DNA from: Tethya wilhelma
Lineage: Eukaryota > Porifera > Demospongiae > Tethyida > Tethyidae
Assembly: GCA_964030475.1 (NCBI GenBank)
Contig: CAXIPT010000009.1
Span: 1,250,444-1,314,443 of the forward strand
Reading direction: 5' to 3'
DNA: 64,000 bases
A program made the translations under genes and the position numbers. The notes under the pieces were generated by a model. That model saw nothing but the letters and a program-made list of their open reading frames with translations, was not told where the DNA came from and ran no database searches. Positions 1-64,000 of this stretch are shown piece after piece; position 1 is the first letter of the stretch, and the number at the start of each line of letters is the position of its first letter.

Positions 1-61
<61 letters not shown>

Positions 62-62
62 A

Positions 63-90
<28 letters not shown>
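1..90. repeat. (TG)n microsatellite
   Basis: An almost pure TG run with one CA interruption near 61. It lies next to the last visible PUS3 exon (ends 99), so on the minus strand it is a CA tract inside the following intron. Confidence 0.97.
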
Positions 91-94
<4 letters not shown>

Positions 95-98
95 GTAC

Positions 99-1358
99 CT
101 GTTATCCAGAGCATTTACTGTGAAACTGACAATAGTTCTATTAAAGTTAGTGACACCTCCATAAATGTCCATCTGCATAATAATTAATTCAAGACAGCTG
201 TCAGCAAATTAACAGACAAACATATCCTCTGTACCTTACAGAAATTTCTAAAATCGTGTTCTCCTAAATAGAACTGAGCTGCCTGATTCATCAGCTGCAG
301 GAATACCAGGTTATAACATATGTACATATGCATACAGTTATAACCCAGATTATAACCAATGTACATATGCATACAGTTATAACCCAGGTTAAAACCAATG
401 TACGTATGCATGCAGTCATAACACACACATCAATATCCAGGGTTCCTCGTGGAAAGAAGTACTTGTACGTCCGTTGCAAGCAGCTGAACCTGGCACTGAA
501 GTCTGGACCAACAGGAGCCCACGCCAACACTCTGATGTCGTCTGGGAGATTCCTATTCAACATGACCATATATGGAAGCTCTGTTGATGTATCTCCTTGA
601 CGAGTGTCTGCTCGGTTGCCATCGGCAACTATTAGCCCCTCCCCCTCCAGTAGATTGGAACGTACATGAAGAGAAATAACCTGAAAGGAAACAGACAAGG
701 ATTACATCTCAGTCAACTGTGACAATGTTGTTATTTGAAGTATATAGCTGTCCTGCAAAATTTCTGACCTGTCCTAAAGCACTGACCCCCTTGTCTGTCC
801 TGCCACATCGTGAATAATTACTCGTCTGCTGATCTTCTATTAATCTCGTCAATTTGAGACAATCAAACAACTGTTTCTGAGAGAGAATGTGGAATGGAGT
901 GTGCTGATACTGGAACATGGAAACACCTCATATTGGAATGATACCTCAACAGTGACATATGGTGGATCCTGGATGGCAAAGCCATGATAGTCGTGTCCTA
1001 AATAAGCCACTCGTAACGCAATGTGACGTTTATGGTACCTGCAATAGATAGAACAGAATTAACATCCTCTTCAAAGACTGTATGCTTCAGTTTATCAAAT
1101 ATCCATGATTTTTGTAAAGAAAGTTATCATTTCATGATCAGCATGAATAATTTACTTGGAGAAGTCAAACTCTCTGTTTCTCTTCTTTGCTGGACTAGAA
1201 CTGTGAATTTTTCTCTCTGGGAGTGACAGATGATGATCTGCAGCCATTCTCTGGAGTCTGTGAAGAGGAACTCTTGCTGTGAGAAGTCGACAAGTAACAC
1301 TCATTTCATCATGATTGGTGAAAGTGACGACCATTACCAGTTCAAACCAACGGGCCAT
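99..1358 (-). CDS. PUS3: tRNA pseudouridine(38/39) synthase PUS3, 3' end cut by window
   Basis: TruA-family enzyme that converts uridine 38/39 of the tRNA anticodon arm to pseudouridine. Minus-strand exons with consistent phase: 1358-1156, 1038-937, 909-769, about 682-440, 294-235 and 172-99. Exon 2 encodes ALRVAYLGHDYHGFAIQ. Exon 3 carries the catalytic motif SRCGRTDKGVSALGQV, whose Asp is the TruA nucleophile. Exon 4 has MLNRNLPDDIRVLAWAPV and RYFFPRG-like text (TYKYFFPRG). Exon 5 has MNQAAQFYLGEHDFRNFCK. SNY before the catalytic loop and the KYHKRH junction fit PUS3 better than PUS1. The ATG at 1358 is the first in frame but the N-terminal 40 residues are not conserved, so the true start may be a later Met or an upstream exon. 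The C-terminal part lies beyond the window. Confidence 0.9.
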
Positions 1359-1688
1359 GAATATTTAAAGTTGTTTAGTGTTTATTAATACCAAGTGCAC
1401 GTTCTTAGAGTAGCAAGGAGCCGAGCTAAGAAAGAACTAGAACATACAAGTGGTTTGCAGTGCACCTGGATTCAGAGAACCATTTTCTCCACGGATGCTG
1501 AGGTAGAAATCAGCCTCCCTACAAGAAGGTAGTGAAAAGTGGGAGGGGCTGGTACCTTCAGCAACCACATTACAATGGAAGGTAATAAGATGTCTCTCTC
1601 TCTCTCTCTCTTTCTGTCTCTAGATGTTTGCTACCATAGAATACCTATATAAATACAACACACATGCATGCACATAGCAACAACTCAG
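1359..1688. other. interval between PUS3 and the membrane-protein gene
   Basis: About 330 bases between the putative PUS3 start and the first recognisable plus-strand exon. It contains a CT-rich run at 1593-1621. I see no convincing exon here, although the signal peptide and first exons of the plus-strand gene must lie here or be missing. Confidence 0.4.
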
Positions 1689-4600
1689 GTTGGTAACTCT
1701 GGCAACACTGATGATCCAGATTACCTGATAATAGCACTGGCAGCTGGTATCCCCTGTGGAGTGGTCATCTTGCTCCTAGCAGCTGTCATTGTCTTCATGG
1801 TGTGTCTGACCTTCAGAGGATCCAGGTACACACACACACACACACACACACACAGCCAGCTAGTATGAGTGTGTGAATAAACATTACTTACTTAAAGAAA
1901 ACCAAAAAATTATAGTAGATTTGTGTGACCACTTAAAAACCTCATGCAGTGTAAAATAAATGTACGCTCATAGTTTGCCAAACTTTTATAAAATGCAGTG
2001 ATATGGAGTACATATTTTCATGTACAACTCCTGCAGTGAACTAAGAGTTAAAATTAATAAGGACATAATTATGTATTGACACTTTCCTTGAATGATACGC
2101 ACTGCAGGCATTGTGGATACAAACTAATTATTGTGCCATCAGAAGAATGGCTCAGGTGGTGTGTATGGGTTGGGTCAATGTGTTTATTCATGAGACACAA
2201 TATGCATATTCATAGCAACATGTGGGGGAGCAGGCCTATGTGTTTCAACAGGCACACGAACCCTACACTATGAATGCCATAATGAGTGAGTATTGTATTA
2301 CACATAATGTCATTGATAATATCCTATAATGCATGCAGTGAGGATGACCAGGTGGAGGCCACGTACATGCAGAGAAGATTTCAAGGACTTTCGTTAGCCG
2401 AACAACGAAGAATGGAGGAACAAAGGAAAAAGAAAAGGAGGTTCAGATCACGGTCGAGCAGGCGCAGTTCTGCTGGTGAGTCCAAGGCATCGTCAACCAA
2501 ACTATCTCCCAACACAAGACGAGCTAAAGTTCGCAGGGTCAATCCTTTTGGACTACAAGTGAGCTACTGTACTTAATGTACGAGTTTTGTGCTGCCATGG
2601 ATACTGATCTGTCTGTTGCCATGGTAACAGGAGTGGCAGCTGCGGATGTCTGGGATAGAGCCTGAGGCGGAGGAGACTGATATTGATGGGGAGGAGGAGG
2701 AGAGAACAGTGGGAGCCATCAACCCACTGTTGATGAGAGAAGGTAAGCTGTGGCAGGTTCTCATTCCCAGGCTCTTTTCTTGTGAAGAAAGTACTCACAA
2801 AAGAGCAGCCAGGGATAGGCCTTGATAGATAATGCTCAAGACTCTGCCTATTTTTCTTTTCATTTATGCTCAAAGAATGGCCCAATTATGTTCCAAAATC
2901 TGCCTATTATGCTTCTCAAGTTGTCTATTATGCTTATTACTACCAAATACCTACCAACATGCAACATGCAACATGCGACATGTGACATGCGACATGCGAC
3001 ATGCGACATGCGACATGCGATATACGACATACAATATTGGGCCTTGATGGATTATGCTCAAGACTCTGCCTATTTTTCTTTTCATTATAATTTATGCTCA
3101 AAGAATGAATGGCCCAATTATGTTCCAAAATCTGCCTATTATGCTTCTCAAGTTGTCTATTATGCTTATTACTACCAAATACCTACCAACATGCAACATG
3201 CAACATGCAACATGCGACATGCGACATGCAACATGCGACATGCGACATGCGACATGCGACATACAACATACGACATGCGACATGCGACATACAACATATG
3301 ATACTAGGCCTTGATGGATTATGCTCAAGATTCTGCCTGTTTTTCTTTCTTTATGCTCAAAGAATGGCCCAATTATGCTTCAAGATCTGCCTATAATGCT
3401 TCTCAAGTTGTCTATTATGCTTATTACTACCAAATAATAATAATGTGTCGCAGAAAGTATTGGTTTTTAATGAACAGAAGCACAAACAAATTGAAAGACC
3501 ATTATGATAGTTGTGTGTTTCTGTAGTTATCCTAGTTAATTCACACTTCGTGAGTTAACCTGCTTCATCAAAAGAACACTAAAGGATGTGTAACAGACAA
3601 TACTGTGACTGCTGAATGAGTAACACCGAGCGTCTCCACAAGCTGCACATGGAGGAGAGGAGTCTCCAGAACCAGGTGAACAGACTCAGGAACCAGAGAG
3701 AGAGGCTGGCCACGGAGCTGCACAGCCTCATCTCACAGGTGAGAGAGTTTTAGATAGATTTTGGTATTTCACTACAACAACTAAAGTCAATCTGGTTTGA
3801 GAATGCCGGTAGAAAAAATTGAATAACTTTCTAAGTATTCAACTGATTTCAAAACTTCAAGCACCATTGGAAAGCACTCGTTCTTCCCGTTCTTTTGGTT
3901 GCTTTTCCAGCTTCCTACGCCTTACCAGTCGAAATTTAGCTGTTTTGTCCCATGTGAAAAATTCTCAAACCAGATGGACTTTAGGTAGCACTAGTAAATG
4001 ACTATCTGTTCACACTGTTTTAGAAAGTACTTGTAACAAACCTGCACTCTGCTCAGAGTACCAGTCTTACTTTGATGACTGATTGTCAACATGTCCTTCA
4101 GGTGCAGCACATGCACTCTGGGTTTGTGAACCTTAGGAATGGTGTTCGAACTCCCAGCCCGCCTAACGAACCCCTCCATGTCACGGTCGAGCAGGCGCAG
4201 TTCTGCTGGTGAGTCCAAGGCATCGTCAACCAAACTATCTCCCAACACAAGACGAGCTAAAGTTCGCAGGGTCAATCCTTTTGGACTACAAGTGAGCTAC
4301 TGTACTTAATGTACGAGTTTTGTGCTGCCATGGATACTGATCTGTCTGTTGCCATGGTAACAGGAGTGGCAGCTGCGGATGTCTGGGATAGAGCCTGAGG
4401 CGGAGGAGACTGATATTGATGGGGAGGAGGAGGAGAGAACAGTGGGAGCCATCAACCCACTGTTGATGAGAGAAGGTAAGCTGTGGCAGGTTCTCATTCC
4501 CAGGCTCTTTTCTTGTGAAGAAAGTACTCACAAAAGAGCAGCCAGGGATAGGCCTTGATAGATAATGCTCAAGACTCTGCCTATTTTTCTTTTCATTTAT

Positions 4601-5891
4601 GCTCAAAGAATGGCCCAATTATGTTCCAAAATCTGCCTATTATGCTTCTCAAGTTGTCTATTATGCTTATTACTACCAAATACCTACCAACATGCAACAT
4701 GCAACATGCGACATGTGACATGCGACATGCGACATGCGACATGCGACATGCGATATACGACATACAATATTGGGCCTTGATGGATTATGCTCAAGACTCT
4801 GCCTATTTTTCTTTTCATTATAATTTATGCTCAAAGAATGAATGGCCCAATTATGTTCCAAAATCTGCCTATTATGCTTCTCAAGTTGTCTATTATGCTT
4901 ATTACTACCAAATACCTACCAACATGCGACATGCGACATGCAACATGCGACATGCGACATGCGACATGCGACATACAACATACGACATGCGACATGCGAC
5001 ATACAACATATGATACTAGGCCTTGATGGATTATGCTCAAGATTCTGCCTGTTTTTCTTTCTTTATGCTCAAAGAATGGCCCAATTATGCTTCAAGATCT
5101 GCCTATTATGCTTCTCAAGTTGTCTGTTATGCTTATTACTACCAAATATGTCGCAGAAAGTATTGGTTTTTAATGAACAGAAGCACAAACAAATTGAAAG
5201 ACCATTATGATAGTTGTGTGTTTCTGTAGTTATCTCACACTTCGTGAGTTAACCTGCTTCATCAAAAGAACACTAAAGGATGTGTAACAGACAATACTGT
5301 GACTGCTGAAACAGTCGGAGACTATATACTGTGGCAGGACATTCACTCCAGTTAGGTGCTGTTAATCCAACAAAATACCAGCCCATTATGCTAGGATGGT
5401 CACAAAATTCAGCCTATTATGCTAGCATAATTCTTGATGCTCAAGAGCACCTATTATGCTTGAAATTATGCTGGCATAATCTATCAAGGCTTAGCCAGGG
5501 ATCAAACTAGGCTATTATAGGCTGTGCAGATTTGAATGTGTGAGAGGCTGGTCAGCTACAGGCCTATATTATATGCAGCACTTTCTTTTCTTTTATTGGG
5601 CTGTGAGAGAAGCCAATAATATTAATCATGTTTATTATCTTGAATTCATCTAAATCACATATGTACGTACAAACACATCACACAATGTCAGATGCAGACT
5701 ATCAGCCTGACTACGAGCCAGCTGCCAGCCACACTAAGAAAGCAGCTCCAACAGGAGCAGCAGCTGCTCACACACACCATCAAACACCATCAGCAGCTGG
5801 TGGGAAACAAGTATCACATCAAATTCCCTCCAGCTCAGAGTCAGAGTCAGACAGCGACTCCTCAGATGACTCAATGAACCCCTACGATTAG
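1689..5891 (+). CDS. single-pass membrane protein with basic then acidic cytoplasmic tail (partial, family unknown)
   Basis: Family not recognised. Exon 1689-1825 encodes a short acidic stretch (NTDDPDYL) followed by a strong transmembrane helix rich in Ile/Leu/Val/Ala. Exon 2339-2558 continues in phase with a highly basic segment (RRMEEQRKKKRRFRSRSS). Exon 2631-2742 is acidic (ETDIDGEEEEERT) and ends in phase 1. A terminal exon from about 5697, entered in phase 1, reads DADYQPDYEPAAS and ends SSDDSMNPYD with a stop at 5889-5891. This gives a type I-like protein with an outside N-terminus and a charged tail. The N-terminal extracellular exons are not found. A duplication of 2448-3616 at 4181-5310 repeats the second half of the basic exon and all of the acidic exon, so the true exon order is uncertain. 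Confidence 0.45.
2448..3616. repeat. direct duplication, copy 1 (1.17 kb)
   Basis: Begins at TCACGGTCGAGCAGGCGCAG and ends at GTGACTGCTGAA. It matches 4181-5310 almost base for base, with differences mainly in the number of GACATGC repeats. It includes the 3' half of one exon, one complete exon and the following intron with internal repeats of about 200 bp that start GGCCTTGAT. Confidence 0.9.
2958..3300. repeat. GACATGC minisatellite blocks
   Basis: Two blocks (about 2958-3035 and 3190-3300) of a 7-base unit GACATGC with AACATGC and GACATAC variants. They alternate with a longer unit containing CTGCCTATTTTTC and CTATTATGC. Because 7 is not a multiple of 3, all frames stay open and give spurious long open frames on both strands. 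The second duplication copy repeats this at 4691-4775 and 4923-5010 with fewer units. Confidence 0.9.
3616..4212 (+). CDS. coiled-coil exon pair between the two duplication copies (fragment)
   Basis: Exon 3616-3738 starts at an ATG exactly on the duplication border and encodes 41 residues with heptad-like Leu spacing (LHMEERSLQNQVNRLRNQ). It ends at a good donor (CAG|GTGAGA). An in-phase exon begins at 4102 after CCTTCAG and reads VQHMHSGFVNLRNG, then PSPPNEP, and meets a TGA at 4210-4212 inside the second duplication copy. Both outer borders fall on duplication junctions, so this looks like the middle of a longer coiled-coil protein, possibly the same gene as the flanking membrane protein. 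The ATG is probably accidental. Confidence 0.4.
4181..5310. repeat. direct duplication, copy 2 (1.13 kb)
   Basis: Near-identical to 2448-3616. At its left border the reading frame of the preceding exon differs from copy 1 (VTVEQAQFCW then stop, against RSRSSRRSSAG in copy 1), so splicing into this copy in the same way is not possible. Confidence 0.9.
4550..5492. mobile_element. non-autonomous TIR element with 10-bp target duplication
   Basis: The stretch begins AGGCCTTGATAGATAATGC and ends with the reverse complement of AAGCCTTGATAGATTATGC (17 of 19 match). It is flanked on both sides by the identical decamer AGCCAGGGAT (4540-4549 and 5493-5502). Copy 1 of the duplication has the same left end (decamer 2807-2816, repeat from 2817) but no right end. 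A 9-10 bp target duplication is typical of Mutator-like elements. No transposase frame is visible. The internal part is made of the TTATGCT-rich units. Confidence 0.65.
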
Positions 5892-6248
5892 CATACAATT
5901 TATAATATTGCCACTTAATACTTTGTGTGTATTTGCAAATTATTTGAATACCTATTATTTAATTTATTGTAAGTATATGGAGGAAACTACCTGTGAATCC
6001 ATACTGTTATGTAGTGAGTACATCAACAGTGCCTTGTGCATGGTTTCACTGTCATACACATACATATCCCCTGCAAAGCTAGAGTAGGCCTAGGAGTCTG
6101 TACTACACTATTGGAATGTACACCTCACATTGTGTGATTTCTGCAGCATTACAACATTACAACTCACATAAACAACAACAAGAAATAAACAACGTCATGA
6201 AGGCTACAACAGAGAGAACTTGAATTAAAGAGTTCAGAAAATTTAATG
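5892..6248. other. convergent 3' intergenic region
   Basis: Lies between the stop of the plus-strand membrane-protein gene and the stop of the minus-strand claudin-like gene. It is AT-rich, with TTTATTG-type sequences that could serve polyadenylation on either strand. No further gene is seen. Confidence 0.5.
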
Positions 6249-7167
6249 TCATAAGTCTTCTTCTTCGTCTGATGAACCACTCTCTGATGCAAACTGAGCC
6301 AGGGGGGCATAAGATCTAGAGGGGCCCGGTGCTTGAACCACCTGGGGATTTCTGAACCGGTAGATCCCCACGGAGACAAAGTAGAAGGCACAGAGAAGAG
6401 AGACCACCATTCCTAGCCAACCAACGCTGTAGGACCAGCCAGGAGAGAGAATACAGGTCTCGGAATGACTGAACGCCTTGCCAAAGGATCCCAAACCGAT
6501 GATCAGAAGAACACCTGAAGAATATAATAAAAGATAAAACGTAAAAGAGTGCTTTATCGATCAGATAATAAGTAGCTATTATTTTAGTGATGAACCATAA
6601 TTAAGAGTATCTGTAGAGGAATGGGATGTCAAATTAATGATATGTGTTAGTGGACCTTGAATTGCGTAGCAAACAGCAGCAGTTAGCAGCCACCTTGCCC
6701 GATGCTGCAACAGGCCAATGATGCTAATGACCCAGGAGAGGATACCACACACCAGAGAGACACACATGAAGAACCGGGCTGACAACAAGTAGCCTGTCAA
6801 CACACACAGCAAGAGAGAGTGATATTATCATCAATGATTCATTATAATATTTAGTACCACATCAAGCAACTTATTCAAATTATCTAGCCCACGTACTTGG
6901 ACCTGAAAGTCCTAATGTAGTACATGTTTGATCCGCAACGTTTGTGGTACAATTCTGCCACAGTCCTGAGTGGTACTTGACACTGCAGTCACCGGGATTT
7001 AACTGATTCTTTGGCTGAGCCTCCAGCCAATAGGCCGTGCCAAATGTCACTAATGTCAGCACTCCGCTGAAGAAAGTCAGCAGGACTTCTCCCACTCTAC
7101 AACAGGTGTCTGCATACTCGCTCCTGAAGATATCCACACAGCGCTTCACTTCAGCACGCACGGCCAT
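6249..7167 (-). CDS. claudin/PMP22-superfamily four-pass membrane protein
   Basis: Three exons on the minus strand: about 7167-6895, about 6790-6669 and about 6514-6249, with phase 1 junctions. Exon 1 has a short cytoplasmic N-terminus, TM1 (LLTFFSGVLTLVTFGTAYWL) and the loop signature W..GLW.nC.....C seen as YHSGLWQNCTTNVADQTC. Exon 2 supplies TM2 and the start of TM3. Exon 3 supplies TM3/TM4 (YSVGWLGMVVSLLCAFYF) and an acidic C-terminal tail ending EEEDL. The W-GLW-C-C loop is the hallmark of claudins, PMP22/EMP and relatives, which act in cell junctions or membrane organisation. No clear claudin subtype can be named. The gene is divergent from SNX25 with 84 bp between start codons. Confidence 0.75.
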
Positions 7168-7251
7168 GTTTACAAACTATTCAGAGGTCAAAGGTCAATC
7201 GTCCGACACGTGACTTAAGTTTTATCAGTGCAAAACAGAGACTGCAGAGAG
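7168..7251. promoter_or_regulatory. 84-bp bidirectional promoter with DR1 nuclear-receptor site and CACGTG box
   Basis: Separates the start codons of the claudin-like gene (minus) and the SNX25-like gene (plus). At 7185-7197 it holds AGGTCAAAGGTCA, a perfect DR1 of the type bound by RXR/HNF4-class nuclear receptors. At 7207-7212 it holds the palindrome CACGTG within ACACGTGAC, an E-box of the Myc/USF/TFEB type. With so little space, both sites are probably in 5' UTR or core promoter for both genes. Confidence 0.6.
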
Positions 7252-10218
7252 ATGGGTAGGTGGGTGTACAACTGGAAGGTGCATCTGTTGGCGGCGCTGC
7301 TGGCTGTGGGAACCATCTACTATGTCATCCCCTTTCTTCTCTACGTGGTGATGCTCCTACTGGCCGTCTTGAGCGGGGGAGCGTTGGCTGTTCTCCATCA
7401 CTCGGGTCCCTATGTGAGAAGACAAAAACACACCTATCCTGAACCCCCTTTCCCAACAGTTGAGGGGCCACTGTCTAAAATCAAGCCATACCCCCCGCCC
7501 TCAATTAGGCCGACACTACTGTCCCCCAATGTGGATGCACAACTGCAGAGAGTGATGGATCTAGCTTTGAAACATCACGCCATTCCAACCTACGAGATAG
7601 TCGGTCAAGACCACGAGGACTTCTTCAACAGTGTGGTACCAGAGATCTGGAATGTGCTCGCTGCACTGCTCCAGCGGATGGGACAGATGGACACCATGAA
7701 GCTTATTTCACAGGACGTCGTGGAAACGCTAAGGAATCACTTTGAGCACTATCGAGGGATCCACTTCAGAGAGGACTCCCAACCCAGGCACCAGTTCCCC
7801 AACTTGAAGGCCTTCCCTTACTTGGAGAATCCGGAGACCGAACTCAACTTCCTACGTCAGGTGTGCGAGGTCCTCCTGTGTGTCCTCCTCTCCCGAGACC
7901 TCCTGGAGTGTACCCCTGTGAGGGTCCTCATCCGAGAGTTCCTCATGTGCCGTCTCCTCCAGCCGACCATCGACATGGTGTGCGACCCGGACTACATCAA
8001 CCAGAAGCTGCTGGCCTATCTCGAGAAGAGGGAAGAGGCTGTCAAGTCGGCACAGAGCAAGTACGCTTACAAGACGTACGAAGATTTCATCAAGCACATC
8101 AAGAAATGCGATGATTTGATGGAACTGCAACAGATTCGTCAGTTTATCATCACCGACATCATCCAGGCCAAGGCAGTCTACAAGATGAAGAGTTCACGAT
8201 TAACTGGTCTCCATGGTAACCAATTTCCCATTCCCATTCCAGCAGACAAGGTGCGAACGTTAATGGACCGTGACCTTGAGCTGTACATCAATCAACTCGG
8301 AACGACAAAGACAGTCACAGAGCGTCAGATTCTCAAACTGGGTGGAGAAGATTACCAAAATGAGTCGTCTGCTGAGGGTCTGCTGGAATCCCACATCTCC
8401 GAGCTACCCCTGGGGATCCCGTTTGAGACTATTATGAATAACGAAGGAGCTCGCACGCAGCTGCTAGCCTTCCTGGAGGTGTGTGGGTTCGCCAACCTCC
8501 TTTGCTGCTGGATCTCCATAGAGACACTCCACACCAACCCAGCCAAGACTTTACACGGAAATGTGAAGTCAATTTATGATGAATATTTGAGTCAGAGTGC
8601 TCCTTCCAGCGTCCATGCTGATAGCTCATTGGTCATTGTTGTCGAGAATTCCCTCGCCATGGAAACCACAACCAGTGAAGCGTGTAACGTAGCACTAACA
8701 GCTATCAAACAATATCTCTTCACGGAAATTCACGAACTGTTCTACCACAATTTTATCGCCAGTGAGCAGTACAAGGAGCTGATGGGACAATCAGCTGCCG
8801 AGGGTGCTGAATGGGGATTTCCTTCAATGAAATACTCTGAGTCCGTGCGCAGTGATTCACCAACAATGGAAGACAGCCGCTACAAACAGAAACTGAAATC
8901 TCTCAAAATGAAACTGGAGGAGAAGGACGGTGAGCTGAGCCTGATGCCGAGGGAGGTCCGTCAGAGCCAGTCGCTGACACAGAGGAAGAAGGCTCTGCAG
9001 AAAGACAGGTCAACTCTGGAGGACGAGATCAAGAAACTGGAGCACTACATTGAACACACGGAGGAGTGGTTTGGCACCGTTGGCCAATGGACGGTAGAGA
9101 TACACACTGTGGATCTTACCGATAACGATCGTGACCCCCTCTTCATCATAGTGGTCCATCGTCCCAACTCCTCGAGGCGAAGGACCCTTGTTGATGAGAG
9201 TAGTTCCCTCTCGGGACTAGAGGTTGGCCCGTCCAGTTTGACCCAGGCCAATCTCCCTCCCCCTTCATCCACCGATTCAGACGATGGGACAGATTCACTC
9301 TCGGAGCTATCCCTCCCGGAAGAAGATGATCGTTCCAATCGAGCTGGGTGGGTGCTTGGTAGACATCTTACAGAGTTTGAAGAGCTCCACAGGAAGGTGG
9401 TCAATATCTGCCCCGAATTGCAGTTCCCACCGTTGCCTAGGAGACTGAATGTGTTTCAAAAACCTGACGCTCAGTCCAGCTACTGGCAGAAATATCGTCT
9501 GGCTTTGCAGACTTACCTAGCTAGAGTTTTACAAGATGAAAAGCTACAAGAGAATGAAGAAGTGTTTAACTTTGTGAGCCCAGCTTCTGACAATCTTCAC
9601 AAAGATGTCCAAGTGGAAAGAAAGCCATCATCTTCTTCTAGCAGCCATCGTTTCTCCCTCTCTGTTCCCATCACGACCATGTTCACAACCAGAGAGACAC
9701 ACGACGACATGAGGGAGGACTCCGTAGCAGAGTACATGTACCTGTTGGTGAGCGAGGTGTTTGAGCTGGACCAGTGGAGCAGGGTCCTTCGCAAGCAGCT
9801 GGTGGAACTGGTGCAGCTGACCTATGGTAAGAGCATTGACAGAGAGCTACAGGAGTCCATCAACTGGGTGGTATCTCAACCAATGTTGGAGTTTTATTTG
9901 GAGACATTTCAAGGTTCAATGTGGCCAGATGGACAACCAGCACCTCCGGCACCAACTAGGAGTGATGAACAGAAGGCAGAGACGAAAGAGAAAGCAAAAC
10001 AGAAGTTCCTCAAGAGCGTTCCTTCAACTCTGCAGACCATCTTGGGTCAGAGAAACTGTCAGATTGGATTTCAGAAGATATTCGAATCATTTCAAGATCC
10101 CCGTGGCAACAGGCAGCTGTTTTACTCCCTGCTGGAGGTGGTGCTCTATGCCCTTGTGCCAGAACTGGAGAAGGTGGAGATAGACCAGGACAATGGCAGC
10201 GACTGGCAGACAAAGTGA
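7252..10218 (+). CDS. SNX25: SNX25-like sorting nexin (PXA-RGS-PX-Nexin_C), single exon
   Basis: A 988-residue protein in one uninterrupted exon. Start chosen at MGRWVYNWKVHLL, followed by two hydrophobic segments (residues about 10-50) that would anchor it in the ER/endosomal membrane. PXA domain at about 100-285; RGS-homology domain at about 390-510 (from ETIMNNEGARTQLLAFLE to FIASEQYKELMG); Lys/Glu-rich coiled coil at about 545-610; PX phosphoinositide-binding domain at about 612-770; Nexin_C at about 825-960. The C-terminal text PAPPAPTRSDEQK and QTILGQRNCQIGFQKIFESF matches the SNX25 group better than SNX13, SNX14 or SNX19. These proteins act in endosomal trafficking and receptor turnover. 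A Ser-rich insert near 640-700 sits inside the PX region. Absence of introns is unusual beside intron-rich neighbours. Confidence 0.88.
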   Translation: MGRWVYNWKVHLLAALLAVGTIYYVIPFLLYVVMLLLAVLSGGALAVLHHSGPYVRRQKHTYPEPPFPTVEGPLSKIKPYPPPSIRPTLLSPNVDAQLQRVMDLALKHHAIPTYEIVGQDHEDFFNSVVPEIWNVLAALLQRMGQMDTMKLISQDVVETLRNHFEHYRGIHFREDSQPRHQFPNLKAFPYLENPETELNFLRQVCEVLLCVLLSRDLLECTPVRVLIREFLMCRLLQPTIDMVCDPDYINQKLLAYLEKREEAVKSAQSKYAYKTYEDFIKHIKKCDDLMELQQIRQFIITDIIQAKAVYKMKSSRLTGLHGNQFPIPIPADKVRTLMDRDLELYINQLGTTKTVTERQILKLGGEDYQNESSAEGLLESHISELPLGIPFETIMNNEGARTQLLAFLEVCGFANLLCCWISIETLHTNPAKTLHGNVKSIYDEYLSQSAPSSVHADSSLVIVVENSLAMETTTSEACNVALTAIKQYLFTEIHELFYHNFIASEQYKELMGQSAAEGAEWGFPSMKYSESVRSDSPTMEDSRYKQKLKSLKMKLEEKDGELSLMPREVRQSQSLTQRKKALQKDRSTLEDEIKKLEHYIEHTEEWFGTVGQWTVEIHTVDLTDNDRDPLFIIVVHRPNSSRRRTLVDESSSLSGLEVGPSSLTQANLPPPSSTDSDDGTDSLSELSLPEEDDRSNRAGWVLGRHLTEFEELHRKVVNICPELQFPPLPRRLNVFQKPDAQSSYWQKYRLALQTYLARVLQDEKLQENEEVFNFVSPASDNLHKDVQVERKPSSSSSSHRFSLSVPITTMFTTRETHDDMREDSVAEYMYLLVSEVFELDQWSRVLRKQLVELVQLTYGKSIDRELQESINWVVSQPMLEFYLETFQGSMWPDGQPAPPAPTRSDEQKAETKEKAKQKFLKSVPSTLQTILGQRNCQIGFQKIFESFQDPRGNRQLFYSLLEVVLYALVPELEKVEIDQDNGSDWQTK

Positions 10219-10405
10219 ATAAGATTATTTGTTACTTTGACATCATCACCAAAAATTTGTTTATTGTTCTTTTTATCAAAAATAATTAATAATCAAAGAT
10301 AAATGTTTTGCCAACAATTTAACCCAAACAAAATTTCTTTTAAAAAACTACCTATTGTAAGTTTAGCAAAATAGGTTTAGTGTTTCCTAGCAGCTACTAA
10401 CATGT

Positions 10406-12977
10406 CTATAGCTGCTGCATTGTAGCAAGCTGCTGTCCACTACCAGAGAGGCCAGCCTTGGTAATGGTGGGCTGTAGACCTGTGCCAATGTGTGCCTCGT
10501 GCTTCCTCACCAAGTCAACTGCCAGCTAGAGAAATGGAGGGGGAGAAATGAACACATATGAACACAGCCATCTTGGTTCTCTGGGTGCACACACTATATG
10601 CAGTACCTCAACACTGTCTTCATGAGCAAATTCCACCAGTGCATACTTGGCCTTTGCAAAAGATGTTTTCTTCTTTCTGTGTTTCTCTATCTTGACAGAC
10701 TTTATCGCTCCACACTTCTTGGAATAGAACATTTTCTAACACACACCAACACATACACTGTCAATCACATGACTTCAAAGCAATAGTCACATGATACCTT
10801 AACCATCTCCTCGGTAACGTTCATTGCTAACGGGGACACATATACCGTCCTCTCCATACGCTCAGGGTCCCTGTACTCTGCCCGAGCTGCAAGGTCAAAG
10901 GTCACACTGCGTGCACAATCCTTCAACATGGTCACTATGGTAACCAGAGTGTCATACTGCAAGGAGAGAAGAAGATAGCATCATTACAAAGTTATGGTAA
11001 ATATTCAAATTTAGTGACCCTTTACCAAATATTCTGACATTAGGACACAACCAGCTGTTCATACCTGAAGTGAGTTGCCTGCCAGCTTCACTCTAGACAC
11101 CTTGGAATAGGAGGCCTCCACCAGCTGCTTCACAATCCTGGGAATTACAGACAGTGTTGATTTAAAACAAATCAACAGTTTTCACAATTGTGTTAGCACT
11201 CATTGGCACCCTCACTTGATAGCCCAAGGGTCAGGGATGTAGTTGAACTTGAGACAGAGTGTTTCCAAGGTGGTGTTCACTGCTAGCATCTCTATAATGG
11301 CAGCTGCTCCTCTCTGGGGGCAACCGAGAGGGGGGGCATTTAAGGGACATTCAGTAGGGACATTGAGGGGGCATTTAAGGGACATTGAGAGGAGCGTAAG
11401 GACTCACCTTTCTCACGCGATTCAAACCAATGTCAATGAACTCCAAGTGTTTGTTGGTCTGCAGTGCCTTACTGATAGCAATGGCGCCTGGCACATCCAC
11501 ATACTGCATGAGAATAAACACATACGTACAAACCAGCCTAGCAAGATCAACTACTAGCTATGCGTACTTACATTGCAGAAGAGATGAAGAGATTTCAACA
11601 TGCAAGATGGTTTCTCCAAGAGAGAGGCAAGGTAATGAGCTCCAGCTGCTCCAAGATGGTTGCTGTCCACCTTCAATACCTACTAGGAACAGGCATGCAC
11701 TGTGATACATAGCATTGCCATGGTTACGAGAGAGAGCTGACCTCTAGTCTGGTGTTGGAGGAGAGACCATTGGCCAGGAATCGAGCACCATGTTTGCCAA
11801 TATGGTTGAAAGACATGTTCAAGTTAGTGAGAGCTGTGTTTTGAGCCAACACTTTACTGAACACCTGAGCATTGTATATAAATAATATAATCAATAATAA
11901 TAATAATAATAATAAATAAATAAATAAATAATAATAATTATAATAAATAATATACAAATATAACAATAGCCACTGCAGCTGTACTGCTAGATTATACCTC
12001 AGCATGGCTAGAAGAAAGATTGCAATGTGAAACATTCAGCTCTGTCACATTACCGAACGTTGTTGTGAAAAATTTGGTCATCACTCCTGCCATCTTGCTC
12101 TGCTCAAGGGGAGGGGACACCTACATGTACATAGATATGCTTAGTCACTACAGTTGCCATGGTAACATAGTAATAAGTATATGCTTACGGAGAAGAGGTG
12201 TCTGTTTTTGCTCAAATTCAATTTTGTCACTGATGACGTCTTTCCTTTGGCTCTGGACAGATGGAGTAAGGGAGGTGTGTGTGTGTGTGTGTGTGTGCGT
12301 GTGTGTATGGCACGTGTGGTACAAGGTTGACTCACTGTTCATTCATCTTCCAACAAGAGACAACATTTAGCCTGTTCTCCTCAAAATCCAATTCATCCAG
12401 CACCGACTTCTACAACAGGCAGAACGAAAAAGACATGCTTGCAAGAGAAACTTTAATTTTGAACCTGGCTCACATTAGTTGCAATGATGTTGCCAAAAGG
12501 CCTCTGGTCTGTCACACTCATGTCTGTCTTTCCCTGGGGGAGAGAGGGTGTGTGAAAACAAAGGGAGTAGGAAATGAACAGTGTTAGGAGGAACTAAAGG
12601 TAAGAGTGCTGTTGCTAGACCCACCATGTCAAGGACAGTGATGGTGCCATTCATGGCTAGCTGCTTCAAGTTGTCAGGGTTGAAGGCACCAGCAATGCTG
12701 GTGTTCCACAAACTGACCTAGATGGCACAGGAGTTGATAGCAACTGATCCACCTAGCTATTAAAGGAAGTGACAGTTACATACCTTCTTCAAGGTGACTG
12801 TCAGGTGAAATAGTTTATAAAGAGAAGCACCTATGTTTGTTAGACTGCCAGTGGGTCTCAGATCAGATAGGACAAGCTCCTCAATGGATGGACTGTAAGC
12901 CAAAGACTTGATGACTTCAGTCAGCCCCACAGAAGCACACTGGTTCTTACTGAGCAGGTTCATGTAAAAGAGAAGGC

Positions 12978-13020
<43 letters not shown>

Positions 13021-13724
13021 CTTTGAAGGCTCCACAAGCCACATTACAGCTACCACAAATTCATGCACCTCACACCTCAGAATGAACCACACTACACTCT
13101 GTGTACACAGGATGCCACTGTTGTGGCAGCTGGTGACTATGCATGGAGCCTGGAGGCCTCATCACAAATAATCATTAATTACCTCAAATTTAACTTCTTA
13201 ATATTGCGTTTCACCAGCAGACCCTCAGCCAGAGCTATCATACCAGCATCTGTGATCTGACAGGCCTTCAAGTTCAGCTCGGAAAGATTAGGCAGGGAGC
13301 GATGCTTCAAGAGCAGCTTGGCTAGCTTGGTGGTGCCATCAGAGCCAAGACGATTCCCTTCCAGGTTGAGACAGCTGGAAGAGAAGCAGGGTGTGTATGA
13401 ATTAGAATGGATATAAATTTCTGTCAGGCGATCTTACGTGAGTCCTTCACTCGTCAAGTGACTCTCAGCCAACTTTGACACATGTGCTTCAGTAATGCCA
13501 ACATGGCGCATATCCAATACCTGTTTGTTGTAATCATTACATCACTATTACATCATTGCGTTAGCTATAGTAATTGTAGGAGTAATTAATTTGGCTATAC
13601 CTGAAGAGCTCCAGAACTTTTAGTCATTCCTTTCACGAGTTCCTTGAAACCTTTCTCTCCAAGACTGATTTCTCCCTGGAAACGTAGAAAGACACACACA
13701 GTCATCCCACACACTGGTGCATGG

Positions 13725-13767
<43 letters not shown>

Positions 13768-16700
13768 ACCTTGGAGATAGTGAGGTGTGTGAGTTGTGGA
13801 AGAATCTCAAGAATCCTGGACAAGAAGAAATAGTGAGACTTGATATTCTCTGGGTCAAAAGTGACAAGTTCAAATCTTGTTAGAGTGTCTTTGGAGAGCT
13901 CAAGGGTTTGATAGAGAAGCTGAAACCAAAGGAAAAAGCTCTTTATTTCATTACACCATTATCAACGTGCCACGCTACCTTGAAATCAGGGTTATCATTC
14001 AACTTGCTGACCAGCTCTTGCAGGTTGTGCTGGAGGTAGAGGTGCTTCCATGGCTGGGTGATCGCATCGGAGTAGGAACTGGGAATCTCCTGCAAGTCGT
14101 GAGCACTCGTAACTTCTGATGAACCAACCAATCAGATTCATTCACTTACAGTCAGTCCAAATCGTGTCTCGCACATTGACTGCCACTGTTCCTCGTTGCC
14201 ATGGAGACCAGACTGGCCCACCACCATCTCCTCCAGAGGACGGATGGCACCAAGACGCTGCTTCTCAAACTCTAGTGAAATTTTACCAACAAATCGTTAG
14301 TTGTCACTATATCAGCTAAAACAGACCTGATGTACTCACCTTCTGGTGATAGTACTTCAATGCCCTTATCGCCATGGTAATGTTTCTCCTCTGACCTTTC
14401 AACAGCCTTCCTGAGTGTGTCCAGTAGTTCCTCTTCACTCGGAGGAACCTGGCCAATGTGCTCGTAGAATGAGCTAGAGGGGAGGGGTCAGAGTTCACAC
14501 ACATCAAGACCAAAAAATAAAAAAATAAAAAAAAATAATAAAAATTAAAAAAAAAAAAAAGAAAGGTTGCTTTACCTAAAACTGTTGACAGCCATGATTG
14601 CTGTCTTCTCCACTAGCAGTTGGTCCTCCATTTCCTGCCGTCCATGACATATATATAACATTATATAACACATCACTAGTATACAGGATAATTATAAGGA
14701 CACATTAGAATTTATATTGGACCTTTGGGATAAGAGAGTAATAGTTGTCATAGCGACTGACAATATCTGCTAGTGTCACACCTTCAGGAGATACAAAAAA
14801 CCTGCAACACAACAAGAATATAATGATATAAGAACACATAATGCAAAAATCTCAAGAGAAGATAACCAACCACTTGGAGACAAAAAGGTTTAGCTACTAA
14901 CCATACCAGCTGTCCATATGCACATGCACTCGCACCTATTGAATGCCAGCTGTGTCATGAGGAACCTCAAACCAGACAGGTTGAATGCAGAGAAACTCTT
15001 TGCAACTCTTGTTTCGTCAATTTTTGGGTTGGGTTCCGACGTGGCCAGCGCTGGGTGGACCTTAATGATCCTCCTCACGTTCCTGTCAAATCCCTCGGCA
15101 AGATAGGCAGGGGCGAGGTCAGCCCACTCCCGGTCAGAGAGAGAGAGGAGTACCACAATGTGACCAATGGCAGGTGTGTGCTGAGTGTAGTGTGTGTGAG
15201 TGTGTGTAAGTGAAGTGAATAGCTCTTATCAGCTAGATCATCATTCATCCACAAAGAGGACTCTCTAACCAGAACTAACAGAACAATTAGTTGACCAGAG
15301 ACCCTCCCAGTGGTTATACACTATAGCTGTATATAGGTGTTTGTGTACACAATTAGCTAAGTCAGGTGCAAGGCAAGTTTTTGTTTTGTTTTGTTTTGTT
15401 TTCTTTTTTGTTTTTTTCCTTTTTCCTTTTATTATAGCTGCCCAGTTCTGGACACACCACAAGCAGCTCTCTCTTTTCACCTCCATGTGTCTCTTGACTG
15501 GATCGTCAATGAACTCTTTCACTTTCTCCTTGGCCTTGGTGACAATGCTCATCTCCGTGGTAACGAATTGGAGGAACAGTCTGTGCATGTAGCAGTAGGC
15601 ATGAAGTGCCCTAAGGGCATCACCACCTTCTGCTGAGTTGGCAAAACTGTGGAGGAAAAAATGTATATTTTAAGTTCAAAAGGTGTTATTTCATAGTATG
15701 ATAGTAAATGTGGGTCTCATTATATGTGATGTAAGTTGCAAGTGTTGAGCCAGGAAGGGAAATTGGCTCCAGGTCATGTGTAAACACACACATTCACTCA
15801 AACCACCACAAACCAATGTCACCAACTCATTAACTGTTAATTATCTCACAAAATGGAGACCACAAAAGTTACTATCAGCAGTACACACCTCACAGCCAGG
15901 TTGCAGAGCACTCTTGGGAAGAAGTCCAGAGCCATTGATGGTTGGAAGTCATTTGGACTGCCAGCATACATTGAGCTGAGAGATCTCTTGGCTAAATAGA
16001 TGGACCTCTCAGGAGTGGAGCTTTGGATGTCTGCATGCATGGTTTGAAGAAAGAGTTGAAATTGCAGACAAAAGATAAGAACATGTTGTCTCACGTATTG
16101 GCATCCAGTGATAAAACTTTTGTCCCCAGGATTCATTGACCTTTTGACCTTTAAAGGCGTTAAGTGAGATGATATCAGGAACACAACTCACAGTCTGAAT
16201 GTGGCCAGTCCTAATGAAAACACACAATTTCAATCAGAATTATCACCTTTATATCACAAAGATCTTCCATAAATACATATTTACACTTACTTACCTCAAA
16301 TCTTTTGTGATATTGATGCCAACACCCAGTGCAGCTTCCTTGTGGGTTCTCAGAGAATAGAAACAGACAGCATTCTCCAAATAGAGGGTCTCCTTGGATA
16401 CCTCAGGCACTTCAACACTCTCCTATAGAGTGTGTGAGAAGAACAGAACCTCATAAACACAAGGCTTATGTGCAGTGGTGGTTTATGAGGCTAAGAAGAA
16501 CATGTGCTAAGGACTCACAGGTATGGCAGGCCACATCTTCCTTGGACGATGTTTGCAGTTAGTGCAACTAAAACGAAGACTCTATCAATAAATATACTTA
16601 TTTAAAAGCACATCAGTAACCCATGGTAACACTGAAGGCCTGCACCTGTTCCACTGAGAATTGGACTCCTGATTCCCATTTCCTCCTGCGCTCCGTGTAT

Positions 16701-19700
16701 TCTGAGAGATCAGTGAGATTCTGGAGAGCTATCTCAGCCGTCCCTTCAAAAAGGAATGCTATAAAGTGGCAAGAGAGTTGAAGAGAAAGAGACAGAGAGT
16801 AGTTGTAAGTGATTTGTAAATGACTGAAATCTTTACTTACCTAAAACTGTTGACAGCCACGATTGCTGCTTTCTCCACTAGCAGTTGGTCCTCCATTTCC
16901 TGCCGTCCATGGCGTGTATATAACATTATATAAAACATCACTAGTATCAGGATATGAGGACACATTAGAATTTATATGGACCTTTGGGATAAGAGAGTAA
17001 TAGTTGTCATAGCGACTGACAATATCTGCTAGTGTCACACCTTCGGGAGATACAAAAAACCTGCAACACAACAAGAATGATATAAGAACACATAATGCAA
17101 AAATCTCAAGAGAAGATAACCAACCACTTAGAGACAAAAAGGTTTAGCTACCAACCATACCAGCTGTCCATATGCACATGCAGTCTCACCTATTGAAGGC
17201 CAGCTGTGTCATGAGGAATCTCAACCCAGACAGGTTGAATGCAGAGAAACTCTTTGCAACTCTTGTTTCATCAATTTTTGGGTTGGGTTCCGACGTGGCC
17301 AGCGCTGGGTGGACCTTGATGATCCTCCTCACGTTCCTGTCAAATCCCTCGGCAAGATAGGCAGGGGCGAGGTCAGCCCACTCCCGGTCAGAGAGAGAGA
17401 GGAGTACCACAATGTGACCAATGGCAGGTGTGTGCTGAGTGTAGTGTGTGTGTGAGTGTGAAGTGATCATGAATAGCTCTTATCAGCTAGATCATCATTC
17501 ATCCACAAAGAGGACTCTCTAACAGAACTAACAGAACAATTAGTTGACCAGAGACCCTCCCAGTGGTTATACACTATAGCTGTATATAGAGGTGTTTGTG
17601 CACAACTTAGCTAAGTCAGGTGCAAGGCAAGTTTTTTTGTCTTGTTTTGTTTTTTTTTTTTGTTTTTTTTTTCCTTTTTCCTTTTATTATAGCTGCCCAG
17701 TTCTGGACACACCACAAGCAGCTCTCTCTATTCACCTCCATGTGTCTCTTGACTGGATCGTCAATGAACTCTTTCACTTTCTCCTTGGCCTTGGTGACAA
17801 TGCTCATCTCCATGGTAACGAATTGGAGGAACAGTCTGTGCATGTAGCAGTAGGCATGAAGTGCCCTAAGGGCATCACCACCTTCTGCTGAGTTGGCAAA
17901 ACTGTGGAGGAAAAAATGTATATTTTAAGTTCAAAAGGTGTTATTTCATAGTATGATAGTAAATATGGGTCTCATTATATGTGATGTAAGTTGCAAGTGT
18001 TGAGCCAGGAAGGGAAATTGGCTCCAGGTCATGTGTAAACACACACATTCACTCAAACCACCACAAACCAATGTCACCAACTCATTAACTGTTAATTATC
18101 TCACAAAATGGAGACCACAAAAGTTACTATCAGCAGTGCACACCTCACAGCCAGGTTGCAGAGCACTCTGGGGAAGAAGTCCAGAGCCATTGATGGTTGG
18201 AAGTCATTTGGACTGCCAGCATACATCGAGCTGAGAGATCTCTTGGCTAGATAGATGGACCTCTCAGGAGTGGAGTTTTGGATGTCTGCATGTATGGTTT
18301 GAAGAAAGAGTTGAAATTGCAGACAAAAGATAAGAACATGTTGTCTCACGTATTGGCATCCAGTGATAAAACTTTTGTCCCCATGATTCATTGACCTTTT
18401 GACCTTTAAAGGCGTTGAGTGAGATGATATCAGGAACACAGCTCACAGTCTGAATGTGGCCAGTCCTAATGAAAACACACACTTTCAATCAGAATTATCA
18501 CCTTTATATCACAAAGATCTTCCATAAACGGCATATTTACACTTACTTACCTCAAATCTTTTGTGATATTGATGCCAACACCCAGTGCAGCTTCCTTGTG
18601 GGTTCTCAGAGAATAGAAACAGACAGCATTCTCCAAATAGAGGGTCTCCTTGGATACCTCAGGCACTTCAACACTCTCCTATAGAGTGTGTGAGAAGAAC
18701 AGAACCTCATAAACACAAGGCTTATGTGCAGTGGTGGTTTATGAGGCTAAGAAGAACATGTGCTAAGGACTCACAGGTATGGCAGGCCACATCTTCCTTG
18801 GACGATGTTTGCAGTTAGTGCAACTAAACCGAAGACTCTATCAATAAATATACTTATTTAAAAGCACATCAGTAACCCATGGTAACACTGAAGGCCTGCA
18901 CCTGTTCCACTGAGAATTGGACTCCTGATTCCCATTTCCTCCTGCGCTCCGTGTACTCTGAGAGATCAGTGAGATTCTGGAGAGCTATCTCAGCCGTCCC
19001 TTCAAAAAGGAATGCTATAAAGTGGCAAGAGAGTTGAAGAGAAAGAGACAGAGAGTAGTTGTAAGTGATTTGTAAATGACTGAAATCTCTTGTGGGCAAG
19101 TCTCTAATTAGACAGGTGCCTATATATCTATTCATAGCAACACCTCTCAGTCTGGCAGCCATAGTACAGACCTCTTATCATTCAAGGAAATATTCACCTT
19201 GAAGTTGTATGAGTACACTCATCACTGTGTAAGTTGGAGACCACATGGTGTATCGCTGAGTGGTTCGCGGCTGACGAACAGCTGCCTTCTTTTTGAAAGT
19301 CTCCGAATGCGTGAGGAAGTCGAGTCCAATTGAGCCACCATAAACACAGGGGTGTTCAATTTTACTCAGCATCGTCACTTTGGGAGGAGTACTGAATAAT
19401 AAATGAGAAGGGAGGGGCTTCAATTAGCATTATCATGACATCTACATCACTAGTAATTAGCAAAATGTGTAACTTCCTTTTACTGTACAAGTGTACAAAA
19501 CAAAATCAAATTGCTGCATTGGGAATATGTACATGTACACCAACCCATTATGTGCATGTACATTATGTTCTAATGCAAAACATGTGTGGTATTCAAACAT
19601 GACCGTCCCCCCAATTGTCAAGCGAATAGTCGAAATACATGTGTACAAGGCATCATTAGCAGACCACATACCATACAAGCACACACCCCAGCAATCATAC

Positions 19701-20492
19701 ATGAGCTGGGCTGCTCTCATTGGTTGGTCCACATGAAGACTTGTAGCAATCTGGTTGGTCAACATGGATACCATAGATAATATAGGGTATGTAAACCTTA
19801 ACAGCGTACATTATCCAAGGTTAACCAAACACTGTATGGTGTACATACCCACTTCAACACAGCTATTAAACTATCTTTGAACTTTCATTACATGTGCATA
19901 CCAAAAACTACAGAAAACAAGTACTCATAATGATATTCATTACCTAGGATACGAGCTGTTGAATTCAATGCAGAAATGGAAGATGCCCCCTTCATAAGGA
20001 GTACCTTCTGGACCCCTCAAATTACCATGCCATGTCATGAAATCATGTGGAAGTGGTGCTATGGAGACATAAGGAAGGGAACTACATGTGTGCATGTGAA
20101 GGGTGTGTCAGGGGTGCCATATCCAATTATGAAACATGGTGTTTTCGAATATGCAACAGTCACGCTTACGTGTTTCGAACAATGAGATATTCTTTGAACA
20201 GCCGCTGCACAAGTGAATCCTTGGTGAGTTTTAACATGCATGGATTGAATTGAATCTAACACACCTTGATGAATTTTGATTCATTAGAGAGACTGAGCTC
20301 TTCAAGTGCAGATGTTGAGAGGTCAGTGAGGGAGGAGACATCAGATTCAGAAGGTGCACTCTTCAACAGTCTTCTTCCCAAGTCACTCCTAGGAGGCTCA
20401 CCTCCCGCACCGTGCCAACCACTCCTGCCTCTAAACCGGCCACCTCTGCCACCCCAGTTCCCCCCTCTAGCGCCTCTTCCTCTCGTCGCCAT
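10406..20492 (-). CDS. E2-like (UBC) domain, zinc-knuckle-like segment, leucine-rich repeats and C-terminal RRM; one long gene model
   Basis: Many short minus-strand exons. Exon 1 (20492-20265) is Gly/Arg-rich (RGG-like). Exons at 20219, 20081-19944, 19391-19198 and 19014-18902 join in phase to form an E2-fold domain. Exon about 18848-18778 gives SCTNCKHRPRKMWPAIP, a CxxC knuckle. Next come exons of an unrecognised alpha-helical region (for example LYLENAVCFYSLRTH and YLAEGFDRNVRRIIKVHP), present twice because of a 2.26 kb tandem duplication. Exons 14500-13800 lead into at least eight ribonuclease-inhibitor-type LRRs (13700-11065). The last exons encode an RRM and end MQQL with the stop at 10406-10408. 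I found no stop or start that would separate the parts, so I model one gene, but two adjacent genes are possible. The role may be a ubiquitin-related RNA-binding scaffold; this is inference. Confidence 0.5.
10530..10960 (-). other. RRM domain exons of the E2-like/LRR gene
   Basis: Two exons (about 10956-10798 and 10735-10607) form an RNA recognition motif. RNP2-like RTVYVSPL is followed by an acidic helix (NVTEEMVK). After the intron come KKCGAIKSVKIEK and RNP1-like AKYALVEFA. The layout resembles the LARP7/La-type RRMs, but no La motif is present. A final exon (10527-10406) adds HIGTGLQPTITKAG and ends the protein. Confidence 0.7.
11065..13700 (-). other. leucine-rich repeat region
   Basis: Successive short exons each encode about one LRR of the RI type. 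Examples are LNLEGNRLGSDGTTKLAKLL and LNLKACQITDAGMIALAEGL (13376-13195), LNMSFNHIGKHGARFLANGL (about 11870-11745), VDSNHLGAAGAHYLASLL (about 11690-11575) and VKLAGNSLQ (about 11090). The one-exon-per-repeat pattern is common in NLR and RNH1-type proteins. Introns hold AAT, CT, GA and GT microsatellites. Confidence 0.75.
14571..16836. repeat. 2.26 kb tandem exon duplication, copy B
   Basis: Starts at TTACCTAAAACTGTTGACAG and ends near GTAAATGACTGAAATCT. It is about 98-99 percent identical by eye to 16837-19090 and contains the same set of exons, from the last E2 exon to the VNSF exon. Differences are scattered single bases and small indels, for example in the T-rich tract near 15390. Confidence 0.93.
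16837..19090. repeat. 2.26 kb tandem exon duplication, copy A
   Basis: Upstream copy in gene direction, joined in phase to the preceding E2 exon. Its last exon ends in phase 2 (VNSF then AG), whereas the first exon of copy B (from 16753) begins with CA and needs phase 1, so direct splicing from copy A into copy B breaks the frame. The same VNSF exon in copy B joins in phase to the next unique exon (SSFYEHIGQVPP, about 14474). Confidence 0.93.
18902..20219 (-). other. UBC (E2) fold lacking catalytic cysteine
   Basis: Exons read in phase: helix 1 DSLVQRLFKEYLIVRN, then FMTWHGNLRGPEGTPYEGG with IFHFCIEFNSSYP, then PPKVTMLSKIEHPCVYGG, SIGLDFL, WSPTYTVMSVLIQLQ and FLFEGTAEIALQN. These are the E2 landmarks in order (GPxGTPYEGGxF, YP, PPKV, HPN, CLD, WSP, T..VL..IQ). 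The HPN motif is HPC and the catalytic Cys of the CLD motif is Gly (codon GGA near 19318). This suggests a UEV-like, non-conjugating domain unless the HPC cysteine compensates. Confidence 0.85.
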
Positions 20493-20693
20493 GTTTCACA
20501 GGCTGAGGCCGGCGGCAAACGTTAATTAAATTTGAATAATTACCATTTTAATGATATTCATTACTGCGGCTGCACTTTCAAGTATTCTCTGACAATAAAA
20601 ACCGCGTTCGTTGTCAACAACAGCAGTTTGATGCACAATGCAAACAAGTTAGAAACAGTACAGAGTTGCAGTAGTTCTATAGTTTCACGAGAA
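20493..20693. promoter_or_regulatory. 201-bp bidirectional promoter of the E2-like/LRR gene and the CIDE-N gene
   Basis: Lies between two divergent start codons (20492 minus, 20694 plus). I see no clear TATA box or named factor site. The 5' part is AT-rich and includes GTTAATTAAATTTGAATAATT. Confidence 0.45.
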
Positions 20694-22210
20694 ATGGTTG
20701 GCGTTCCGTTCAAAGTGTGCTTGCCTGGCGGACAAACAGTTGGCGTTGTGGCTTATAATTTTGTTCACCTCCATGAAGTGTTGAAATTCAAGTTTGGACT
20801 TGGAGGTGCACTGAACTTTAGTCTTGATGATGGAACATTGGTCTGTGATCAAGACTATTTTGAATTGCTGCCTCCCCAAACGAAACTGACAGTTACAGAA
20901 AGAGAAATTCCAGCGGATTATGGTAAGTCAGCTCTCAGTAGGCACTGAAATAAAGTGCAATATTATAAATTTATTCAATTTATATTATCACAGAGTGTAT
21001 AAATTCAGTATAAGAAGTAAATTTATTATAAAGTTAATGCTAATCTACAGGCTTTCCCAATCATACTGCAACTCCTCCCCATTTGGAACATGTTGCTGCA
21101 GACTTGCGAATCACCAGTGTAGCTGGCAACGTTAGCATGAACTCCCCACCAAGGCCACAGTTAGTATGCCCCTCCAGCAACTACATCACTTCTCCAAGGT
21201 ACATTTCCCCCGAACAACATCATGCACCTGTTTCGTATCAACATGGCTACATCCACGGGCAGAATTACCACCAGATTCATTTGCAACGGCTTGCTCGACT
21301 TCAGCAGCGCAATGTAGTGGTTCGTCAGAGGCACCAGATTCAACAGCCAATGCATATTGTTCGACCCATTGAGCCTCCCGTACCTCCGCAAACTGGTCGT
21401 CCAACACATCCTTACAGAACTCAGTGTAGGTTTGAAACACCACAGTTTCCAGAGGCTCATCTGATACACGTCAGAAGAGAACTTAACCATTTGTCTTCAT
21501 CTAGTCCTCCTTCACTACAGAGATTGGAATCGTTGTCTCCTCCAAGAAATCACCTACCCGCAGTATCAGCAACAAACGTGGCACCACCTGTAGTTTCAAC
21601 ACCAGCTCCTAGGCCTAGTTCGCACCATCTATCACCTCCAAATCTACATCTGTCTACAACTGCTCATGTGCACTCACCTGTATCAACTGATCATAGATTG
21701 CCCACACCTGTAAAAGAACGTAAGACTCCTCCCCTCAGTAATGACAACCAGATGGTGGCAGAAAGGCTGTCTCTGGTCAAACCTTCTGTTATTAAGACAG
21801 TATATTCTCCACCAATTCAACCACCAGAGATTGTTAATGCCACACCTAAAGCTGTTGAGTTAGTCAAAAGTGAAGAGAGTGAGGGTGAAGGGGAGCTATA
21901 CATTGATGAGACTGCCAGTTCTCCCACTCTGACTGTGCCTGAATCACCCACTGCAGTCACCAACAACGTGAAATGCAGTACTGCTCTTGAATTAGCAGTC
22001 ACTGTGGAAGCGTCTATGAACACAGAAGATTGTAGAACCACTGATGTTCCATTACATAGTGCCAATGATAGTGCTGCAGTAGCTTCACCATTAAACAATG
22101 ATATGATTGGACGACTACCTTTTGCTGACTTTGATGTGAAGGATCTTACTCCTAACAATGAACCAGTGGAAGAAAACGTAAAGTTTATGTTACAAATATA
22201 AAAGTTATCA

Positions 22211-22247
<37 letters not shown>

Positions 22248-23737
22248 TCTTATTAATTTTTTACCATTGTCCTTCTTTTTGCCAGGTGTCAGTAGAAGGT
22301 GCTAACGAGGCTCCTATCAACACTGATGCAGATGCTACTACTACAGACCTTGAATCACAGACAGAGAATGAACTGGATCCTGCTCCTGACAATGTACCAG
22401 TACTAGTGGAAAATAATGTAAAGTTTTTAATCTGAAAGTAAGCCTGCATGTATATACCTCTTATTTTACCATTGTTGTGTTTGTTCCTCCTTCTCACAGG
22501 TGTCAATTGTAGGTGCTAACGAGGCTCCTATCAACAGTGATGTAGACACAGGCCTCGAATCACAGACAGAAGATGAACAAGAGAAAGGCTTGCGAGTAAG
22601 CTACCCAAGACACTCTATATCTTCTCTACATGAAGAGGTCTGAATGTCTTAGCTTAAAACATATAATTAATTATGACCCTCTATTGACATAATCATGATG
22701 CATGTGAATGCAGGATTCTTGGCCAATGGAAGACAGCAGTAGAGCACAAGATGTGCCAAGTGATTGTTACCAAATTCAAGTAGTCCCAAACACCCAAGGT
22801 TGGTCGAAAAGTATTAGCATTATATTATATAATTATAGTTGGATTATTTGTATACCTATATAATTATATCATAGCTTTGCAATTGCAAGAGGAACAATTG
22901 TCAACTGATTCTGAACCACTTCAAATGAAGGTTACTATCCATACTCTGTGCATAGAGGGACAAATCTTTGTGGATCATTCATCTTATTGTAATTACATCA
23001 GCAGCAGCTGTGACAGTGCATCTGATGTTGAAGCCTGTCCACTAACACCCACCCCTCTCACAACCCAGCATCCTTCATCAAATCCTTCCACACCTAGTTT
23101 GATACCATCACAGCCTGAAACAAACAATCACCCAGACAGTTCACAATCAGATGAGACCCCTCCACTGGAAGTGGCCAGTTATGCTCGTGAAGAAATCACA
23201 GTCACTCGGCAAAGGAGATATTGTAGCACAGAAGACATTGAGAGGTGTTCGGCTGAAATTTTAGCAGTTGCACTTGATATGCAGTTCTCCAAAGCATTGT
23301 CAGCTCCTATGGATACAACTGAAATTCCAGTAGCAGAAGAATCAGTACTTATTGATAGCACAACCGTTTCATCAGTGGTAGGAGAAGATGATGGAGTGCC
23401 TGTAGACTTGCTGCTAGAAAACAGCAATTTCTTTGTAGCAAACTCTACCTTCACCATGGATCTATCTGCAGAGGAGAGTGAGGACGACAATGTGTTCCTC
23501 TTTGAAGATGACACCCCAGGGGATGAAATCACTGTACCTCATGACATTACCGAGCCTCCTACCCCCAGCGGTCGGCTGCTGATCCGACTTAGCAACCAGC
23601 AGGAAGATGAGGTAGAAGAGACTGAGGTGGTGGAGATGGACTGCAGCTCTCAGGCATCCTCACTTTCTCTGGCAGAATATTGTTCATCTCTGTCCGCGTA
23701 TGGGTATGACCCTGATGTGGATATCCCACTGGAATAA
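20694..23737 (+). CDS. CIDE-N domain protein with long disordered Pro/Ser-rich and acidic tail
   Basis: Exon 1 (20694-20922) encodes a CIDE-N (CAD) domain: FKVCLPGGQTVGVVAYNF, then FSLDDGTLVCDQDYFELLP and TKLTVTE. This ubiquitin-like fold mediates DFF40/DFF45 and CIDE pairing in apoptotic DNA fragmentation or lipid-droplet fusion. Exon 2 (21051 to about 22178) is low-complexity Pro/Ser/His-rich (PVPPQTGRPTHP). Exons 22286-22417 and 22500 to about 22595 are duplicated versions of one unit (GANEAPIN). Small exons follow at about 22713-22798, then a terminal exon from 22876 to 23737 rich in Asp, Glu and Ser, ending DPDVDIPLE. No DFF nuclease or DFF-C domain is visible. Start chosen at MVGVPFKV because the upstream in-frame sequence is not domain-like and overlaps the promoter. 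Confidence 0.75.
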
Positions 23738-24362
23738 GTTGGGTATGTGTATGACTGTTATATGTGGTAAATTGTGTATACATTTCTGATCTCTCTTTTG
23801 ATAACATCTGATTCCACAACTATTTTGGTTACAAGAATGTGCACTGTCATAATATTATGGTGCACTAGCTTGGTTCATGAAACAATGTCCTTTTGTATTT
23901 GTATTGTATTTGCAGCTGCATGCATGCATGAAGGCATGTGATTACGTGCATTTTTTTTCTTTTTATATACACAGACTGATTTTTGCAACAATTGTACACA
24001 ATCACTTAATCACCATTCATTAATTTTGTCTCTTAACTTCATTTTATCATCAACTCCTCTGTATTACCTCTATTCCCAGCTTGTGTATTATATTCTATTC
24101 TTATATCAGCATTTCATCATTATTATAAAGTTCCTTAATAATTATTGTCAGTTGATCACACGATTATTAACTAAAGATGTATAAATACAGGTTTTGGAAG
24201 GGATTCATACTACATAATTATAATAATAGTAACGATAACACATGTTCAACAATTAACAAAATTAGCAAGACAATAATTAATTACTACTACCATACAATGT
24301 AACAGTCTCATATTTGTGTGTCAATTAGAGTCAATTAACATCCCATTAGCAATAATTACTGT
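23738..24362. other. convergent intergenic region
   Basis: AT-rich sequence between the CIDE-N gene stop and the stop of the minus-strand TPP1-like gene. It holds both 3' UTRs. No open frame or repeat of note is seen. Confidence 0.5.
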
Positions 24363-25973
24363 TCATAAGACAAGACCTTTCAATAGTCCGAAGTTTGGAC
24401 TACCCCAACCTGAAGCTGGATCCCATCCTTGAATGGCTTCAAAACCCTTGCACCCGTGGCGTCCATTTGATCCCTCCGTGATGTCAAAGAACCCTTTGCC
24501 TTTGAGGGTTTGGTAGAGAAGAGGGTTAAGAAAGCCAAGTGTCTTTAGCCCCTTGTTCAAACGGACGTCATTCAGACTTGACACAATGCCGGCAAATGTT
24601 GGCGCAGAGCAGCTGGTTCCATCAACAGGCATGGAAAGACCGTCATCAATGATGAGAAAGTCGGTAGCAAACGCACTCACGTCAGGATAGGCTCTTCCTT
24701 TGCTGTTGAACTGATTGGAGGCAGGTGTCTTCCCACTCTTGAGCCAAGCGTCGACCGTTGCCTGTTGATAGTCAGGAGTTGGGAAATAATCGGAGAACCC
24801 ACCACCGCCATCAGACCACACCTCCTTCAGACTCACCGTGCCACCGACAGCAGTAACATAGGGACTGCTAGCCGGCCAGTTGGGGGTGAATTTACCGTGA
24901 ATACCTTTACAGGCGACTCCACTGTCTCCAGAGGCAAAGAGAACGGTTCGTCCAGAGACGCCAAACTTCATAAACTCTGTGTCCACTCGTTTCAAGTAGT
25001 CATCATCAATGGAGCGCTCCACATCACCGTAGCTAGCGGAGTGAACCCATGGGGAGTCGGTCGTGTTCACTTGGCCCATAACCCACGAAAGGAAGTCCTC
25101 TTGTTTGCCGTTGGAGTAGGTTGAGATGGAAATAAACCACGTGTCCACGTTCCTGCCAGTTGCACTGATATATTGTACGTCCAGATTTGCTTCAGCTCCT
25201 GGATCATCGGGAAGATTCTTTCCAATTGTCTTCACAATTGCTTTCTTCGGGAGTTTGTACTTTTTCTGAAAGATTTCCAAGTCACTGGGATCGTAGTACT
25301 GCTTCAGGAAGCCTGCGATTGCTTGGGAATTTCCAGTGTTGTTGCTGACATATGCGGACATATTGTAGTCACGAGAAATGGTTTCTGGTGTTGTACCAAT
25401 GTCAGGATTAACCGTATGCATAGCTGGCTTTTTTCTTGGCTTTATTTCTCCTTGTGTTGGGAAACTTCTTACTCCAGACACAAAGTCAACATGTGGCACA
25501 AGAACAGTTGGAACAGTGAACTCAGGAGCAGTTACAATCCTCAGTCCTTTGAAGTCTTCGTGCTCAAATTCAAAGAATTCAGCTGAAAACATCCTTTCGG
25601 CATCTCGAAGGGGAACGTTTGCGACAGCAAAATCTCTGCCAATAGTGAAGTCTAGTTCTGTCTGATGCACACCAATGGATGCCAGAGTGTTGATGACCGC
25701 TTGTACCGACTCTGGTTTACCGTGCACGAGCTGAGCAATCTCATCAAAGTTCATATAGTTGCCATATTCAGGAGAGTCTGGGTAAGAAACAGCTTTGATC
25801 TTATTCTCCAGCCATTCCACATTAGTCTGCTTGATGGCAAATGTGACCTTTATGCTGAGGTCATTCTTAGCAAGAGGGTTTCCAGTTTTGAACCATCCTT
25901 CAGGTACTCCAGACTGGCTAGTGGCAGTCTGAGCCAATATGGCCAGGCACAGCACAGTTACAGCTGCCTCCAT
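24363..25973 (-). CDS. tripeptidyl-peptidase 1-like serine-carboxyl protease (sedolisin, S53), paralogue a
   Basis: A 536-residue intronless gene. Signal peptide at residues 1-20 (MEAAVTVLCLAILAQTATSQ). Pro-kumamolisin activation domain at about 30-180 (GNYMNFDEIAQLVHG). Catalytic domain at about 200-536 with the family residues in place: Glu and Asp in EANLDVQY, oxyanion Asp in FASGDSG, nucleophile Ser in DGTSCSAPTFAG, and the C-terminal GWDPASGWGSPNF that forms the Ca site. Length equals that of TPP1 (about 560). The likely role is lysosomal or secreted acid tripeptidyl peptidase. It is about as similar to the neighbouring plus-strand copy along its whole length as expected for tandem paralogues. 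Confidence 0.92.
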   Translation of the reverse strand: MEAAVTVLCLAILAQTATSQSGVPEGWFKTGNPLAKNDLSIKVTFAIKQTNVEWLENKIKAVSYPDSPEYGNYMNFDEIAQLVHGKPESVQAVINTLASIGVHQTELDFTIGRDFAVANVPLRDAERMFSAEFFEFEHEDFKGLRIVTAPEFTVPTVLVPHVDFVSGVRSFPTQGEIKPRKKPAMHTVNPDIGTTPETISRDYNMSAYVSNNTGNSQAIAGFLKQYYDPSDLEIFQKKYKLPKKAIVKTIGKNLPDDPGAEANLDVQYISATGRNVDTWFISISTYSNGKQEDFLSWVMGQVNTTDSPWVHSASYGDVERSIDDDYLKRVDTEFMKFGVSGRTVLFASGDSGVACKGIHGKFTPNWPASSPYVTAVGGTVSLKEVWSDGGGGFSDYFPTPDYQQATVDAWLKSGKTPASNQFNSKGRAYPDVSAFATDFLIIDDGLSMPVDGTSCSAPTFAGIVSSLNDVRLNKGLKTLGFLNPLLYQTLKGKGFFDITEGSNGRHGCKGFEAIQGWDPASGWGSPNFGLLKGLVL

Positions 25974-26549
25974 GGAGCCTCAGTAGATAGAGTTGGGAAT
26001 TGGGAATTGACTTGAAGCCTACCCACACACACATGTGTATGTGTAAATGAGGCATGACTTGGTGTATTATACAGCTGTCTTATTGGAATAGTTTGGTGAG
26101 TTATAATAACATTTATGGTCACATGTCTCAGTTTGTCAACACCACACTGAGTCAGCTCTCCAGCCATAGAATCACCTGATCTGTGCTGTTCCCTGCATGC
26201 ATGTACTAGGCAACAGAAGCTGCTTATTGCCAATATTGGAGGCTCAACATGGCTGATGCATGCATGTTGCAAATTGCAGGGATTCTAGTTAATTAAGCCC
26301 AAACACTTTACACAGTAGAGAATATTGTCACATTAGTTTATCAGTTGTTTCTTGTCAACTTTTTGACAGCAAGAGGGTTGTGTTGAATTGGGAATTAGCT
26401 ACAAGGCTGCACCTACACACACACCTGTGCAAATGAGGCATGCCTTATAGTTGCATTATGTGGTCACATGTCCATGGTAGCTTACATAGCTACAATCACC
26501 TGATGAGTTTAGTTCTCTTGTAGTTTAGCCAGCTGTCTTTGATCTCAAT
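25974..26549. promoter_or_regulatory. shared upstream region of the two TPP1-like genes, with a direct repeat
   Basis: A 576-bp region between divergent start codons. A segment at about 25990-26180 recurs at about 26378-26505 in the same orientation: GAATTGGGAATT, ACACACACAC, AAATGAGGCATG, TGGTCACATGTC and AATCACCTGAT appear in the same order in both. Each gene therefore has one copy in its 5' flank, but in opposite orientation relative to transcription. Confidence 0.6.
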
Positions 26550-28154
26550 ATGTTTGCCTTCTGGTATCTAAGTACCCTAATGCTCTTCTCTCTTGGTTGC
26601 TATGTGCAAGGATACACAGAGACAGAGTGGCTGAAACTGGACAGAGCTAGTCAAGAACACACACTGAAGCTGACATTTGCCATCAAGAGAACCAACCCAC
26701 AATGGCTGAAGGAGAAAATCAGAGCTGTATCATATCCTTCTTCTCCACAGTATGGAAAGTACATGAATTTTGATCAGATAGCAAACCACGTGTATGGTGC
26801 ACCAGAATCAGTGGATGCACTGTTGAAGACACTAACATCTATTGGGGTGCAGGAAAGAGATGTGAAGTTCACAATTGGCAGGGACTTTGCAATCGTTCCG
26901 ATAAAAGTAGTGGCAACAGAGAAGCTTTTAACGACTCAGTTCTACTCCTTCAGGCACACACAGCATGAGGAGTGGACAATAGTGAAGGCCTTCAACTACA
27001 CGCTGCCTGATACAATCAAACATCATCTTGATTTTGTCTCTGGAATTGCCGAGTTTCCTTGCATTCATACAAAGCCATCGATCGTTCAAGTCTTGGATCC
27101 AGTGCCAGACTTCGTCACGACACCTAAGAGCATCAACAGTGCCTACAAGATAGGTAACTACATCGCCTCAAATCCTAACAACTCACAAGCAGTGGCAGGA
27201 TTTCTGAAGCAGTATTTCAACGAAGACGATCTTGCTAAGTTTCAAAAGAAATATGGAGTACACGAACAAAAAGTAGCCAAGATAATCGGCAAGAACACAC
27301 CCTTACTTCAGGGGGTGGAGGCCAATCTTGACGTACAGTACATTATGGGTGTGGGACAAAACGTGACAACATGGTTCTTTTCCGAATCGCAACTGGCCAA
27401 CAAGAACCAGGAGGACTTTCTCTCGTGGATTGTTGCCAACGTCAATGACACCACGTCGCCATGGGTACACTCTGTGAGCTATGCTGACTATGAGCACTCC
27501 ATTCCTTTAGACTACCAGACGAGGTGTGAGGATGAGTTCATGAAGTTTGGAATATCTGGACGCACGCTTCTCTTTGCTGCGGGTGATGAAGGGGTACACT
27601 GCAGGAAGGAGCGCTACATCCCCGAGTGGCCTCCCTGTAGTCCCTACGTTACAGCTGTCGGTGGGACAGAGGGAAAAAAGGAGGTGTGGAGCCAAGGGGG
27701 AGGAGGATTCTCAGACGTCTTCCCGACACCCGACTACCAGAAAGATGTCGTAGAGTTGTACCTAAAGAGTGGGAAGGCTCCCAGTGAGAAGCTCTACAAC
27801 GCCAGTGGAAGGGCATATCCCGACGTGAGCGCCTTTGCTGTTGGTTTTGAGATCATTTTTGCGGACATTGATGAGCAGGTTGCCGGCACCAGCTGCTCTA
27901 CGCCAACAGTTGCAGGGATAGTGTCCCTGCTCAACGACATCAGGCTGAATAACGGCAAGAAGACGCTAGGCTTTCTAAACCCTCTTCTCTACCAGCAGCT
28001 CAAAGGGAAAGGATTCACCGATGTGACGTCAGGAACTAACACGGGTGCCTCTACACGTGGGTGCAAGGGGTTCAGTGCTGTAGGGGGTTGGGACCCTGCA
28101 TCAGGATGGGGACAGCCTGACTTCTCAATGCTTAAATCACTCGTACTTGAGTAA
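26550..28154 (+). CDS. tripeptidyl-peptidase 1-like serine-carboxyl protease (sedolisin, S53), paralogue b
   Basis: A 534-residue intronless gene, head to head with paralogue a. Signal peptide at about 1-21 (FAFWYLSTLMLFSLGCYVQG). Prodomain with GKYMNFDQIANHVYG. Catalytic domain keeps Glu/Asp in EANLDVQY, Asp in FAAGDEG, nucleophile Ser in VAGTSCSTPTVAG and the C-terminal GWDPASGWGQPDFS. It should be an active acid protease. It ends 140 bp from the stop codon of CDK11 on the other strand. Confidence 0.92.
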   Translation: MFAFWYLSTLMLFSLGCYVQGYTETEWLKLDRASQEHTLKLTFAIKRTNPQWLKEKIRAVSYPSSPQYGKYMNFDQIANHVYGAPESVDALLKTLTSIGVQERDVKFTIGRDFAIVPIKVVATEKLLTTQFYSFRHTQHEEWTIVKAFNYTLPDTIKHHLDFVSGIAEFPCIHTKPSIVQVLDPVPDFVTTPKSINSAYKIGNYIASNPNNSQAVAGFLKQYFNEDDLAKFQKKYGVHEQKVAKIIGKNTPLLQGVEANLDVQYIMGVGQNVTTWFFSESQLANKNQEDFLSWIVANVNDTTSPWVHSVSYADYEHSIPLDYQTRCEDEFMKFGISGRTLLFAAGDEGVHCRKERYIPEWPPCSPYVTAVGGTEGKKEVWSQGGGGFSDVFPTPDYQKDVVELYLKSGKAPSEKLYNASGRAYPDVSAFAVGFEIIFADIDEQVAGTSCSTPTVAGIVSLLNDIRLNNGKKTLGFLNPLLYQQLKGKGFTDVTSGTNTGASTRGCKGFSAVGGWDPASGWGQPDFSMLKSLVLE

Positions 28155-28294
28155 ATTTTTAACACACAATGCGAATGTTTTTAATCAGGATTTTTAAAGT
28201 AGCAGTTATATTTTTATTTTGTGAATTTGAATGCACCATTATCGTCATGTGTGTTAAGTTGTGTCATGAATTATGTATGGAGTGGATATAACTG

Positions 28295-28903
28295 TCAAAA
28301 TTTGAGACTAAATCCAGGTCCAGCACCTTCCTCACCAACCTACAGGAATACAATGAGTAGAACCCTCCAATTATCTCATGAGAATTCTCCATTTATCTGA
28401 AAGTAAAAATTTCCTTCTCAAAGGAGGTGCTGTACCTGTAGCTGGAAAGCTCCGCCCTCAGGGGGGGTTGGACTCTTAGCTCGTTTCTTTTTGGGATCCA
28501 TTTCACTTTTGGCTGGCCACGTGGGGAACATTGACGGGGGGACCATCAGGGGGGGCTCCTGTAATGATTAATTACAAGGGGGGAGGGGGATTTGATGAGA
28601 GAACACAAGATAGACATGTTACTTGCTTACCTTGAAGTAGGAGTGTTCTAGTGCATCTTTTGCTGAAATCCTCTTGTTTGGGTCGTACGTCAATAACCGG
28701 TTTAACAAGTCAAACCCGTTATTAGTAAGATAAGGAAACTTTTTACGCAGATGATTGTAAGGCTGTCGAGCAAACGTCACCTGTGCATAGAGCAGTGTGT
28801 TACCATGGATACCAGCAATATAGGTAGAGAATAGTTACCTTCTTAGCGATAGGCAAGTCACTGTAGCCTGGCCATATTTGGTCGTTGGGATTACCTAGCT
28901 CCT

Positions 28904-28962
<59 letters not shown>

Positions 28963-29734
28963 TGTGTGTGTATGTGTGCGTGCATGTGTGTGACTACATT
29001 GAAACCAGGTACCTTGAAAATCAGGTTAAGCTGGTCAATCTCCGACTTCCCTTGGAACAATGGTTTCTGGAGAATGAACTCGGCAAAGATGCACCCAACA
29101 GACCACATATCAACAGCTGTAGAATACTCCTGCATGCAACAATAACACAGTTACCATAGCAACAGTTTATGAATAGCTCTAATATTTGAGACCATCATCG
29201 TAAGTATTTGTTCAACATTCTTTGCAGATATCATTTTATTTGCAGAAAACTGCATAAATACATAATAATAACAATCGTACTTTGGTTCCTAGCAATAGCT
29301 CAGGGGCTCTATACCAGAGTGTAACGACCACAGGCGTGTATCTTTTCAGCGGTGAGCCATACTCTCTAGCCAGACCAAAATCTCCCACCTACAGACCAGG
29401 CGATCAAACACAGTTTGAGTTTCACTACAACCCACCTGTTGAAGGCTTACCTTGAGGATCCCCTTGTGACTGAGCAGTAGGTTGGAGGCCTTCAGGTCTC
29501 TGTGCAGTATCCAGTTGTCATGGAGATGATAGACTGCTCTCAGCAGCTGGAGGAGGAGTGTCTTCACCTCGCCTGGTAGAAATGGCTGCCTCATTGTCTC
29601 CATGAGTGCCTTCATATCGTGTTCCACGTAGTCCATCACAATGAAGATCTTGTCCATGTTGCTACCGACAACAATTTCCTATTAGAGAGCACCGTATGAG
29701 TTATGAAATAAATTCCTCTTGTGTGTGTGTGCAC

Positions 29735-29787
<53 letters not shown>

Positions 29788-29919
29788 GTGAACTCACTCT
29801 GACATGAACAATGTTGGGGTGCTTGGCTTTAAGCAGCATGTTGATCTCTCTCAGTGAGGTGATTGGAAATCCTTCTTTCTCTTTCTCCATTTTCAACTTC
29901 TTCAAAGCAACAACTTCAC
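28295..29919 (-). CDS. CDK11: cyclin-dependent kinase 11 (PITSLRE kinase), 5' part missing
   Basis: Minus-strand exons give most of a kinase domain. 29919 downward: [18 protein letters not shown] followed by [12 protein letters not shown] (the diagnostic PITSLRE helix, with the ATP-site Lys in VALKK). About 29680-29455: [17 protein letters not shown] and [13 protein letters not shown] (catalytic HRD). About 29385-29280: DFGLA with [10 protein letters not shown]. About 29128-29010: [19 protein letters not shown]. Then [18 protein letters not shown]. The last exon ends AGPGFSLKF, the typical CDK11 C-terminus, stop at 28295-28297. The kinase acts with cyclin L in transcription and splicing and in mitosis. 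The Gly-rich loop and N-terminal RE-rich region are not present upstream; the next upstream sequence is repetitive and ends in an N at 30683. Confidence 0.93.
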
Positions 29920-30682
29920 CTATTTGTTAAGAACACACAATCTCAAATTATACTAAAACCAAGTCACATTTTTTCTCTAAAACAGCAACAGCTAATCATT
30001 AAAAGCTAGTTCTTGCGTCATTAAGATCAGCATGAAGAGAGCTTTCTAAGGGTGTACTTGAAAAATAGAAAAGTTTATTTTCTGCAAAAAATCACACTTG
30101 TTCATGGTATCAAGAAAAAAATCTAGTGAAACACCACATCATTAGAAAAATCTCTTTGAGTTGATTCCAATGGCGCAAATCCCAGTTTTGTACGACCTTC
30201 CTAGGCTGAGATAATACTGGTTGTTTTTTCCCCACATAAATACACAGGTAAGGAATTTCCCAAACATTTAGGCATAGTTACGATCAAGATTATCTCAGGC
30301 TAGGAAGGTCGTACAACGATGGGACTTGCACCATTGTGATCAGCTCAAAAAAATCTTTCAAACAGTATAGTTTAATTGAAAAGTTGGAAAATGTCCATTT
30401 TTTGAAAAAAATCGCACTCTACCATGGGCTATAGTTCATGGTATCGAAGAAATTTGACAAATACAAATCTAGCCAAACACTACATCATTTGAAAGATCTC
30501 TTTGAGCCGATTGAAATGGCACAAGTCCCAGCTTTGTATGACTTTCCTAGGCTGAGATAATACTGGTTGTTTTTTCCTCATAAAATACACAGGTAAGGAT
30601 TTTCCCAAATCTTTAGGCATAGTTACGATCAAGATTATCTCCGCCCAGGAAGGTCGTACAAAGATGGGACTTGCACCATTGT
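29920..30682. repeat. two tandem copies of a dispersed about 340-bp repeat
   Basis: Two successive units (about 30000-30345 and 30345-30682) share CCTAGGCTGAGATAATACTGG, TTTAGGCATAGTTACGATCAAG and GGAAGGTCGTACAA in the same order. Inside each, TTCCTAGGCTGAGATAAT and ATTATCTCAGGCTAGGAA are inverted partners. A degenerate copy lies in a UBE2J2 intron (about 37745-38010). The second unit stops at the single N. Confidence 0.8.
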
Positions 30683-30683
30683 N
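30683..30683. other. single N, probable assembly join
   Basis: On the left, CDK11 lacks its 5' exons; on the right, a ciliary gene begins in mid-protein. The N ends a repeat copy, which is a typical place for a misjoin or an unsized gap. Confidence 0.7.
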
Positions 30684-30747
30684 GTAGGAAATTCCAAATC
30701 TTAGTTTAATCATCTTCCAATTCTGATAATCTGCTGCACATTGCGCG

Positions 30748-30786
<39 letters not shown>

Positions 30787-30815
30787 TTCTGTGGTGCTAG
30801 AGTATCAGTGTTCAG

Positions 30816-32490
30816 GTTCAGTTCAGTCCAACACTGGACAAAGATCATATCCAAGAAGAAGCGTTGAGAGTGGCTAAAGAGCTCTTACCTAAACCAGCAG
30901 CATCCAATGGAGGCTCTAAACCAGAGGAGACCACAGACAGTGACACTGTCAATGTAAGCCATTGCACACCGGGCCCAACACATTGAAATAGCCATCCCAT
31001 AGACAGCACAGAAAGAAATGAAGGCACCAAGGTGCATAAGCCTCGGCGCAATCAACTAGCATGATGCACAACCATACATGAATGCATGACCTCATCATCC
31101 AACCAACCTCAAATTCTAGCCTGTAGCAATCAAGAATGTACTGAGCTGTGGTCAGCCTAGTTATAATAACCTCTGTTTAGAAATTCGTTGATGCTTGTAG
31201 CACTTGCAATACAGTACTGAATGCTAAGTAGCTTAGTTTCTTGATCAGTGCCAGTCTCATATATGAACATGTGTGAGTCATGATTCACGTCACAGTATCA
31301 CATAAGTCAACTCTTTCTTTGTCTTTGTCTTTCTAACCTTTTTGCCTAGATCTCGCATACATGTTGAACACCAGACGACCAGAAGAGGTGAGAGTTTCTA
31401 GCCTGCTTGCTACCACTCTTGCAGAATGTTCATTTCCCTGTCATTATGGAGAGACTTTTTTAGGAGTCTGGACTTGAGGCAAAAGGCTTTTTAGCTTCTC
31501 TAGCCAAAGAATATGCTTGGATAGCTGATTTCTTGGTAGCAAAGCCATTATGCCATAGATAGTATAGGCTAGGCCTTTTGTAGAAGCCTGGAGAAGCTGT
31601 TTTCTTTTATACGGCCGTACGGCGCGGTGTTAATTACATTCCAGTTCGCGGTTGAATTACGTCACTTCCTGTGAATCAATTAACGGCCTCAATGAATCTC
31701 ATTAACGAAACCCAACTAACATTTTCTATCAGTAATGTTTGTGGTATAAATAGGGACTCGCAACTATATATAGTAAGTGTGTTAGTGAAGCGGGGCTATG
31801 GCAGGAGTCAAATACTGCCTAAGGTTCATCACATACATGGTCTGGGGGCCGTGGTGAGTCTCCCCTGAAATATATGCCTCGCTTACTGCATACTTGCATA
31901 CATTCAGTTGAGCATATAGTTGAGCCCCCACCTACTCGCAGAACCTATGTCAGTCATAGCGTCTTTGTGACTGGCATGTAGTGTACGGGGTAGGTGGGAT
32001 AAAGGATGGAAGGTACGTGTAAGCCCTTGATCGTGCAGCGCTAGCACATGTCATAATGACAAGGTCAAGGCCCGTACTTGAAATCCCCGCTCTGCTCAAC
32101 ATTTTTTTTTTTTTTTTTTTTGTAAACTGGAAGTATTTTGAGTGATACTAGAAATAGTTATTTTTGCCATACGGAAGTAAATGACAGCCAGCACAGCAAT
32201 GAAAATTAGTACTGAATAAAGTTTTATTTTCCATCAATATCTCCCTCATTATCTCATTGTTCTGTTGTTGATGTGTAGAAGAAGAGGGCTAAGCGTCAGC
32301 AGCCTAGTCGCGGTGCAGCTGGTGCTACCAAGAGCTCCCTCCCCAACAGCAGTAAGACCAGTCTCTCCTCATCCTCCCAGACCAAGGCAGAGGGAGGCAG
32401 CAAGGAGCCTCTGGCTGTCACAGAACAGCTTATCATGGATGCTCCTAAAGAGGGGTAACTGAAATGATAGTCTCCTAGTCCGGATTAATT

Positions 32491-32527
<37 letters not shown>

Positions 32528-32699
32528 GGTCTTCTCTCTGGTGGAAGGCTTACACTAACTTGCTGTCGAATTATGAGAACAGTTGTTTTCAACTGAGTAT
32601 CCCATGCTTTGTTTCATCACTGGTGAATTCTAGTGAAACACTGACATACAGGTACCTACTTCAACTTACCATGAGATCCATTTTCACTATTCACCCCCT

Positions 32700-32733
<34 letters not shown>

Positions 32734-35089
32734 ATAGGCCAGAGGACACCCTGTATGTGTCCATCACTGCACCCTCGGTGAGACCAGGACTGATTGTCAC
32801 CTCCCACCATGGCTGCCCCACCATTGACCTGGGGAGGGTGGGCACTGGGGACTCCTCCATGGAGACTGTTACCCTCAGGAACATATCCAACCAACACCTC
32901 CAGGTACACACACTCACACACACACAACGTGTGCTACTGTATAGCGGGTATATTTGGCCAGGATTAAATTTGGCGAATTGGCGACTTATTCTGCAAATCG
33001 CCAAATTAAAATTGCCAAACAGTTTTATATGCACGCACACACATATAAACAATGCAGCGTGCAGAATTAAATTGCCAAATTTAAAATCGCCAATCATGCT
33101 AAAATGTAAATTCGCCAAATTTTAAACCCGCCAAATTTACCCACTGTATGGTACATACTTATTGCATTTGAGAACTTGGCAAAAATCATACACGGGCAAA
33201 CCTTCACATTAATTTGTAGCTTGTATTGCTGAGCTAAATACTTATGTTGTTTTATTCATGTCTTGTACTATATTATATATTACTATAGTTTGACTGTGAG
33301 ATTTTCTTTTGCTATATTTCTCTGCAGCTGCGTTCATCATTGCTGGATCCTCACGGTCCATTTGAGGTGCGAAATGCCCTGCGTGACTTGCCCCCTGGTG
33401 CTACTCACAACCTAGCCATCAAGTTCTCACCGGCCACAGGAGGGAGTGTGAGTGGAGCCACTGCATGTCATCTCAGACGACCAGGCCTAGCTCCACCGAT
33501 TGCATGCAGCCATTGAGCATGGGGGGGAGGAGAGATACAAAGTGTAGTTTGAGATGGAGAAGGCCTGGTTTATGGGACTGTGATGAGAGTGCTGCATTAG
33601 TCTAAGAGCTAGCTAGTACTGCTAAAGAGAGGGAGGAAAAAAACAGAACAAAAAAAATGTTTAATGTTTCTCTACAGTATTATGAGCCACTCAGGATCCA
33701 TTATGGCCACGCCTCCTCTCTTCATCTGACACTAAGGGGCGTGGCAGTGAAGCCCCAGGTGGGCCTCTCTCTAGAGGAGGGGAGTGGTGACCTCCGTCTC
33801 ATTGACATGGGTCATGTGATGGCAGGGGACACCGTCACTAGGACCCTCGTCTTGAAGAACACCTCCAGTCTCGATGTGAAGTTCAACATCACACTGGACA
33901 GTCTTACGACAAAGAGATCGGTAGATCAGAGAAATCAATTCAGTAAGTCGGTGTAACACGATGTTAATGCTTGTGTGATATCCTGACAAATTTTTGATTC
34001 ATTAATTTCTTCATTACAGGGGCTTCCAATCACAATGGTCAATCTCCGTTCTATTGTAAGCCACAGTGTGGAGTAATAGTGGGTGAAGCCAGCTGTGAAG
34101 TGGGTCTGTCCTTCTCTCCTGATCATCGCAGTCTCTTGTACTCTGACCTCTTATCAGTGGAACTAAATGGACAAGTAGGTTTGCGAATTTGTGCAAAAAA
34201 AAATCTACAAAATTAATGTAAAGTATATGATCTGTTTTGTGTGATCACATTCACATACACGTAGCCTGGCTACACTCTGCCAGTGTGTGGGAAGGCATGG
34301 TCCAACAACATGACATTGTATGTGTTGGACGAGGCACAACCAGAAAAGGAGGAGAACGAGGTTGATCTGTGCAGTCCGAGCATACAGCCAGACAGAATGG
34401 AGTCACTGAGTGCCGTGGTTCCTGTGTCTGACGGTCGGTCTGCACCCCCCACCCCTCTGGTGGTGCTGCTGGCCCACCATGTTGGTGGCAGCGAGGGGAG
34501 GGTGGGCAGTGGAGGAGGAAAGAAGGAGAGCAAAGCAGTGGCAGAGACAGAGAGGGTCACGAGAGAGATTGAAATAGGCTGTGTCAAATCAGCACTTGTG
34601 AAGAAGGTGGGCTTTCACAACTCTCCTACTTGTGCAGGCTATAATGAATCATACCTCTTGTTTGTGTACAGACAACAGGGGAGTATGTCATTGACCCTAT
34701 TTCACCTAGCAACCCTCATGGCAGACACTTCACCATTGACCCAATGAAGGTACATATGATAGTATATCCTCTTTACTGTGTGCTTGTTACCATGGCAACA
34801 CACATGTTTGCATGCCACTATACAGTGTAGTGTTGAAGCTGGTACCTCAAAGATTGTGAGCATTACTTTCCAGCCTCCTAAAGATGGCTGCAACAAACCC
34901 CTTGAAGCTGAAACCAATGTGAGTGTTACATCGATCTGTCATAAAAAAATTAATACAATTACTTGTATCTTCCTGCTAACATAGTTCAGCACTTGTATAT
35001 ATATATATAAATCTTATCTTTAGCTGACGCTGCGAGGGGACAGCACAGAGGTATACAGGCTACTGCTGAGAGGACTGGTGTGCGAATAA
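30816..35089 (+). CDS. CFAP74: ASH/MSP-repeat ciliary protein, CFAP74-like, 5' part missing
   Basis: First visible exon 30816-30955 (LDKDHIQEEALRVAKELL), then probably 31351-31388 (phase not resolved), then a Lys/Arg/Ser-rich exon at 32277-32457. Immunoglobulin-like ASH/MSP repeats follow: TIDLGRVGTGDSSMETVTLR (about 32820), LLDPHGPFEVRNALRDLPPG and HNLAIKFSPATGG (33328-33447), then DMGHVMAGDTVTRTLVLKNT (33678-33941), and further beta-rich exons. The end is RGLVCE with a stop at 35087-35089. The pattern of G.V..G....T...N.S strands followed by F.P is characteristic of HYDIN/CFAP74-type central-apparatus proteins. I favour CFAP74 because of order and length of the repeats and because human CFAP74 also neighbours CDK11; CFAP221 or another ASH protein is possible. 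Confidence 0.6.
31389..32276. other. large intron of the CFAP74-like gene
   Basis: Contains a potential long hairpin at about 31928-32002 (CCCACCTAC with GTAGGTGGG outside, TGTCAGTCA with TGACTGGCA inside) and a run of 22 T at 32102-32123. No exon is seen. Confidence 0.5.
32935..33153. mobile_element. TATAGCGGG-type MITE, about 219 bp
   Basis: Left end TACTGTATAGCGGGTA, right end TACCCACTGTATGGTA, inverted to each other. The interior has mirrored GCCAAATT/AATTTGGC tracts around a core ACATATAAACAATGCAGCG. It lies in an intron of the CFAP74-like gene. Confidence 0.8.
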
Positions 35090-35197
35090 GATGAAAGATA
35101 AACAAAAACAGAAATGAACCTTATTATTATATTATTGTGACATCATTGCATGTTGTTGAGTAGCTATTGCTGCACGTGTGTGTGTGTGTAAAGTGAG

Positions 35198-36399
35198 TCA
35201 TTTCTTGCCAAACATCCTAAGTCCATCACTTCCTCGAATTCTGAAAGAGAAACAAAAGAATAATATTATTACAATTCTTATCATTTGATTTGTTCTATTT
35301 ATTGCCCACCCTTTCTTCAGTGGTTGTCGTGGTGCCACCAGCTGCCCACTGTGGTCCCTGACTCTCAGTTCATCTCCCTCATTAGCCGCCACCTTCAATG
35401 TCTGCCTGAGTTGCTTGGCCTCTGTGTCGTGTTTCTCTCTCTCCTTGCTTCCCTCTGACTTGAGCTGGTTGGCCCGACTCATCTCTTCCTCTATGGCTTG
35501 GAGAACAGACGTGCAGTTAGAACACCTGTGTGTGTGTGAATGGGGTGTGGTCATCATATCATGTGACATCACAGGGTAGATCATGTGAGCTCGTACCAAT
35601 CTTCCAGCTTGGTAACCATGCCGGCAATGGCCTCCGTCTTGATGTCCCTACCGATGAAACACTCCACCTCCAGTTGGGAGTTCTTTTGGTCTAGCTTAGC
35701 TTGCATAATCCCAGCATAGATCGCCTCTATCACCAAATCCTTTACAATTAATACAGAGAATATAAGTATAGAACTTTGGGACAAATAAACAGTCCGTGCT
35801 TTAATGTTGTAAGAAGTTATGACTGACAAACCTCTAATTCTCTCAGATCGCTGATATCCAGTTCTTGTTGTAGTGTGGAATAAGGAATGGTCTATGGCAC
35901 ATGTAAAGAGAGAAGGTCACACACATTGTTCCATGGAGGAACCAAAATGACCATACCAGCTAGTGATAATAGCCTGATAAATTGACTCACATGACATTTG
36001 GCGGCTAGTGACACAATCGTTAGATGTCTTAGTTTCGTAACCTGGGCTGGAGTGAGTGGGGGAAGTCCCTGCGATTTACCTAAGATAATAATTACATCAA
36101 ATATTAACAATTATTAATACATTATTTTATCAGATGTACTTACTTCTATAATCTCCATACGTTCCATAGGCAAACACCTCCAGCAATTGGACATACTTTG
36201 AGTCACTTCCACTCGCCAGTTCCTTCACACACTGGGTCTCAAGGAGTTCACTGAACACATACACCCCAGGAGCATCCAGAGCCTGCTTGATGAGCTCCAC
36301 GGCAGCTGGACCGTGAGCAGTCTTCGCCAGGAGGAGAAACTGCTCAATTTTGTGACAACCAATCAAAGATGGAGCTGTTACAGGCAGAGAATCATCCAT
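35198..36399 (-). CDS. COPS7: COP9 signalosome subunit 7
   Basis: Minus-strand gene of about seven exons. N-terminus [12 protein letters not shown], then [32 protein letters not shown] and [13 protein letters not shown] (PCI-domain helices), [40 protein letters not shown] with [11 protein letters not shown] (winged helix), then a C-terminal coiled coil ([15 protein letters not shown]) and the end GLRMFGKK with stop at 35198-35200. These are the conserved landmarks of CSN7A/B in order. The subunit is part of the complex that removes NEDD8 from cullins. It is divergent from UBE2J2. Confidence 0.95.
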
Positions 36400-36613
36400 A
36401 GCTAGCTACTGCACAGGGTTCTTAACTGTCACGTGACTAGTAGGTGGAGTCAAAGATTGCTGACTCAGCAACAATTTGGGCGTGATGACATCTTCAAGTT
36501 GAGAAGAAAAGCCGTTTATTTTCTACTTCCTTCGCTCCTAGTTTGTTCCAGAGGGAGAGTAGCTTGTTAGTAACGTTTATAGTGTAACTTATTTTATGTT
36601 TTGTTCGTGAATC
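36400..36613. promoter_or_regulatory. 214-bp bidirectional promoter of COPS7 and UBE2J2 with GTCACGTGAC
   Basis: At 36428-36437 lies the full palindrome GTCACGTGAC, the optimal CLEAR/TFEB/USF-type E-box. It is close to the COPS7 start. The UBE2J2 side is T-rich. Confidence 0.55.
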
Positions 36614-38311
36614 ATGGCTACTTTGATGGCTACCAAGAGATTGAAACAGGACTACATCCGTCTTCAGAGAGATCCTGTTCCTTACATTTCCGCCGCTCCT
36701 TTACCGTCCAATATACTAGAATGGTGAGCCATCAAACCAACTGTAAATCAGAAGCTAGTGTGCCATTATTCCATGTCCCATTCCAGGCACTATGTAGTCA
36801 AAGGACCGGAAGACACACCTTATTATGGTTAGTTATCAAATTAGTTGTAATATTATGTCAATTTACATCATTCATTCTGTCCATACAGGTGGCTATTACC
36901 ATGGCAAGCTGGTCTTTCCCAGGGACTACCCCTTCAAGCCTCCCAGAATCATGATGATCACGCCAAACGGACGATTCCAAACCCAATCCCGGCTCTGTCT
37001 CTCCATCAGTGATTTCCATCCCGATACCTGGAACCCGGCCTGGTCTGTTTCAACCATCCTCACTGGACTGCTCAGCTTCATGGTGAGTGCCACGTGGTTC
37101 ATCTCTAGTTCATCTCTGAAACGTAGTTGTAACTTGCATGTAACACAGTTGTAACACACACATGGATCACATTTAGCCTCGTACCCAGGCCACTCCCTCT
37201 TTTAGTGTTTCATGCGATTTTTAGCGTGAAACACTAAAAAGAGGGAGTGGCCTGGGTACGTGCCAATGAAGCAAATGTCACACGAACCATAAATAATGAT
37301 AGTTATAACATGCAACATTAATTTTTAGCTATAATATCCATGGTTACAACATGACACAGTTATAACTGACACACAACAGTTAACTCACACAGTTTCAATT
37401 CACACACAACACAGTTATAACTCAAACATGACACCATTAAAGTGTTAGTATCAACCAATCAATGTATGTGTCAATCAATATCACCCTCCCTCCCTACCTG
37501 CTGTAGGTTGAGAAGACGGCCACCCTGGGTAGCATTGAAACCACCACAGAGGTCAAGAGGGCACTGGCTGTGAAGAGCTGGGCCTTTAATCTCAAGAACC
37601 AGACATTTTGTCAACTCTTTCCAGATATCTGTCAAGTGAGCAAGAGATTTGATGTCTTTAGCTGCATGATTCACCCTAGCTCCCATAGGAATCTATATAC
37701 TGCTGCCGTTGTTTGGACAGTGTTTTTCACTGACTATAATTTATTATCTCGATCAGCTTAGGAAGGTCACTAAAAGCTGGGAATTGTGCCATTACGATCA
37801 GCTGTAGAGATTGCGTTATTTTGATGATGTTACAATTAATTTTGGAGGAAATTTGCACTTGATATATTATAGGCTATAGTTCATATAATTTTGAAGGATT
37901 CTGGCCAAAATAATAACATAAGATTAAACCATATGCATGTTTGAAAGGTCTCTTTGAGCTGATTGCAATGCATGGTGCAAGCTATAGTCCCAGCTTCTAA
38001 TTCAGATTCCCATACCATAGGAATGACATTATGAGATTATGACTTCATCAGCTTTCCTTTATGCTCTTCCTCTGTGTGTGTAGGAGATCAAAGAGAAGCA
38101 AGAAGCCTATGAAGAGTCCGAGTCATTGAAAGAACTCCGTAACCGTGGCAATGGTATTGTAGTATCTCGCGATAGGACTGCCGGTCACCATGGTTACTGT
38201 ACTGGTGTGTTTGCTAATGTTGTTCTGTTTCTCTGTGTGGCTCTGTTTGCCCTTCTTGTCCGATTCCTCATGGTCACCAGTAGTGGTTCACCGCAGGGGA
38301 GCAGCCACTGA
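36614..38311 (+). CDS. UBE2J2: ubiquitin-conjugating enzyme E2 J2 (ER tail-anchored)
   Basis: Five exons: 36614-36723, 36787-36827, 36889-37082, 37507-37635 and 38084-38311, all in phase. N-terminus [21 protein letters not shown]2 core with [32 protein letters not shown] (TPN instead of HPN, as in the UBE2J family) and the catalytic Cys in [13 protein letters not shown], then [11 protein letters not shown]. Near the C-terminus, [20 protein letters not shown] is a tail anchor. The enzyme charges ubiquitin for ER-associated degradation. The fourth intron carries a dispersed repeat, and the third a hairpin element. Confidence 0.96.
37181..37259. repeat. near-perfect hairpin (foldback) element
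   Basis: Arms GTACCCAGGCCACTCCCTCT and AGAGGGAGTGGCCTGGGTAC continue inward with TTTTAGTGTTTCA/TGAAACACTAAAA around a loop of about 14 bases. A half copy lies at about 51972-52025, and related ends (GCCTCGTACTCAGGCC) occur at about 57788-57875. Confidence 0.85.
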
Positions 38312-38449
38312 TTGGTCAATTAATGTGTCCTTGTATGTACGTGCATTGTTAATAAGTTATTAAAGTTACACTTCATCGTGTAAAATTCTATTTATTAACT
38401 TCAAATTAATGATTAATAACAATTATAGTAGGAGTTGATTTTTGTCGAC

Positions 38450-39735
38450 CTATCTGAAGAATTGTTTCACAAAAGAATCCGCCACTTTAAACAGTGCTTG
38501 TTCTGACGAGTCAGTGAAACTGAGAGAACTGGTTTTACTTGACGTGCTGTCTTGAAAGTGGGCATGTCCTCTGCTGGTGGGTGTGGCCGATCTGGGGGAT
38601 GGTAACCCCTTACGAGTGAAGTTCCTAAGGAGATCATTAGTAAACCGATCCTATGGGAGGAGTTACAATATCACATGACTACAAAGAGAGTATCACATGA
38701 CTACAAAGGGTGTATCACATGATATGAACGCACCAGTGCATTGGCCAGATCTTTCTTGATCATCTGCTTGTTGTGAGTGTCAATGGTCGGGTTCACGAGG
38801 TAGAGGGTGCCCTGAGAGAGAACCAAGAAGACTGCCTGCTCAAGAAGAAACAGACACTCTGACTTTCTCTTTGATGTGGCAAGAGAGCGGGAATGTCCCG
38901 GGCTTTTGGCAGAAGACCCGGGAGATTTAGATGGCGTACCAGCTCTGTGTGGTTCCAGCTATAATAGGGTAGAAGCCACACGTACAGCCATCACACAATG
39001 ATGTGATGTGCATGGAATGAAATGACTGACTTTGTTCATGAGGTCCATAATGGCAGTGAGACAGGTTGTCAAGGTAACAAGAGAAGGGGGTGTGGTGTAG
39101 TCTAAAGTGGGCTGGGCCGTTGAGATCGTAAACAATGGTGGATATTCTGACAGATCCAATACCTAGAGTAAGACAACCACTGGTTGCTATAGCAACACAC
39201 ACAGGGGGTAATTATAACTCACCCCCTCCAATATAATGGAATCAAGAGGTGGAGTATAGTGTCTGAGCGTTGCTAGGCAACACGTCAAGATAGACAGCAA
39301 CCTGTGGCATAGACCAGAGAGACAGTGTGTGCAACAATCACTAAGACTCTCACAGTGAAAACGCACCCATCCTGAAGTTGTGAAAATGCTGGACTAGAAG
39401 TGACCCATGCATCTGGCAGGTCATTCCTGCCCCCTGATAGGGTTCGCACTCTTCCCCTCCCCCTCACAACGGGGGCCGAGGGACCATACTCCTGAGGGAG
39501 GGCCCCCGATGCGTGCAAGGTCTTGATGATGTGTTTGAGATTGGCTCTGTTAGAGAGGAGGTGGGTCGAGGCGGCTGTGAGAGAGATGAGCCTCTCAACG
39601 AGGCAGCCATGGAGGGCGGGCTGGGAGAACACCCACTGCTGCTTGTAGCGAGAGAGCTGGTAGAGGAACTGACACACAGAGAGCATCTCATCAAGGTAGG
39701 CCAAGTCCTTCATCAGCTGAAACACATCCAATGCC

Positions 39736-39784
<49 letters not shown>

Positions 39785-41696
39785 AATGAGGGAATATCAA
39801 ATTTCCCCCTCAAACTAGGCAGCCATGTGTCCATCACCTGAGCTAGTCTTTCTTGGTAGACGCCAGTGAAGCTGATAGCACTGGAGAGAAAATGGTGGCC
39901 TCCATTGTCCAGTAGACTGGTGGCTAGCTTGAGAGCCAGCTGCCATATCTTGTGCCACTGCAGGGAGAGAGGTCTGTCAGAGGAGCTGAGGGTGACCATC
40001 AGGGAGTCGGCCAGGGAGATGGAGAGGCAGGAGGAGACCTCATTCACCAGCAGAGCCTCTGTCCCCTGCAGCCAACAGGTTACATCGTACATTAATACAT
40101 GTGAAGTGGTTTAATACTGATGCGAAAAATTGAATTCTACTGATTACCAAATTTGCTCAATTCCTTACATGATAGAATCTTATTATGCCTTGTTTCGGAT
40201 ATTCCCATAGAATATCAGATATTTTTTTCACGATATGCGTGTGCAAATAAATTTGTATGGGTAGTATGCTACTTCCTGTATGCTGGCGATCTGACTGTTT
40301 ATTTATGAAATATTTTCAACATGAAAATTGCCTGATCTATACATGTATAACTGCTTATGTGCAGGTCTAATGGCAGTTATTTAATTTTTGTAAATACAGT
40401 ATATACATACGAAAAACTTTTACTGGTTGTCACATTTGAAATTTTCGCAGATTTTAATTTTCATAAATGCAGTGTCATACGAAAATTTTTGAACTATGAA
40501 AATATCCTGATCTACGCGGTATCTGGTTATCGTACTGGTTTTGTCCTAGAGAGAGAGATGAAGAAGGCCAGGCTGGCCTCGATGAACGTGGTGTCAGTCT
40601 GGAGACGGATGTGTTCCTCCATTGTCCTCAGGAGGAGGGCCACGAGGGAGTGCTCTCGAAGGGAGGAGAGACACCCGCCCACACACTCACAGCTCCACCA
40701 GACCACCTCCTTCAGCAGGTAGATGGACACCACGTCAGGCTGCAGGGAGGGAGGTGTGTGTGTGTGTGTTTTGAATATGTATGAGCAGCACCATGCATGC
40801 CAGAGCTATAGGAGAATTATGTATTAAATTTCTTATTTACAAGTCATCAGTACTTAAATTTATGCGTGCTGATTCAGCAAAACTTAGACAAAAATTGCCA
40901 ATCAACAACTTGGTGAATCAGTGTGTGTGTAAACCCATACCCTGTGGTTGGAGTCCAGGCTCAAGTAGACATGATGCTTCTGGAGAGTGTCTGAGATGTA
41001 AGGGATGAGTCCCAGAACAAATCTTGGTTCCAAATTATCTGTATGGGGAATCAATATAATTTTATTTATCAACATGGGAATGAGACCTGAAGTTGTGGTA
41101 TTGGAATTGGACCTTGAATGTTGTTTCTCAACAGTTGAACGAGGCTTGAATAAATGAATGACATCATCTCCATGGCAACGTGAGCCTCAATGGCACTGGA
41201 CGACTGGAGGATATCGTTAAAGGTACTGATGACCTCTGACCCCATCTTGATTGCATCACACGACCACTTCCTCAACAATACCATGTACAGCATACTCAGC
41301 TCCGTTGCTATAGCAACCACACTGCTAGAAATGTTAGCACTTCGTTTCAACTGAGATTCTAAGGCTTCCAAAATGTCGTTAAGTATTTCAGAGTGGTGGG
41401 CGGGGCTAGTGAGATGGAAGATGTGTTCATTGGATGCTGCTACCAGCAAGAGACTGGACCACGCCCTCACTAGCTCGTACTGTGCCTCCAGGAGGTCAGC
41501 CGGGGGTGAGGGGGCGGAGCTTGAGATTGTAGATACAGTGGGTGACTTGAGACACTGTTTGAATGGGCCGACATGGAGGGTTACGAGATCATGTGACTGT
41601 CATGTGATCGACTCACTTTTGTCCATGATCGGAAACGCCCAGTTGTTGCGAATTTCTTTAAGAGATCACTGAGTTCTTTGTCCATGTGACTCCTGC

Positions 41697-41746
<50 letters not shown>

Positions 41747-42560
41747 ATGCAGTAATTATAGTGAAACTAAGAATGGCTTGTGCTGTGTATACCTCAAAAT
41801 GTAATAAGTCTCCATGGAAACAATGTGCATCACATGACTGCACACTAGCAGCTGAGTGCTCACTTCCTGTACAATAATGAAAGGGGTTACCTCACCTAAC
41901 GACAGCTGACACACAGGAGGAGCTGCCTCACGTACCTCAGTGTCTCCTTCCTCAACACCAGCCAGGCTCACCTCTTCAAAGAGAGGCTTGGTAAGGTTCT
42001 TCCAGAAATCTTTCTGGCTCCTCAGAGCTATGAGTGCAGCATCGTGTCTACCTAGCCAGAGTCCTCTGAGCAGAGCCATGGCCGCTTGCAAGAGAGAGAG
42101 AGAAGGCAGGCCCTGAGAGTCAGGCTTCATCAGGTCCAGCACAGCATGAAGACAGCTGTCAGAGTCGAGAGTGTATTGGAGCTGCATGGCAACATCAACA
42201 CAGTAATAGCAGCGGGCGGGCACACAGAACACAGGATTAATGAATTACTGTATAGCGGGCAAATTTAGCGAATTCACATTTTAGCATGATTGGCGATTTT
42301 AAATTCGACAATTTAATTCTGCTATGTGGCGATTTGCAAAAATTTGCCAAATTTACCCGCTATATGGTAAAACTCTAGCACTAGAAACATACTTCAGGGG
42401 TTGCTGTCTTGGGTGGCTGTCGGTCATCTTTGTCAGAGCTGCTGAGATTGCTGCTTGAAGTGGTTCTTGGTCTGATGGTGAGGAAGAGCTCCATCATGCC
42501 TGGCTGTGAGGCAACACACTCTGTCACCAGATCCAATATGGCCACCTTCAGCTCTGTGTC

Positions 42561-42650
<90 letters not shown>

Positions 42651-42966
42651 NNNNNNNNNNNNNNNNNNNNNNNNNNNNNNNNNNNNNNNNNNNNNNNNNN
42701 NNNNNNNNNNNNNNNNNNNNNNNNNNNNNNNNNNNNNNNNNNNNNNNNNNNNNNNNNNNNNNNNNNNNNNNNNNNNNNNNNNNNNNNNNNNNNNNNNNNN
42801 NNNNNNNNNNNNNNNNNNNNNNNNNNNNNNNNNNNNNNNNNNNNNNNNNNNNNNNNNNNNNNNNNNNNNNNNNNNNNNNNNNNNNNNNNNNNNNNNNNNN
42901 NNNNNNNNNNNNNNNNNNNNNNNNNNNNNNNNNNNNNNNNNNNNNNNNNNNNNNNNNNNNNNNNNN

Positions 42967-43057
<91 letters not shown>

Positions 43058-44530
43058 TGGATCTACGTATGTATGTATGTATGTGTGTAAATGGCGAGAC
43101 TATACTTGGTCTTGTTTTGCTTGGAGCAGGAGGTCGAGGATTTGAAATGCTAGTTTGAGTGACTCCACTTGCACTATGACCTGTGAACTGAAATGGAAGA
43201 GACAGACCATCACACAGCACCACTGACCTACCAGCAGGCTACTATGACCTCTCACCCCTGTTGGTTGGCACAGAGGTTGTTCACCAGGTCGACCCCTGTG
43301 GCCAGGGTGCTGAGGAGGACCTGACCCCCGGACAGATGCAACAGGAAGTAGCTCACAAACTTCCACACGTGACTGGACAGAGAGAGAGAAAGATGGCACA
43401 ACTTCAAGACTACATAATACATTATGGTATACCTAAAGGAATTTCTCCCTCAAAGATATTTTTTTCTACTTAGTTTTTAAAACAGTGAAAACTTTCTTAG
43501 CGATATAAATTCTGCGATGCATGGTAGTAGTAATATTCTAACCTCTTTTCTCTGCTCTGGTTCCTGAGTACACTGTGACACAGCTGTAGCAACTTGTGAC
43601 CTGCAGCAGAGGGACAGGACAGTTCATTTTAGGTCATCCTCACGTTGGAAGGTGATGTCATGATTCACTAACTGATGGTCTCTCTGTTGGTCATGTGACG
43701 GTAGCGCCAGTTGTGACTACCAGGGAACATCTCCTTCATGACAAATACCACACACGCTAGCATCTCATTGGTTGCTAGGCTGTTGCCAGGAAGTGATGAG
43801 GAGCTAATTAAAAGGTCGAGCATCGCCATGGAAACAGGATAGATTCCCCGAGGTCGTTCCCATACGTTTAATATCTGTCCATAATGACCAGGGGCTACAG
43901 ACATACTGGGGGGTAATGAATGTTAATGAATGACAGCTGACACCACAGTGACCCCTTACCTTTGCACTTTGAACTCAGCTGACGTGAGATATGGTAGAAA
44001 CCCAGTTCTACCCAACTGCTGCCACACCTACATGTACAATGATGTCATAATTACATCATACAACTAAATCTATGCACATACCATTGTACTATCATTGGTT
44101 GCCATGGCAGCAACACACTCCAGACAGGCCGTCAGTAATTCTATTGGTGGATTGGGAAGGGCCGAGCATGCCTGGATGATGGTGAAATACTGTGATGTGA
44201 TTGGTTGAAGATAAGGAGCCAACGACCAATCGTTTTTGATCAGTTGAGTCACCAGTTTAGCAATTGCAGCAGCTCTTTCAGCTTGAGGGTGGGGGGCGGG
44301 GTCTGTGGGTGTGGCTAGATGACATCATAATTAAGACAACAAAACCAGTCAATCTTGTTTTACCAGTTCCCAGTCCGGAGCAGTGTAGCACTCTACACGT
44401 CTCAAGAACAAACACCTCCCAGCCAGAAAACCTGTGTGACCAGCTAATCACGTTTGACGAGATCTCCTTTCCAGTAATACCAGGAGGAAGAGTTAGACCA
44501 GGACGACCGAGACGATGAGACTCTATAAGT

Positions 44531-44575
<45 letters not shown>

Positions 44576-47500
44576 TATTTAAAAATTGAAACATAAACCA
44601 ATTATCTTCACTACCACATATGTTGTAAATCTATTGCTTCCACTACTCGAGGCCATAGCAGTTACACTTGACATAAGCAGTTAACATGTTCTACCAATAG
44701 ACACACAAAATTAGTGAGTCTTCTATTCACAGATGCTTAGAAATGTGTCTTGAAAAAAGCAATAAAGACTTCTCATTGGCAGTTTTTGCTACATACATAC
44801 CGTATAGCGGGAAATTTTCGTGGGGGAAAATTTTTGCATTTTCGTCTTGAATAGAAATTCGCGAGGAAAATTTTCGTGGATTGCGTCTCAACTATACGTG
44901 ACGACCACATACCTTACAAATTTCGTGGGGGAAAATTTTTGCGGAAAGCTGCAAAACCGCGAAATTCGCAAAAATTTTCCCCCACGGAAATTTCCCGCTA
45001 TACGGTAATACAGATGTTTGATTTTCATTCCTACACAATATGGTGCAAGCTATATATTTGTGTCTTTATACTTCCACACATTACGATGATGACACGCACA
45101 CAAGCCATATAGTAGCTAGTACAGAGGCAGCTATAAATTCACCAGTTTCATTTCCTTCAAGACACAGACAGGACCAGTGACTGGTGATCACTGGTGATAA
45201 ATTCAGCACTTTCATATTCAAGACTAACTCAGACTATGCTGGACCATACAAGCCAACGGTCACCATCACTGATACCGTCAGAATGGAGTGAAGTTGGGAA
45301 ACATGTACTTGGACTTAATAAACAGTGTAATACTGTATAGCCAGAAATATTGATGGCAAAAAAATTTGATGGTTTGCTCCGCAGATGTAAACTAAAAATT
45401 ATTGATGAATTTAAATTTGATAATTTGACATGCACATGGTCCATGCTTATACGGCGGCCAAAATAATGGCGAGACAATTGGACTTTGATCGGTAACCCAT
45501 CAAATTAAAAATGCCCATCGCTATATACAGTAGGTCCTTAGATTCGAAAACTTATTAGTGACTTTTTAGGCCTGTACAAAGTGAAACCATTAGCTGTACA
45601 TAATGGAGACAATAGATTTATGTATCAATTTGTACACAGTGTATAGTATAATTAGTTTCTATGTCCCTAAGAAGTTGAGACAATAGATTGACTACTTAGG
45701 GACTTACTTTCTACAAAGTGATACATAAATCTATTGTCTCCACTACATAGAGACATGAAACAAATTATAGTACTTAGAGACATAATTATATACACATAGT
45801 TAACACATTTTGGAAGACAAGTAAAGAAGGGAAAACCAAATCTTATCTTATAGTACATATATAAGGTCAAGGTTCAACTACACCTACATGCCAATGCCTA
45901 TGGTATACGTTACTTTAACAATGTGTATACTATGTCTCGTCACTTCCACATCGCTCAATGTACGATGATGACACATGTACAAGCCATATAGTAGCTGGTC
46001 CAGAGGCAGCTATAAATTCACCAGTTCATTTCCCTCAAGACACAGACAGGACCAGTGACTGGTGATCACGTTCAAGGACCCAAGGGAAGAGGAAAGCCAA
46101 CCTAACACAGTGATTGTGAAACACACTACTGCCTGTAGAGAGAGCATCATGAAGACTGCCACTCCATTTGTGGTCTACCTCACTATTGCAGCTGCCACCC
46201 TCTGGACTCAAGTGGAAGGAGCTCCCAGTGGTGAGTAAAAGATTCTTTATGGCCAGAAAAATGTACAAACTTATTTTTTTTTTAATAAAAATTTTCTTCT
46301 AATAGAGGATGAGAAATGCAACGCTGGTATCATTCACAGCTGTCCTTCGGGAACTACAGTTACTACATACAGTGACCGTCGAGTAAAAGTGATTGCAGAA
46401 ACTGATTACAACTGTGATAATGTTGAAGAAGGTTGCTCATGTGAAATAGGATCTAGATATCGCAAATGTACTGAAGCAGATAAAGAATACTAGTAAGTAC
46501 TCAGTATTGACTGATACCCATGCATTGCATGCAATACTATGTAGCTCCAAAATTTTTGTGGTACAAAAAAGTTCGTGAAAAGTCTGTCTTTGCAGTTTTG
46601 AACTAACTTTCACGAATCACAATCTGTGAAATTATATTGCCGATACAGTTTTTTAATTTTCATGGAGAAAACATTCGTGATATATGGTCAAATCATGAAA
46701 TCTACAAAAATATTGTACCACAAAAATATACGGAGCTATATGGGTTGATTCCCTAAAAACATATGATTCAATTGATACAGCTTTCGTGTTGGGTGGGGAG
46801 ATGGAAGTATATATTGGTCAGACGACACACAGACACCTGAAACATATGAATTTGAGTACCAGTATGATGAACCAGGAACCTATACGATGGAACTGGCCTT
46901 TTTCAAGAACGGTGCCCGTGGTACTGGATACTATCCAACAGTCACCATCACTGAGACTGTCACAGTGGAGTGAAGTTGAGAAACAAGTACTTGGACTTAA
47001 TTTGGAAGAGAAAAATAATGTAGAACTGAAATGCCTAGGAACTAAATACAATTGAATAGTCATTTGGATAACTGATTTAATAGTGACTCTTAATCACTTT
47101 ATAGGTTTGTACAAATTCATTAAATCATTTGCTATGATTAAATGTGTTATGGTGATCAGTGTCACGTGCATGTATGCAGCTGCTAGGACTAGGCAGCTGA
47201 TAGCTAAGCTTATAGGGGTCTCGGAAAACTGTTAGTCAGGCACAAAACCTTTCACATATATCTTCACTACATAGAACTGTAGACAAATTTATATTTATTT
47301 GAAAATGAAACATGTTGTCACACCCATAGCCCACTTTCTCTCTAGGAGGTCAAGGTTCAACTAGTTCCATCTGTATTCAGGTATATAGAAGTGGACTTGT
47401 AAAATGGGTCCAATTAGTCTCTTGGTCATTTCTTACTTCAAATTGGCAAATTCACCTATATATTGGCCACACTCTACCGGCTATATATTACTTTCAAGCA

Positions 47501-48621
47501 ACTAACCAAGTCCTGTTTCTAGCCATTAAATATAATATGATGCTTGAGAACTTAGACAAGCACCTCTAAACTGACAAAGGTGCATACGATATTGACCCAC
47601 CAATATAGAAAAGTAGGGATCCACACACTGAGAATGGGCATATTTAAGACTCACAAAAGCAATGCACCAATTGATCCATCTTGCAACACTGAGAAGCTAT
47701 ACATGCCAAGAGTTTTGCACTATATGCACTGTGTTATTCATACATGTAATAAATTTCGCAAAGAAACAGTTCAAGTTTACTAAGATGCATCTACTTCAGT
47801 AACGATCCCTAGAATTTCATATGGATTGTACACAGTCAGTAAAGATGACCATGCATGCCACACTTGCTGGGCACAAATGGTGACCAATAAAGGCATCAGG
47901 CAATGACAAAACTACAGTATATAATATATATGCTTGCAGAATTATGTCTGAAAGTGATGAAGACAACAGATCCAACATGGAACAATTATGGGTCAAAGAG
48001 CTAGCCTGCAGAGCAGTCACTTATGGAACACACATCACACGCGAAGTGTCCAATATCTCTTGCAGAATGTGTGTGAACTACTTAGGGACATAAATAGAGT
48101 TTTACTGTATAGCGGGAAATTTTCGTTGGTGCAAAATTTCGTATTAATTGTTAAAAACGCGCCAGAAAATTTTTTCATAGTTTTAAATTTTGTATACGCG
48201 GCGCGCGCTCGTATAAAGTAAATGCGGAAGTTAAATTTACGCAGTTTTAATTTTCGTACATTCCAACGGCATACGAAAAATACGAAAATTTCCACCATAT
48301 GAAAATTTCCCACTATACGGTAACTGTACATAATGGAAACAATAGATTTATATGTATCAATTTGTAGAAGGTGTGAACTATAATTAGTTTCTATGTCCCA
48401 AAGAAGTGGAGACAATAGATTGTCTACTTAGGGACATACATTCTACAAAGTGATACATAAATCTATTGTCTCCACTACTTAAAGGCATGAAACAAATTAT
48501 AGTACTTAGAGACATACCATACACATAGTTAACACATTCTGGAAGACAACTAGAACTAAATCCCGATGATCCATAGCATATGGGGTCAAGAATTCCACCT
48601 GTTTACATTACACACACACAG

Positions 48622-48657
<36 letters not shown>

Positions 48658-51600
48658 GTAAGCTACAGGGAATGGGTCCCACCCTAGTCTCTCAGTGATT
48701 CAAATTGTCAAATTTACCTATTGGCCAATGCTATGGTATATATACTGTATATAACGAGTAAATTTGGTGAATTATTCTGCAAATCGCCAAACGCATGCAC
48801 ATATAAACAATGCAGCGCACTGAATTAAATTACCAAGTTTAAAATAGCCAATCATGTTAAAACATGAATTTGCCAAATTTTAAGCCCGCGAAATTTACCT
48901 GCTATACGGCATGTTAAAATGTGTACATTATGTCTTGTCACTTCCACATCACTCAATGTACGATGATGACACGTGCACAAGCCATATAGTAACTAGTCCA
49001 GAGGCAGCTATAAATTCACCAGTTTCAATTCCCTCAAGACACAGACAGGACCAGTGACTGGTGATCACGTTCAAGGACCCAAGGGAAGAGGAAAGCCAAC
49101 CTAAACANACATTGCACATATACTGGTATGTCACTATTGGATATAGCCACACACATATACATACACACTCAGGTAAGTTAGGGAATGGGTCCATTATGTC
49201 AGTCTCTTGGTAGATTGGCAAATTCACCTATTGGCCAAATTTACCTGCTATACGGATGTTACAATGTGTACACTATGTCTTGTCACTTCCACATCACTCA
49301 ATGTACGATGATGACACATGCATAAGCCATATAGTAGCTAGTCCAGAGGCAGCTATAAATTCACCAGTTTCAATTCCCTCAAGACACAGACAGGACCAGT
49401 GACTGGTGATCACGTTCAAGGACCCAAGGGAAGAGGAAAGCCAACCTAAACACAGTGATTGTGAAACACACTACTGCCTGTAGAGAGAGCATCATGAAGA
49501 CTGCCACTCCATTTGTGGTCTATCTCACTATTGCAACTGCCACCCTCTGGACTCAAGTGGAGGGAGGTGGTGAGTAAAAGATTCTTTATAGGCCAGAAAA
49601 AATGTACAATCTTATTTTTCCGATACCAATATTTTTATCCTGTATCTATTCCTGTAGAGGCTGACATTGTGGAAATGGCTAGTGAACATTGCGAGTCTCC
49701 AGACATTAAAGCAGAGACTCCTAAATCAGAGGAGACTACAGACCCATGTGCACCTGCTATCATATATGACTGCTCACAGGGAACTGCAGTTCAAACATAT
49801 GGCGTCCGTCAAGTACAAGTGGCTGCAATCACTGATTGGGACTGTTCATATGTTTCTCCAGATTGCAAATGTGAAGATGGAACTACTGTTCATAAATGCG
49901 CACCAGCAGATGTTGGATACTAGTAAGTATACAGTATTGACTGATGTACTCACTACAATAGTTTATTCCCCCAAACTAATTGATACAGCTTTCGTTGCAT
50001 GTGGGGAGATGGAAGCGATCTGTCTTACTCAGAAACAACAGACCGTCCTGGACCATATGTACTGACCCACCAGTATGCTAAAGCAGGGACCTATAGCATA
50101 CAACTGGCCATCTTCAAGACACACGCCGGCTATGGTTCTGGATACAGGGAAACAGTCACCATCTGTGACACTGCCACTGTCACAGTTGAGTGAAGTTGTG
50201 AAACAAGTATCTTGAACTCAATTTGTCAGATATAAACAGTGTAGCTAAAACTCAAAAATGTCTAGGCCCTTAATAGAATAATCATTTAATTTTAGGCACT
50301 TAGATTAAAAACTGATTAGTAACTCTCAATCATAGTTTAGGCCTGTACAAACCGTCATTTTTTTCTTGTTGAAATAGTTTTGATAATCAATCGAAGGTGT
50401 CATGGTGATCAATGTCGCCTGCATGCATGCAGCTTCAAACTTTAAGGCCGGGTACAGTCAGCTGAGAGAAAATAAGTGTATGGTTCTCAGAAATCCAACT
50501 TTAACAGTGAAACTGTCTACTGTACGGAAGGAAACATTGAGGGTCAAAATATTTGACAGTTTGCATCATAGAACATACTTTTTAAATAAAAATATTTAAA
50601 TTTGATGATTTGCGTGTGAGGATATATAATACACTCATATACTATGGCCAAAATATTGGTGGAATTAAATTTGACAATTAAATTCAAAACTGATAAGTGA
50701 CTCATGGATCACGATCATAATCATATACTTTACAGGCTTAATTGTGCGTTGTCAATTTTTTCTTCCTGGTATTAATTTTTTTTTGACAATTTGACTGACT
50801 AAAGATATCATGTCACATGCATACAGCTGCAATAAATTAAGTGCTCAGAAATCCAATTAACTTTGTCATGGAAACTGCCTACGTCTCAGTTGGGTACTAA
50901 AAGGATAAATGATACATGACAGGGGATAAGGATTAAGGGATTATTCAGGGAGTGTAAAAAAAAAACAATTTTGAGAAAACTAAATTAGTTCCATTTGTGG
51001 TCTACCTCACTATTGCAGCTGCCACCCTCTGGACTCAAGTGGAGGGCGGTGAGTGAAAAGATTCTTTATATATAGGCCAGAAAATGTACAATCTTATTTT
51101 TCTGATACCAATATTCTTATCCTGTATCTATTCCTGTAGAGGATGGCATTGTGGAAATGGCTAGTGAACATTGCAAGTCTCCAGTCCCTAAAGCAGAGGT
51201 TCCAGAGCCTAAAGCAGAGGCTCCTAAATGGGATGAGACTACAGAACCATGCAACGCTGCTGTCATATCAAACTGTCCTTCAGGAACTACTCTTGAAACA
51301 TACGGCGACCGTCAACTTCGAGTGGTTGCAATGACTGCTTGGAACTGTGACTATGTTTCCAGCGATTGTGACTGTATACTGCAGTCTACTTACCGTGACT
51401 GCACTCCAGCAGATAAAGGATACCAGTAAGTACACAGTATTGACTGATACCCATGGACTGCAATAGTTGATTCACCAAAAACACGTGAATCAATTGATAC
51501 AGGTTTCGTGTCAGGTGGGGAGATGGAAGCCATTATTCAAACTCAGATCATACTGAGAATCCCGGACCATATGTATTTACTCACCAATATAATAAAGCAG

Positions 51601-54600
51601 GGACCTATGAGCTGGAACTGGGTTTCTTCAAGACAAACAACCCCTATGGTAGTGGATACTGGCCAACAGTCACCATCACTGATAAATGCACAGTCACAGT
51701 AGAGTGAAGTCATGAAACAAGTACTTGGACTAAATTTGAAATGCCTAGGCCCTTTGTAATAAAAAAATTAATCATTTAGGCACTTAAAATACTGATTAGT
51801 GACTCTCTAGGTTTGTATACACTGTCAACATTTTGATTTAGGCTGATTACCAGAAATCCAACTTCAGCAGTGAAACTAGTAGTCAGATATGTTTTAGTTT
51901 GTAGGTAGTAAAACATCCAGGGTAAATGATACATGCATGATCGTCAGCCTAGCTTGCACTTAGTTCTTTACAGGTGATTTTTAGCATGAAACACTAAAAA
52001 GAGGGAGTGGCCTGGGTATGAGGCTACATGACCATAGAAAAGGAAGGACCAATAAACCTGCATTGATTACTGCAGGGTAACAATGAATGAATCGACTACT
52101 CCAAGAGAAAAGGACGAATCGGTCCATCAAACTATCAGTATATCATATACCTTGATGATACAACTTCCTGTGTGTCGTCAATGTCCATAGCCCCGCCCTC
52201 TCTCTATTAGGCTCCACCCACTCATAGAGCTGACTCAGCGCTACAGTCTCACAGTAGACTGGCAGCTCAGTGAGATGATGGAAGACATTCTGAGCTGAGA
52301 GCTGGTCTCCAGAGAGAGGCACCAACAGACCCACCAGGGAGGACAGGTCCAGAGGAAACCTCATCTCAGCCGATTCAAGCAACTGACCAAATCCTGTTTC
52401 TAGTCCCTGTTAGTCATGTGATATTCATGTGACTAGCAGGTGATCAAATTAATACTGGTCGATGTACATACCTCAGTCCAGAATTCCAACCTCAATCGAG
52501 GATGGGTCAGCATCTCAGTTGCCAAAGCAACCAGATCCTATAGAGTAAACCCCTATTCATTTATCAGATTGATCTATCTCACTAATAACTTACAGCTGGG
52601 TTGCCAAGCGACTCTTTACTGAATGATGTAATACACAGAGAGAGAAGGGTGTGGAGAATACACTTGCAAATGCTAGCCACTGGCTACAAGAAATGAGATT
52701 GACAGCAGCAAAGATATTTTACAAATGACTATACCTTGAGTCCTTCAAAGAATGGACTCCTCAAAATCTCCAGTAAATACTCAAACACGTCCGCTCTTAA
52801 CTCCTGTACGGATGCATGGAGGCAAAGATGATCGTTCTAGAATGAAGAACACCAGTGTTGTAAGACTACCTCAAAGTCAGTGGCCGACTGGGTGATGTGT
52901 TTGAATGCCATCCAGGCCAGCAGCACAGGACCATGGTACCTCATGTCACCCCATTTAGAGAGCACCACGGACAACTCCTGCAACAAGACAATAAGAACCA
53001 TTAGTACCTGACCATGCCAGTGTTAGAACAACCAGATGGTATGTAGCTAAATAAAATATGCCAGGATTGAGCAAAGAGAGAAACTGGCAGGGATTTGAAC
53101 AAACAATACTAGGGGAGGATTTTTTGTAGCTAGTGCACCTTGAAACTTGATTGGTGGCTACTGTGCAACAGAGGGTGGGACTCCAATCTAATGAAAGACA
53201 AGCAGATTTAAATTATGACATAATGATGATGTAATGCAGTATACTTCTCTGAGCTATCTTGATATTGCTCCACCCACTCCAGACACACCCCCTCCACCAG
53301 TATCAGGGAACACAAGTGCCTGGAATAATAGTGGATCGGTTATCATCATGGCAACACCAATATCAGCTGTTCCACATATACCATATAGCACAAAATTTGG
53401 CAGGTTTTAATATTGGCAAATTGGCAGTTTTGGTAAGGATTGACAATATTAAATCTACCAAATAGTCATTTTGCATAACACATACGGAATGCATGTATTG
53501 CTGCATACGCTACTGCCAAAATAAAATCTGCCAATCATGAAATTTTTGACAACCTGCCAAGTTTTATTCCCTCCAATACTTTGTGCTATAATGATATCAA
53601 ATGATCATCAATATTGATAGCTGCCACTCACCCGAGATGGGCCAGCAGTGGCTCTGCAGCTGGGACAAGGATCATCCGAGGGTGCTGCTTGCAACCAAAC
53701 CCTGTGCTCTGGAAGAGAGAGGCAGTCTTGAGCAGGTCAGGGGCCATGTGCTTGAAGTCCTTGTAGTAGAGGAGGGTTATCTCAAGGAGCTCAGTCTGTT
53801 CACGCAGGGTTTGGATCAACCAGGCAGCCTCTTCTTGTTGACCCTGTTGTGTTACACTGAGTAACACACTTAATATTATTAACGCAAGTGGCATACCTTT
53901 ACTGCACTGGGCATGTCAGATTCAACACACTCTTTGTATTGCCTCCATACCTACACACATTATAGCCATTAGCATATCAGTCAAGGTCAGACGTTAAGCT
54001 GCGTAACAAAACTAACGCTCTTTATCAGTGAAGTCTCATCCTTGTTGATCTCATTAATGCAGTCCTCATAGACTCTCTGAGAAAAAACACAAACACAAAT
54101 GATTTTAATACAGTAAAAATATTTCATAAAAATTTCCTATCAAAATTTAGCGAATAATGCCAATCAAAAATAATGTCCAGTAGCAAATCAGCACTCAAAA
54201 ATGCATCAAATTGAATAGACTACTGCTCTGCTACCAGTATATACTTACCCTGTATCTGTGCTCCGAGTCCTGCCAGTAACCAAGGAGATGTTTGAGACAC
54301 TTGAGGAGGCACAGCCTCTCGGAGTAGTAGTGCTGCCTCACCTGGGAGAGAAGAAGCTGCTGCTCCGTGTCGGAGGAGAGTCTCTGGCCGAGGGAAGAGA
54401 GAGAGCCCCTGTAGACACTGCCCAGGAAGGACTGGAACAGCTCCAGAGACTGCAACTGGTCCAAGTCCTGTGGATGGCACAAGACAATTGTTTTACATTA
54501 TATCATTATGATGTAAGAGTGGGGGTATTTCCCTCACCAAGTGTCGGCTAATGTTGATGATAAATCTCTTCCATGATTTTGACACGTCATTGGACGATTC

Positions 54601-55061
54601 AAGCTTCTTCAAAGAGGCCGAGCTAGAATACAAACCACATAATTAATAAAACATAAGTTAGCATGAACCAAACACGCATGCACCCTTTTACCTTGGCTTC
54701 TTGTAATAGGAGAGTCCATTCAACAGTCGCTTGGAGTACAAGTTCACTTCCTGCTTTATCAGCACCTTAATGATGCACAGTGAAAGGACATAGCTAATAA
54801 ATAATTTGTGTAAAAATCGTCTAGCTACATGCAAAGATTGTGCATCTAATGGTGTACACAGGATTTGTAATAGAAGTATCAAAATGGGTACTATGGTGAC
54901 TCACAGAGTCTCTGAGAGCTGAGTGACCGATGAGAATCTTCCACAAGTACTGGTTGGAGCTGTGGGGTAGGGAGTGAGACCATGGTGGTGGGCGTTAAAT
55001 AGAGTACTAAAATTTGTAGTAATATTTGCAGTAAGTATTGAGAAGCTGACCTTCCTTCCAT
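38450..55061 (-). CDS. NUP188: nucleoporin NUP188 (inner-ring scaffold of the nuclear pore)
   Basis: Long minus-strand gene. Start at 55061 (MEGS, joined to SNQYLWKILIGHSALRDS). The N-terminal alpha-solenoid exons include KRLLNGLSYYKKP, LLKCLKHLLGYWQDSEHRYR, LREQTELLEITLLYYKDFKH and VFHHLTELPVYCETVALSQL. After a 7.6 kb intron (about 52145-44525), it continues with LGRPGLTLPPGITGKE and SGWEVFVLETCRVLHC, CVVFVMKEMFPGSHNWRYRH, then solenoid exons to ISFTGVYQERLAQ and ILEGVLDLSEYPPLFTIS, ending ADSFVKQFFR with stop at 38450-38452. Order and content agree with animal NUP188 along the whole length. One coding stretch near 42500-43130 borders an N gap, so an exon may be missing. It is divergent from UBE4B. 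Confidence 0.92.
40283..40525. mobile_element. degenerate inverted-repeat element (TACGAAAA type)
   Basis: Contains GAAAATT...CCTGATCTA repeats facing each other and CATACGAAAA tracts similar to the element at 48102-48323. It is located in a NUP188 intron. Borders are uncertain. Confidence 0.4.
42244..42368. mobile_element. TATAGCGGG-type MITE, short version
   Basis: Left end TTACTGTATAGCGGGCAAATT and right end AATTTACCCGCTATATGGTAA are inverted to each other. The interior lacks the AACAATGCAGC core, so it is an internally deleted copy. It lies in a NUP188 intron. Confidence 0.8.
42562..43054. repeat. (GA)n microsatellite with a 316-base N gap
   Basis: GA runs at 42562-42650 and 42967-43054 flank Ns at 42651-42966. 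On the minus strand this is a CT tract directly in front of the NUP188 exon that begins GACACAGAGCTGAAGGTGGC. Confidence 0.95.
44799..45007. mobile_element. TATAGCGGG-type MITE (TTTTCG subfamily)
   Basis: Perfect ends TACCGTATAGCGGGAAATTT and AAATTTCCCGCTATACGGTA. Interior has GTGGGGGAAAATTTTT repeated and inverted. First element in the big NUP188 intron. Confidence 0.85.
45225..45292 (+). pseudogene. remnant of last exon of the secreted PKD-like gene family
   Basis: Carries CAACGGTCACCATCACTGAT followed by ACCGTCAGAATGGAGTGAAGTT, matching the C-terminal VTIT..VTVE-stop end of the three fuller copies. The 5' exons are missing, although upstream bases 45060-45200 resemble the family promoter. 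Confidence 0.7.
45330..45532. mobile_element. TATAGC-type MITE, divergent
   Basis: Begins TACTGTATAGCCAGAAAT and ends ATCGCTATATACAGTA, with inner ATTGATGG/CCATCAA tracts. It is a diverged member of the same family. Confidence 0.65.
45955..46148 (+). promoter_or_regulatory. conserved upstream block of the secreted gene array (copy 1)
   Basis: Shares CAATGTACGATGATGACAC, AAGCCATATAGTAGCT, GCAGCTATAAATTCACCAG (a TATA-like TATAAATT), CAGGACCAGTGACTGG and GGACCCAAGGGAAGAGGAAA with 48945-49107 and 49290-49493. TATAAATT lies about 140 bp before the ATG. Confidence 0.7.
46149..46973 (+). CDS. small secreted protein with six-Cys motif and PKD-like domain (copy 1)
   Basis: Nested in a NUP188 intron on the opposite strand. 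Exons 46149-46230, 46306-46492 and 46781-46973. Exon 1 is a signal peptide (MKTATPFVVYLTIAAATLWT). Exon 2 has six cysteines spaced C-x7-C-x23-C-x6-C-x-C-x8-C. Exon 3 has GWGDGS, EYQYDEPGTYTMELAFF and a final VTVE, which fits a PKD-type beta-sandwich (WGDGS, then Y..PGTYT). About 155 residues. Function unknown; a secreted adhesive or recognition protein is only a guess. Introns are short, phase 1 and phase 2. Confidence 0.75.
46540..46745. mobile_element. inverted-repeat element with TAGCTCC ends
   Basis: Left TAGCTCCAAAATTTTTGTGG, right CCACAAAAATATACGGAGCTA. It sits inside the second intron of the first secreted gene, so it was inserted after or during the growth of the array. Confidence 0.65.
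47583..47700 (+). pseudogene. second remnant of the secreted PKD-like family
   Basis: TATTGACCCACCAATATAG, then AAGTAGGGATCCACACAC and ATTTAAGACTCACAAAAGC correspond to the THQY.KAGTY..QLAIFKTH part of the copy at 49494-50193, with frame-breaking changes. It is a decayed last exon. Confidence 0.6.
48102..48323. mobile_element. TATAGCGGG-type MITE (TTTTCG subfamily), 222 bp
   Basis: Ends TTACTGTATAGCGGGAAAT and ATTTCCCACTATACGGTAA. Interior contains GCGGCGCGCGC and CATACGAAAA. It is in the NUP188 intron. Confidence 0.85.
48742..48910. mobile_element. TATAGCGGG-type MITE, divergent
   Basis: Contains TACTGTATATAACGAGTAAATT on the left, core ATATAAACAATGCAGCGCA, and GAAATTTACCTGCTATACGG on the right. 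Confidence 0.75.
48945..49108 (+). promoter_or_regulatory. secreted-array upstream block (copy 2), cut by an N
   Basis: Matches 45955-46120 and 49290-49450 but stops at CCAACCTAAACA followed by N at 49108. The following 180 bases are not the expected signal-peptide exon, and the whole block starts again at 49290. A gene copy may be missing here through an assembly join. Confidence 0.65.
49290..49493 (+). promoter_or_regulatory. secreted-array upstream block (copy 3)
   Basis: Same order of blocks as at 45955-46148, including GCAGCTATAAATTCACCAG, and leads directly to the ATG at 49494. Confidence 0.7.
49494..50193 (+). CDS. small secreted protein with six-Cys motif and PKD-like domain (copy 2)
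   Basis: Exons 49494-49569, 49658-49922 and 49989-50193. Signal peptide MKTATPFVVYLTIATATLWT. Exon 2 begins with a linker (KAETPKSEETTDP) absent from copy 1, then six Cys with the same spacing C-x7-C-x23-C-x6-C-x-C-x8-C. Exon 3 has MWGDGSDLSYSETTDRPGPY, HQYAKAGTYSIQLAIFKTH and ends VTVE. About 180 residues. All splice phases equal those of copy 1. Confidence 0.8.
50194..50990. other. degenerate spacer of the secreted array
   Basis: AT-rich sequence with decayed matches to the 3' flank of the other copies (AATCATTTA, CAAACCGTCA-like, GTGTCATGGTGATCA). No open gene is seen. Confidence 0.5.
50991..51707 (+). pseudogene. secreted Cys-motif/PKD-like gene (copy 3) without start codon
   Basis: Exon 1 remnant 50991-51048 begins in mid signal peptide (PFVVYLTIAAATLWTQVEGG); the ATG and five codons are absent, and the in-frame upstream sequence meets TAA at 50955 without an ATG. 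Exons 51140-51425 and 51503-51707 are fully open. The linker carries a short repeat (PKAEVPEPKAEAPK). The same six-Cys spacing is kept and exon 3 has VRWGDGSHYSNSDHTENPGP, HQYNKAGTYELELGFF and the VTVE end. The normal upstream block is missing. It is either a recent pseudogene or a gene that uses another first exon. Confidence 0.75.
53379..53591. mobile_element. MITE, TATAGCACAAAA variant
   Basis: Left ACCATATAGCACAAAATTTGGC, right ends TTTGTGCTATA, with inner CTGCCAAA/TTTGGCAG tracts. A sister of the element at 58796-58984. Lies in a NUP188 intron. Confidence 0.7.
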
Positions 55062-55248
55062 GTGGTCTGTGTACTTTGGTAGTAATGGGTGCCTAGTTAT
55101 CTCAGAGAAGTTCTAGCAAGCTACTAGCCTTTGAGGCACAGTGCAGTGGCGGGAAAATATTTCAAATCAGCTGTCTCTCTAATTAAGCGTGGCAAATTAG
55201 AGAAATTTTATAAATTGCTCCATATAAAGCGGTACCGGTGAAGGAGAA
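55062..55248. promoter_or_regulatory. 187-bp bidirectional promoter of NUP188 and UBE4B
   Basis: Lies between two divergent start codons. Contains GCGGTACCGGTGAAGG just before the UBE4B ATG and AT-rich sequence in the middle. No TATA box at a usual distance. Confidence 0.5.
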
Positions 55249-57523
55249 ATGAGTGAAGAAGCGTCTCCCAGCTCCCAGGAGCTCTCCGTGGACGAGGTAG
55301 GGAGGTGGTAATGAATGGTGAATGTGTTAAATACCCTCAAATGGGAAAATATGCCAACACTTGAACACAATTAGTGGAAGTAAAGATTAATTTTGTTCAA
55401 TGTACAGGCATGTACTTGCTTTTGCAGACAATTGGTAGTCTGTGTTCTGTGGTTCATCTGAATTTATTAACACTCTCAGTTTGTTTTGCCAATAGCTGTT
55501 TACCTGGAATGGTGTTTAGTGGTATAACATTCATTATACCTAACCATGGTTTGATGGTTTATCTCCATGTGCCTAGATTCGCAGACGCCGTCTTGAGAGG
55601 TTGGGGAACCTACCTATGAGGTCACAGACAGACCCCGTCAAAACCACACCCACTGACACACCCACCTCATTAAAGAATACTCCCTCGTCCAGTGTACCAG
55701 TTATCAGTGTTAACGATGGAGAGAGAGAGAAGGTGAGTTGACCATTACATCATCATTATATCAATGCCCCCCTATCTACTGTATGGTCCTTACAGAGTGT
55801 GCCCATGGAGGTGGACTCGCCCCGCGCTAGGCCTGACAGAATATCCCCTAAACCAGAAGCCAAACGCAAGCACCGTGGAGAATCCAAGGTGACCCCAGGA
55901 CAACTCCTCATTCAAGTCTTTAGAATACCAAATCACGTGAGTCATTATACAAGCTGGGCATGTGATAGTCATGTGATAGTCATGTGACAATCATGTGTTT
56001 CTCAGGAGGAACTAAACCACGTGGATCTGTCGGAGTCCAGTCTGGCCTCGCTAGCTCAGAGCTGTGACATCATTTCACAACTCCTAATGGAGAACATTAA
56101 CAAGATCATGTGCTCATCATGTGACAGCACTAGGATAGGAGCACATGACCCAGAAGAAATGGACAGTGGTGCGCCGCTGTCTTTGGGTGCTAGCCTGGAG
56201 AGTCCCCAGCCATCCAGTCTAGGGAGCCTCTCCCAACCCTTGTCTGTGGGAAGTGCCTCCGGTAGGAATAAAATTTTGAGTTTGAAACTTTTTTTTTTCA
56301 ATCTACCATCATCTTCTGTCACGGTATATATATTGATTGAAATATGAACATTCAAATACAGCTAGTGATTGTGAGTTTATTTAAATTTTGTGTTCCATTC
56401 TCAGGGGGTAGTGCTGGTCACACTCCTGTGGGGACCCCCTCTCTGCCCCCTCGATACTCCAACCAGCCTGGGAGCAGGGGGGCCATTGCCTACCTCCTGG
56501 ACTCCTACGAGAGAGCTACCTTAGAGGAACGTCACATCGGTAAACGAGGAGGGGCATCCCCTGAACAGAAGCCACTGCTGACAGCTGCAAAGGAGTGTTG
56601 TGTCTCTCACACTGCCCTCGTGCTGATGGACTACCTGGACCCTCCCCCCAGCACCACACCCCCGGCACAATCCTCGTGAGTTCACTAGCAAGGGAGGGGG
56701 GCTCACATGATACATGCTATTACCATGGAGTTAGGTTAATATTAGGTGGACTTTGCTATTAGCACACATTCACAATTAGGTACTGTATATACATACATGT
56801 ATTGTATAGCGGGTAAATTTTGCCGAGAATTAAATTTGGCAAATTATTCTTCAAATTGCCAAATCAAAAATTGCCAAATAGTTATATACACGTACAAATA
56901 ATGCAGCGTACAGAATTAATCGCCAAATTTAAATCACCAATGATGCTAAAATGGGAGTTCGCCAAATTTTAAGCCCACCAAATTTACCCGCTATACAGTA
57001 TTGTCTTCTTGTAATAACAATGTGTAAGTTCATGCTGGATGATTCACATGGCCAATAAGTGGATGTGCTAAAATAACTTGACTCTGTGTAACATATACTG
57101 AATTGTTCACGTGTTGGCTCCACCCACAGCCACACCCACTCATCCTCCCTGACTGAACACATTTTGAGCAATGCAAACAGACTACGCCCCCTTCCATCTG
57201 GTTTCCTTGGCAACCTCGTACTTCACTGTCACGGAGAAACAGATGAAGATGATGATGTAGTTAGAAAGGTATGACATCATTATTACATCATGCAATCTAT
57301 AACTCCTTCCTGGTCATACGCAGGTGTTCCAAAGTGTGGTGGCTGACCTGAGGGAGAGTGTTGGTCAGCTCTACATCCTTGATGACCACATCATGGACAG
57401 CTTCTTTGCTCTAGCTGAGCTCTGTGACCTTCGACCTGATGGCAGCAACACGAGACCTATTTGTAAAATGGTACATATTTCATCAATAATGTATGACAAT
57501 TGCTATTCTTGTTTTTATGTGTT

Positions 57524-57568
<45 letters not shown>

Positions 57569-60500
57569 GCTCACAGCTGACAACAAGTGGTTGCCTGGTG
57601 ACATGCCTGGTCGTAAGGCGATGTACGAGACTCTTCTTGGTCCATTTCTCTCTCTCTCTGGTCTGGTGGATGACAACTCAAAGCTCAAGGATCACTACTA
57701 CCAGGAGCAGTTTGACCAGCGGGCGGCCGACCTCACAGCCTCCACAATACAGCAGAGACTGAGCATCTCCAGAGTGAGTTATGGTTAGCCTCGTACTCAG
57801 GCCTACCTCATGTGGTTTGCTATCACAACTTTAAGAAATAAATGTGGAAGTACAAGGCCTGGGAACGAGGCAAAGTTGTGGTGAGGTTGAGTTGTGTTGG
57901 AAATTGTTGCTGCTTGTTATCTGTTTCAGAACGAGATGTTCAAGGTGGTCCACTGTTGTCTGCGAGGCTCTGACACTAGAGCAGCTGCTCTTGACTTCCT
58001 TCATCAGATGCTGGCTATCAATGTCAAGAAGAGCAGGATTCATGTGAGTGGAATAAATGGGTGTGAATCAGTTGCGTTAGTTTCATTAGCATTGATATTT
58101 CTGATGCAGGTTGATCCTAGAATATTTGCATCTGATGCGATGATGGGTAATCTGCTCTCAGTTTTTCTCAACTTGTGTGTTAAAATTAAATTAACATCGG
58201 TAAGTAAACATACACCTAACACATCTGACACATTTTTGATCTTAACACTACTAACACAGGTTGATCCTCTGTATCTTTTCAATCCCAACTCTCGTCTGTC
58301 CATTGAAAATGACACTCGACTTCATTTCTCCTCAAAAGACTGTGAAGAAAAACAAAAAAAGCTAAACGAACAGGGGCAGTTTGCTAATCCCCCTAAATTT
58401 CCAACTGAATGTTTCTTCCTGACTGCTCTCTGTGCTCATGTGACATGGACGTCCTTTAACAGACGATACAGATCATCAGTCTCGGACATCAAGTACTTCA
58501 AGAGCGCAGTGGCTGACCTGGAGGCTGCTGGTAAACCAGAGGCTGTGAGTGAGATCATGTGACTTTGTTTAGCAACCATGTGACTTTATAAAGTGATCAT
58601 GTGACTTGTATCTAATTATAGGTGGTGAAGAAATATCGTGATCGCTATGTGCAGTGTCAGAAGCGCTACTACAACACTCTAGGTGTGATTCTGGAGCCTG
58701 AACTGATCCAACAAACCATGAGGTTTTACTGCTCCCTGTCAGAATGGATCTGCATGCTAGTTGCAGGGAGTCATGGGTAAGGAATTGACCAAATTATTGT
58801 ATAGCACAAAATATTGGCTGAAGAAAATTCGGCAGATTGTCAAAAATTTCGTGATTGGTGGATATTATTTCCATGCAGCAATATGTGCATTCTGTGCAAA
58901 AATGACTGTTTCGCGGATTTAATATTCACAGTCCTTACCAAATCCGCCAATATTTAAATCCACCAAATTTTTGTGCTATATATACAAGTAGTCTGTTTTT
59001 GAAGTTCCCCTCTTCCACCCTTACACACACAGCCTCTCCCTTCCACTGCCTGATGAGATTCCCTTCCAATTTGCTGCTCTCCCTGAGTTCATCATTGATT
59101 CAATTACAGACTTTATCATTTTCTGCTCTCGGTAAGCACAGTGCACTAACACTCCCATAAATGACATCATAATGACATAATCTCGTGCCAGATTGAGTCC
59201 TCGCACTCTGGACGACCCTGGGTTTGTCCACGTGGTGACGTTGCTCCTCGTTCTCGTCTGTTCCCCTCGCTACGTCAAGAACCCCTACGTCCTCACCAAG
59301 GTGGTGGAGGTCCTCTTCATCATGACCCCCGGCATCCAGTCCCGGGAGCACCACATGATGGACATGTGGCTCTCCAACTCCCTCGCCACCGCACACCTCG
59401 CCAGGAGCTTGATGAAGATGTACATCAGTGAGTCTAACTATCATAGTTGGAGGGGGAGGACCAAAATTTTCAACAACCTACCGTGTAACGGGTAAATTTG
59501 GCGAATTGGCGAGTTATATTCTGCAAATTGCCAACCAGTTTTATATGCATGCACTTGCATATAAACAATGCAATGTGCAGAATTAAATCATCAAATTTAA
59601 AATCAACAATCATGCTAAAATGCGAATTTATACCAAATTTTAAGCCCGCCAAATTTACCCGCTATACAGTAGCAACCTGAATTGTTGAGTAGATAAACAA
59701 AGTTATATTCAATTTTTATACAAATCTTCTCATAAAGTTTCACAGTATGATATAATGTCCTTTACTGCCCAGGCTGTGAGGCAATGGGTGGTTCCAATGA
59801 GTTCTACGACAAGTTCAGTGTCCGCTACCACCTGTCTGTGATCATGAGTCAGCTGTGGGGTCACCCAGGTCACCATCAGGCCATCCTGGGGGAGAGCAGG
59901 GACTCACGAGACAATTCGGACTTTATAAGATTTGTCAACATGCTCATCAACGACACAACGTTCCTTCTGGATGAGTCGCTAGACGCCCTTAAGGCAATTC
60001 ACGACACCCAGGAAGCAATGAGGGACCGCTCTACGTGGGAGAGCCAACCCCCTGTAGGTTCTATATATATATATAGAACAAGTCTATTTATAGCCAATAT
60101 ACAATGATGTAACCTGTAGCACACACGTAAGTACTTGTATATTATCAATTGATAGTTGGAAAACACATTAAGGGAACTGTGTCACTACAAGCGCTGTTTT
60201 GTTACCAAAAGTAAAATGCATGACGTTTTGTGACTTTTTTGTTGAAAAACACGCAATACACGTACGTACCCAGAGCCAGTATTTAGTAATGTTCAAAGCA
60301 GCGCTTATATAGTGATGACACAGTTCCTTTCAATTCTTGTATATCAATTGATAGTTGGAAACACATTTAAAGAGATGGAAAGAAGTAAGTGCATGTTCTC
60401 TGTCTCTCCCCACAGGAGATGCGCCAGTCTCGGCTCCACCAGCTCTCGGAGGATGAGAGGCAGTGCAGGTCATACCTCACCCTGGCCACAGAGACGGTGG

Positions 60501-61574
60501 CTACCTTCCACTACCTCACCAGGGAGATCAAGGAGCCCTTCCTACGACCAGAGATGGCCACCAGAGTTGCCTCGATGCTCAATTTCAACCTGCAGCAGCT
60601 GTGTGGACCAAAGTGCAGAGATCTTAAAGTATGATGTCATAATTATTTAATTTCTATAAATGATGTCATAATGATGTAATACTATGATAGGTAAGGGACC
60701 CAGTGAAGTATGGGTTTGACCCCAAGGCACTGTTGGACAAGCTGACAGATATCTATCTTCATCTGAAGGGGGATGTGCTGGCCAGAGCTGTGGCCACGGA
60801 TGAACGCTCATATCGCAAGGAGCTCTTTGACACTTGCAAGAGACTGCTCTACAAGAATGGCATCAAAACACAGGTGGGTGTGGTCAGGGGTGTGGTCTGG
60901 TTCCTGGTTACTATGGCAGTGTGTTGTGTTGGCAGGAGAGTGTGTCTCAGTTCGAGGAGTTTGCCAGTCATGTTGCGAGTGAGGCCGTGGCATCGATGAA
61001 GGAGGACATCTCCTATGGGGATATACCGGAAGAGTTCAAAGGTAAGATTACTAGCTATTATTATTGTTACCTAGTGTATCTCACTAGTTTGGGAATTTTT
61101 GCTGAAATTTGCTGAGAACATTGATACTTGTTTCAGTATTACTGAATAGCAGGTAAATTTGGCAAGAATTTAATTTAACGAATTGGTTAAAATATCGCTA
61201 GACAGTTCTATACGCATGCGCAGGCATATAAACAATGCAGCATGCAGAAGTAAATTGCCAAATTATACTAAAATGCAAATTTGCCAAATTTCAATGCAAA
61301 AAATAAAAGTTGATTAGTACCAGTTCTCAATCTCGTAATTCTTGTGTTTCTTAATTGTCCATCCCCTGCAGACCCCCTGATGGACACCCTGATGTCTGAC
61401 CCTGTCCGTCTCCCCAGTGGCACGGTCATGGAGCGCTCCGTGATAGTCCGCCATCTTCTTAACACCAACCAGGACCCCTTCAACCGTCAGGAGCTCACTG
61501 TGGACATGCTGGTGCCTGACGTGGAGCTGAAGACCAAGATAGAAGAATGGAAGAGGAACAAACAGCCTCTCTAG
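55249..61574 (+). CDS. UBE4B: ubiquitin conjugation factor E4 B (U-box E3/E4)
   Basis: Start [16 protein letters not shown] (55249-55296), then [17 protein letters not shown]. Ser-rich linker exons follow, then [15 protein letters not shown], and the Ufd2P core: [92 protein letters not shown] and [19 protein letters not shown]. The C-terminal U-box in the last exon (61371-61574) reads [20 protein letters not shown], ending KRNKQPL. It elongates ubiquitin chains and works with Cdc48/p97. The gene is complete and all domains are in normal order. Several introns carry MITEs. Confidence 0.96.
56800..57001. mobile_element. TATAGCGGG-type MITE in UBE4B intron
   Basis: Ends TATTGTATAGCGGGTAAATT and AATTTACCCGCTATACAGTA, core AATAATGCAGCGTACAGAATTAA. 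Confidence 0.85.
58796..58984. mobile_element. MITE, TATAGCACAAAA variant, in UBE4B intron
   Basis: Left ATTGTATAGCACAAAATATTGG, right CCACCAAATTTTTGTGCTATAT. Sister of 53379-53591. Confidence 0.75.
59479..59671. mobile_element. TATAGCGGG-type MITE in UBE4B intron
   Basis: Ends TACCGTGTAACGGGTAAATT and AATTTACCCGCTATACAGTA, core ATATAAACAATGCAATGTGC. Confidence 0.85.
61139..61292. mobile_element. TATAGCGGG-type MITE, right end lost
   Basis: Begins TTACTGAATAGCAGGTAAATT, keeps the core ATATAAACAATGCAGCATGC, and stops after TTTGCCAAATTTC without the terminal ACCCGCTATA. Just before the last UBE4B exon. Confidence 0.7.
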
Positions 61575-61680
61575 TTCCACTTGTCATGCATGTACATATG
61601 GCTGCATGTCTAGCTGGATAGGGAAATTCAATGATCAGTTCTAATAATAGCTTATCGTCTATGTCTCTATGCAGGATTTG

Positions 61681-61692
61681 TGCGCATGCGCA
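61681..61692. promoter_or_regulatory. NRF1-type palindrome TGCGCATGCGCA
   Basis: Perfect match to the consensus of the NRF1 family (YGCGCAYGCGCR). It sits in the only GC-rich patch of the area (61680-61770), about 100 bp after the UBE4B stop and upstream of the next plus-strand gene, so it probably marks that gene's promoter. Confidence 0.6.
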
Positions 61693-62238
61693 GTAAAGCG
61701 GGCTTGCTATGCGGCGGATGGGCGGAGAGGGGGGAGGAGAAATAGGAGGAGAGGCCCGCGCGAAACTAGCGCTCCCATTGGTCGGAAATACTCATTACGA
61801 CATTCCATGGTTTTAATTAGGCTAGGCACTTACCCAAAGAGGGAATCCTTGTTCATTTGAGACGTTCGGCGCACAGACTTGTTTGAAAATCTCTGCCAGG
61901 AGCTCTCCAGAATATCCCCCTTCCAGACAACAACCAAATCTCCCCTTCTTTGCCACTGGGAAGAGTTGGCAGCCGATCAGAGCGTGTGATTTGAGCCGTG
62001 CCAGGTTTGTTCGCTAACTGTAAGAACTGGGAACACGTTTTATGGGCGATCTCCTGGAAGATCGGACTGGGCTTGTAGATTCTTGTGTGCTGCAGATGTT
62101 ATGTGAGTGTGTGTGTGATAAACTGTAATTTCACAAAGTGTCTTTTATTTATTCTCTGCAGACTGTCTAAGATCTTGTCCCATCTGAAGTAGCTAAAGGA
62201 GATCTGCCATTTTGTTTTCAAAGAAAATAGAGAGAGAG

Positions 62239-62326
62239 ATGCCGAGAAGATATCTTAGTGTTCGTGATCCTTGTGTCAACTACGAGAGGCTGGAGTTGGC
62301 TCTGGAGCAGGACATTGAAGGACCCA
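62239..62326 (+). CDS. first coding exon of an unidentified gene (partial)
   Basis: After a splice acceptor-like TTATTCTCTGCAG (about 62160) comes a short leader with an in-frame stop, then ATG: MPRRYLSVRDPCVNYERLEL and ALEQDIEGP, with donor CCCA|GTAAGT at 62326. GC-rich promoter upstream at 61681. I do not recognise the family. No following exon is visible before the N at 62575. Confidence 0.45.
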
Positions 62327-62517
62327 GTAAGTCGTGTGTGTATGTGTGTGTGTGTGGGTTCAGCCATATTGTGTGCTGGTGTCTGTAATCAGGAGCCTAA
62401 TCAACATTCTTGGGTGTAGTATGTAATTAATTAGAGGTTGAGGTCTCGTTAGCAACTCTGATTGCATTCTTTTGAGTCAATTTGAGCAGGTTATCCTACA
62501 CCCAGGTGGTCATCAGT

Positions 62518-62519
<2 letters not shown>

Positions 62520-62574
<55 letters not shown>

Positions 62575-62575
62575 N
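62520..62575. repeat. (CT)n microsatellite ending in a single N
   Basis: Pure CT for about 54 bases, then N at 62575. An assembly join is likely because a plus-strand gene (left) and a minus-strand CENP-S exon (right) are both incomplete here. Confidence 0.85.
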
Positions 62576-62693
62576 TCCTTCTCTCTCTGCCTTCAGCTTG
62601 TCAGCATGATCAGCGATGAACTCGGCTAGAGAGGGACTTCTTCTGGAGCATAACTTCACATCTTCCATTGACACTGTTGTCCTCTTGGCATGC
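62576..62693 (-). CDS. CENPS: centromere protein S (MHF1/APITD1) exon, partial
   Basis: Minus-strand exon after acceptor TTGTAG (about 62694). It encodes HAKRTTVSMEDVKLCSRRSP followed by SLAEFIADHADKLKA. This is the last helix of the CENP-S histone fold (RH..RTT...EDVKLL.RRS.SL). CENP-S pairs with CENP-X in the kinetochore CENP-T-W-S-X tetramer and with FANCM in DNA repair. Upstream exons would lie at higher coordinates but are not found before the window end; the downstream end is cut by the N. Confidence 0.75.
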
Positions 62694-62734
62694 CTACAAG
62701 AGAGAGAGAAATGAGACTAGAAATAGGGCTAGGG

Positions 62735-62822
62735 GTTAGGGGCTAGGAAATTTCATATTTTTCCAAATCTAAGGCTACGGCTAAGACTAGTAGGGCTAGG
62801 GCTAGGGCTAGGGGTTAGAGGC
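62735..62822. repeat. telomere-like (GCTAGG / GGTTAG) repeats
   Basis: Irregular array of AGGGCTAGGGCTAGGG and GGGGTTAGGGGC. It continues at 63886-63903 on the far side of the foldback element (GAGCTAGGGCTAGGGC), so the element lies inside one tract. Degenerate relative to TTAGGG. Confidence 0.7.
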
Positions 62823-63885
62823 TATATATATGTTCCACGCATTTTGAGAATTTGCGCAATTTGCAAATTGCGCAGCGCATTTTGGAATTTTTTAAAATGC
62901 GCACGCATTTTGAATTATTCCTAAAATGCGCAAGAGCACTGCGCAATTTGCAAACTGCGTAGTGTTTAATTTGCGCATGTCAAATTGCGCAACAGCAAAC
63001 AGTGCAGCCACAAAGCCAACCCTCTACTCAATTAACCTTGTACTATAAGTGCTTATTAGTGAACTTTTGAAGCCATGAGATATGCTTACACTGTCTGCCT
63101 GTCAGGTCTGTATAGGGGATAGCTTTACATGCGTGCATGCAGCTATATAATTTGTAAGCCTCTATTGAAATCGGTTCCCAACAGAAGGGTGTTGTGGGTA
63201 ACCTCATGCAGTTCTTGGAACATTGTCCTGTCTGACTATGACAGAAGCACTAGATATCCATCAGTGCACTGAGTCATTCAATTGAAATATGCATACTCAA
63301 TGTGAGGTCAGTATAGAGAACACAAAGGCTTTCTAATCTTGTATAACAATTGACAGGTATAGCTATACTAGCCTGAAGACATACAAGACTAATGATTGGA
63401 ACGCTAGATGTAAAGTACATACTGACTTTCAAGAGAATCATATCAGGTACAGTAGGTCATTGAATAAGACTAAGGTTCATGCAGATGCATGCTGTTGATG
63501 AAGAGGTATGTCAACTTCAAGAGCTATGAACAGAGATCTGCTGCATACATGCATGTCAAGTTAGCTGAACATGTAATACTAGGACTACTGGCACTGGCAC
63601 ACTGCAGACAGATCATGCAACATTAAAAAAACTGATACATGCAGGCTATGCCCTACCTGACAGGCTGTAAGAATACATTTCTTTTTATAAGCCTTCTTTC
63701 AATAGTTTCCAAATTGCGCAACTGGTATAGGTCGTTCCTAGTTTGCGCAACTAAATTGCGCAATTTGCAAACTGCGCACAAAATTGCGCAATTTGCAAAA
63801 TGCGTGCGCATTTTGACGATTTCCAAAATGCGTTGCGCAATTTGCAAATTGCGCAAATCGTTAAAACGCGCGGAACATATATATA
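62823..63885. mobile_element. foldback element with GCGCAATTTGC palindromes
   Basis: Left arm from TATATATATGTTCC and right arm ending GGAACATATATATA are inverted over at least 60 bases (both contain TTTGCGCAATTTGCAAATTG followed by GCGCA and GCATTTTGG in inverted position). Arms extend to about 62995 and from about 63705. Each carries the perfect 20-bp palindrome GCGCAATTTGCAAATTGCGC (about 62854 and 63836). The 700-base middle has no convincing gene. Confidence 0.8.
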
Positions 63886-63902
63886 GGAGCTAGGGCTAGG
63901 GC

Positions 63903-64000
63903 TTTGATACAAAATCGCTTAGATGAAAATCTCTTAGATAAAAATCTCTTAGAGGGGTTAAAAATAGCTTAGATCAAAAATCAGTTTGAACCTTCAGGAC
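63903..64000. repeat. short degenerate tandem repeat (CTTAGATNAAAATCT)
   Basis: CGCTTAGATGAAAATCT, CTTAGATAAAAATCT, CTTAGAGGGG and GCTTAGATCAAAAATC follow one another to the window end. Confidence 0.6.

Follow-up and report, generated by a model that had tools for sequence, protein, structure and literature searches.

Orthologous genes that stay together on one chromosome in sponges, cnidarians and bilaterians, whatever their order, have been described as ancestral linkage groups of bilaterians, cnidarians and sponges (BCnS ALGs; Schultz et al., 2023; PMC10232365). The excerpted text of that paper cites Simakov et al. (2022) and reports these groups for Ephydatia and a cladorhizid demosponge; conserved sponge-cnidarian-bilaterian linkage groups, demosponges included, are already published there. 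Here, we analysed a window of 64,000 nucleotides from the demosponge Tethya wilhelma, centring on the interval 28295..62693. Closer packing has also been noted in animals; Irimia et al. 2012 reportedly found conserved metazoan microsynteny. We also take it that paralogy from whole-genome duplication links 1p36 with 3q, 12p13 and 17p13 in vertebrates, although our literature searches on 1p36/12p13/17p13 paralogy found no paper, and 1p36 does not appear in the excerpted text of PMC7269912. The interval represents part of an ancestral linkage group that has been conserved with its order scrambled, rather than a frozen 1p36 block. Very probably, it belongs to a demosponge chromosome derived from one ancestral animal linkage group, of which human 1p36 is another descendant.

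Gene content of the interval

The earlier note had placed CDK11, a CFAP74-like gene, UBE2J2, UBE4B and CENP-S together in this interval. All five were found, each with its own named gene as best match, and the matches reach subfamily level rather than pointing to other families. The kinase-domain exons of CDK11 (28619..29926, minus strand) were recognised from open reading frames and a PDB sequence search, in which the exon at 29349-29678 matched CDK11B (E 7.5e-40) ahead of CDK9 (1.5e-13). The Ig/ASH-domain exons of a CFAP74 orthologue follow at 32637..34984 (plus strand); joined by hand into a 398 aa model, they match CFAP74 (2.2e-35) and FAP74 (5.8e-22), with HYDIN reaching only 7.4e-11. Taken singly, one of these exons gave a below-cut-off match to the CFAP74 domain and two others gave none, and a single exon had no match in PDB. 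For the UBE2J2 orthologue (36798..38311, plus strand), the exon at 36798-37151 matched UBE2J2 in PDB at E 5.3e-38, followed by "E2 6" at 7.9e-34 and the remaining E2s at E values of at least 5e-8, while the C-terminal exons were assigned by eye. We take the human homes of CDK11A/B, CFAP74 and UBE2J2 to be at 1p36.33.

The two genes at the right side of the interval have human counterparts at 1p36.22. The UBE4B orthologue (55742..61574, plus strand) carries the Pfam families Ufd2P_core (93.2 bits) and U-box (89.8 bits), and its U-box at 61314-61571 matched E4B (1.6e-25) better than E4A (8.7e-18) in PDB. Among the 120 listed of its 1747 homologues, the functional names were E4 B or UBE4B; a megablast of its exons against a phage collection gave no match and is uninformative. 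Only the C-terminal exon of CENP-S (CENPS/APITD1) was identified, at 62516..62716 on the minus strand (Pfam CENP-S at 31.5 bits with a cut-off of 28; PDB CENP-S at 4.3e-8).

Two genes left out by the earlier note sit among these 1p36 genes. One is a COPS7 orthologue (35198..36405, minus strand), whose exon at 35584-35916 matched CSN7A in PDB (E 3e-11), with a PCI domain below cut-off. The other is a NUP188 orthologue (38450..55112, minus strand), with a PDB match to NUP188 at 41072-41599 (E 4e-7), a below-cut-off Nup188_N match at 54234-54497 (E 0.0065) and other exons assigned by eye. Both presumably lie outside 1p36 in human, COPS7A at 12p13.31, COPS7B at 2q37.1 and NUP188 at 9q34.

NUP188 also bears on whether the scaffold joins unrelated pieces. 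The interval contains three single Ns and one long N run (42651-42966, 316 bases), and near-identical duplications lie close by, both of which would fit an assembly artefact. However, the N run falls within NUP188, and both of its flanks resemble NUP188 (one of them below the family cut-off), making a misjoin there unlikely. Nor would a misjoin be expected to unite genes whose linkage recurs in other animals, and on these grounds we reject an artefact as highly improbable.

Upstream of the interval, a CIDE-N-domain gene had been noted at 20694, and the domain is indeed present (Pfam 31.9 bits, cut-off 23.5), the only such match across the assembly. We suggest that this domain and two downstream long open reading frames (21044-22198 and 22784-23734) form one gene at 20529..23734 on the plus strand, possibly a relative of DFFA/DFFB. 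Its best PDB resemblance is to ICAD, and weak (E 0.16 and E 0.4). The gene shares its CIDE-N domain with the DNA fragmentation factor genes DFFA/DFFB but differs in the two reading frames, which had no Pfam match at E 0.05. A search for DFF40 across the assembly gave no match, although this search ran without a positive control and is uninformative. With the two frames lacking a further recognised domain and DFF40 unmatched, an identity as DFFA or DFFB stays unproven, and we do not adopt the name DFFA for this gene. In 2008, a survey reported CIDE-N as missing from the sponge data then available and, in its excerpted text, predicted that it exists in sponges (PMC2426694), giving the gene some side interest.

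Excess of 1p36 genes and linkage in other animals

Of the seven genes named in the interval, five belong to 1p36 (binomial P ~5e-7), taking 3% as our estimate of the share of human genes on 1p36 and leaving P uncorrected for the choice of interval and band. In line with the earlier note, the grouping therefore exceeds chance at this estimated share. Across 264 kb, 12 of 33 assignable genes have human homes on 1p36 (P ~1e-10 at the same share), with human positions mostly presumed; for three of the 12, the name comes solely from inspection by eye or a generic domain. Leaving out mitofusin gives 11/33 (P ~2e-9), and leaving out WRAP73 and PRXL2B as well gives 9/33 (P ~4e-7). The other 21 genes are non-1p36.

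Pfam families matched in the flanks were Pex14_N, Ddi2_HDD, 6PGD, AhpC-TSA_2 (PRXL2B by eye) and Dynamin_N (mitofusin by eye). WRAP73 was named by eye where only WD40 families matched, and LZIC, whose exon had no Pfam match, rests on 894 homologues (120 listed). Among the 33, the following were also named by eye: PSMC2, ESF1, CDKAL1, PPP1R7 and TPP1 (unscanned; two TPP1-like genes entered as one), C3orf33 (no family in the scan), ARMC9 (Arm repeat below cut-off) and COPB2 (COPA/B propeller below cut-off), as well as PUS3 (PseudoU_synth_1), GMPS (GATase), PEX5 (TPR) and USP5/13 (zf-UBP), where a generic or weak family matched. The count covers identified genes with a clear one-to-one human counterpart; this excludes protein kinases, Wnt-like, IRF-like and LRR proteins, a LARP7-like gene, an RNF213-like duplicated gene, a SAND-SAM protein, PKD-like copies, the CIDE-N gene and unnamed open reading frames.

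Could the excess reflect chance or the reader's bias, with common families given the names of human genes that lie on 1p36 by coincidence? This band is gene-rich, most human positions were presumed, several flank genes owe their names to visual inspection, and the choice of interval followed from its interesting appearance. Against this stand the subfamily-level matches, independent further markers and linkage in other species, and we reject coincidence as a very remote prospect.

The markers were other 1p36 families, searched across the assembly. The contig of the window, C9, is 4.82 Mb long and holds 3.87% of assembly bases, a figure used in place of its gene share for the marker P values below. 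The MTHFR, SSU72, NOC2L and CAPZB families matched on C9 only; the DIX family matched on C1, C2 and C9, with the C9 copy identified by eye as Dishevelled; and KIF1B, which counts against shared linkage, is on C3 and absent from C9. Five of the six locatable families thus match C9 (P 5e-7), or four of six without Dishevelled (P 3e-5); the seventh family, DFF40, matched nowhere. This is the enrichment seen in a BCnS-type group, with human 1p36 standing in for the published group. All marker matches on C9 lie within 0.33-1.45 Mb, and four 10 kb samples between 1.8 and 4.2 Mb contained no recognisable conserved single-copy gene; hence the 1p36 signal is seen only in the 0.33-1.45 Mb part of C9.

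LZIC and UBE4B, which share a contig in the sponge, were also compared among their listed homologues. Of the 10 species that allowed a comparison, 6 (Glandiceps, Ptychodera, Oculina, Gigantopelta, Callorhinchus and Scyliorhinus canicula) carry the two genes on equally long contigs, which we took as one contig. One of the six is a coral, and the others are two hemichordates, one mollusc and two cartilaginous fishes. In the remaining four, which count against such linkage, the contigs differ in length, being chromosome-size in Pinctada and Liolophura and short scaffolds in Limulus and Lingula. These two orthologues are thus found on one chromosome in a sponge, a cnidarian and bilaterians and, together with the five markers on C9, support the idea of a linkage dating from early animals.

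Gene order and local clustering

Gene order is scrambled, as a BCnS-type group allows. Over 11 1p36 genes (mitofusin omitted), the correlation with presumed human positions was close to zero (Spearman -0.14), and an adjacent-rank test gave P 0.30. The earlier proposal that the neighbourhood equals human 1p36 therefore survives as shared linkage beyond chance, in 5/7 genes and 5/6 markers, but not as a compact, equal block; we reject it as too narrow because of this disorder and the 21 of 33 genes from other human regions.

A tighter neighbourhood may nonetheless have been kept, with the human LZIC-to-PEX14 run held within a quarter megabase, perhaps by shared regulation, beyond mere membership of a chromosome. 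The human order is LZIC-NMNAT1-RBP7-UBE4B-KIF1B-PGD-CENPS-CORT-DFFA-PEX14, with KIF1B between UBE4B and PGD in the excerpted text of PMC2360241. Five of these ten neighbours (LZIC, UBE4B, PGD, CENPS and PEX14) lie within ~246 kb of C9, a span with P 2e-5 under random placement over all of C9, or 0.003 over its first 1.5 Mb; these values are optimistic, as the five genes were picked after being seen. The assembly's only CIDE-N match, omitted from this test, lies inside the same span. However, KIF1B sits on another contig, DFFA is unproven and the order of the 11 1p36 genes is random, so a tighter LZIC-PEX14 cluster is no more than suggested, and we regard its retention as unlikely. Somewhat less likely still is the fuller proposal that a ~250 kb neighbourhood (LZIC, UBE4B, PGD, CENPS, PEX14 and the CIDE-N gene) predates the sponge split and that DFFA has its sponge counterpart in the CIDE-N gene, known by position despite a diverged remainder. 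Our literature searches for UBE4B-PEX14-DFFA or UBE4B-LZIC-CENPS synteny found none.

Relation to known linkage groups

Descent from an ancestral linkage group would explain both the shared gene set and its disorder. Inversions within a chromosome would be frequent, scrambling gene order, while translocations between chromosomes would seldom be fixed, keeping the set together; the cluster would not need to function as a unit. In vertebrates, the group would later have been duplicated and thinned, splitting the sponge set between 1p36 and other regions, which we presume to be 3q, 12p13, 17p13 and perhaps 2q37. Of the 21 non-1p36 genes, 10 have presumed human homes on 3q, 12p13 or 17p13, the regions paired above with 1p36 (SRPRB, EIF5A, MYBBP1A, SCO1, COPS7A, GMPS, PEX5, C3orf33, USP5 and COPB2), although this likeness was noticed after the fact.

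As in conserved metazoan microsynteny, non-homologous genes may have stayed close over long times. Unlike there, the sponge order is not kept, and the LZIC-PEX14 set appears at most loosely clustered. The BCnS ALGs are the closer parallel. Here we have a 264 kb slice of Tethya wilhelma with no group letter attached; as in the groups of Ephydatia and the cladorhizid, genes share a chromosome regardless of order. This slice is another instance of a known rule, whereby gene sets become scrambled in order yet stay on one animal chromosome for more than half a billion years.

Gene identities around the interval

CDK11, a CFAP74-like gene, UBE2J2, UBE4B and CENP-S had been placed at 28-63 kb of the window in the earlier note, with a CIDE-N gene at 20.7 kb; each assignment was tested, and matches were found for all. 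Against solved structures, the CDK11 exon matched CDK11B best (7.5e-40), with CDK9 second (1.5e-13). The E2 exon matched UBE2J2 (5.3e-38), followed by molecules named E2 6 (7.9e-34), the remaining E2s standing at 5e-8 or worse. The U-box was closer to UBE4B (1.6e-25) than to UBE4A (8.7e-18), and Pfam found the Ufd2P core in the same gene. The CENP-S exon scored 31.5 bits (Pfam cut-off 28) and matched CENP-S structures at 4.3e-8. Single CFAP74 exons gave doubtful matches; a hand-joined model matched CFAP74 (2.2e-35) and a molecule named FAP74 (5.8e-22), with HYDIN and FAP65 far behind.

Between these genes lie two that the earlier note overlooked, COPS7 (CSN7A match, 3e-11) and NUP188 (4e-7). 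The Nup188_N family, at the opposite end of NUP188, scored under its cut-off (0.0065), and a run of 316 Ns (42651-42966) falls inside this gene. A small gene whose PKD-like domain was recognised by eye is present in several diverged tandem copies at 45034-51735 (+), seemingly enclosed by a NUP188 intron of about 7.5 kb on the opposite strand.

The CIDE-N domain scores above its Pfam cut-off, and its match is the only one in the assembly. Compared with solved structures, the gene gave weak matches to ICAD (E 0.16) and DFF45 (0.27), followed by CIDE-B (0.87), a cell-surface protein with no relation to these (1.3) and a molecule named 'DNAation factor-related protein 3' (1.4); the long open reading frames downstream matched no Pfam family. 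Its location near PEX14, CENPS and UBE4B fits a candidate DFFA. A 2008 survey reports no CIDE-N in the then-existing data of the demosponge Reniera and predicts its existence (PMC2426694). Two intronless, divergently oriented TPP1-like sedolisin genes were seen by eye at 24363-25979 (-) and 26529-28154 (+).

Human 1p36 genes on the sponge contig

Exons were read in 100 kb on each side of the window, and twenty were run against Pfam. Families over cut-off include Pex14_N, Ddi2_HDD, SCO1, 6PGD, DUF2452, SRPRB, eIF-5a, DNA_pol_phi, Rpb4, GATase and zf-UBP. Two exons, those of LZIC and C3orf33, had no Pfam match. The identity of LZIC is backed by 894 homologues (120 listed). Among these best 120, its closest named relative is Suberites domuncula (82%); that of UBE4B, among the best 120 of 1747, is Halichondria panicea, at 71% with 65% of the query covered, and both species belong to Suberitida. 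The SNX25 open reading frame had 76 protein matches, most of them unnamed, one named Em0008g1032a, a prefix we take to denote Ephydatia, with the coral Acropora lower in the list. These relatives point to a demosponge, probably within Suberitida or close to it.

Twelve of the 33 assignable genes in the resulting 264 kb have human homes on 1p36, counting some flank genes named by eye or generic domain only: PEX14, WRAP73, DDI2, PRXL2B, LZIC, CDK11, CFAP74, UBE2J2, UBE4B, CENPS, PGD and MFN2, the last counted as one of the sponge mitofusin's two co-orthologues. Outside the LZIC-PEX14 run, these positions are taken as given. Taking 1p36 to hold 3% of human genes (our estimate) and ignoring the choice of interval and band, P is ~1e-10 for this count, ~4e-7 for 9/33 (WRAP73, PRXL2B and mitofusin not counted as hits), and ~5e-7 for the five of seven genes at 28295-62693.

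The assembly comprises 124.6 Mb in 204 contigs, and the contig bearing the window, C9 (window at C9:1250444-1314443), has 4,822,599 bases, or 3.87% of the total. Seven further human 1p36 families, chosen before their locations were known, were sought throughout the assembly. MTHFR, SSU72, NOC2L and CAPZB matched on C9 alone. DIX matched on C1, C2 and C9, the C9 copy being Dishevelled by eye (DVL1 is on human 1p36). KIF1B matched on C3 alone; DFF40 had no match in the assembly, an outcome that the search itself rates as uninformative. A C9 match for five of the six locatable families has P 5e-7, or 3e-5 without Dishevelled, both calculated from the contig's share of bases, not of genes. All C9 marker matches fall within 0.33-1.45 Mb. 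In four 10 kb samples from C9:1.8-4.2 Mb (L031-L034), no conserved single-copy gene was recognisable by eye; cadherin-like, tyrosinase-like, kinase-like and fibronectin-type-III-like exons were seen. The contig may differ in character past 1.5 Mb.

The region also contains local repeats. In the window, a 300 nt duplicate (2448-2747 and 4181-4480) is 100% identical at a spacing of 1733, and 300 nt pieces of 14810-16575 and 17064-18831 are 95-100% alike at a spacing of ~2255; such near-identity indicates that tandem duplication was recent or that haplotypes were left uncollapsed. In stretches of C9 outside the window (L015:885-6347, L023:655-3784 and L025:9908 to L026:1417), PSMC2-like, SAND-SAM/PEX5-like and COPB2-like genes have repeated exons, again a sign of local duplication or haplotype redundancy. 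Three Wnt-like exons (by eye) cluster in the left flank (L012:4666-9053 and L013:5475-5981). About 175-195 kb past C9:1150444 (L020 to L022) lies a long degenerate repeat whose open frames encode runs like 'EPFPIKTIGEPKNLFPSKLLENPRTFSHQNYWRTQ'.

Gene order and linkage in other animals

The earlier note held that a 1p36 block has been kept since early animals. The linkage stands, but the human order does not: 11 of the 12 sponge 1p36 genes do not follow it (Spearman -0.14; adjacent-rank test P 0.30). In human, a 1p36 region at chr1 7.77-11.02 Mb carries LZIC, NMNAT1, RBP7, UBE4B, KIF1B, PGD, APITD1 (CENPS), CORT, DFFA and PEX14, in that order (PMC2360241). Five genes of this run lie within ~246 kb of C9, a span with P 2e-5 under random spread over all C9 and 0.003 over its first 1.5 Mb, for genes picked post hoc. 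A kept neighbourhood of this set is treated as no more than possible, since the genes were chosen after the fact and KIF1B is on another contig.

We also compared the species common to the homologue listings of LZIC (best 120 of 894) and UBE4B (best 120 of 1747). The listings report the size of the longest contig per protein cluster, and contigs of equal size were taken to be the same. Among the matches listed, sizes agreed in six of ten comparable species: Glandiceps talaboti, Ptychodera flava, Oculina patagonica, Gigantopelta aegis, Callorhinchus milii and Scyliorhinus canicula. Given this identity of size, the two genes in all likelihood share a contig in these species. Sizes differed in Pinctada imbricata and Liolophura sinensis (large contigs) and in Limulus and Lingula (short scaffolds). 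Pristiophorus japonicus is also common to both listings; it had no contig size and is outside the ten. Oculina is a stony coral, and the shared linkage in cnidarians that the earlier note looked for is thus seen for one gene pair in one cnidarian, at chromosome level.

Relation to known linkage groups

Ten of the 21 non-1p36 genes have human homes that we take to be on 3q, 12p13 or 17p13, a pattern seen post hoc. These regions would be copies of 1p36 that arose when vertebrate genomes were duplicated; our literature search for this kinship gave no paper.

It is established that sponges, cnidarians and bilaterians have linkage groups in common whose gene order has not been kept (PMC10232365). 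The statistics of some groups, mainly against unicellular outgroups, are under debate (PMC12728501). The linkage of 1p36 genes in this sponge is a good instance of these established groups, not a new kind of arrangement, and resembles them in being common linkage without kept order.
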